DNA of 36,363 nt from Sulfurimonas sp. (GTDB lineage Bacteria > Campylobacterota > Campylobacteria > Campylobacterales > Sulfurimonadaceae): the NCBI GenBank assembly GCA_002899765.1, contig PPDH01000037.1:1-36363 (forward strand), given 5' to 3'. A program made the position numbers and the translations under genes. Under the pieces are notes generated by a model. The model worked only from the letters and a program-made list of their open reading frames with translations. It ran no database searches and was not told where the DNA came from. Of this stretch, positions 1 to 36,363 are shown in pieces (position 1 is the stretch's first letter; every line of letters begins with the position of its first letter).

Positions 1-49
<49 letters not shown>

Positions 50-343
50 TGAAGTTGTTTAATCTTTGCCCAAGATTATTAAATCATTGGCTTTGTTGCC
101 ATCATGTAATTTAATACTTGATGGACTTTATTGTATAGTATCTATACTATTGGGTATCTCTAATTTACATAGAGACCAAATAGAATAGACGGTTGTTGTT
201 ATTTTAGTTATTTCTAAGTAAACTTATTAATGACCAATCTAACTATTTCTAGTTATTAAAGTCTATTTACTTGCTTAGTTTTCAATGATCTCAAACTTAA
301 ATTTTTAAACCTAAACTTTAGGTCTCTTTGTTTGTGGATGGGA
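50..343 (-). other. rRNA operon leader with boxA-like element
   Basis: This stretch lies between the rRNA promoter and the 16S gene and contains no credible reading frame. On the minus strand, the complement of 270-291 contains ATCATTGAAAACTAAGCAAG. This resembles the boxA antitermination region (TTTGAAAAC-type core) found upstream of 16S genes in many bacteria. The rest probably supplies the RNase III processing stem with sequence beyond the window. The boxA assignment is by resemblance only. Confidence 0.5.
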
Positions 344-372
344 ATTATAGACAAGTTAGGCTTTGATGTCAA
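344..372 (-). promoter_or_regulatory. rRNA operon promoter, sigma70 type
   Basis: On the minus strand the sequence is TTGACA (367-372), a 17-base spacer, then TATAAT (344-349). Both boxes match the consensus exactly, which is exceptional for this AT-rich group. A very AT-rich stretch upstream on the minus strand (about 373-440) could act as an UP element. Transcription should start near 336-338 and read through the leader into 16S rRNA. Confidence 0.9.
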
Positions 373-474
373 TAGTTTTTTTAATGAATTTTGAAATTTT
401 TTTATAAGTGTTAAGTTTTCTATACTTTTTTAATAAATTTTACCAATAAGCAATCTCTATTATATATAGCTATG

Positions 475-503
475 TTGCTATTTATTAACTCTTTATGTAT
501 AAA
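475..503 (+). promoter_or_regulatory. Candidate promoter for the Bax-inhibitor-like gene
   Basis: TTGCTA (475-480) and TATAAA (498-503) are separated by 17 bases and lie 33 bases before the ATG at 536. An AAAGGA ribosome site is at 525-530. The rRNA promoter fires the other way, so 373-474 is a shared divergent upstream region. Confidence 0.5.
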
Positions 504-535
504 ATTCTTAAATATAACATATATAAAGGAAAAAA

Positions 536-1234
536 ATGGGACTTTACAATCGTGATTATGCTAGGGGAAATGCATCTGCATACAGCACTCAAGCTAGAAG
601 TGAAACACAAATTGTATCTTTTGTAAAAGAGACATACAAACTTTTTGCTGCTTCACTGATGGCAGGTGCCGTCGGTGCTTACGTTGGTGTACCGATGGCC
701 GGGACAATAGCAGCTAATTTTTTCCCTCTGCTAATTTTAGAAATTGGACTTTTAATTGGACTGCACTTTGTAAAACATAAACCGGGTATTAACTTAGCCG
801 TAATGTTTGGCTTTGTATTTATGACAGGTTTAATGTTAGCACCTTTGCTTTCACATACACTTGGGTTGAATAGTGGCGGAACAATTGTCGGGAATGCTTT
901 TGCAATGACATCTCTTGTATTTGGTGCTATGAGCTTTTATGCCATTAAGACGACTAAGGATTTTTCTGGCTACGGAAAGCCGTTAATGATAGCACTTGTT
1001 GTTATTATTGCATTTTCTATTATAAATATCTTTTTAGGTAACCCATTGATGGCTATAGCTATCTCAGGGGCTGTTGTTTTACTATTTAGTATACTAGTTG
1101 TATATGACACTCAAAATATCATTAAAGGTGCATATGAAACACCTATTGACGGTGCGATTGCTATTTATCTAGACTTTTTGAACATATTTACTTCTCTTCT
1201 ACATCTACTTGGTATATTTGGAAGTGATGAATAA
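536..1234 (+). CDS. Bax inhibitor-1/YccA family membrane protein
   Basis: This 232-residue integral membrane protein has about seven hydrophobic segments after a soluble 25-30 residue N-terminus. Length, topology and the C-terminal pattern (VVYDTQNIIKGAY, then a short acidic tail GSDE) fit the bacterial BI-1/YccA family. Family members are inner-membrane proteins linked to FtsH modulation (YccA) or ion leak; the exact role here is unknown. The ATG at 536 follows AAAGGA with a five-base gap. The last eight bases overlap the ATG of the next gene, so the two are probably translationally coupled. No functional link between BI-1 and thiamine metabolism is established, so the pairing may be only organisational. 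Confidence 0.9.
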   Translation: MGLYNRDYARGNASAYSTQARSETQIVSFVKETYKLFAASLMAGAVGAYVGVPMAGTIAANFFPLLILEIGLLIGLHFVKHKPGINLAVMFGFVFMTGLMLAPLLSHTLGLNSGGTIVGNAFAMTSLVFGAMSFYAIKTTKDFSGYGKPLMIALVVIIAFSIINIFLGNPLMAIAISGAVVLLFSILVVYDTQNIIKGAYETPIDGAIAIYLDFLNIFTSLLHLLGIFGSDE

Positions 1235-1625
1235 CCAACTCTCACCCGAACTTTATCGGGTGATTGATGCTAACTTAAACCGCCTCAAAGAAGGCATTAG
1301 AGTTGTTGAAGATATTGTAAGATACAAAGACAACAACAAAGAACTCTCCTATAAACTAAAGCAATTAAGACACAAAGCAAAAATCAAAGATATATTAGAG
1401 CTGCTCAAAGAACGAGATAGTGTCAATGATGTGCTTCGCACTTCAATTAAGAGTGAATTAAATCGTAGTGATATATCTGCAATTATTCTTGCCAATTTTA
1501 AAAGGGCTCAAGAATCTGCAAGAGTATTAGAGGAATTATATAAACTTCATAGTGTAGAGTATAGTGAAAACTTCAAATATATAAGATATGAGTTATACGC
1601 TTTAGAAAAAGAAGTTTTATTATAA
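1227..1625 (+). CDS. Free-standing ThiD2-like protein (thiamine biosynthesis)
   Basis: This is a 132-residue soluble helical protein. The N-terminal block RVIDANLNRLKEGIRVVED and the later FKRAQESARVLEEL match the domain fused in front of ThiE in cyanobacteria and some other bacteria, known as ThiD2 and described as a hydroxymethylpyrimidine-phosphate kinase. Here it stands alone, without ThiE. The ATG at 1227 is preferred because GGAAG precedes it at good spacing; an upstream TTG at 1209 would lengthen it by six residues inside the preceding gene. It overlaps the BI-1 gene by eight bases. Family membership is by motif recognition; the kinase activity is inferred. Confidence 0.75.
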   Translation: MNNQLSPELYRVIDANLNRLKEGIRVVEDIVRYKDNNKELSYKLKQLRHKAKIKDILELLKERDSVNDVLRTSIKSELNRSDISAIILANFKRAQESARVLEELYKLHSVEYSENFKYIRYELYALEKEVLL

Positions 1626-1652
1626 GAAGAAGATTTTTTTATTCTGAGATAG

Positions 1653-1677
1653 AAGATTTGGCATAAAGCCAAATCTT
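1653..1677. terminator. Hairpin between convergent genes
   Basis: AAGATTTGGC (1653-1662), a five-base loop and GCCAAATCTT (1668-1677) form a perfect 10-bp stem in the gap between two convergent genes. It overlaps the last base of the minus-strand stop codon. There is no strong U-tract directly after the stem on either strand, so intrinsic termination may be weak; it could serve both directions. Confidence 0.5.
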
Positions 1678-2714
1678 TAGTGTTCTACTTTATGTTCCGG
1701 TAAACCCATATCATATTCTAAATATGCTCTTGATACGTTTAAAGAATTTAGAATGTCATACATCTTTTTATCTTTGAACTCTTCTAAGGGAACAGCTTCA
1801 ACAATTCCTACACTATCTATATCATTATCCATAGCTTCTTGAACTCTATCTCTTGTTAAAGTAAAATATTGTACAGACTCATCGGTAGCAGTTTTGTCAA
1901 TAATAAGCCCGTGTCCAGGAATTAAAACTGTCCAATCTTTTGAGTTAATCATCTCTAATGCTGCGATTTGACCCTCAACTGAACCGTCTCTATTTGAAGT
2001 TACTCTTCCATTCATAACTAAGTCACCCGCTAAGATAAGTTTGTTATCAGGCATATATAAAAAATAATCCTCAATTGAGTGTCCGTTGCCAGCCGGTACA
2101 TATTCAAAATTAACACCTGAGATAGCAAATTTAATTGTCTCTTTATGCCATTTATCGACAGGTATAATTTTTGTACCTCTTATAGCATTTTCAGGTAATA
2201 TTCTAAACATTCTAGTTATATCACCGGCATGATAATTTTTGTTGATTGACTCAGGACCGACTATTTCTGCACCATGTACTTCTTTATAGTAGTTATTTCC
2301 TAGCCAATGGTCATCATGCTCATGACTTAACATTACAGTTTTAACAGGAAGTTTTCCTGCAACTTTTGTCATAGCTTCATATGCCTGTTTAGCAAATATA
2401 TAAGAAGCTCCTGTATCCCATAGTACAAAACTGTCATTTGTCTTGATATAACAACTGTTTGACATATATCCTGCGTTCTCTTTTGTCGGCATCTCTAATG
2501 CACCAAAAAAGCACCATACATTTTCGCTTACTTGTTTTGGCTCTAATTTATAATCAAAATCAGGAGTTTTCGCAGCAACTACAGGAGCTGGCTTTTCAGC
2601 TTTTGTTTCAACAGCAGCCTCTGATTTACTAGAGTTATCTGAAGAACAAGCAGTCATTATTGGCAGTAGGGCAATTGCCGATACTACAAACGGGTTAATC
2701 ATCTTTTTTAACAT
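1677..2714 (-). CDS. SoxH-like metallo-beta-lactamase-fold lipoprotein
   Basis: This 345-residue protein has an N-terminal signal ending in a lipobox-like IMTAC, with Cys23 as likely lipidation site, then a low-complexity Ala/Lys/Glu linker to about residue 50. The metallo-hydrolase core carries HEHDDH (131-136) and the later metal ligands GNGHS, LAGDL and IPGHG. This is the complete MBL ligand set, so the enzyme should bind two metals. It is the last gene of the sox cluster, 118 bases after soxZ and behind a hairpin. SoxH-type hydrolases are common in sox clusters, but their substrate is unknown. A paralogue sharing the P(S/T)KEN-G-M-N block lies at 29688-30662. Confidence 0.85.
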   Translation of the reverse strand: MLKKMINPFVVSAIALLPIMTACSSDNSSKSEAAVETKAEKPAPVVAAKTPDFDYKLEPKQVSENVWCFFGALEMPTKENAGYMSNSCYIKTNDSFVLWDTGASYIFAKQAYEAMTKVAGKLPVKTVMLSHEHDDHWLGNNYYKEVHGAEIVGPESINKNYHAGDITRMFRILPENAIRGTKIIPVDKWHKETIKFAISGVNFEYVPAGNGHSIEDYFLYMPDNKLILAGDLVMNGRVTSNRDGSVEGQIAALEMINSKDWTVLIPGHGLIIDKTATDESVQYFTLTRDRVQEAMDNDIDSVGIVEAVPLEEFKDKKMYDILNSLNVSRAYLEYDMGLPEHKVEH

Positions 2715-2799
2715 ATGACATTCCTTTGTTTAGTTTATTCTTGGAAGAATACAGTTAGTTTGTAGAATAACAAGCCAACTCTACACTTTAAATTTAAAA

Positions 2800-2824
2800 C
2801 TATTTCTCCGAGTGGGAGAAATAG
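2800..2824 (-). terminator. Hairpin after soxZ (terminator or attenuator)
   Basis: CTATTTCTCC (2800-2809) and GGAGAAATAG (2815-2824) form a perfect 10-bp stem with a five-base loop, nine bases after the soxZ stop. On the minus strand it is followed by TTTTAAATTT, a moderate U-tract. It could end most soxCDYZ transcripts and lower expression of the downstream hydrolase, or stabilise the message. Confidence 0.7.
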
Positions 2825-2832
2825 AGTATAGA

Positions 2833-3126
2833 CTACTTAATTGCAGCTTCGTCTTTATCAGTTTTACCTTTGTTATTGATAGTCTCAATAACAAGTTTGT
2901 CACCTTTTTTTGCACCTTTGAATTCAAATTTGAAATAAGGGTTTTTTGATAAAAATGGTCCTGTTGATGCTTCCCATACAACTTTTCCACCTACTTTAGC
3001 AGTCACATGCGTTAAATAATCTTCTTCGATTTTCTTTAATGCAGCCTCTTCTTTACCAGCCATCGGGCTATCAAGCAGTAACTTTACTTCTGTAACATCA
3101 TCTTTTATTTTTGCTTTAATTTTCAT
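2833..3126 (-). CDS. soxZ: Sulfur-carrier complex subunit SoxZ
   Basis: This 97-residue protein without a signal peptide is rich in beta-strand segments and matches SoxZ in length and pattern (MKIKAKIKDDVTEVKLL at the start; GPFLSKNPYFKFEFKG in the second half). SoxZ forms the heterodimer with SoxY that carries sulfur intermediates in the periplasm. It is presumed to leave the cell as a hitchhiker with the Tat-exported SoxY. The gene is 62 bases after soxY and ends in TAG. Confidence 0.93.
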   Translation of the reverse strand: MKIKAKIKDDVTEVKLLLDSPMAGKEEAALKKIEEDYLTHVTAKVGGKVVWEASTGPFLSKNPYFKFEFKGAKKGDKLVIETINNKGKTDKDEAAIK

Positions 3127-3188
3127 AACAATCCTTTTTTTTAATTTCTTTTTTTTAATTTAACAATTGAGCAGAGTATGAGATTATA

Positions 3189-3638
3189 TCAACCTCCACA
3201 TCCACCAATAGAAACTTCTACTTTTTGTACAGCAGAGTACAACTTGCCGTCAGCACCTTTTGCAACGACTGTTACATTAGCACTTTTTCTCATTTTGATT
3301 TTAGTAGTCATATCAGAGATACCGCCTTCACTTTCTACAACTGCTACAGCACTTCTAGGATTTGCATCTTGAAAAATTGCGATAGTAGTGAACGCCATTT
3401 TTGATTTAACCGAAATTGGTACCGCTCCACCATTCTCAGCCAACTTTGGAGCTTTAATTTGAATTTGACCCTCAATCATTTTAGATGAGCCGAATAATGC
3501 CTCAATAGCTTCTCTACTGCTTGGTGCTTCCCAAGCCTTTGGAGCAGTAGCTCTAAAATCCGTAGCACTTAAACCAACCGGTAATACTGATACAGCAGCT
3601 GCAGCCGCGCCTAAACTTAAAAATTTTCTTCTTTGCAT
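3189..3638 (-). CDS. soxY: Thiosulfate carrier subunit SoxY
   Basis: This 149-residue protein begins with a Tat-like signal (QRRKFLSLG followed by an Ala-rich hydrophobic stretch) and ends with the diagnostic flexible arm GGCGG. Cys147 in that arm is the residue that carries covalently bound sulfur intermediates in the SoxYZ complex. It lies 39 bases after soxD and 62 bases before soxZ, in one transcription unit. All key residues are present. Confidence 0.96.
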   Translation of the reverse strand: MQRRKFLSLGAAAAAVSVLPVGLSATDFRATAPKAWEAPSSREAIEALFGSSKMIEGQIQIKAPKLAENGGAVPISVKSKMAFTTIAIFQDANPRSAVAVVESEGGISDMTTKIKMRKSANVTVVAKGADGKLYSAVQKVEVSIGGCGG

Positions 3639-3677
3639 TTTCTTTCCTTTTTAGTATGTTTGGTGAACCAGCAAGAT

Positions 3678-4826
3678 TTACTTACTAGATTCTACCATGT
3701 ATTTAACAATATCTTTGACTTCATCGTCACTCAAATTCATAGCACCACCCTTTGGAGGCATGCCGCCAACGCCATTGATAGCGTTATGGTTTACCTTGTC
3801 CATGCCTTTTGTCATTACACTATTCCAAGCATTTTTATCTCCAAGCGCAGGAGCTCCCATTGTATCTGTTTTGTGACAAACTGCACATGATTTCTCATAC
3901 GCTTTAGCAGCAGGAGATGAAGCAGCACCTTTTGATGCGTCCTCTTTTGGTAAATCCCTTACGGTTGAATATGGAGGTACAACAGCGGTAATCTCATTTC
4001 CAATTCTCATGACAGACTCTTTGCCACAATTGGTCATACAACGCTTGCCCGTTTGTGCACCAAAGTTTTTAGGGTTTTTGTAAAAAGCTTTTACATTTTC
4101 TACGCCCTTTGGCCCATCAATATCCGGATAGAAACCATCACGATTAGGCATAACAACCTTCATGATTTTTTCTTTATCCAATACATAGTCATCATCAAGC
4201 TCTTCGCCGTCAATAGTAATATTGTTTTGCGCGAGTAAATAAGCTGTCACAGCATACATTTCATCCGGTGAATAACTCTTTGGATGTGCATACTGCATTG
4301 CATCACGGATATACCAAATAAGTGTACTTACCTGCGGCCAATATGAGCCGATTGTTCTGCTTGGTGCATCCTTGCCAGGACATGTTCTTTGGTTTTTAAG
4401 AGACTCTAAACTACCGCCCGATAAAGTAGGATACCCTTTACCGCCTGCTCCAAACTCACCATGACAAGCAACACAGTCTCTGTCATAAAGCTCTTCACCC
4501 TCTGCAACACTACCCTGCCCATCAGGCAAACCTGTACCGTCGGGCATGATATCGGCATCCCAAGCTTTTAACTCGTTTGGAGTCGGAGCTCTACCAAAAT
4601 TTACACCTTTTGTTGACTGCTCATTTAATTTATATGCAGTATATGCACCTTTTTCTCTCTTATATGTCACACCGCCGTCTAAAGCATCTTTTTTTGCTTT
4701 ATAGATACCGGCAGGAGCATCTTCGCTTTTACTCGGAGTTGCCGCAAATGCAGTTGTTGTTAAGAGCGTGCTTGCAATTAAAGAAGCTCCTAAAACAATT
4801 AATTTATTATTTAATTTAATCATCAT
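3678..4826 (-). CDS. soxD: Sulfane dehydrogenase dihaem cytochrome subunit SoxD
   Basis: The 382-residue product has a Sec-type signal peptide (about 1-29, ending AFA). It has two cytochrome c haem sites, CVACH at 118-122 and CAVCH at 314-318, the latter followed by a likely axial Met in GGMPP. A CMTNC pair (263-267) lies between the haem domains. SoxD accepts electrons from SoxC during oxidation of the sulfane sulfur on SoxY. The reading frame extends upstream to 4871 inside soxC. However, a strong GGGAGGA site at 4831-4837 directs initiation to ATG 4826 or the adjacent ATG 4823, which gives a normal signal peptide. The gene begins 10 bases after the soxC stop. Confidence 0.95.
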   Translation of the reverse strand: MMIKLNNKLIVLGASLIASTLLTTTAFAATPSKSEDAPAGIYKAKKDALDGGVTYKREKGAYTAYKLNEQSTKGVNFGRAPTPNELKAWDADIMPDGTGLPDGQGSVAEGEELYDRDCVACHGEFGAGGKGYPTLSGGSLESLKNQRTCPGKDAPSRTIGSYWPQVSTLIWYIRDAMQYAHPKSYSPDEMYAVTAYLLAQNNITIDGEELDDDYVLDKEKIMKVVMPNRDGFYPDIDGPKGVENVKAFYKNPKNFGAQTGKRCMTNCGKESVMRIGNEITAVVPPYSTVRDLPKEDASKGAASSPAAKAYEKSCAVCHKTDTMGAPALGDKNAWNSVMTKGMDKVNHNAINGVGGMPPKGGAMNLSDDEVKDIVKYMVESSK

Positions 4827-4836
4827 CTGCTCCTCC

Positions 4837-6177
4837 CTACTTCGGACAGTTGTCTGTTCTAACTTGAACATTGTGAACCGAACCGTCTTGTCTTACTTCC
4901 CAAGTACAAATTGAGTTTCTGTGATAAACACCATCTAGTCCCATAACAGCCTTCTCTTGAGTGATTGAAGGTTGAACATAACCTGCATCATCCATTGCAC
5001 GAGATTGTATAAGCAACGGCTTACCTTCATATCTGTACATGTAAGAGAATCTTGTCCAAGATTTAGGAAGGACAAGTCCTTTTAAACTTGCTTTAACATA
5101 GTTGTCTCCGCCGTCAAACGATATATCTACACCGGCAATGGTTCCGTGTCCACTCCATGCAAGACCTTCAACTTCAACCAAATCACCTTTTTTAAGATCT
5201 GTCCATGGTTTTTCAGGACATGGATTGGTGATAATCGAGTTCACTTCTAACGGGTAGAAATGCTGAATCGCTTTACCGCTAGGCATCAATACCGTATATT
5301 TAGAAGTTTCTTCTTTACAGTACCAAGGTTCTGTTCCAAACTCTAAGCGTTTTAACCATTTAATACAAAGGTTAGCTTCCCAGCCCGGCAACATAAGACG
5401 AACAGGGTATCCTTGTTCCGGACGAAGAGCTTCACCGTTTTGCGCCCAAACAATCATTGCGTCATCTAAAACTTTCTCTACAGGAATAGTTCTACTCATC
5501 TCTGAGCCGTCAGAACCTTCAGCCAACATCCATTTCGCAGTCGGTTTTAGACCGATTTCATCAAGAATAGTTTTTAGACGAACACCTGTCCACTCTGCAT
5601 TACTCATCATACCTTTTACAAATTGTAATGAGTTAAACTGAGGACCTTTCCACTCAGCAGCACCGTTTGCAGGGCACTCTAAGAAAAGAAGTCTGCTCTC
5701 AGCAGGATACTTTTTCAACTGATCAAGAGTTAAAACAATCGGCTTTTCAACCAAACCGTGAATCATAAGCCTAAACTTATTTGGATCTACATTAGCAACA
5801 CCATTATGTGTTCTTGTAAAATGCAAACCGTTTGGTGTAATAATACCCTCCAATTCATGGATAGGTGTCATCGAAACCGCGGCATGCATATCTCCCGCAG
5901 ATGAAAGAAGCGCTGAAGTTCTTCTTACAACATTATGCTCATAAGCCGACGGAATACCGTACGGATGCTTATTCAGCTCGTCACCTAATGTAGTCCCCCA
6001 CTCAACATGATGAATAATATTTTCATCATCAGCCAATAACCTAGCCGGAGCCAAGATACTTGTAGCTGCTATTGCACTTACAGAATAAGCAGCAGTTCTT
6101 TTAAAGAAATCTCTTCTGCTTGATTGTTCTGCTTTATTTGTAGTAGTTTCTAAATTATTTTCAGAAATTTTACTCAT
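4837..6177 (-). CDS. soxC: Sulfane dehydrogenase molybdenum subunit SoxC
   Basis: This 446-residue sulfite-oxidase-family molybdoenzyme has a twin-arginine signal (SRRDFFKRTA, residues 20-29) for export with cofactor bound. The molybdenum-ligating cysteine is Cys168 in LFLECPANG. The C-terminal third is the dimerisation domain (GVDISFDGGDNY region). SoxCD removes electrons from SoxY-bound sulfane, so the organism has the complete branch of the Sox pathway that need not release elemental sulfur. It is the first gene of the operon, with GGAG at good spacing before ATG 6177. soxX, soxA and soxB are not in this window. Confidence 0.96.
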   Translation of the reverse strand: MSKISENNLETTTNKAEQSSRRDFFKRTAAYSVSAIAATSILAPARLLADDENIIHHVEWGTTLGDELNKHPYGIPSAYEHNVVRRTSALLSSAGDMHAAVSMTPIHELEGIITPNGLHFTRTHNGVANVDPNKFRLMIHGLVEKPIVLTLDQLKKYPAESRLLFLECPANGAAEWKGPQFNSLQFVKGMMSNAEWTGVRLKTILDEIGLKPTAKWMLAEGSDGSEMSRTIPVEKVLDDAMIVWAQNGEALRPEQGYPVRLMLPGWEANLCIKWLKRLEFGTEPWYCKEETSKYTVLMPSGKAIQHFYPLEVNSIITNPCPEKPWTDLKKGDLVEVEGLAWSGHGTIAGVDISFDGGDNYVKASLKGLVLPKSWTRFSYMYRYEGKPLLIQSRAMDDAGYVQPSITQEKAVMGLDGVYHRNSICTWEVRQDGSVHNVQVRTDNCPK

Positions 6178-6267
6178 TAATCTCCTACCTCCTTCTCTTT
6201 AATCTTGTAGCTTTTATAGTATGCCTCGTACAAGTTTTACGCATAGTACAAAATGCAAGACGGAAAG

Positions 6268-6297
6268 ATTATATATGAAATTAAATTAAATTGTCAA
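6268..6297 (-). promoter_or_regulatory. sox operon promoter, sigma70 type
   Basis: On the minus strand TTGACA (6292-6297) is followed after 18 bases by TATAAT (6268-6273), both perfect matches. This gives a 5' untranslated region of about 84 bases before soxC. The spacer is almost pure A/T. Such a strong core suggests high basal expression. Confidence 0.85.
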
Positions 6298-6369
6298 GGA
6301 ATTAAAGCATTAATGTAATAATTTTCTCACATTTTAATATTTATACTCAATATTTCTACTCAAAAACTA

Positions 6370-6378
6370 TGCTAGAAT
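6370..6378 (+). promoter_or_regulatory. Extended -10 promoter for MOSC gene
   Basis: TGC followed by TAGAAT (6373-6378) is an extended -10 box 50 bases before the MOSC start. No convincing -35 box is seen, as is common in Campylobacterota. It is divergent from the sox promoter, with about 70 bases between the two core elements. Confidence 0.5.
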
Positions 6379-6427
6379 TTCACCAATACAAAACATAACT
6401 ATAAAATTTGCAAAAAGGTACGGTGCA

Positions 6428-6901
6428 ATGACAGATAAAAATGTCGGGAAAGTTTTAGAACTTTTTATCTCAACTAAAGAGAGTTCAAAAAGAATTAACA
6501 AATCAGTTATTAATTTAGATGATTTTGGAGTCATTGGAGATAAATTTTATAATAAACAGATTAATCGTTCTGTTTTAATTACATCAACTAATAGCTATGA
6601 ACTGATTAAAAGTTATGACATTGATATGCCCCTTGGGTCTTTAGGCGAAAATATCTTTATCGACTATAACCCATACAATTTACCTATCGGTACACAACTC
6701 AAAATCGGCAGTACTCTTCTTGAAATCAGTCAAAACTGCACAATCTGCACACACCTCTCGGCAATAGACAAAAGAGTACCTAAGCTTATAAAAAATGACA
6801 GAGGGATTTTTGCAAAAGTAATCAAAGGCGGAGAGATAAGCAAAGAAGATTTTGTTTATATAGTAGAAGAGTATATAAAAGTTACCTCAAACTCCAAATA
6901 A
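6428..6901 (+). CDS. MOSC domain protein
   Basis: This 157-residue soluble protein contains a compact MOSC domain: GDKFYNK, then SLGENIFIDY (71-80), PIGTQLKIG (86-94) and a conserved cysteine region (NCTICTHL; Cys104 and Cys107). MOSC domains bind molybdenum cofactor or act in sulfur transfer to and from it. Short stand-alone forms of the YiiM type are common, and YiiM-like proteins reduce N-hydroxylated substrates. It sits divergent to soxC, itself a molybdoenzyme, which is suggestive but not proof of a link. The last 46 bases overlap the convergent methyltransferase gene. Confidence 0.85.
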   Translation: MTDKNVGKVLELFISTKESSKRINKSVINLDDFGVIGDKFYNKQINRSVLITSTNSYELIKSYDIDMPLGSLGENIFIDYNPYNLPIGTQLKIGSTLLEISQNCTICTHLSAIDKRVPKLIKNDRGIFAKVIKGGEISKEDFVYIVEEYIKVTSNSK

Positions 6902-7548
6902 GTCAGAGGGTACTCACGCAGAAGTTTTTTGCTCTCTTTATAGTTTAATATTTTTCTTGACCCGCTGACTCCGCTTCTTTTTATATACTTAAACATATCT
7001 CTTGTGGATTCAAACTCAAGTTTATAGTTTATAATCTCAAACTCTGCATCAAAATATTTTTTCTGAAGTATATTGACCTCATCGGCACTTCTGAGTATAG
7101 AACTGATTGATGCCGTTTTATTTATGGTTTTAAAAGTGTTTGACGTAAATATAGCAAGAGCAACAGGAGCATTTAGCTTTTTAATCCTATAAAAGATTTT
7201 CTCTAAATCATCCGCCCACTGCAGTGCCGATGCTGAAAAAATAAAATCGTATTTATATGTAAGCATATTTTCAAAAAGTTTGTCATCATTAAAGTCTGCA
7301 TAGATAAGCTCTATCTTCGGTGATTTTGGATGCAAATCTAGCATGCCCTTTGCAAAATCGACTCCGCTGAAGTGTTCATACTCCCAGTCAATTGCCCTGC
7401 AAAGATTTCCGCTTCCACATCCTAGGTCTAAGATATTTTTCGGTTTTTGCTTCACATGGCTTAGAAGTTTTTCAATAACCTTGTTTTGTATAACATTGTA
7501 ACTATTATAAGAAGATGCATATCTTGAAAATTCGGAACTTACTTTCAT
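6856..7548 (-). CDS. bioC: BioC-like malonyl-ACP O-methyltransferase
   Basis: This 230-residue SAM-dependent methyltransferase has motif I DLGCGSG at 41-47. The N-terminal FSRYASSYNSYNVIQ and the post-II motif FIFSASALQWADD (about 102-114) are hallmarks of BioC, which methylates malonyl-ACP to start pimelate synthesis for biotin. No other biotin genes lie beside it, so the name rests on motifs. It starts at ATG 7548 and overlaps the 3' end of the MOSC gene by 46 bases tail to tail. Confidence 0.75.
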   Translation of the reverse strand: MKVSSEFSRYASSYNSYNVIQNKVIEKLLSHVKQKPKNILDLGCGSGNLCRAIDWEYEHFSGVDFAKGMLDLHPKSPKIELIYADFNDDKLFENMLTYKYDFIFSASALQWADDLEKIFYRIKKLNAPVALAIFTSNTFKTINKTASISSILRSADEVNILQKKYFDAEFEIINYKLEFESTRDMFKYIKRSGVSGSRKILNYKESKKLLREYPLTYLEFEVTFIYSSTI

Positions 7549-7597
7549 CTTTAAGGTTTTTTAATACCCCTCAACTTTTTTTAAATTATAGCTTATT

Positions 7598-7626
7598 TTG
7601 CAACAATTGGTTTTTTTGGGTATAAT
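7598..7626 (+). promoter_or_regulatory. secG promoter
   Basis: TTGCAA (7598-7603), a 17-base spacer and TATAAT (7621-7626, preceded by GGG) form a good sigma70 promoter 31 bases before the secG start. Confidence 0.75.
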
Positions 7627-7656
7627 TCGCAACTTTTAAAACTCAGGATAGATATA

Positions 7657-7989
7657 ATGACAGCTAGTTTTCTCTTTATTGTTCAAATAATTTTAGTCGT
7701 AATGCTTGTGATAGCAGTGCTTCTGCAAAAAAGCTCAAGTATCGGCCTTGGAGCGTACAGCGGTTCAAATGATTCTGTTTTTGGAGCAAAAGGTCCGGCA
7801 AGCTTTTTGGCAAAAACAACCTTTACGATAGGCTTTTTATTTGTTGTAAATACAATTGCTTTAGGCTACATGTACTCATCGGCTTCAAGCGAATCTGTTG
7901 TGGACAACCTAATTGAATCAACCGATGTCAAAGCACCTTCTGCAGCTGCTACATCACCTCTACAAAGCGAAACAACACCTTCAAAATAG
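7657..7989 (+). CDS. secG: Preprotein translocase subunit SecG
   Basis: This 110-residue membrane protein has two transmembrane helices (about 2-22 and 52-73). Between them is the conserved cytoplasmic loop, LLQKSSSIGLGAYSG through FGAKGPASFLAK, which is diagnostic for SecG. SecG assists the SecYEG channel. The Ser/Thr/Ala-rich C-terminal tail is variable in the family. It ends in TAG and is followed by a hairpin and then frr. Confidence 0.95.
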   Translation: MTASFLFIVQIILVVMLVIAVLLQKSSSIGLGAYSGSNDSVFGAKGPASFLAKTTFTIGFLFVVNTIALGYMYSSASSESVVDNLIESTDVKAPSAAATSPLQSETTPSK

Positions 7990-8008
7990 TTGCATTATTT
8001 TGCAACTA
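7987..8008 (+). terminator. Hairpin after secG
   Basis: TAGTTGCA (7987-7994) pairs with TGCAACTA (8001-8008) around a six-base loop. A run of C and then T-rich sequence follows, so a U-tract is displaced by about nine bases. It may be a weak or leaky terminator before the frr promoter. Confidence 0.35.
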
Positions 8009-8041
8009 CCCCCTTTTAAAATCTTTTTTTTAGACATTTCT

Positions 8042-8050
8042 TGCTACAAT
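8042..8050 (+). promoter_or_regulatory. frr promoter, extended -10
   Basis: TGC followed by TACAAT (8045-8050) forms an extended -10, with T-rich sequence in place of a -35 box. It lies 33 bases before the frr start. Confidence 0.55.
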
Positions 8051-8083
8051 GGCGCCACTATTTTTCATACATAAGGAAACTAA

Positions 8084-8641
8084 ATGCTAAATGAAATATT
8101 CGATACATGCGAATCAGAGATGCGAGCAAGCGTAAACCATATGCTAAAAGATTTTAAGACGCTAAGAACAGGCAAAGTAACTACGTCTGTTTTGGACAAT
8201 GTCAGAATTGATTACTACGGTACTATGACTGCGCTTGATCAAGTCGGCTCTATTTTGGTAGCAGATGCAACTACAATCGTTATTAACCCATGGGAAAAAA
8301 ACCTTCTCTCTACGATAGAGAGCGCTATATCAAAAGCAAATGTAGGAGCAAACCCAAATAACGACGGTGAGCAAATCAAACTATTTTTTCCTGCCATGAC
8401 GGTTGAGCAAAGACAAGAGTCAGTAAAACAGATGAAAGGCATGGGTGAAACTGCAAAAATTGCTATCAGAAACGACAGAAAACATGCCAACGATAAAATC
8501 AAAAAACTTGAAAAAGATAAAGAGATAACTGTTGATGAGTCAAAATCTGCTCAAGATAATGTACAAAAACTTACAGATAAATTTATCACGGAAGTTGATA
8601 ATATTCTTAAAACAAAAGAAGCAGAAATACTAAAGGTATAA
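8084..8641 (+). CDS. frr: Ribosome recycling factor
   Basis: The 185-residue length is exactly typical of RRF. The N-terminal LKTLRTGKV-type block, the central IVINPWEKN and the C-terminal three-helix pattern ([19 protein letters not shown]) are characteristic. RRF with EF-G splits post-termination ribosomes. ATG 8084 follows AAGGAA. The gene is five bases upstream of pyrE and probably shares its transcript. Confidence 0.97.
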
Positions 8642-8646
8642 CCTAG

Positions 8647-9243
8647 ATGGATATTAAAAAAATATATATGGATTCAAATGCTCTTTTAGAGGGACATTTT
8701 AAACTAAGCAGCGGAAATCACTCACAGTTTTACCTCCAATCGGCAAAAGTTTTAGAGAATCCAAAAACAGCAAAACTTCTCGCAGATGCACTGGCTCTTG
8801 AGATTAAAAAAAGCGGCTTAGAAGTAGATACCGTCTGTGCTCCCGCTCTTGGCGGTCTTATTGCCGGTTTTGCACTTGCAACTGCACTTGATGTCCGCTC
8901 TATCTTTGCCGAAAGGGTAGATGGTAAAATGAGCATTCGCCGCGGCTTTGAGATAAAAAAGGGCGAGAGAGTCTTAATGTGTGAAGATATCATTACAACA
9001 GGCGGTTCTGCTATGGAAGCTGCAGAGGTTGTAAAGAGTCTCGGCGGCGAAATAGTAGGTGTTGCCGCACTTGCTAATCGCGGTTTTTGTAAACGTGAAA
9101 ATAGTAACATAATCACAAAACCAAACTGTAAGCTTCCGCAAGATATTCCGTTTTTTGCGTTAGAAGATTTTACATTTGAGATGTATGCCCCTGATGAATG
9201 TCCACTTTGCAAAGAGGGAAGTGAAGCTATAAAGCCCGGCTAA
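8647..9243 (+). CDS. pyrE: Orotate phosphoribosyltransferase
   Basis: This 198-residue enzyme has the PRPP-binding signature [17 protein letters not shown], an N-terminal [14 protein letters not shown] substrate loop, and the conserved [16 protein letters not shown] segment. It converts orotate and PRPP to orotidine monophosphate in pyrimidine synthesis. The C-terminal CPLC pair is typical of the longer form found in this phylum. The ribosome site is weak, which fits coupling to frr five bases upstream. pyrG, a later pyrimidine gene, is 11 kb away in this window. Confidence 0.96.
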
Positions 9244-9289
9244 AGAGGAAATTGAAATCCAAAAAGAGTTTACTTAGAAGGTGTTGTTT

Positions 9290-10393
9290 TTGAAACTAGT
9301 CACTCTTTTTTTTACATTGATGCTCTTTTTTCAAAGCGCACATTCTTCCGAGATACCTCAAGATGAGAAACTCAAAAAGATGATTGGCAGAATGCTTATC
9401 GTCGGTTTTGACGGACAAAGCGTTACAAAAGATAGCAAAATCGTAAAGCAGATACAAAAATATCACCTCGGCGGTGTCATTCTTTTTGACCGCCATTTTA
9501 ACGAAAGAACCAAAACAAAAAATATAAGTTCTCCTTCGCAGCTAAAAACTCTTACCTCATCACTTAAATTATTAGCTCTAAAACCGCTTCTTATCTCAGT
9601 CGATCAAGAGGGAGGAAAAGTTGCAAGACTTAAACCCGCTTACGGTTTTGAAGCCACACCCTCTGCTAAAGTTGTCTCCGAGATGGATGCCTACATGGCA
9701 AAACATGTATATGATAATCTTGCAAAAACACTCAAAGATGCAGGTATAAACTGTAACTTCGCGCCGGTAGTAGATTTGGCGATAAATCCTCAAAACAAAG
9801 TTATAGTCGGGCTAAAACGCTCCTACTCAAGCGAGCCCAAAGAGGTCGCAAAGTATGCAAAAATCTTTATGGACGCACTTCAAGAGAAACATATTATCTC
9901 TGTTTTAAAACATTTTCCCGGTCATGGTTCATCACTTGAAGATTCACATAACGGATTTGTAGATATTAGCGAGACATGGGATGAGATTGAGTTAGAACCC
10001 TACATAGAGCTTATACATTCAGGAGATGCCGACATGATAATGACGGCTCATGTCTTCAACTCAAATCTTGATGAGCTTTATCCCTCAACGCTCTCATACA
10101 AAGCAAATACGGAGCTGCTGCGAGATAAACTTGGCTATGAGGGGGTAATTGTCAGTGATGATTTACAAATGGGAGCGATTGCAAAACATTACACTCTTGA
10201 GCAGATTGTGACTTTAAGTATAAACTCGGGAGTGGATATGCTGCTCTTTGGCAATCAGTTAGCCAAACAAGACAGTGATGAACTAGTAGAGACGATTTTA
10301 GCTCAAGTAAAAAACGGCGCAATCCCTTTAAATAGAATTTTAGAGTCAAACAAAAGAGTAGAACAGTTGTTCACTAAAATAAAAACTAAATAA
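9290..10393 (+). CDS. nagZ: Exported beta-N-acetylhexosaminidase NagZ (GH3)
   Basis: This family 3 glycosidase is about 367 residues long. The motif KHFPGHG (about 207-213) with the downstream DSH supplies the catalytic His, and SDDLQMGAI (about 289) the nucleophilic Asp. NagZ removes GlcNAc from muropeptides during cell-wall recycling. The product begins with a basic residue and a strongly hydrophobic segment ending QSAHSSE, a convincing Sec signal, so the enzyme should act in the periplasm, unlike cytoplasmic E. coli NagZ. The TTG at 9290 is chosen because AGAAGG (9276-9281) precedes it at good spacing and Lys follows; a GTG at 9281 would add three residues. The stop overlaps the next start (TAATG). 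Confidence 0.9.
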   Translation: MKLVTLFFTLMLFFQSAHSSEIPQDEKLKKMIGRMLIVGFDGQSVTKDSKIVKQIQKYHLGGVILFDRHFNERTKTKNISSPSQLKTLTSSLKLLALKPLLISVDQEGGKVARLKPAYGFEATPSAKVVSEMDAYMAKHVYDNLAKTLKDAGINCNFAPVVDLAINPQNKVIVGLKRSYSSEPKEVAKYAKIFMDALQEKHIISVLKHFPGHGSSLEDSHNGFVDISETWDEIELEPYIELIHSGDADMIMTAHVFNSNLDELYPSTLSYKANTELLRDKLGYEGVIVSDDLQMGAIAKHYTLEQIVTLSINSGVDMLLFGNQLAKQDSDELVETILAQVKNGAIPLNRILESNKRVEQLFTKIKTK

Positions 10394-11865
10394 TGCAAAG
10401 TGCTTTTTCAACTCTTGACTGGATTGTATTTGCCTCCTATTTTATTATGCTTGCCATAACGTCGGCTATTTTAAGCCGTACCAAAATCAACTCTTCACGA
10501 GACTACTTTTTATCTCCAAATACAATGCCGATGTTTGCCGTCGCCATATCTGTTCTGGCTACCTCGCAATCAGCCGCCACTTTTTTGGGTGCTCCCGAGT
10601 ACTCTTATGTGAATGATTTTACATTTATAGGATTTTACTTCTCTGCACTTTTAGCGGTTATTTTTGTAGCTTACGTTTTAGTTCCGAAATATTACGAGAT
10701 GAAGGCGGTTACGGTATATGAACTCCTAGAGGCCAGATATGGCGTGAGTGCAAAAAAGCAAGCAGGCGTTATGTTTCTTATCGGGCGCTTACTTGCCAGC
10801 GGAGCAAGACTCTATATCGGAGCGCTCGCAATATCGATGATTTTATTTAGCGATATACTCTTTTTACATGTCGCGCTCTCTATCTTGATTTTAATGTTCG
10901 GGGCGCTTGCATACACCTACTTTGGCGGCGTGCGTTCTATAATTTTAAGCGATGTTATTCAGGCCGTGACATACATCGGAGCGGGAGTTGCTGTTCTTAT
11001 CTATCTCTACGCCTCACTTGAGCACATAGAGATTATAAAGACGCTTAGCGAACACAATAAACTAAACTTTTTAGACACATCACTTGATGGCAACTTTAAC
11101 ATTTTCACGCTACTTAGCGGCTGGCTTCTTCTAAACATTGCTGCTTTCGGACTTGATCAAGATATGACGCAAAGAGTATTGGCATGTAAGGATAAAAAAG
11201 AGGCGGCGAAATCACTTATTGTCTCTATTTTGCTCACTATCCCAGTCGTACTTCTTTTTCTGGCAATCGGCTCACTTCTGTACCTCTTCTACATGCAAGG
11301 CGTTACAGAGCAGAGTTTTGAGGGCGAAAAAATTACGATTTTTATGTACTACATACTAAATGAAATGCCTGAGGGATTAAGAGGATTGGTTACAGTCGGA
11401 GCCATCGCAGCAGCACTCTCAAGTACAAACTCCGTTCTTGGCGCTATGGCATCGGTTGCAGTTGAAGACCTCTACAAGCCATGGAAATTAAAACAAGGCA
11501 AAGCAGACGAACAGCACTTTATAAAAGCTTCACGATTTGCAGTGCTCTTCTTTGCTGTAGTTCTCTCTCTTATGGCGATGTTAAGCTACTTCTGGCAGCG
11601 TAATGGCGACCTCTCGCTTATCAACTTTGCACTTAGTGTTATGGCATTTGCATATACAGGGCTTTTGGGTGTATACTTCTCGGCAATATTTACATCACGA
11701 GGAAATGAAAAGAGTGTTTTATGGGGTCTTTTTGGCGGATTTATAACAGTTCTAGCACTTCAGCCATACATTTTTGGCTTGGAATTTGGTTTTTCATGGC
11801 AGATGGTTATCGGCACAACCGCAGCATTTTTAATCGTTCAATTAGGAGGAGCGAAAAATGAGTGA
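10393..11865 (+). CDS. Sodium:solute symporter (SSS family), putative muropeptide-sugar importer
   Basis: This 490-residue protein has about 13 transmembrane segments and SSS-family features: an early unwound-helix region (VAISVLATSQSAATFLGAPEYSY), GRLLASGARLYIG, and AAALSSTNSVLGAMASVAVEDLY, which holds the conserved Ser/Thr region near the sodium site. Such carriers import sugars, sialic acid, proline and similar solutes with sodium. It is sandwiched without gaps between nagZ (one-base overlap) and anmK (eight-base overlap). This makes an amino sugar released by NagZ, such as anhydro-MurNAc or MurNAc, the most sensible substrate. The substrate is an inference from context. Confidence 0.85.
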   Translation: MQSAFSTLDWIVFASYFIMLAITSAILSRTKINSSRDYFLSPNTMPMFAVAISVLATSQSAATFLGAPEYSYVNDFTFIGFYFSALLAVIFVAYVLVPKYYEMKAVTVYELLEARYGVSAKKQAGVMFLIGRLLASGARLYIGALAISMILFSDILFLHVALSILILMFGALAYTYFGGVRSIILSDVIQAVTYIGAGVAVLIYLYASLEHIEIIKTLSEHNKLNFLDTSLDGNFNIFTLLSGWLLLNIAAFGLDQDMTQRVLACKDKKEAAKSLIVSILLTIPVVLLFLAIGSLLYLFYMQGVTEQSFEGEKITIFMYYILNEMPEGLRGLVTVGAIAAALSSTNSVLGAMASVAVEDLYKPWKLKQGKADEQHFIKASRFAVLFFAVVLSLMAMLSYFWQRNGDLSLINFALSVMAFAYTGLLGVYFSAIFTSRGNEKSVLWGLFGGFITVLALQPYIFGLEFGFSWQMVIGTTAAFLIVQLGGAKNE

Positions 11866-12964
11866 ATTTTATATCGGCGTAATGTCGGGAACAAGTCTTG
11901 ACGGCATTGATATTGCCTACTGCGAAATCAAGCAAGAGAGTTTTGAACTCCTGCACTCTGCGACTTACCCGTTTAACAAAGAGATAAAAGAGAAGATTTT
12001 AAGAGTACTAAAGACTCCTGTAATACTCAAGCAAATCGGCGAACTTGATACGCGTCTGGGAGAGATGTACGCAGATGCAATAGCTCGTTTTATATCCCAA
12101 AAGAAAATAGACAAAAAACAGATAGCCGCTATCGGTCTGCATGGACAGACACTTTGGCATGAACCGGAGGGCGAGCATCCTTTCTCCATGCAGCTGGGCA
12201 ATCCTAACGTTATAACGGCGCTAACAGGCGTTCGTGTCGTTAGTGATTTCAGACGAAAAGATATGGCGTTAGGCGGTCAGGGCGCTCCCTTTGCACCCGC
12301 TTTTCATCAATATATATTCTCAAGACTAAAAGCCAAAATTGCCGTTGTAAACATCGGCGGGATGGCAAATTTATCTCTTCTTGGAGAAAATCTCACAGGG
12401 TACGATACCGGATGTGGAAATGTTCTTATGGATTACTGGGTTTCGCTTCACAACAGTGCAACGTTTGATGAGGATGGAAGATGGGCAAAATCAGGAACTC
12501 CAAACTTTGAGCTATTAGAGCAGATGCTAAGCGAACCCTATTTTTCAAAAAAAGCCCCAAAGAGCACGGGACGTGAGCTCTTCAATGGAGCATGGCTTGA
12601 GAGAGAGCTTGAGGTTTTTCTGCATAAAAAGGGCGGCACACTTCATATAAAAAACAGGGATGTACAGGCAACACTTTTGGAGCTAACGGTCTCAAACATT
12701 GCAAATGAGGTCAAAAAAAATGAAGTAAATCTGCTTATAATATGCGGCGGTGGTGTTAAAAACGGATATCTTATGCAGAAGCTTAGGAGTCATCTAGCTG
12801 ACGTAGAAGTAGTCTCAAGCGATGAGTGCGGGGTAAGCAGCGAGTTTATGGAAGCCATGGCTTTTGCATGGCTCGCACATGAGAGAGTGCACAAAAATTG
12901 TGTTAAATTATCCTCCGTCACAGGAGCGTCAAAAGATTCTATACTAGGTGCTATTTATGAGTAA
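11858..12964 (+). CDS. anmK: Anhydro-N-acetylmuramic acid kinase
   Basis: This 368-residue enzyme starts with the nucleotide-binding signature GVMSGTSLDGID (7-18) and contains GLHGQTLWHEP, NIGGMANLS and the glycine-rich ICGGGVKNG, all typical of AnmK. The enzyme opens and phosphorylates 1,6-anhydro-MurNAc to MurNAc-6-phosphate. Its substrate arises from lytic transglycosylases, one of which is encoded nearby at 14795. The start overlaps the symporter by eight bases and the stop overlaps amgK, so the operon is translationally coupled. Confidence 0.95.
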   Translation: MSEFYIGVMSGTSLDGIDIAYCEIKQESFELLHSATYPFNKEIKEKILRVLKTPVILKQIGELDTRLGEMYADAIARFISQKKIDKKQIAAIGLHGQTLWHEPEGEHPFSMQLGNPNVITALTGVRVVSDFRRKDMALGGQGAPFAPAFHQYIFSRLKAKIAVVNIGGMANLSLLGENLTGYDTGCGNVLMDYWVSLHNSATFDEDGRWAKSGTPNFELLEQMLSEPYFSKKAPKSTGRELFNGAWLERELEVFLHKKGGTLHIKNRDVQATLLELTVSNIANEVKKNEVNLLIICGGGVKNGYLMQKLRSHLADVEVVSSDECGVSSEFMEAMAFAWLAHERVHKNCVKLSSVTGASKDSILGAIYE

Positions 12965-13895
12965 AACCCAAACTTGGCTAAAAACAACTTCTTTTAAAAA
13001 CTACATAATTGAGTCTGCTATAGCAGATGCGAGTTTTAGAAAATATTACAGATTGCGAGACGGCAGCAAAACAGCTCTACTGATGGACTCTTCGCTTGAA
13101 AAAGAGTCCCTAAAATCCTTTCTGGGTATCACATCAATACTTCAAAATGTGGATGTGGGCGTGCCTAAAATATTTGAGCAAAACACGGAAGAAGGCTTCT
13201 TGATACTCGAAGATTTCGGTACTAAACACTATCTGGATATCTTAAATCAAAACAACTTTAAAGCATACTACACAAAAGCCATGAACACCATCTTGAAGAT
13301 GCAAAAAGCCGATGTTGCAGGGCTTCGGCTCTATGACAAAGAGTTCTTACATGTAGAGATGGATTTGATGCAGGAGTGGTATATAGAAAAATATCTTCAT
13401 GTAAAGCCGACTGAGCTGCAAAAAGAGCTTATAGCAAACACCCTTGATACTATCTCAAACATTGTTCTTGAGCAACCGCAAGATACATTTGTACACCGTG
13501 ATTTTCATTCAAGAAACATCATGTTAAAAGAGAACAATAAACTCGGCATCATCGACTATCAAGATGCCATGAACGGTGCTATTACCTATGACTTGGTATC
13601 GCTGCTAAAAGATTGCTACGTCGCTTATGACAGAAGAAGCATAAAAGAGCTGGCTTTAGAATTCCGCGACAAAAAAGGGCTCAAAGTGGACAATGAAACA
13701 TTTATAAAATGGTTTGATTTTATGGGGCTTCAAAGACATATAAAAGTGCTTGGAATTTTCTCTCGTCTACATATCCGCGATAAAAAAGAGGGCTATTTAA
13801 AAGATATACCCCTGACTCTTAAGTATGTTATAGATACGGCAAACAGATATAACGAAACGCAAGAGTTTGCAAAACTTCTAAGCAGTCTTAAATGA
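12957..13895 (+). CDS. amgK: N-acetylmuramate/N-acetylglucosamine kinase AmgK
   Basis: This 312-residue aminoglycoside-phosphotransferase-fold kinase has the catalytic loop HRDFHSRN at about 180-187 and the metal-binding IDYQDA at about 199-204. Placement directly before a MurU-like nucleotidyltransferase identifies it as AmgK, which makes MurNAc-1-phosphate in the fosfomycin-bypassing recycling route. ATG 12957 with AGGTG upstream is preferred over the upstream start at 12948. It overlaps anmK by eight bases and murU by four (ATGA). Confidence 0.88.
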   Translation: MSKTQTWLKTTSFKNYIIESAIADASFRKYYRLRDGSKTALLMDSSLEKESLKSFLGITSILQNVDVGVPKIFEQNTEEGFLILEDFGTKHYLDILNQNNFKAYYTKAMNTILKMQKADVAGLRLYDKEFLHVEMDLMQEWYIEKYLHVKPTELQKELIANTLDTISNIVLEQPQDTFVHRDFHSRNIMLKENNKLGIIDYQDAMNGAITYDLVSLLKDCYVAYDRRSIKELALEFRDKKGLKVDNETFIKWFDFMGLQRHIKVLGIFSRLHIRDKKEGYLKDIPLTLKYVIDTANRYNETQEFAKLLSSLK

Positions 13896-14554
13896 AAGCC
13901 ATGATTTTAGCGGCAGGTCGCGGAGAGAGAATGCGCCCGCTTAGCGATAAAACTCCAAAACCACTTTTAAAAGTTCACGGCAAAAGTCTTATTGTTTGGC
14001 ATATAGAGAGACTTGCTTCTCTTGGGTTTAGCGAAATAATCATCAATATAGACCATCTAGGCGGCATGATAGAGAAGAGTTTGGACGACGGTTCAGAGTG
14101 GGGAGTCAACCTGCTCTACTCGTATGAGAGGCAAAGCGGGGCGTTAGAGAGCGCGGGCGGTATCATAAAAGCGCTTCCTCTTATTGAAAGTGATACATTT
14201 TTAGTAATAAACGGCGATATCTGGTGCGACTATGAGTTTGAAACAAACTTTGATTTAAAGGGCGACCTGGCGCATCTTATCTTAGTTGCAAACCCGGAGC
14301 ATAACCCTGATGGAGATTTTGCAATACATAAAAACAGAGTAAGCAACGATACAAAAAGAAGATTTACATTTTCAGGTATCGGGTACTACTCTGCTAAACT
14401 ATTTGAAGGTTTAGAGTGCAAGAAAACAGCTCTTGCGCCTCTGCTTAGAGAGGCGGTAAAAGAGGGCAAAGTAAGCGGTGCTCTCTATGAGGGAAAATGG
14501 TACGACATAGGCACACCGCAGAGACTAAAAGAGATAAACGCTACTTCTGTATAA
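13892..14554 (+). CDS. murU: N-acetylmuramate-1-phosphate uridylyltransferase MurU
   Basis: This 220-residue nucleotidyltransferase has the N-terminal signature MILAAGRGERMRPLSDKTPK (residues 4-23) and KPLLKVHGK, then the metal-binding INGDIWCDY. Single-domain size and adjacency to amgK fit MurU, which turns MurNAc-1-phosphate into UDP-MurNAc, feeding precursor synthesis after MurA/MurB. Its end overlaps the minus-strand small gene by 14 bases. Generic sugar-nucleotide pyrophosphorylase is the alternative, but the neighbours argue for MurU. Confidence 0.88.
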   Translation: MKAMILAAGRGERMRPLSDKTPKPLLKVHGKSLIVWHIERLASLGFSEIIINIDHLGGMIEKSLDDGSEWGVNLLYSYERQSGALESAGGIIKALPLIESDTFLVINGDIWCDYEFETNFDLKGDLAHLILVANPEHNPDGDFAIHKNRVSNDTKRRFTFSGIGYYSAKLFEGLECKKTALAPLLREAVKEGKVSGALYEGKWYDIGTPQRLKEINATSV

Positions 14555-14687
14555 ACTGCCCACACCCTTTTGTCTCTGTACCCTTAAAGGTCTTATAGTC
14601 CTTATTGCCGTCTAAATATGATTGATATCTTGCGCACTCATCGCTTTTGAGGCATATTTTATTGTCACAAGCCTTATCTACTTCCAT
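14541..14687 (-). CDS. Small cysteine-bearing protein (48 residues)
   Basis: Reading the minus strand from ATG 14687 gives a 48-residue product ending in TAG at 14541-14543. It is charged, has no signal or membrane segment, and has four cysteines (7, 12, 18 and 42) in a CDNKIC...DEC...KGCGQF arrangement. This could bind a metal or form a redox site. AGGA lies six bases before the start and a TATAAT -10 box (14718-14723, minus) 31 bases upstream, so it looks expressed. The function is not recognised. It converges on murU with a 14-base overlap. Confidence 0.6.
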   Translation of the reverse strand: MEVDKACDNKICLKSDECARYQSYLDGNKDYKTFKGTETKGCGQFIQK

Positions 14688-14717
14688 TTCTATTCCTATT
14701 TTGTAATATTTTTTGAA

Positions 14718-14723
14718 ATTATA
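14718..14723 (-). promoter_or_regulatory. -10 box for the 48-residue gene
   Basis: The minus strand reads TATAAT at 14718-14723. No strong -35 box is present, only T-rich sequence. It is placed about 31 bases before the small gene's ATG. Confidence 0.45.
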
Positions 14724-14763
14724 ACAAATATTTTTATTACTTAAAATGGGATTTGATTTAACA

Positions 14764-14772
14764 TGCTATACT
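14764..14772 (+). promoter_or_regulatory. Extended -10 promoter for the transglycosylase
   Basis: TGC followed by TATACT (14767-14772) is an extended -10 box 22 bases before the ATG pair at 14795/14798. Confidence 0.5.
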
Positions 14773-14794
14773 AAAACCAATAGAAAAAAGGGTT

Positions 14795-15781
14795 ATGATG
14801 TTTAAAATATTTTTTATACTTTCGCTTGGCACGCTGCTGTTTGCAAAATACGACAACTGCGTATTTAAAAACAAAGATTATACGGATGTTTGTAATAGTG
14901 CCGTCAAAAACGGTGTCTCGTACGAATATGCAAACAAGTTTTTACTCTCTTACTTTAAGACAAAAAAATTTGATGAGATTAGCTATAAATATCTTCAGCC
15001 AAAATATATTAAAACTCATAAAAAAAATGAGAAAAAAGCAAATAACGTACTTGTAAAATATGTTCCCGATATGATTACGCATCTTAAAGAGTATGCTGAA
15101 GTCTATGACTTTACAGAGCAAAAATACGGTGTTAACCGCGAGATAATTGCTGCTATTTTAATCAAAGAGACAAGACTCGGAAAGATAAAACCGACCCATG
15201 ACGCATTTATAGTCTTTAACACTTTAGTGGTTAGAACAGAGCCAAACAGCCCTAGAGAGAAGTGGCTTCTAAATATGGGAAAAACAAATATGGCTTCCAT
15301 CATCACGCACTGTTATAAAAAGGGAGTAAAGCCCGAAGAGTGCAATCTTCCAAGCTCCTACGCGGGAGCAGTCGGCATACCCCAGTTTATGCCAAATAGC
15401 TTTGTCTATGCCGAGGGATACAAAACAGAGATTGCAGATTTAACAAAAATGGAAGATGCCATTATCTCTGCCAGCAAATTTTTACATAAAAAAGACGACT
15501 TTTCTGAGCTTATAGATTGGAATAAAATACCAGATATCGTAACTATCGAATCAAAATGGTACGATTATGAGTTTGAAAATGAGAACGCTTCATTGGTTTA
15601 TGAGCAAAATTCAAAATCGGGAAAAACTTACGACTGCTTTACATGTGAGAAACAAGAGCTTGCATATCTTAGAGAATACACAAAAAAAATCATGCGCTAC
15701 AACAACTCTTCAAACTATGCCATCGGCGTAATGCGGCTGGCGTATGATGCACATGTCGGACTAAAGAACGGTAGCAACTAG
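14795..15781 (+). CDS. Lytic murein transglycosylase, MltB type
   Basis: This 328-residue exported protein has a signal peptide (about 1-17, LGTLLFA). The catalytic Glu is probably Glu125 in IKETRLGK. The motif YAGAVGIPQFMPNSF further on is diagnostic of the MltB/GH103-like family. The enzyme cleaves glycan strands with formation of 1,6-anhydro-MurNAc ends, which would feed the NagZ-AnmK route immediately upstream. The start could be 14795 or 14798; AAGGG at 14788-14792 suits the second slightly better. Several late cysteines (CFTCEK) could form a disulfide. The 3' end overlaps the mutarotase gene by 21 bases tail to tail. Confidence 0.88.
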   Translation: MMFKIFFILSLGTLLFAKYDNCVFKNKDYTDVCNSAVKNGVSYEYANKFLLSYFKTKKFDEISYKYLQPKYIKTHKKNEKKANNVLVKYVPDMITHLKEYAEVYDFTEQKYGVNREIIAAILIKETRLGKIKPTHDAFIVFNTLVVRTEPNSPREKWLLNMGKTNMASIITHCYKKGVKPEECNLPSSYAGAVGIPQFMPNSFVYAEGYKTEIADLTKMEDAIISASKFLHKKDDFSELIDWNKIPDIVTIESKWYDYEFENENASLVYEQNSKSGKTYDCFTCEKQELAYLREYTKKIMRYNNSSNYAIGVMRLAYDAHVGLKNGSN

Positions 15782-16597
15782 AGTATGTGAATCGCCGGAT
15801 TCTAAAACTCTCACATCATCAAAAGCGTTTGCGGACTCGATACAAAGAAAGTAAATATAAGCATCTTCTCTCATGGCGCTCATTCTCTTCGTTTTTTCTA
15901 TCCATGGGTTCCAGACTACAACGGAAAATGAGCCTTGATTTTTTATATGAATCTCTCTATTTTTGTCTCTTAAAACGATTTCGCCATCAACTTCTTGGTA
16001 AACTCTGTCAACCTCTTCATTGAAGATTATATCGCCTTTTTGCAGTTCATTTTTGTATGTCAGCGCATCAAGATATGGCTTTTTATCCAGCCCTTTAATG
16101 CTTACATGTGAGATATGCGAAACTTTAAAATAGGTATGAAGTGCTTGTGTTATCTCAAACTCTCTATCATCTATATTTGTAGTTTTTAGCTCTAAAGTAA
16201 GATTATCTGAAATAACTACATGTAGCTTTAACTCAAACCTGTACGACCACATTTTTAGCGTCTCATCGTTACATGTAAGTCTAAAAGTTACGGATGAAGT
16301 TTTTTCATCTATCTCTTTGCCGCAGACAAACTCCCACATGGAAATTCTTGCAAAACCGTGCTGCGGCAGAGATCTCTCTTCATGAAACCCAAACCACGGC
16401 CAGCAGATAGGAACGCCGCCGCGGATAGCTTTGCCGAGTTTAAAATCACTCACTTCACTTAACCAAAGCAAAGGCTCTTCATCTGTTCTTGCGTAATGAA
16501 ACAGATGAGCGCCCTGCATGGCAATTTTTACCTCTGCGGCTCTGTTTTTTACCTCAATATACTCAAAGCCGTTCGGCAGTTTTTTATGAGTTATCAT
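15761..16597 (-). CDS. D-hexose-6-phosphate mutarotase (YeaD family)
   Basis: This 278-residue soluble galactose-mutarotase-fold protein has LLWLSE, IRGGVPICWPWFG, the histidine-bearing ITQALHTYFKV and the late VVWNPWIEKT, all of which match YeaD-type enzymes that interconvert anomers of hexose 6-phosphates. It overlaps the interrupted sugar transporter by four bases (16594-16597), which supports a joint role in sugar uptake and entry into metabolism. Confidence 0.88.
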   Translation of the reverse strand: MITHKKLPNGFEYIEVKNRAAEVKIAMQGAHLFHYARTDEEPLLWLSEVSDFKLGKAIRGGVPICWPWFGFHEERSLPQHGFARISMWEFVCGKEIDEKTSSVTFRLTCNDETLKMWSYRFELKLHVVISDNLTLELKTTNIDDREFEITQALHTYFKVSHISHVSIKGLDKKPYLDALTYKNELQKGDIIFNEEVDRVYQEVDGEIVLRDKNREIHIKNQGSFSVVVWNPWIEKTKRMSAMREDAYIYFLCIESANAFDDVRVLESGDSHTLVATVL

Positions 16598-17880
16598 AAC
16601 TCATCCCAAGACTTTATCTTGTGCCATCTTAGAGCGTAGAGGAGTATAAATAGATAGCAGATTATCCCCATGAGATAAGTTGACTGCATATCTCCGCTTA
16701 CATGTGATATCTTTCCAAATATAAGCGGAATTATGGCTCCACCCGCTATCGCCATGATTAAAAGAGCACTTCCCTGTGCAGTGTGTTTCCCCAAGCCTTC
16801 CAATGCAAGCGGCCAGATTGTCGGCCACACAAGTGCATTTGCAAATCCTAAAAACGCTACAAACGTTACCGTATTTGGAAGAGTTCTTATGCCGCTCCAT
16901 CCCCATAAAATCTCTGAAATCCCATGACTTTGTGATGAAGCCACTACTCCGAACAAAAAGAGTATTCCAAAAAGTGCGGAACCTACGAGCGCACGTTCTT
17001 GCGAGAGATATTTCGGTATGAGTGCAATACCAAGCGCATAACCAAGCACCATAAAAAACATTACATAAGAGGTTAAAGAGGTAACATTTACTAAACCTAA
17101 ATGCTGCCCGTAAAGTCCGATAGTGTCTCCTGCTATTACCTCTATGCCGACATAGAAAAAGAGCGCGGCTGCACCCAAAACTACGCGCGGAAATGCAAAG
17201 ATACTCTTCTTTTGCTCCCCTGCTTCATCTTTTTCAAACTCAAGTTCTGGAAGTTTAGAAAACTTTACAAGAGCGATAAGAGAACTAAGCAATAGTGCCA
17301 TAACGATGTAAGGAACTATAAGTTTTGAAGCCAGCTCCTCTTTTGACTCTGCTGAGAGATTCTACAAAGAGCCGAAGCCTGAGAGTATAAAAGCAGTAAA
17401 AAGAAGAGGCGCAATAACTCCAGCTCCCTTGTTTATAAGCCCCATGATGCTTATACGCATAGCCGCACTCTCAATGGATCCTATGCAGACTATGTAGGGA
17501 TTGGAAGCGGTCTGCAAGATGGTAAGACCGGAGCCAAGTGCGAAAAGAGCTAGCAAAAAAAGTATAAAACTTTCCCTCTGAGCCGCGGGTATAAAAAGCA
17601 GGCTTCCCACTGCCATTATCGCCAAGCCGAGTGCCATTGAGTTTTTATATCCTATTTTCTCGATCACGTAAGACATAGGCAGAGCCATTACGGTATAGGC
17701 TATGTAAAACACAAAAGTTACAAAAAGCGCTTCAAACTCGTTAAGGTCGCAGATGGCTTTTAAAAACGGGATAAGCGAACCGTTGAGCCATGTTACAAAG
17801 CCGAAAATAAAAAAGAGAACTCCTATGATTGTCATAGGGATAAGTACAGGAGTGTTCAATGTTTTAAAACTCTTAAACAT
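16594..17880 (-). pseudogene. FucP/GluP-type sugar:H+ symporter, interrupted by in-frame TAG
   Basis: Two consecutive segments in the same frame make one 428-codon major-facilitator protein with about 12 transmembrane helices. The N-terminal half (IGVLFFIFGFVTWLNGSLIP, GYKNSMALG, QTASNPY) is typical of FucP/GluP glucose-galactose carriers. Codon 173 (17362-17364) is TAG, between GFGSL and NLSAES in the periplasmic loop where the family is most variable. The frame is open on both sides and no base is missing. The start is ATG 17880, which overlaps the HAD gene by eight bases. Whether the stop is real, a sequencing error, or read through cannot be told here. If real, only about five helices would be made. 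Confidence 0.85.
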
Positions 17881-18700
17881 TTTTGAGACCCTTAAGATAG
17901 TTCGCAACTGCGTCTTCATCGTTTGTGTGCGGCAGAACTATTTTTGCCGCTTTTTTTACGCCCTCTTGCGCATTTGCCACCGCAATGGATGTTCCTGCTA
18001 ACTCAAACATACCGATATCGTTAAAGTTGTCTCCAAAAACACTCAATCTCTTTAGATCAAAATCTATTGCTTCGCTTACACTTCTTATGCCGTGGGATTT
18101 ATCCGCATCTTTGTGAAGCAGCGTCAAAAAGTAGCAGCCCACGTAAGCTTCGGGAGCCAAAATATACTTTAGCCTGTCTCTAAAAACTCCCTTAAGATGC
18201 GATGCTACTCTTCTAAGAAGCTCCTCCTCGCCAAAATAGACTATCTTAAAATTGTCACTCATTGCGCGGAGATTTTTCTCTTGATGATGATGCTCATCTT
18301 TTTTGTAGTTTTTAAGAATCTTTGTTTGATATGCGTTTAAAACCGTAGAGTATGAGAAAGCTTCGCTCAGGTTTTTGTCCGCTAGCGAGAGGATAAAAGG
18401 ATAAATGCCAAACTTTGCGCCCTCGTCTACAACCGCATCGCCGACCTCTTTGTCTATAAATTTTGTGTCGATTATTTTTTTCTCCATGGTAGCTATCAAT
18501 GCACCGTCAAGCAGTATCATCGGAGCGTTGACATATACATCTTTTAAAAACTGCGCCGTCTTTTTATATGTTCTTGCAGTTGCGATGCTAAGAACGGAGT
18601 CGCTTGAAAAACCGTTCCATATCTCTTTTGTAAAAGGGCTTACAGACAAATCAGTTCGCAAAAAAGTGTGATCTAAATCCGTAATATAAGCATTTTTCAT
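17873..18700 (-). CDS. HAD-superfamily phosphatase, Cof type
   Basis: This 275-residue haloacid-dehalogenase-fold hydrolase has motif I DLDHTF (Asp8 and Asp10), a Thr/Arg motif II (SIATARTYKK) and motif IV FGDNFNDIGMF near the C-terminus. A large type II cap lies in between. Family members remove phosphate from sugar phosphates and related small molecules. It begins six bases after the antiporter gene and overlaps the sugar transporter by eight bases. It could act on a hexose phosphate. Another idea is that it supplies the MurNAc-6-phosphate phosphatase step missing from the nearby recycling operon, although it is not of the MupP subgroup. Confidence 0.85.
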   Translation of the reverse strand: MKNAYITDLDHTFLRTDLSVSPFTKEIWNGFSSDSVLSIATARTYKKTAQFLKDVYVNAPMILLDGALIATMEKKIIDTKFIDKEVGDAVVDEGAKFGIYPFILSLADKNLSEAFSYSTVLNAYQTKILKNYKKDEHHHQEKNLRAMSDNFKIVYFGEEELLRRVASHLKGVFRDRLKYILAPEAYVGCYFLTLLHKDADKSHGIRSVSEAIDFDLKRLSVFGDNFNDIGMFELAGTSIAVANAQEGVKKAAKIVLPHTNDEDAVANYLKGLKNV

Positions 18701-18706
18701 CTTGTT

Positions 18707-20311
18707 TTAGTATCTCATATGGCATGAGCTCATTTTTTCTACAAGCAGGCGCCCTACTTCAACTTTTGTATCGACTATGGAAGTAATATCGAGATCTTGA
18801 AGATTCTCTTTATCTTCAAGCGTAGCAACTTTTACTATAAGATTAATATCTTTTGTGTGCTTCAGAACTGCCTCGCAAATCGCTCTTTTTTTCTCAATAT
18901 TGTCAAGCGTCACTATGATTGCCGCCGAACTCTCCGCATGAAGTGCTTCTAAAAGTGAAAGCTTTGACATGTCTCCTAAATATGCCTCTTTTCCGGCTGA
19001 CAACGCTTCATGAACATGCTTAGGATTGTTATCGATTATGACATACGGAGCACCTAGATTATCAAGATTTTTAGCAACAAACTTACCGATAATACTATAT
19101 CCGCAAACGATTACATGGTTCTCTCTGGATATAAATGCAGAGGTGTCAAGTCCCAGATATTGATGATGACTCACATAACTTACAAACCTGTTGATTTTTT
19201 AGATAAAAAACGGAGTAACTATCATGGAAAATATAACTACGAGAACAAAAAGAGACTCAAGCTCCTTTTCCAAAAGACCGCCCATGCTCGCAACTGCGAA
19301 GATAACAAAAGAGAACTCTCCAACTTGCGAGATTGCAAGTGCAGTTTTTAAAGAGAGTACATGTGAAGATGTGATGCGAACGACAAGATAAGTAATGATT
19401 GTTTTTAAAATCAAAACAAGCAAGAAGATACTGACGATGAGTCCGATATTGTCGATAAAAAAGACAACGTCTATCTTCATACCCACAACAATAAAAAATG
19501 TCCCAAGAAGTATATCTTTAAACGGCGCAATGTCCGATTCTACTTTATGATGGTACTTTGTCTCGGCTATAATCATACCCGCTACAAAAGCTCCTAGAGA
19601 GTATGTAAAGCCCATGTAAGAAGCTAAAAGTGCGGCAGAGACAACGATAAAAAGAACTGAGCCCATAAAAAGCTCATCAACCTCGCTGGATGCCGAGAAG
19701 TGCAGAAGCCATGTCATAACTCTTTTTCCCACGATAAACATAAAACCGATAACAAAAACGGCACTTATAAAAGTATCTCTAAGTATCTCGGGAACAGACT
19801 GGTCGCCGTTGCTTGTTAAAAATCCCAAAAGTATAAGTATCGGGATGACGGCGATATCTTGAAATATCAGTATCCCCGTCGCACGCTGTCCGTAAGGGTT
19901 GTGTATCTCTTTTGAACTCTTTAAGTAGCTAAGAACCACGGCAGTGGATGAGAGCGCAAAAGCAAGCGAGAGAATAAGAGCAGAAGTCTACTCCAGCGAA
20001 AAGAGATAGTGGCTTATACCATAAACCACCAAAGCGGTAAATCCAACCTGTAAAAAGCCGTTAAAAAATATCTCTTTTCTCATGCTGTTCATCTTAGCCA
20101 AGGATATCTCAAGACCTATTGTAAACATCAAAAACACTATACCGAATTCGCCTATGTGTTCAAGAGTTGCCGAGTCGTTCATGTATCTTAAATCAAGCGC
20201 ATAAACCATTATAGTACCGGTAAGTATATAGCCTATTATCTGTGAAATACCAAATCGTTTTAAAATTAGATTTAATACCGTTGAAACACCTAGTGCCATA
20301 ACAATATACAA
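18707..20311 (-). pseudogene. CPA2-family cation:proton antiporter (Kef-like), two in-frame stops
   Basis: Three same-frame segments make a 534-codon Kef-type protein: a Na/H-exchanger membrane domain (IGYILTGTIM, FLMFTIGLEISL, FALSSTAVVLSYL, TGILIFQDIAVIPIL, TYSLGAFVAGMIIAETKYHH) and a C-terminal TrkA-N Rossmann domain (HVIVCGYSIIGKFVAKNL). Codon 108 is TAG (19988-19990), between SLE and TSALIL; codon 371 is TAA (19199-19201), between PFFI and KINRF. No frameshift is needed at either. The start is unclear: TTG 20311 has no ribosome site, and an upstream TTG-AAA-GAC-TTT lies one base out of frame at a TTTT run near 20325, hinting at an indel. Confidence 0.85.
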
Positions 20312-20455
20312 GAGTGCTGAATCAATAAAAGTCTTTCAAATCTTAATTTTAAGGGTTTTTAAGATAGCCCTTAAAGTGACGCTATTATAGCAAAAGAAAC
20401 TTTGTGCTTGATGTTTTTAAAAAAATCATATACTTAATTTTAAGAGACTCTGTAC

Positions 20456-20461
20456 TATAAT
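20456..20461 (+). promoter_or_regulatory. pyrG -10 box
   Basis: TATAAT at 20456-20461 lies 32 bases before the pyrG ATG; a TTTTGGAG ribosome site follows at about 20478-20485. The -35 region is AT-rich without a clear box. Confidence 0.55.
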
Positions 20462-20493
20462 CGCGACTATGTTTAATATTTTGGAGCTATTTT

Positions 20494-22122
20494 ATGACTA
20501 AATATATTTTTGTTACCGGTGGAGTTTTAAGTTCTCTTGGAAAAGGGATAACCGCAGCCAGCATAGGCACACTCTTAAAACATGCCGGCATACAAGTCGG
20601 AATGCTAAAGATAGATCCATACATCAATGTTGACCCCGGAACCATGAGCCCACTTGAACATGGCGAAGTTTTTGTTACCAAAGACGGAGCAGAGACCGAT
20701 TTGGATATCGGAAACTATGAAAGGTTTTTGGATACCTCATATCTCAAATCAAGCAACTTTACTACAGGTCAGGTATACTCTGCCGTTATTGAGAGAGAGC
20801 GTGCGGGCGGCTATCTTGGGCAGACTATTCAGGTCATTCCACACATCGTCGGTGAGATTGTAAAACGCATAAAAGAGGCAGGGGAAGGTCATGAAATTCT
20901 CATAGTTGAACTTGGCGGAACGGTAGGAGACATTGAGGGTCTTCCGTTTATGGAGGCAATCCGTCAAATGAAGCATGACGAAGAGGTTGAAGGAACATTT
21001 TTTGTCCACGTTACTCTCATCCCGTTCATAAAAGCTGCAGGCGAACTAAAATCAAAACCCACACAACACTCTGTTCAAGAGCTTCGCCGTATCGGCATAA
21101 CTCCGCAGATGATAATTGCCAGAAGTGAAAATGCACTCCCAAAAACATTTAAGAAAAAGCTTGCCATGAGCTGTGATGTTTCCGCAGACAGCGTTGTAGA
21201 AGCACTTGACGCAGCTTCTATCTATGATGTTCCAATCTCATTTCTAAGACAAAATATCTTAAAACCGATATCAAAAGAGCTGGACCTAGGCGAGCTAAAT
21301 CCTGACATGGAAAGATGGGACTCTCTTGTAAAAAAGATAGTTCAACCAAAAAACCGCATAGTCTTAGGATTTGTCGGAAAATATCTTGAGCTTAAAGAGT
21401 CTTACAAATCTTTAACGGAATCTCTTATTCATGCAGGTGCGCATCTTGACACACGCGTGGATATTCACTGGGTTGACAGCGAAGAGGTTGAGACAAGGGG
21501 CACGGAAGCGCTTCTGGGCGATTGCGACTCCATCTTGGTTGCAGGCGGATTTGGAAATCGTGGAGTTGAAGGCAAAATAAAAGCTATAGAGTACGCGCGC
21601 GTAAACAAAATTCCATATCTTGGTATCTGTCTTGGCATGCAGCTCACACTTGTAGAGTATGCGAGAAACGTACTCGGTTTAGAGGGTGCAAACTCCGTAG
21701 AGTTTGATGAAAATACACCTTACCCTATGATTTATCTTATAGACAATTTTATGGATCAAAGCGGAAATACGCAACTTAGAACACATAAATCTCCAATGGG
21801 AGGAACACTCCGCCTTGGAGAGTATCCATGTGACACCAAAGAGGGTTCTATCATCCGTAAAGCTTACGGCGGCGCAAAAACAATTTTTGAGAGACACCGC
21901 CACAGATATGAGGCAAACCCTGTTTACAGAGCGCAGCTTGAAGATGCGGGTATGATTGTTACAGGAGAGTCAAACGGGCTTATAGAAGCGGTTGAGATAA
22001 AAGATCATCCATGGTTTTTAGGAGTTCAGTTTCACCCTGAGTTTACCTCAAGACTTCAAACTCCGAACCCTTCAATTCTTGCATTTGTAGAGGCAACTCT
22101 AAATATTTCACAACAAAAATAA
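20494..22122 (+). CDS. pyrG: CTP synthase
   Basis: This 542-residue two-domain enzyme has an N-terminal synthase domain with [16 protein letters not shown] (3-18), [10 protein letters not shown] and [17 protein letters not shown]. The C-terminal class I glutaminase domain carries the nucleophile Cys in [10 protein letters not shown] and the His/Glu pair in QFHPEF. It makes CTP from UTP with glutamine as amino donor. It is 12 bases upstream of recJ and probably cotranscribed. The frame is intact with every key motif present. Confidence 0.98.
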
Positions 22123-22134
22123 CTACACTGCATT

Positions 22135-23757
22135 ATGCATGTATTTCTAAAGAAACTTCGTTTTGATGATGTACCTATACTAAACAAAACAGCTCTTTTT
22201 GAGCTGCTCTCTCAACGATTTGACAATCAAGAAAAAACGCTTTCACAAATTCCAAATCCAAATCTTCTCCATGATGCTCCAAAAGCAGCCAAAAAGATAG
22301 CAGATGCCATAAAAGAGAAGAAAAAGATAACCCTTGTAGGCGACTATGACGTCGACGGCATTAGCTCAACCGCAATAATGGTCGATTTTTTCAGACAGAT
22401 TCCATACCCGCTTCAAACAATCATTCCAAACCGTTTTAGCGACGGTTACGGAGTGAGCCCAAATATTTTAAAAAGAGTAGATGCGGACATTGTTATAACG
22501 GCAGACAACGGCATAACCGCTACAGAAGCTGCCGAGATTTGTAAAGAGCGGGGCATAGAACTCATCATTACAGACCACCACACTCCGCTAGAGATGCTTC
22601 CCCAAGCGTACGCCATAGTAAATCCGAAGCTCTCAAAATGCGACTATCCATTCAAAGATATTTGCGGAGCACAGGTTGCATGGCTGCTGCTTGGACTTGT
22701 GAAAAAAGAGTTAAATCTCTCAATCGATATGAAAAAGTTTTTAGATATTTTATGTATTGCCATAATCGCCGACATAATGCCCTTAACAGATATAAATAGA
22801 GCGCTTGTCAAAGAAGGGTTAAAGGTTTTGATGCACTCGCAAAGACCCTCATCCATCATAATAAGAGATTTTTTAAACAAAAATTCTCTTACTTCAGAAG
22901 ATATAGGATTTCAAATCGCACCCCGCATAAACTCTGCAGGAAGACTTGAAGATGCAAGTATTGCGTTAGAGTTTTTAACCGCCACAACTACAAATAAAGC
23001 CTACACGCAGTTTGAAAAGCTCAACTCTCTTAATGAACAAAGAAAAGATTTAGAAGCACAAACAACAAAAATAGCCATAGATACCGTACAAAACCTAGAA
23101 GAACTCCCAAATATCATAGTCGTTTGCGGTGAAGATTGGCATGAGGGAGTAGTCGGGATAGTCGCATCAAGATTGGTAAATCATTTTGAGAGACCCGCTA
23201 TTGTGCTAAGCATAAAAGAGGGCACAGCAAAAGGGAGTGCTAGAAGTCTGGGAAATATTGATATATACAAACTCATAAAAGAAAATGCTCACTATCTGCA
23301 AAGATTCGGCGGACATAAAATGGCAGCGGGCTTAGGGCTTGATGAGGGTAATATTGAAGCCTTTAGCAGAGCTATAAACGAGTCGGCTTCAGGATTAACA
23401 TGTAAGGATTTTATACCATCAGAGGATATTCTGGGTATTTTAGATACACATGATATTGATTTTGAACTTCTTGAAATGCTTGAGAGTTTCGAGCCTTACG
23501 GAGAGGCAAATCTGCGCCCCAAATTTTTACTCAAAGATGCACACATCATGGAGATAAAGTATATAGGCAGTAACAAATCTCACTCTAAGATAACCATTAA
23601 GCAACATCTACATGAAAGAAAAACTATAGAACTCATAGCATTTAGAAATATTGTTGAAATGCCTAGTGATAAAAAAATTACATGCAAATATACAATCTCA
23701 AAAAATGAGTTTAATTCTAAAGTCTCAATACAATTTCTATTAAATAAAATTTATTAA
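22135..23757 (+). CDS. recJ: Single-stranded-DNA-specific exonuclease RecJ
   Basis: This 540-residue DHH-family nuclease has GDYDVDGISST (69-79), ADNGITATE and the signature TDHHTP with metal-binding Asp and His. DHHA1-type motifs occur later (RINSAGRLEDA; RFGGHKMAAGL). RecJ degrades single-stranded DNA 5' to 3' in recombination and mismatch repair. It follows pyrG by 12 bases. The length is usual for the family, and the C-terminal OB-fold-like region appears complete. Confidence 0.95.
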   Translation: MHVFLKKLRFDDVPILNKTALFELLSQRFDNQEKTLSQIPNPNLLHDAPKAAKKIADAIKEKKKITLVGDYDVDGISSTAIMVDFFRQIPYPLQTIIPNRFSDGYGVSPNILKRVDADIVITADNGITATEAAEICKERGIELIITDHHTPLEMLPQAYAIVNPKLSKCDYPFKDICGAQVAWLLLGLVKKELNLSIDMKKFLDILCIAIIADIMPLTDINRALVKEGLKVLMHSQRPSSIIIRDFLNKNSLTSEDIGFQIAPRINSAGRLEDASIALEFLTATTTNKAYTQFEKLNSLNEQRKDLEAQTTKIAIDTVQNLEELPNIIVVCGEDWHEGVVGIVASRLVNHFERPAIVLSIKEGTAKGSARSLGNIDIYKLIKENAHYLQRFGGHKMAAGLGLDEGNIEAFSRAINESASGLTCKDFIPSEDILGILDTHDIDFELLEMLESFEPYGEANLRPKFLLKDAHIMEIKYIGSNKSHSKITIKQHLHERKTIELIAFRNIVEMPSDKKITCKYTISKNEFNSKVSIQFLLNKIY

Positions 23758-23891
23758 TACTATAGAACTTGATTTGTATTTGTAATACGAATATGCCTTA
23801 TTATGCAAGCTATTACTTTTCTTTATATTTTGGAAATTTTTCTTTATAAAACCAATATTTAAAAATCTACTAAGCTTTAAAATTGTAACAT

Positions 23892-23905
23892 TGATAAAAT
23901 TATCA
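23892..23905 (+). promoter_or_regulatory. Inverted repeat over the -10 of the first porin gene
   Basis: TGATAA-AA-TTATCA is a perfect inverted repeat that contains a TAAAAT -10 box (23895-23900), 16-21 bases before the porin ATG. It resembles a half-to-full Fur-type palindrome (TGATAAT-N-ATTATCA) shortened by one base in the centre. It could be a repressor operator; it could also be chance in AT-rich DNA. Confidence 0.35.
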
Positions 23906-23920
23906 CACTAAGGGGTTTCC

Positions 23921-25423
23921 ATGAAGAAAATAGTTACACTCTCAGCCATCGCTTTTTTGAGTACAGCGGCTTTTGCAGAGACGGATGTTCAAAAGCAGAT
24001 AGACGAACTTAAACAAAAAATAGAGCGTTTGCAACAAATCAACGACAAACAAGACGATAGAATTTCAAGCGTCAATGCCTTGGCAGCACAAGACAATCTT
24101 AAGTTTGATGTTGATTTCAGAACAGCGTACGACAATCTTCGCTATAAAACTGTAAGCGGAGAAACATATGAAAACGATGCGCTTTACACAAACCGTTTAT
24201 GGTTAGGTATGGGTTATGCGCCGACTAAAGATATGCTTTTTAGAGGTCAACTCTCTTTCAATAAAGCTTTTGGCGCAAGCTACGGACAAAGAGCAACAGG
24301 CTTTGGTTTTGATACTTTTGACTGGGTTTTAAATGAGAACCTGACAGACGATACTATAAAGCTAAGAGAAGCATACTGGTTATGGAATCTTAGAACCGGT
24401 ACAGTTGCTTGGACAGCAAGTGTAGGTCGCCGCCCTGCAACAAATGGATATCTTGTAAACTTAAGAGATGACGACAAAGCGAAATCTCCAATGGGCCACA
24501 TTATCAACATGGAATTTGACGGCGCTTCCGTTGCGATGAAACTAGACCATTATGTGCCAGGTATGTACTTTAAATTATGTCTTGGTCGTGGATTGACAAA
24601 TGCAACAGGTTGGGCAAGTGAAGCGACACAAGCTGTTGGAGCTCCTGTCGGTGGTTCAAGTCTTCCAAATTATGTTGAAGATGACAGCAATTTAGACAAT
24701 GTGGATATGGCAGGTTTAATCTTCCAGCCTTACGATGATGGGCAATATGCCGTAATGACTAAGTTTTATAGGGGCTACAATGTTCCGGGTATGTATTTAA
24801 GCGATATGGATTTCGGTACAGGGGCAAGAACATACACTATGCAAAGTGCAGGAGACATGGACGGTGCGGCAATCTCTTTCAAAATGGACGGAGTGGGTGA
24901 CGAGATTAACGATTTCTTAGATGAAACTATACTTTTTGCTTCACTAGCTTGGTCAAAATCTAGAACATCGGATGTATCTATAAGCAGAACTGCAAATGCT
25001 CAAATGGCACTTAGCATGATGGGGATGGATGCAGACAGCATGATGGGAAGTGACGAAGATAAATCAGGTACGTCTATCTGGATTGGCGCACAAATGCCAA
25101 ACTTAACAGGCGGTAAATTTGGTTTAGAGTATAACCACGGTTCAAAATATTGGAGACCGTTTACTTACGGTGAAGACACTATGATAGGTTCTAAACTAGC
25201 GGCTCGCGGGGATGCTTATGAAGCATATTGGACACAGCCTATTATTGATGATGTATTTTCTATGCAAGTAAGATACACATATATATAGTATGACTATACC
25301 GGTTCAAACGGTTTCTTTGGAGACGGCGGAGCACCTTTTAGCATGTCAGAAGCGGTTGCACTAGGGATGGATCCAGTTGAGACTGCACAAGATATACGCG
25401 TATACTTCAGATACAGATACTAA
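23921..25423 (+). pseudogene. DUF3373-type porin-like outer-membrane protein, in-frame TAG near the C-terminus
   Basis: The frame encodes a Sec signal (about 1-19, AAFA), a short coiled coil (about 22-52, QIDELKQKIERLQQIND) and a beta-rich barrel-like region with FRTAYDNLRYKT, GRRPATNGYLVNLRDDD and GHIINMEFDGASV, matching DUF3373 proteins of Campylobacterota. Codon 456 (25286-25288) is TAG. The same frame then continues for 44 codons through YDYTGSNGFFGDGG to DIRVYFRYRY and TAA at 25421-25423. The downstream paralogue aligns RYTYAQHDYT with RYTYI-stop-YDYT and ends in SYRY. Termination at the TAG would remove the last strands and the terminal aromatic needed for barrel assembly. Confidence 0.85.
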
Positions 25424-25425
25424 AA

Positions 25426-25452
25426 ATTAAAGAGCTTTTTTAGCTCTTTAAT
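25426..25452 (+). terminator. Terminator after the first porin gene
   Basis: ATTAAAGAGCT and AGCTCTTTAAT form a perfect 11-bp stem with a five-T loop, three bases after the full-length stop at 25421-25423. This placement supports 25423, not 25288, as the natural gene end. The region after it (25453-25722) is AT-rich with no gene that I can see. Confidence 0.75.
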
Positions 25453-25722
25453 AAACTTTTCCTCTAAATTTTCCTCTTTTTTATTTTTTTCCAAATAAAT
25501 TTTTCTTTTTATTAAAAAAATAATCTCTATTTTATAGCTTTGATTTTTATTGTTGAAATAAAAAGCTCTTCACCTTCTTAAGTCCTCTGTTTATAGTCCA
25601 ATTAGAGATTTTTGATAAATAGATTCCAATGGCTGCTTTATTAGAAAAATTTAATTAAAAAATATTTATTTATGATGTGTACTTATAATAAAAAATTGTT
25701 TTTATAATAATTAAAAAATTTG

Positions 25723-25731
25723 TGTTAGAAT
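25723..25731 (+). promoter_or_regulatory. Extended -10 promoter for the second porin gene
   Basis: TGT followed by TAGAAT (25726-25731) forms an extended -10 box about 30 bases before ATG 25762. No -35 box is clear. Confidence 0.45.
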
Positions 25732-25761
25732 TTGCCTCTAAAAAACACTAAGAGGTTTAAA

Positions 25762-27141
25762 ATGAAAAAATTAGTAGCACTCTCAAGTATCGCTTTTTTA
25801 AGCACTATGGCTTTTGCAAATACTGATATGCAAAATGAGATAAATTTACTTAAAAAAGAGGTTCAAGAGCTTAAAAAGCAGCATGACTCCACCACAAAAA
25901 CTCTTACGGATGTAAAAATCAGTACCAATAACGACAATATAAAATTTGGGATAGATTTTAGAAATGCAATCGATGTTTTAGAGTATAAAAACAATGAAAC
26001 GGGAGAGACTGCAAGAAATCACTCGCTTCTATCAAGCAGACTATACTTGAATATGGTAGCTTCTCCAATGAAAGGATTGTCCTTTAGAGGAAAACTCGCC
26101 GTTTATTCTACATGGGGAGCACATCTTTATGTAAATGACGACCCGTTAAAAGATTGGTCTGCAAGCTCAAAACCTGCAGATACAGTTGTGCGTCTTAAAG
26201 AGGGCTACTTTGTCTACTCCAACAAAATAGGCGAACAGCCAATCGCTCTAAGTATAGGTAGAAGACCTTCAAGTACAGGCTTCTTAGCAAGTATGAGAGA
26301 AAATGAATCAGATGAAGGTTCTCCTCTTGCACATATAACAAACATGGAAGTAAACGGAGCCATGGTAAAACTTGATTTCAGCCGTTATATTCCAGGTGCA
26401 TATGTAAAACTGGTTTACGGAAGAGCACATACAGGCGAGATGGAAAATGTTTACGGAACAGGTCATGCGAATGTCATTCCTTATGCAGATATAGATACAG
26501 CGGCTGAAGATGAAAATGTGGACTTTTTTGTAGTACCGGGTGACGCGTACAATGACGGACAGTACCAGCTTATGTATCAATGGGCGCATATCTTTGACAC
26601 AAAGGGGAAAAATACAGCGACGGGTATAACAAAAGGAGCAGCGGGAACTGCCGATCTATTTGCACTTTCACTTAAAGTAAACGGTATCGGTGAGGAGATT
26701 AGCGACTTCTTGGATGATACTGTAGCTTTTGCTTCTATTGCTTCTACATACTATGATGCTAAAGACGGGCATACCCTTTTAAGTTCAGCAGATGGAGGAA
26801 CTTCAAAAGGTCACTCGTTTTGGATTGGCGCACTTATCCCCGATATGATTACAGATTCTGGAAAATTCGGTTTTGAATACAACTACGGTTCTAAAAACTG
26901 GACACCTATGACATGGGCAGAAGATACGGCAATAGGCTCCAAAATAGCTGTTCGCGGAAGTGCTTATGAAGCATATTGGAATTTTAATCTTTTTGGTATA
27001 AAGTATCTACCGTCTCAAGTAAGATATACATACGCACAACATGACTATACGCCAAATGCAAATTGCAGCGGCTGGACTGTACCTAATCCTGTTGACATCA
27101 CTGCACAAGATTTAAGATTTTTTATTAGTTACAGATACTAA
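25762..27141 (+). CDS. DUF3373-type porin-like outer-membrane protein (intact paralogue)
   Basis: The product of about 459 residues is paralogous to the preceding gene. It has a Sec signal (MKKLVALSSIAFLSTMAFA), a short coiled coil of Lys/Glu heptads (residues about 23-50), then a beta-barrel-like region with GRRPSSTGFLASMREN and HITNMEVNGAMVKLDFSRY, ending SYRY. ATG 25762 is chosen because AGAGG (25751-25755) precedes it and a normal signal peptide follows. An upstream start at 25732 would put ten extra residues ahead of the signal. The function is unknown; a substrate-specific porin is the usual guess for this family. It has its own promoter and terminator. Confidence 0.85.
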   Translation: MKKLVALSSIAFLSTMAFANTDMQNEINLLKKEVQELKKQHDSTTKTLTDVKISTNNDNIKFGIDFRNAIDVLEYKNNETGETARNHSLLSSRLYLNMVASPMKGLSFRGKLAVYSTWGAHLYVNDDPLKDWSASSKPADTVVRLKEGYFVYSNKIGEQPIALSIGRRPSSTGFLASMRENESDEGSPLAHITNMEVNGAMVKLDFSRYIPGAYVKLVYGRAHTGEMENVYGTGHANVIPYADIDTAAEDENVDFFVVPGDAYNDGQYQLMYQWAHIFDTKGKNTATGITKGAAGTADLFALSLKVNGIGEEISDFLDDTVAFASIASTYYDAKDGHTLLSSADGGTSKGHSFWIGALIPDMITDSGKFGFEYNYGSKNWTPMTWAEDTAIGSKIAVRGSAYEAYWNFNLFGIKYLPSQVRYTYAQHDYTPNANCSGWTVPNPVDITAQDLRFFISYRY

Positions 27142-27142
27142 G

Positions 27143-27164
27143 AAAGAGCCTTTTGGCTCTTTTT
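27143..27164 (+). terminator. Terminator after the second porin gene
   Basis: AAAGAGCC (27143-27150), loop TTTT and GGCTCTTT (27155-27162), then TT. The stem directly follows the stop codon. It shares the AAAGAGC stem motif with the terminator of the first porin gene, which is consistent with a tandem duplication that included the 3' end. Confidence 0.75.
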
Positions 27165-27446
27165 CTAACCGCCATAATTTCAGTTCTTACAAAATTTATC
27201 TGCATTATAAAACAATTTATATAATTTTTTAAAAACTCTATTGAAAACAAAGATTATTAAAGAACAGACCCCTTTATTAGATACTTTTATACTCCTAACA
27301 ACAAAAAGTTAACTAATAGCAACAAATAGAACCGATATGTTTAAATTTTTATCATCACTTCAACTTATTATAAATAAAACATATATTTATTCATAAAAAG
27401 AAAGAGTTAAAAAAATTGATACATTAACACAAATTTAGGGGTAAAA
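27165..27446. other. AT-rich intergenic region upstream of sqr
   Basis: No gene, tRNA or convincing hairpin is seen. A TATAAA box at 27369-27374 is a possible -10 for the sqr unit, but several similar AT-rich hexamers occur, so no promoter is assigned. Confidence 0.4.
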
Positions 27447-27449
27447 GTG

Positions 27450-27533
27450 ATGAAAATAACAATATTTAAAATTCCCTTAAGGCTCAAGGCTGTAGAATTG
27501 ATGACTTTATCACAAAAAAAGGAAAATAGATGA
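27450..27533 (+). CDS. Possible 27-residue leader ORF coupled to sqr
   Basis: An ATG at 27450 with AGGGG eight bases upstream opens a 27-codon frame. It ends in TGA (27531-27533) and overlaps the sqr ATG in the classic ATGA arrangement. The peptide (MKITIFKIPLRLKAVELM...) is basic and amphipathic. It might be a leader peptide that couples or tunes sqr translation, or chance. sqr has its own AAGGAAA site at 27518-27525, so coupling is not required. Confidence 0.3.
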   Translation: MKITIFKIPLRLKAVELMTLSQKKENR

Positions 27534-29002
27534 AAAAGAATAAAATCCTAGAAGAGATTTTAAACGAAGTTGATAAGCATCCTGAGATTATGTCTCGTCG
27601 TGAAGCTTTAAAATATTTAACAATGTCTCCATTGGCAGCTTCTGTACTTGCAGGTGCAACTGTTGGAGCTACAACTGCAAGTGCATCAAGCAGTGCTAAG
27701 GGGAGAGTAGTTATCGTTGGTGGCGGTCTTGCAGGTATGAGTACGGCAGCTCTTTTAAAAAATACCGCATCTGATCTTGATATCACTGTTATTGAGCCGG
27801 ATCCTACATCTGTTTCTTACCAACCGGGTCAAACTCTTGTTGCTGCAGGTGTTTGGGATAAAGAAGACATTATCTACAAAAGAGATGATTTTGTTCCAAG
27901 CGGCGTAAAGCTTATAAAAGGGGCAGTAACCGGTTTTGATCCTGAGAACAACAAAGTTATTGTAGATGGAGCTCAAGAAGTTTCATACGATCAAATGGTT
28001 GTAGCAACAGGTCTTATGCTTAACTACGGGGGAATCAAAGGTCTAGATGGCGTTATCACATCATCTGGTGCAGACAATGCAGTCGTAAGACAAAAAATCG
28101 GTAAAAACGGTACTCACTCAATTTACTTCCGTGATGGAGCAGTAGATACTTGGAAAGGTATCCAAGAATTAATTGCAAAAGCAAAAGCTCATAAAGGTCC
28201 AGAAAAACTTCAAGCTCTTTACAGCATGCCAAACACTGCTATTAAATGTGGTGGTGCTCCGATGAAAATCATGTACTTAACGCATGCTCACCTAGAAAAA
28301 GCGGGCGTTGCAGACAAAGTAGAGCTTACTTTTAATACAAACGGTGGAGCACTTTTTGGTATCAAAGAGTACAATGCGGTTATCGTAAAACAATTTGAAA
28401 AAAGAGGTTTCGTATGGAACTTTGCTCATAACTTAGTTGAGATAGACACAGAAGCTAAAGTTGCAATTTTCGATAAGCACTGGAAAGAAAAAGGTGCATA
28501 TGATGAAGATTTAGATGAGTACACAATGGTTACTAAACATGAGTACAAAGAGTATAAATACGACTTTATCCATGTTACTCCTCCAATGAAAGCTCCTGAT
28601 GAAGTTGCAAAATCTGCGGTAGGTTCAGGACAAGGCTGGGTACCTGTTGAAAAAGAGACTCTACAACATGTTAAATACAAAAATGTATGGTCTTTAGGAG
28701 ATGTTGCTGCTGTACCTATGGGTAAAACAGGTGGTTCTGCTCGTAAACAATATAGAGTACTAGTAGAAAATATGGTAGCTTCAATGGAAGGCAAACCATT
28801 GGCATCTAAATATGGCGGATATACTGTTTGTCCACTTATAACAGGTCTTGGAACTGTTATGCTAGCTGAATTTGACTGGAGTAAAAAACCGACTCCTTCA
28901 TTCCCACTTGACCCAACTCAAGAGAGATGGATTTGGTGGTTATTAAAAGTTTACGCTCTTAAACCTATGACTATCTACGGTATGTTATCAGGTAAAGCGT
29001 AA
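27530..29002 (+). CDS. sqr: Sulfide:quinone oxidoreductase, Tat-exported
   Basis: This 490-residue flavoprotein has a twin-arginine signal (SRREALKYLTM, 22-32, then a hydrophobic Ala-rich stretch). It has the FAD-binding VIVGGGLAGMST (61-72), a second FAD contact VWSLGDVAAVP (386-396) and two cysteines placed as in the redox-active pair of sulfide:quinone reductases (Cys240 in IKCGGAP and Cys434 in YTVCPLI). The C-terminal WIWWLLKVYALKPM is an amphipathic membrane anchor. It oxidises sulfide at the periplasmic face and reduces quinone. The SQR subtype cannot be fixed by eye; flavocytochrome c sulfide dehydrogenase is the main alternative, but the anchor favours SQR. Confidence 0.9.
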   Translation: MKKNKILEEILNEVDKHPEIMSRREALKYLTMSPLAASVLAGATVGATTASASSSAKGRVVIVGGGLAGMSTAALLKNTASDLDITVIEPDPTSVSYQPGQTLVAAGVWDKEDIIYKRDDFVPSGVKLIKGAVTGFDPENNKVIVDGAQEVSYDQMVVATGLMLNYGGIKGLDGVITSSGADNAVVRQKIGKNGTHSIYFRDGAVDTWKGIQELIAKAKAHKGPEKLQALYSMPNTAIKCGGAPMKIMYLTHAHLEKAGVADKVELTFNTNGGALFGIKEYNAVIVKQFEKRGFVWNFAHNLVEIDTEAKVAIFDKHWKEKGAYDEDLDEYTMVTKHEYKEYKYDFIHVTPPMKAPDEVAKSAVGSGQGWVPVEKETLQHVKYKNVWSLGDVAAVPMGKTGGSARKQYRVLVENMVASMEGKPLASKYGGYTVCPLITGLGTVMLAEFDWSKKPTPSFPLDPTQERWIWWLLKVYALKPMTIYGMLSGKA

Positions 29003-29024
29003 TTTTAACTCGCACTTAACCTCT

Positions 29025-29049
29025 GCCGCAAAGGATTTTTCTTTGCGGC
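29025..29049 (+). terminator. GC-rich hairpin after sqr
   Basis: GCCGCAAAG (29025-29033) pairs perfectly with CTTTGCGGC (29041-29049) around a seven-base loop, 22 bases after the sqr stop. The tail is TCTTC rather than a clean U-run, so termination is probable but not certain. Confidence 0.55.
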
Positions 29050-29178
29050 TCTTCAAAATATGCTTTATATAAACATACAAAACGTTACACTTTTCCATAA
29101 ACATTATATATTAATTTTATAATAAATATTATTTTTATTTTTTATAAGTTAAAATGCTACAAATTAAAAGGAGATACA

Positions 29179-29502
29179 ATGAACAAAATTGTAAAAATTG
29201 CATTAGGTGCAGCTTTAATATTAAGTGTCGGTGCATCAACTGCAAGTGCAGACGCTAATAAAGGTCAAAAACTTTTTGCTAAGAAATTAAAAGATGCATG
29301 TGGTATGACTGGTGCTGCAATGGCTGGAAAACATACTCAAGGCGAGTGGGAAGATTTACATAAAAATGGCAAGCTTGCTCAAGAAATTAAAACTATTTGC
29401 CCATCAGTTAAAGATGACGATGTAGCAGATAAATATCTTGAACACTATTTTGATTTCTTTCACAAATTTGGAAGTGACAGCGGGAATGTTCCTGCTTGCT
29501 AA
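29179..29502 (+). CDS. Small exported three-cysteine protein (often called cytochrome-like)
   Basis: The 107-residue precursor has a Sec signal cleaved after ASA (about residue 24). The mature part has GQKLFAKKLKDACGMTGAAMAGKHTQGEW, three cysteines (41, 74 and the C-terminal residue 107) and a SGNVPAC end. Its start resembles class I cytochromes (GQKLF...C..), yet there is no CxxCH haem site, so calling it a cytochrome is not supported. A strong AAAAGGAG site precedes ATG 29179. It sits between sqr and a SoxH-like hydrolase, each separated by terminators. A periplasmic role in sulfur handling is plausible from context only. Confidence 0.8.
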   Translation: MNKIVKIALGAALILSVGASTASADANKGQKLFAKKLKDACGMTGAAMAGKHTQGEWEDLHKNGKLAQEIKTICPSVKDDDVADKYLEHYFDFFHKFGSDSGNVPAC

Positions 29503-29514
29503 TTAATTTTAGCT

Positions 29515-29547
29515 TCACTCTTTGCAAATGCAAGGAGTGAGTTTTTT
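29515..29547 (+). terminator. Intrinsic terminator after the three-cysteine gene
   Basis: TCACTCTTTGC (29515-29525) pairs with GCAAGGAGTGA (29530-29540), with one G-T wobble and an AAAT loop, followed by GTTTTTT. This is a classic Rho-independent terminator 12 bases after the stop. Confidence 0.85.
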
Positions 29548-29624
29548 ATACTCACTTTATTATTTTACCCTCATTTTTTATTTACATTTTTAACTTTTTC
29601 TTATATTATTAACTCTACATCAAG

Positions 29625-29668
29625 TATAATGCCCCCTCAATAAAGAGACTTTAATTATAAAAAAGTCT
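29625..29668 (+). promoter_or_regulatory. Promoter -10 and 5' hairpin for the second hydrolase gene
   Basis: TATAAT (29625-29630) lies 57 bases before the ATG. The leader contains AGACTTT (29646-29652) and AAAGTCT (29662-29668), a 7-bp stem with a nine-base loop, just before an AAGGAG ribosome site. The hairpin may affect message stability; no regulator is identified. Confidence 0.4.
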
Positions 29669-29687
29669 AATCAAACAAGGAGTTACA

Positions 29688-30662
29688 ATGAAAAAAGCTA
29701 TATTTCTAGCTTCTGCAGTTATGTTGTTTTCACTATCGCTAAATGCCTTCACATTGGGTAAACTCGGTGATTTCAAATTTGAAAAAGTAAATCAAAATGT
29801 CTACGTCATGCATGGTCCTGAAAAAGAACCAAGCAAAGAGAATGAAGGTTTTATGAATAACCCCGCAGTTATAGAGAGCCAAAACGGACTTATCGTAATA
29901 GATCCGGGCGGAAATTATAAAGTAGGCAAAAAAATTCTCTTAGAGATTGAAAAAATAAGCAAAAAACCTATTATTGCCGTCTTTAATACACACAAGCATG
30001 GTGACCACTGGTTCGCAAATAAAAACATCAAAGAAAAATACCCTGAAGTACCAATCTATGCATTAACCTACATGATTGAGCAAGTTAAAGACAATGCAGC
30101 TGAGACTTGGTACGGCATCTTAGATAGACTCACGGGAAATCTAGAGGGAACGAAGCCGTTTACATTTCCGAGTCAAGGTATTGAAAATAAACAGACGGTT
30201 GTGGTTGACGGGCAAACATTTATCATGCGCCATTATGCAAAAGGGCATACCGACACTGATATACTCATCGAACACACAAACTCTAATACACTTTTTATCG
30301 GGGATAATCTTATAACAAACCGTTTTGGAGCGTTTGATGAGTCATCAAGTATTATTGAAAACATAAAAGTACTTGAAAAGATTAAAAATCAAGAAGACGG
30401 TTTTAAGAAATATGCACTCTATGTTCCGGGGCACGGACCTTCAAATAGTGAGATAAGCAAAATTATAGACCCTTTCTTGAACTATCTAAAAATTGTTTTA
30501 GCAGGTGCAAAAAAAGCATATGAAAATGATATGGCAAGCTATGAGATTAAACCTGAAGTACATGAACAGTTAAAAGCGTATCACTCATGGGATGCTTATG
30601 AGGGTCAAATGGGCAAACATTTGATGAAAGCTTACTCAGAAATAGAGATGCTCAACTTCTAA
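29688..30662 (+). CDS. Periplasmic metallo-beta-lactamase-fold hydrolase (SoxH-like)
   Basis: This 324-residue protein has a Sec signal (about 1-20, SLNA) and the complete MBL metal set: THKHGDHW (101-108), AKGHTDTD, FIGDNLI and VPGHGPS. It is a paralogue of the lipoprotein at 1677-2714; both share a P(S/T)KEN-G-M-N block just before the core, but this one has a cleavable signal, not a lipobox. It sits downstream of sqr and the three-cysteine gene with its own promoter. The substrate is unknown; a sulfur compound is inferred from the neighbourhood. ATG 29688 follows AAGGAG. Confidence 0.85.
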   Translation: MKKAIFLASAVMLFSLSLNAFTLGKLGDFKFEKVNQNVYVMHGPEKEPSKENEGFMNNPAVIESQNGLIVIDPGGNYKVGKKILLEIEKISKKPIIAVFNTHKHGDHWFANKNIKEKYPEVPIYALTYMIEQVKDNAAETWYGILDRLTGNLEGTKPFTFPSQGIENKQTVVVDGQTFIMRHYAKGHTDTDILIEHTNSNTLFIGDNLITNRFGAFDESSSIIENIKVLEKIKNQEDGFKKYALYVPGHGPSNSEISKIIDPFLNYLKIVLAGAKKAYENDMASYEIKPEVHEQLKAYHSWDAYEGQMGKHLMKAYSEIEMLNF

Positions 30663-30668
30663 AACAAC

Positions 30669-30690
30669 AGAGCCACATATCCGTGGCTCT
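30669..30690 (+). terminator. Terminator after the second hydrolase gene
   Basis: AGAGCCAC (30669-30676) pairs with GTGGCTCT (30683-30690) around a six-base loop, seven bases after the stop; a short T-run follows at about 30698. Confidence 0.65.
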
Positions 30691-30738
30691 TAAGCACTTT
30701 TTCTTACAAATTTCAGTTCAAATACTATATAATATTTT

Positions 30739-32868
30739 ATGCCTAAAATATATCCATGCCAGAGAGCAAAATCAGATATTACCCAACTAAAAGTATTGAA
30801 CAATTCTCTTGTTGCATACAGTACTAAATATCATGGAATCAAATTATTTGACTTTGATGAGTGCGAAATAAAAAAGAGTATTGCAAATATGTATCTTAAT
30901 GCGGATGTGAACGCTTCTGCATTTAGTCCAAACTCTGAACTTTTTGCCTTTGTAAACAATCGAATAATTTACATCATCGAAATACAATCCAAAGAGATAA
31001 TTCACACCATCGAAGTAAATGATGAAGATATTGAGATACTCAGTTTTGACCCATCTTCAAACTACATAATAGCAGGAAGCAAACGCGGAAGAGTACTCCA
31101 ATACAAAACAAATCAGTCTTCGCTGCTCTCTAGACTCTGCTCTTTTCCCTACGACAGAAAAAGTATCACTAAAGAGAGTGAAAACTACGTAAGCTCTTTT
31201 GCCTTTTATGGCAACAGCTTTGCATGCAGCGGTTATGGCGGGGCTATCTATATTATTGACCTCTATACACAGACAAATAAAAGCATTATCACTTACAATA
31301 AAACCCGTATAAATGCTCTATGTTTTTTAAATGAACAAACGCTCATATGCGCTAAGGACAACGGCAAAGTCGACATTATTTCACTTCTTGATGAAAAGAG
31401 TCACAAAAGCATCGACACACCCATAGCATCAATTGACACCATCATCGTGATGCCTAATCCAAACTATATCATGGTAAGCGGTAATTCAAAAATCATAACC
31501 ATAATTGACGTAAAAAATTACAAGATTACGCATAGCAAATATATCGCTCTTGATATGAGAATAAAATATGTGGATATCGTAAATAGTGATTCACTTGTTA
31601 TCGCCCTTGAAAACAGTGAGATTCTACATGTAGAACTTCCGGGCATTACAAAACTAAAGTCGCTTATTGCTCATAACTCACTTAAGGAAGCTTTTGAACT
31701 CATCAGGAAAGAACCGATGCTTCAAGGTTCACATGAGCACAAAACAGTAGAAGAGAAGTTTGAAAAAAACTATGAAGATGCACTCAAAGCGTTGATAAAC
31801 CAAAACAAAGCTCGTGCTATCGAGATTTTAAATCCATACAAAGATATAAAATCAAAAGAAAACAGAATAAAAGAACTCTTCAGCTCTTTTGAGAATTATC
31901 TTAGATTTCAAGCACTCTTTTTAGAAAAAAGATATGCCTTGGCATATGCCATGTGCTCCAAATATGAACCGTTAAAAAGTACACTGCAGTATAAAAAAAT
32001 GGAACAGGTCTTCAGATTAGCCTTCTCTAACGCTCAAAGACATATACTGCAGAACAATATTGCAGGTGCTAGAGCTCTTCTTGGAGAATACAACACCGTA
32101 ATGGCAAAAAAACCTCTTATAAAACTTTTACTTACTCAAAACAAAGAGTTTGTGGAGCTTTTAAAAGCAGTACAAAAAAAAGACTATAAAAGCATCAATA
32201 ATCTTGTAGAGAAAAATGAACTCTTTAAACAGATACCAAATTATATAGCTCTAAATAAACAGATAGAAGAGACTCTTTTGGAGATAGAAACAGATATAAA
32301 AACCGCTAAAACCGATAAAGCAAAAGAACTTTTGCTTACTCTTAGAGAAATTCCGCATATAGCAAAAAAAGTTGAAGAACTCTATCAAAAAAATAAACAC
32401 ATGCTTTTACTTCTAAAGGTTTATGAAGATAATGATTTTAAGAGTTGTTATGAACTTTTGGATATCTACAAAGATTTGAGAGAGACAGAGCTTGTAGCGC
32501 TTCTTGAAAAACATTGGTTCAGTCTTATGCAAAAATGCGAAGAGTACGCGCTTGAGGGAAATATAAAAGATATCAGAAAAACACTCTCTCAGTTTCTCAC
32601 TTTATCAAGCAGAAGCAATAAAATAGGAGATCTTCTACGAGTCAGTTTTCATGTAAGAATCGATATTTTAATGAGTAAAAATAATTTTAAAGGTGCAGAG
32701 GCTATCATCTACACCTATATAGATATATTCGGTATAGATAGTGAGATAAACCATATTATGAAAAAGTTTGAGAAAATAGCGTTAAAAAAACTCGCCATTA
32801 CACAAATATATAATAGACCGACAAGAGATAGCTGGAGGCAAAGTGATATTATTATGAAGGATTCATAA
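30739..32868 (+). CDS. Large protein with N-terminal beta-propeller and C-terminal helical repeats
   Basis: The first about 310 of 709 residues consist of repeated short beta segments ending in D/N-x-K-type turns (IIYIIEIQSKEIIHTIEV; GGAIYIIDLYTQT; KIITIIDVKNYKI), fitting a WD40-like propeller. From about 320 to 690 it is charged and helical with repeated units (ALINQNKARAIEIL, LFLEKRYALAYAM, NNIAGARALLGEY), resembling TPR-like or solenoid repeats. No signal peptide or membrane segment is seen, so it is probably cytoplasmic and a scaffold. I do not recognise a characterised homologue. Its end overlaps the restored fliI reading frame by 17 bases. Confidence 0.75.
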   Translation: MPKIYPCQRAKSDITQLKVLNNSLVAYSTKYHGIKLFDFDECEIKKSIANMYLNADVNASAFSPNSELFAFVNNRIIYIIEIQSKEIIHTIEVNDEDIEILSFDPSSNYIIAGSKRGRVLQYKTNQSSLLSRLCSFPYDRKSITKESENYVSSFAFYGNSFACSGYGGAIYIIDLYTQTNKSIITYNKTRINALCFLNEQTLICAKDNGKVDIISLLDEKSHKSIDTPIASIDTIIVMPNPNYIMVSGNSKIITIIDVKNYKITHSKYIALDMRIKYVDIVNSDSLVIALENSEILHVELPGITKLKSLIAHNSLKEAFELIRKEPMLQGSHEHKTVEEKFEKNYEDALKALINQNKARAIEILNPYKDIKSKENRIKELFSSFENYLRFQALFLEKRYALAYAMCSKYEPLKSTLQYKKMEQVFRLAFSNAQRHILQNNIAGARALLGEYNTVMAKKPLIKLLLTQNKEFVELLKAVQKKDYKSINNLVEKNELFKQIPNYIALNKQIEETLLEIETDIKTAKTDKAKELLLTLREIPHIAKKVEELYQKNKHMLLLLKVYEDNDFKSCYELLDIYKDLRETELVALLEKHWFSLMQKCEEYALEGNIKDIRKTLSQFLTLSSRSNKIGDLLRVSFHVRIDILMSKNNFKGAEAIIYTYIDIFGIDSEINHIMKKFEKIALKKLAITQIYNRPTRDSWRQSDIIMKDS

Positions 32869-34162
32869 TTTTTAAAAGAGTTTCCACCGTGTCTTTAAAC
32901 TCATTTTTATGCGCAGAGTTTTGGATTAAGAACTTCTCCATCTCACTTTTTTTACTTATTGCTTCATCCAAATCAGGGTCTCCGCCCTTTGTATACGCAC
33001 CTATGCGGATTAACATCTAATTCTCTTTGAGGATGGTGTAAAGTCTTCTAAATTTCAAAACTGCCTTAAGATGTTCCTCTGAAATAATATCGTTAATTAC
33101 CCTAGAAGCTGAATTTAATATATGAACGGGCGGATAGATTCCAAAGTCGGTAAGTTCACGAGAGAGAACTATATGTCCGTCTAAGATAGAGCGGGATTGA
33201 TCGGCAATCGGGTCGCTCATATCATCACCCTCGATAAGAACCGTAAAAAAAGCGGTAATAGAGCCTTTACCATCCTCTTTTCCTGCACGCTCCATCAACT
33301 GAGGAAGAAGCGTCAAAGATGAAGGAGGATAACCTTTTGAAGTCGGCGGTTCGCCAAGAGCAAGCCCTATCTCTCTTTGAGCCATTGCAAATCTCGTCAC
33401 GGAATCCATGATAAACAAAACATCAAGTCCTTGATCTTTAAAAAACTCTGCAACGCTCATAGCAGCAAATGCACCATACTTCCTCATCAAAGGAGAGTCA
33501 TCCGAAGTAGCTACTATTATTACCGTGTTTTCTAAGTTTCCGCCGAGATTTTTTTCAATAAATTCAGGTACTTCCCTGCCCCTCTCACCTATAAGCGCCA
33601 CTACTTTTATGGGTGCATCAGAACCTCTTACTATCATCCCCATAAGTGTTGATTTTCCTACACCGCTTCCTGCAAAGATACCGAGCTTTTGACCTTTTCC
33701 GCAAGTTAGGAGTCCATCGATACTCTTTACGCCTACACTAAAAATCTCATCTATCATGCCACGCTTCATGGCAGCTATCGGCGCTTTAATTATGGGCATA
33801 AGCTTAGAGCCGTTTACAGCTCCTTTGCCGTCAATAGGTCTCATAAACGGGTCTACAACACGCCCGAGTAAAGATGAACCGACAGGGATATTTAAACCCG
33901 TCTGGTCTAAAAAAACTCTATCCCCTGAACAAAACCCCTCCACAAAACTAAACGGAGTGATAAAAAAGGTTGAACCGTCAATCTCTGTAACCATTCCTAT
34001 GGTCTCTTGAGCGGTGTCGTTTGAGATGATTTTTACTATATCGCTGATACTCACTTTTAGTCCGCGGGCAGTAATAACGGTTGCATTTATCTTAACCACT
34101 TCGCCAAAGGATACCGAGTACTTTTTATTTGAGATTTTATCTTTTAGTGAAGAAAAGGGCAT
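32852..34162 (-). pseudogene. fliI: Flagellum-specific ATPase FliI, interrupted by in-frame TAG
   Basis: The frame encodes 436 codons of a FliI/F1-beta-like ATPase. It has the Walker A motif GSGVGKST (165-172), the catalytic Glu region GERGREV, Walker B DVLFIMDSVTRFAMAQREIG and GEPPTSKGYPPS. Codon 382 (33017-33019) is TAG. The same frame then runs on as MLIRIGAYTKGGDPDLDEAI to TAA at 32852-32854; this is unmistakably the FliI C-terminal domain. The stop removes 54 residues that form the C-terminal helices of the hexamer. FliI energises flagellar type III export. AAGGAG precedes ATG 34162. folE lies 27 bases upstream on the same strand. No other flagellar gene is in the window. Confidence 0.9.
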
Positions 34163-34189
34163 TAAAAATCTCCTTGTTTCAAAACGAAC

Positions 34190-34780
34190 CTAATAACGCG
34201 TGCCTGTAGGAGAGTTTATCAAAGAGAAAAACTCGCTTCTTGTTTTTTCATCTTTTTTAAACAGACCGCGCAGAGCCGAAGATGTCGTGGTAGAGTTTAT
34301 TTTCTCAACTCCCCGCATCTCCATGCACATATGACGTGCCTGAATAACAACTGCTACACCTTTTGGCTGAATCTTATCCATAATAGCGTCTGCTATCTGT
34401 TCAGTAAGCTGTTCTTGTATCTGCATACGGCGCGCGAAAACGTTGACAACACGGGGAATTTTCGACAACCCAACAACTTTTCCATCGGGGATATACGCTA
34501 CATGTACGCGCCCGATAATCGGCAGAAGATGATGTTCACATGTAGAGTAAAACTCTATATCTTTTAAGAGAACCATCTCATCGTTTGAGCTTGTAAACAA
34601 CGCTGATTTTAATATCTCTCTTGGGTCTTCTTTATAGCCGCCGAAAATAAACTCATAAGCCTTTTTGACCCTTTGAGGAGTCTTTAAAAGCCCTTCCCTC
34701 TCAGGATTTTCTCCTACATGAAACATCATAGTCTTTACCGCATCTTCAAATGTTGTATCTTTCTTATCGGACAATGTCAT
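34190..34780 (-). CDS. folE: GTP cyclohydrolase I
   Basis: This enzyme of about 196 residues has [20 protein letters not shown] (zinc ligands Cys81 and His84 by this start), [13 protein letters not shown] and [12 protein letters not shown] (third zinc ligand Cys152), all diagnostic of type I FolE. It makes dihydroneopterin triphosphate for folate and related pterins. The frame is open to 34813, but that start lacks a ribosome site. ATG 34780 is given here; a TTG at 34774 has AAAGG at better spacing and would lose two residues. It probably shares a transcript with fliI. Confidence 0.95.
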
Positions 34781-34907
34781 ACCTTTAAAGTTTTTATTAC
34801 GATAGAGTATCAAGAAATAGCTGAGAAAATGATGTGATTAAGCACTTTGAGAATTTTACGTAAAAGTTTCTTTTTTACTTACATGTTATCTTCTTTCTTT
34901 AAGCTGC

Positions 34908-34937
34908 ATTATATTTGTTATGCAGTTTTTTCAACAA
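34908..34937 (-). promoter_or_regulatory. Candidate folE promoter with inverted repeat
   Basis: On the minus strand TTGTTG (34932-34937), an 18-base spacer and TATAAT (34908-34913) form a candidate promoter. CTGCAT (34904-34909) and ATGCAG (34920-34925) form an inverted repeat that overlaps the -10 box, a possible operator. The leader to folE would be about 120 bases. The rest of the 34781-35113 gap is AT-rich with no gene seen. Confidence 0.5.
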
Positions 34938-35113
34938 TTAACTAACGCTTTTGTATGTTATTTCTCTATATAACATTTAACACACACTATATACTTAAGA
35001 ATAGTATATTTTTTTTCTAGTAAAATGAAGAAATAGTGTAATTTGTCGTATTTTTTAATAATTAACACACATTTAAAATCTTAGTTATTTTCGTTTTTTT
35101 AGGTTGATAGGTA

Positions 35114-35119
35114 TATAAT
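35114..35119 (+). promoter_or_regulatory. -10 box for the response-regulator gene
   Basis: TATAAT at 35114-35119 lies 47 bases before the GTG start, after a T-rich stretch (about 35085-35100), the usual form of vegetative promoters in this phylum. Confidence 0.5.
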
Positions 35120-35166
35120 GCATTTGAATGAATAGTTAGTATATAAAAATGCAAAGGATTTTAATA

Positions 35167-35835
35167 GTGTTCAATTTATTTAAAAAACAAACATTCAAAG
35201 ACATTCCAAATATTGATTTAGACCAATTAAAAAAAAGAACTAAAATAGTAGTAATAGACGATGAAGAAGATAGTTTCCCCGTTACATCAATTCAAAATTT
35301 TGGCTTTACAGTCTAATATTGGAATCAATTAGATGCCAATAAATTAAAAAGATTAGAGAACAAAGAATTTGACATTATAATATTGGATATTATTGGTATT
35401 GCTAATACAAATGAACTGGGTCAAATTAATGGTATTGATATTTTAAAAACTCTAAAAAATACAAATCCTAATCAAATTATAATTGCCTTTTCTGGAAGTA
35501 CTTATGATATAAGCAAGGCAGAGTTTTGGAAATTAGCAGATGGGTTTATGAAAAAACCTATTGAACTCTTAAACACAAAAGAAAAATTAGAACAAATTAT
35601 AAAAGACAATTTTTCAAATGAAAGGCTCATAAATGAATTACAAAGTTTAATGAAATTACAAATTGAAAATCAATCTGATTATAAAAAGATAGAAGACTAT
35701 ATTGTAAAAACTGTTAAAAAGCAGAATACCTTAAATTTAGGAAAACTAGTTGCATCTGGTATAACAGATACTTCAGGTGTATTAGCGATTGTAACAAGTT
35801 TAATTACAATTTATGAAAAGTACAATAATGATTGA
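35167..35835 (+). pseudogene. Response regulator receiver protein, interrupted by in-frame TAA
   Basis: The frame from GTG 35167 (AAAGGA at 35153-35158) holds 222 codons. Receiver hallmarks are the acidic pair in VVIDDEED (Asp31, Asp32), the phosphoacceptor Asp74 in IIILDI, a Ser in IIAFSGS (about 109) and the Lys in GFMKKPIE (about 129). Codon 50 (35314-35316) is TAA, between FGFTV and YWNQL, with the frame open on both sides. No DNA-binding domain is evident; a helical tail ends with a hydrophobic stretch (GVLAIVTSLITIY). Translation restarting downstream would lack the acidic pair. It overlaps the next gene by eight bases. Confidence 0.8.
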
Positions 35836-36269
35836 ATTACAAAATGAAATACTTGAATTGTCTCCATATCCTATTATTGATTTGCAAAAAAAATCACATA
35901 AAGGGTTTTTCGTAGAAGAGAATCCAATTTGTTTATTATGTGAAGATAAGGAATGTGCAAAAACTAAAAAAATACAAGATTTTTTTATAAAAAAATGTTC
36001 CCATGAATTATTGTATTTTAAAATAACACTCAATAAAAAAGCTTACTTTGATGTATGGACTAACAAATAGCTATACTTCTTTACCTAGAAAAGATAATAA
36101 AAAATATGATAAAGAAAAAATATATTTTATGCATTTAGATGCAGCAAAAAAGTGGGTTCTAAAAACTAATAGAATACAAACTAAAATTGAAAATAATTTA
36201 GCTGAAGAAAAGACTAGCATAGAAAGTAGTAATTCTATCTTTATACATGATATAAAAAAAGTCTACTGA
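35828..36269 (+). pseudogene. Soluble histidine kinase remnant: frameshifted and truncated after the H-box
   Basis: ATG 35828 opens a frame (MIELQNEILELSPYPIIDLQ) with four cysteines (35, 38, 43 and 57) that could bind zinc. It stops at 36070. A one-base shift near 36037-36050 (an A6 run followed by a TTT) joins it to the frame running YGLTNSYTSLPRKD to SIFIHDIKKVY. The combined length of 442 bases is one more than a multiple of three, as a single-base insertion would give. HDIKK resembles a histidine-kinase H-box; the rest of a kinase (dimerisation helix, ATPase domain) is missing and the sequence character changes at about 36265. Two separate small genes is the alternative reading. Confidence 0.55.
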
Positions 36270-36363
36270 ACTTTCGCACCTAATTCCAAGCAAAAAACCA
36301 ATAAATAATACTGTTTTGTAGGAACTAGTGAGAGTGTTTCTTATCAAGCTTGACAAATAGTAA
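36270..36363. mobile_element. Possible insertion-sequence edge at the window end
   Basis: Directly after the truncated H-box the coding pattern ends. On the minus strand a frame entering from beyond the window ends LLFVKLDKKHSH at TAG (36325-36327), leaving about 55-60 bases to the junction, the layout of a transposase 3' end next to an IS terminus. CTGAACTTTCGCACC at the junction could be the terminal inverted repeat. The second end and the transposase body are outside the window, so this is tentative. Confidence 0.3.

Follow-up and report, generated by a model that had tools for sequence, protein, structure and literature searches.

Pseudogenes carry nonsense codons in genes that are otherwise recognizable, and lineages with stop-codon reassignment or nonsense suppression have in-frame stops in conserved genes. 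Two other described systems bear on stops of a single substitution class. In PMC10625568, mutY (GO-system) hypermutators fall in the C>A class, and in PMC5521083, which cites Costello 2013, guanine oxidation gives C:G>A:T changes on both strands and no indels; the artefacts described there show a CpG (NCG:CGN) context and appear at low frequency, as noise in deep sequencing data. Here we compare these systems with a Sulfurimonas assembly in which several conserved genes appear broken, breaks that are most likely not biology but sequence errors.

The window is the whole stretch of 36,363 nucleotides analyzed from contig PPDH01000037.1 (assembly GCA_002899765.1), and a coordinate check across it confirmed the six in-frame TAG and TAA codons listed in an earlier sequence-only reading, each in frame and on the implied strand. 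A gluP/nagP-like MFS transporter gene (16594..17919, minus strand) is interrupted by TAG at 17362..17364 (minus), where four relatives have GAG, GAG, GAA and GAA (Glu) and two more distant ones CAA and ACA; alignments with the proteins of G004 and G011 run across the stop at 93%, and in profile searches TIGR01272 (gluP) accepts the G011 protein, whose score for NF046060 (NagP) is below the cut-off. A monovalent cation antiporter gene (18707..20326, minus), called KefC-like on a score under the curated cut-off, is interrupted twice and has also lost its start codon: TAG at 19988..19990 (minus; Ser codons TCG, TCT or TCC in five relatives, GTT in one), TAA at 19199..19201 (minus; TCA or TCT, Ser, in six) and ATT in place of the start at 20324..20326 (minus; ATG in five), with a 96% identical G004 protein aligning without gaps across both stops. 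The DUF3373 porin-like gene (23921..25423, plus strand) matches PF11853 in its pre-stop part, as does the G011 protein, and aligns through its TAG at 25286..25288 (plus; GAC in G011, GAG in L017) at 78% to G011 and 83% to L017. The flagellar export ATPase gene fliI (32852..34162, minus) has TAG at 33017..33019 (minus), GAG or GAA (Glu) in five relatives, and the G004 protein, which passes NF006290 (FliI), aligns at 94% across it. The sixth codon, TAA at 35314..35316 (plus), lies in a receiver-like frame without a close relative (35149..35835, plus), which matches PF00072 weakly, under the Pfam threshold, in the part after the stop; across 135 Sulfurimonas genomes searched, the best matches outside this genome share only about 35% identity.

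The kef start change was absent from the sequence-only reading, as was a shortened pyrE (8647..9255, plus; TIGR01367), in which TAA at 9241..9243 (plus) replaces Ser (TCA or TCT in four relatives) four codons before the end, the gene reaching codon 202 in four relatives. For five of the six noted stops, the gene is uninterrupted in syntenic Sulfurimonas relatives. The frames had been described as open past each stop, and the relatives' proteins do align straight through five of the noted sites in one frame, with no frameshift in the window genes; rather than ending at the same points, the relatives' genes continue uninterrupted at these five sites. Each codon had also been derived from Glu, Gln or Lys by one substitution, which holds for the Glu sites, while the two kef sites (19988 and 19199) are Ser. 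Every window site with a comparable relative can be explained by a single G>T or C>A change.

The genome-wide count of internal stops that had been proposed gave 27 in 332 aligned genes (312 kb), the genes being drawn from regions that make up about 43% of the genome and each stop being flanked on both sides by 12 aligned residues, at least half of them identical. Three stops listed earlier, C2:40904 (Gly to TGA), C2:38732 and C2:52710, fail this filter and were left out; the count likewise excludes the receiver codon and the changes at the pyrE stop and kef start. TAG, TAA and TGA all occur, TGA at 6 of the 27, so the statement that no in-frame TGA is seen does not extend to the genome. The stops are distributed evenly over contigs (p 0.39), with one for every 11.6 kb of coding DNA aligned. 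At the same rate, 19 would be expected in G004 and 27 in G011, where 2 and 6 were flagged, all judged spurious (start extensions or shadow ORFs in low-identity alignments), leaving no stop judged genuine in 249 G004 genes or in 339 G011 genes. Two frameshift flags among the 332 genes were also unconvincing, being judged to reflect start-site or short-ORF effects, and one of the two genes was flagged in G004 too.

The frames beyond each stop stay open and conserved, as would be seen if the stops were read through by suppressor tRNAs or under a changed code, and the likeness to reassignment and suppression lies in the in-frame stops within conserved genes. Unlike in those systems, no cognate tRNA was found, several residues are replaced and all three stops terminate genes. 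A search for the suggested CUA and UUA anticodons came back empty, as no stop is read by any of the 40 tRNA genes identified. TAG replaces Glu and Ser, TAA Glu and Ser, and TGA Gly and Cys, and all three codons still serve as terminators. Of 510 sampled ORFs of at least 250 residues in this genome, 126 end in TAG, as do 40 of 153 in G004 and 85 of 382 in G011, which agrees with the earlier view that wholesale reassignment is unlikely. The tRNA set is incomplete, since tRNA-Ala and tRNA-Ile(GAT) are absent from the list of 40 and no 23S rRNA was found in this genome; recoding is ruled out because several residues are replaced, at all three stops, and we rejected it as having a negligible chance of being correct.

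Stops were as common in the most as in the least conserved genes (11 of 4224, 7 of 4223 and 9 of 4192 per conservation third). EF-G and LysS, each present as a single full-length copy, carry one stop each, and DnaB and GlmU are interrupted as well, single-copy status being claimed for EF-G and LysS alone; the names LptF-like, Lon-like, PycB-like and KefC-like denote matches below curated cut-offs. Living cells could not tolerate truncations of such genes. The pattern of change is blind to selection, and the stops are most likely assembly errors because the scatter strikes indispensable genes as often as dispensable ones. Among the three options offered by the sequence-only reading, consensus error is the one supported; suppression is not, and genuine nonsense mutation fails as a general cause because EF-G and LysS are affected and stops are no rarer in the more conserved genes. 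Decay into pseudogenes, in a lineage shedding functions such as motility and transport, would account for stops in the window genes fliI, kef, gluP-like and porin, which could be dispensable, and shares with known pseudogenes the nonsense codons within recognizable genes. However, indels as well as stops would be expected, in dispensable genes only, whereas here there are no convincing frameshifts, in the window none at all, one substitution class predominates, gluP, kef and fliI are 93-96% identical to G004 around their stops, and housekeeping genes are struck elsewhere in the genome. Decay was rejected on these grounds as very improbable.

Judged from the codon of the relative's residue, 24 of the 27 stops are compatible only with G>T or C>A; one further stop (Cys) is compatible with G:C>T:A or T>A, and the porin stop fits via L017, giving 26 of 27 at most, with C29:85510 the one stop outside the class. 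Opportunity alone would give G:C>T:A a share of 32% (binomial test on 25 of 27 stops, p 6.6e-11). On the coding strand the changes are G>T at 20 sites and C>A at 6, where the 8959 and 3680 opportunities for them would predict about 18 and 8.

Such a class could arise in a natural hypermutator without MutY and MutM, in whose cells 8-oxoguanine would truly drive G:C>T:A. The GO repair genes are missing here, no MutY-grade match being found in the sampled genome and MutM being absent from 12 of 12 genomes searched, and mutY mutants show C>A changes in PMC10625568; the C>A class and the missing MutY are the points of likeness to those hypermutators. The difference from the mutY hypermutators described there is that the stops here ignore selection and are unseen in MutY-less relatives: G004 and G011 equally lack MutY, yet have no stops judged genuine. 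Hypermutator changes are expected to be filtered by selection, with no lethal ones, but here stops are as common in conserved genes, and EF-G and LysS are struck. Given the stop-free relatives, the flat rate across conservation and these two genes, real hypermutation was rejected and seems quite unlikely. The context associated with mutY/mutM is C>A in CpCpN and TpCpN (G then G or A); the 3' base at our sites was A 20, G 5, T 0 and C 1 (expected 18.6, 4.0, 2.7 and 0.7), mostly forced by codons.

Nearly all the stops are compatible with G:C>T:A, the coding strand carrying either G>T or C>A, and they are spread over the sampled genome, come without convincing frameshifts and are blind to conservation and to likely essentiality. 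The best explanation overall, on sequence grounds, is that the stops are probably errors in the assembled sequence that arose through oxidized guanine and few templates. About 2 in 1000 G:C pairs would appear as T:A in the assembly where the living genome should have G:C, and a Glu, Ser, Gly or Cys codon of the right kind would be turned into a false stop by such an error. The likely chemistry would be oxidation of guanine, with 8-oxoguanine read as T, and such errors might reach the consensus if few template molecules were sequenced, whether because depth was low, amplification was heavy or the library was single-cell-like. Low depth alone is disfavored by contigs of up to 232 kb, and the few-template step would therefore require amplification or something similar.

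Compared with the guanine-oxidation artefacts treated in PMC5521083, our changes are alike in being C:G>A:T on both strands without indels, and differ in being at consensus level and without the CpG context. Of 20 G>T sites, 3 have C as the 5' base where 3.1 would be expected; this test of NCG:CGN concerns shearing damage and not all oxidation. The absence of the published shearing context would also suit some other technical cause without oxidized guanine, such as an error favoring G>T and C>A that arises in assembly, in polishing or from the platform, and the stop counts, the EF-G and LysS stops and the flat rate indicate error but not its chemistry. We know of no platform with such a nearly pure G:C>T:A consensus profile. 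Nearly pure G:C>T:A without indels is instead the product of guanine oxidation according to PMC5521083, and another technical cause appears unlikely. If guanine were modified within specific motifs and the sequencing polymerase took it for T, consensus-level G>T errors would follow whatever the depth, but no motif beyond codon-imposed letters was evident by eye around 28 aligned sites and the 5' base was as expected; this candidate was rejected and is barely credible. There is also a slim chance that one or a few wild cells, from a clade without MutY and MutM, really carried the 8-oxoguanine lesions behind these errors and that single-cell-like amplification fixed them, in which case the assembly would by accident map the standing guanine oxidation of a marine bacterium poor in repair.

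Assembly quality scores are good (98.5% complete, 3.1% contamination), and extrapolation, assuming about 90% coding, suggests some 190 interrupted genes in the genome. Such sequence would lead a reader to infer that genes have decayed, that motility is lost or that codons are recoded. Taken together, a single substitution class, a rate flat across conservation, stops in housekeeping genes and the absence of indels could serve as a cheap screen for damaged assemblies.

Among tRNA genes a single C>A was seen, in one copy of tRNA-Glu, which is too small a number to carry weight, and direction asymmetry of pairwise differences was blurred by base-composition drift. In a near-identical repeat of 20 copies there were no G:C>T:A changes in 1320 G/C site-copies, against 2.8 expected, a shortage that counts against the error reading but is not decisive because assemblers pool repeats. 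Radical missense changes in conserved surroundings numbered 19 for G:C>T:A here versus 7 in G004 and 5 in G011, and 16 versus 13 and 28 for other classes, an excess for G:C>T:A that holds with the stops left out (p 0.003). From a separate count, simple arithmetic puts the missense excess at about 28, versus about 34 expected. A strict window-only count of G:C>T:A at codon positions 1 and 2 gave 27 here versus 15 in G004, 22 in G011 and 35 in G020, seemingly fewer than a random process would leave, and because of the wider data this shortage of missense excess in the window is no longer an objection.

The six in-frame TAG and TAA codons that a sequence-only reading had reported in five genes of the window were all present, and the frames stay open beyond them as it had claimed, in that relatives' proteins run through five of the six in one frame; the sixth lies close to the contig end in a receiver-like gene for which no close relative was found within the genus. 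The window is one complete contig (C28) of a 2.39 Mb genome in 45 contigs whose nearest named relatives are Sulfurimonas. Two relatives' genomes, G004 and G011, are syntenic with most of the window (DNA identity 86% and 85%, respectively, over 16594-20400), and the genomes G005, G020 and G023 and the record L017 are syntenic with parts of it. Two further changes of the same kind were found in the window, a pyrE stop four codons before the end and a lost kef start codon. Wherever a site could be compared, at least one relative carried a codon that a single coding-strand G>T or C>A would turn into that of the window: TAG from Glu in the gluP-like gene, fliI and a porin gene (for the porin, from the L017 codon), TAG or TAA from Ser twice in kef and once in pyrE, and ATT from ATG at the kef start.

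Because the comparable window changes all belonged to this one class, the test was extended genome-wide, supplying the count of internal stops that the sequence-only reading had proposed as a check. Stretches covering 1,015,393 of 2,390,858 bases were sampled, with G004 (297,415 bases) or G011 (718,000 bases) providing reference proteins, and the 332 alignable genes (312,135 bases) contained 27 internal stops, six of them TGA. In the reverse test, 249 G004 genes gave two flagged stops and 339 G011 genes gave six, against 19 and 27 expected at the rate of the studied genome; in our judgement the flagged ones come from start extensions or from shadow ORFs. For 24 of the 27 stops, G:C>T:A was the sole fit from a codon for the best-matching relative's residue, a share expected to be 32% from opportunity alone. 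One stop at a Cys site fits G:C>T:A or T>A, the porin stop faces Asp in G011 and fits G:C>T:A via L017, and a stop at a Gln site (contig C29, 85510) lies outside the class, fitting C>T.

The stops take no account of selection. With the genes ranked by conservation, 2.6, 1.7 and 2.1 stops per thousand opportunities fell in the lowest, middle and highest third, and the rate was uniform among contigs (p 0.39). Among the interrupted genes are EF-G, lysyl-tRNA synthetase (LysS), the replicative helicase DnaB and GlmU, which are generally essential, as well as AroB, RuvA, aminopeptidase N, ThiG and an LptF-like gene whose family match fell under the cut-off. A copy search for EF-G and LysS found one full-length copy of each in the genome, and among the full-length EF-G matches listed from 135 Sulfurimonas genomes only that of the studied genome had a stop. 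Growing cells could not carry a truncated EF-G, LysS or DnaB, which puts the fault in the sequence rather than in the organism. Among radical amino-acid replacements in conserved contexts, G:C>T:A was likewise in excess (19, versus 7 and 5 in the relatives), but the other classes pooled were not (16, versus 13 and 28).

Recoding or suppression, in which the stops would be read as amino acids, is opposed by the several residues replaced at all three stop codons. The suggested tRNA check agreed, since none of the 40 tRNA genes found, a set missing those for Ala and Ile(GAT), reads a stop. One tRNA-Glu gene (contig C5, 4263-4335) scored below two others (44.9 versus 55.3 bits); there are two distinct tRNA-Glu sequences, one with a single C>A relative to G011, the same class as the stops.

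G:C>T:A changes are the mark of oxidised guanine, both during DNA handling (PMC5521083) and in mutY mutants (PMC10625568). A real mutator was considered. At a dividing line of our own (E 1e-53 or better; the curated cut-off was passed by only four genomes), MutY-grade matches occurred in 71 of 135 Sulfurimonas genomes and in none of the studied genome, G004 and G011; MutY was missing from the studied genome and its eight nearest relatives, and MutM was found in none of 12 genomes. The clade lacks the usual 8-oxoguanine repair pair, yet G004 and G011, also without MutY, have no stops judged genuine: repair loss is a clade trait, whereas the stops are a trait of a single assembly. An endonuclease III-grade match (contig C25, 56707-57243) and a further HhH-GPD protein (C29, 81531-82004) were present.

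The observation of the sequence-only reading stands, and of the options it offered a technical cause, consensus error, is the most likely; real hypermutation and recoding are both opposed. The stop sites did not show the CpG context that has been reported where DNA is damaged by shearing, which may point to oxidation of the sample DNA itself. Such errors would win the consensus only if few original molecules underlie the reads, and as contigs of up to 232 kb oppose plain low depth, amplification from few molecules would be the likelier route. The mechanism is ordinary, though for so complete a genome the case is unusually clear. Among the titles and abstract openings listed from open-licence papers, none reported false stops of the G:C>T:A class at consensus level in an assembled bacterial genome, though such a report may exist.

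Some other features of the window were observed. Two adjacent porin-like genes (23921-27141), both present in G011 and the first in L017, are absent at this locus in G004, G005, G020 and G023, and form a variable island. The contig start (1-46, minus strand) resembles the 5' end of a 16S rRNA gene, through what we take to be a primer site; 23S rRNA was not found in the genome. The last 97 bases (36265-36361) are identical to the ends of contigs C2, C34, C21 and C26 and contain sequence that by eye closely resembles the inverted end of a repeat some 193 bases long. This repeat, which looks like a miniature transposable element, has inverted ends and occurs at contig C4, 4320-4512, and in 19 more copies in the sampled contigs, the 20 being near-identical, with N or a length difference in the T-rich middle.
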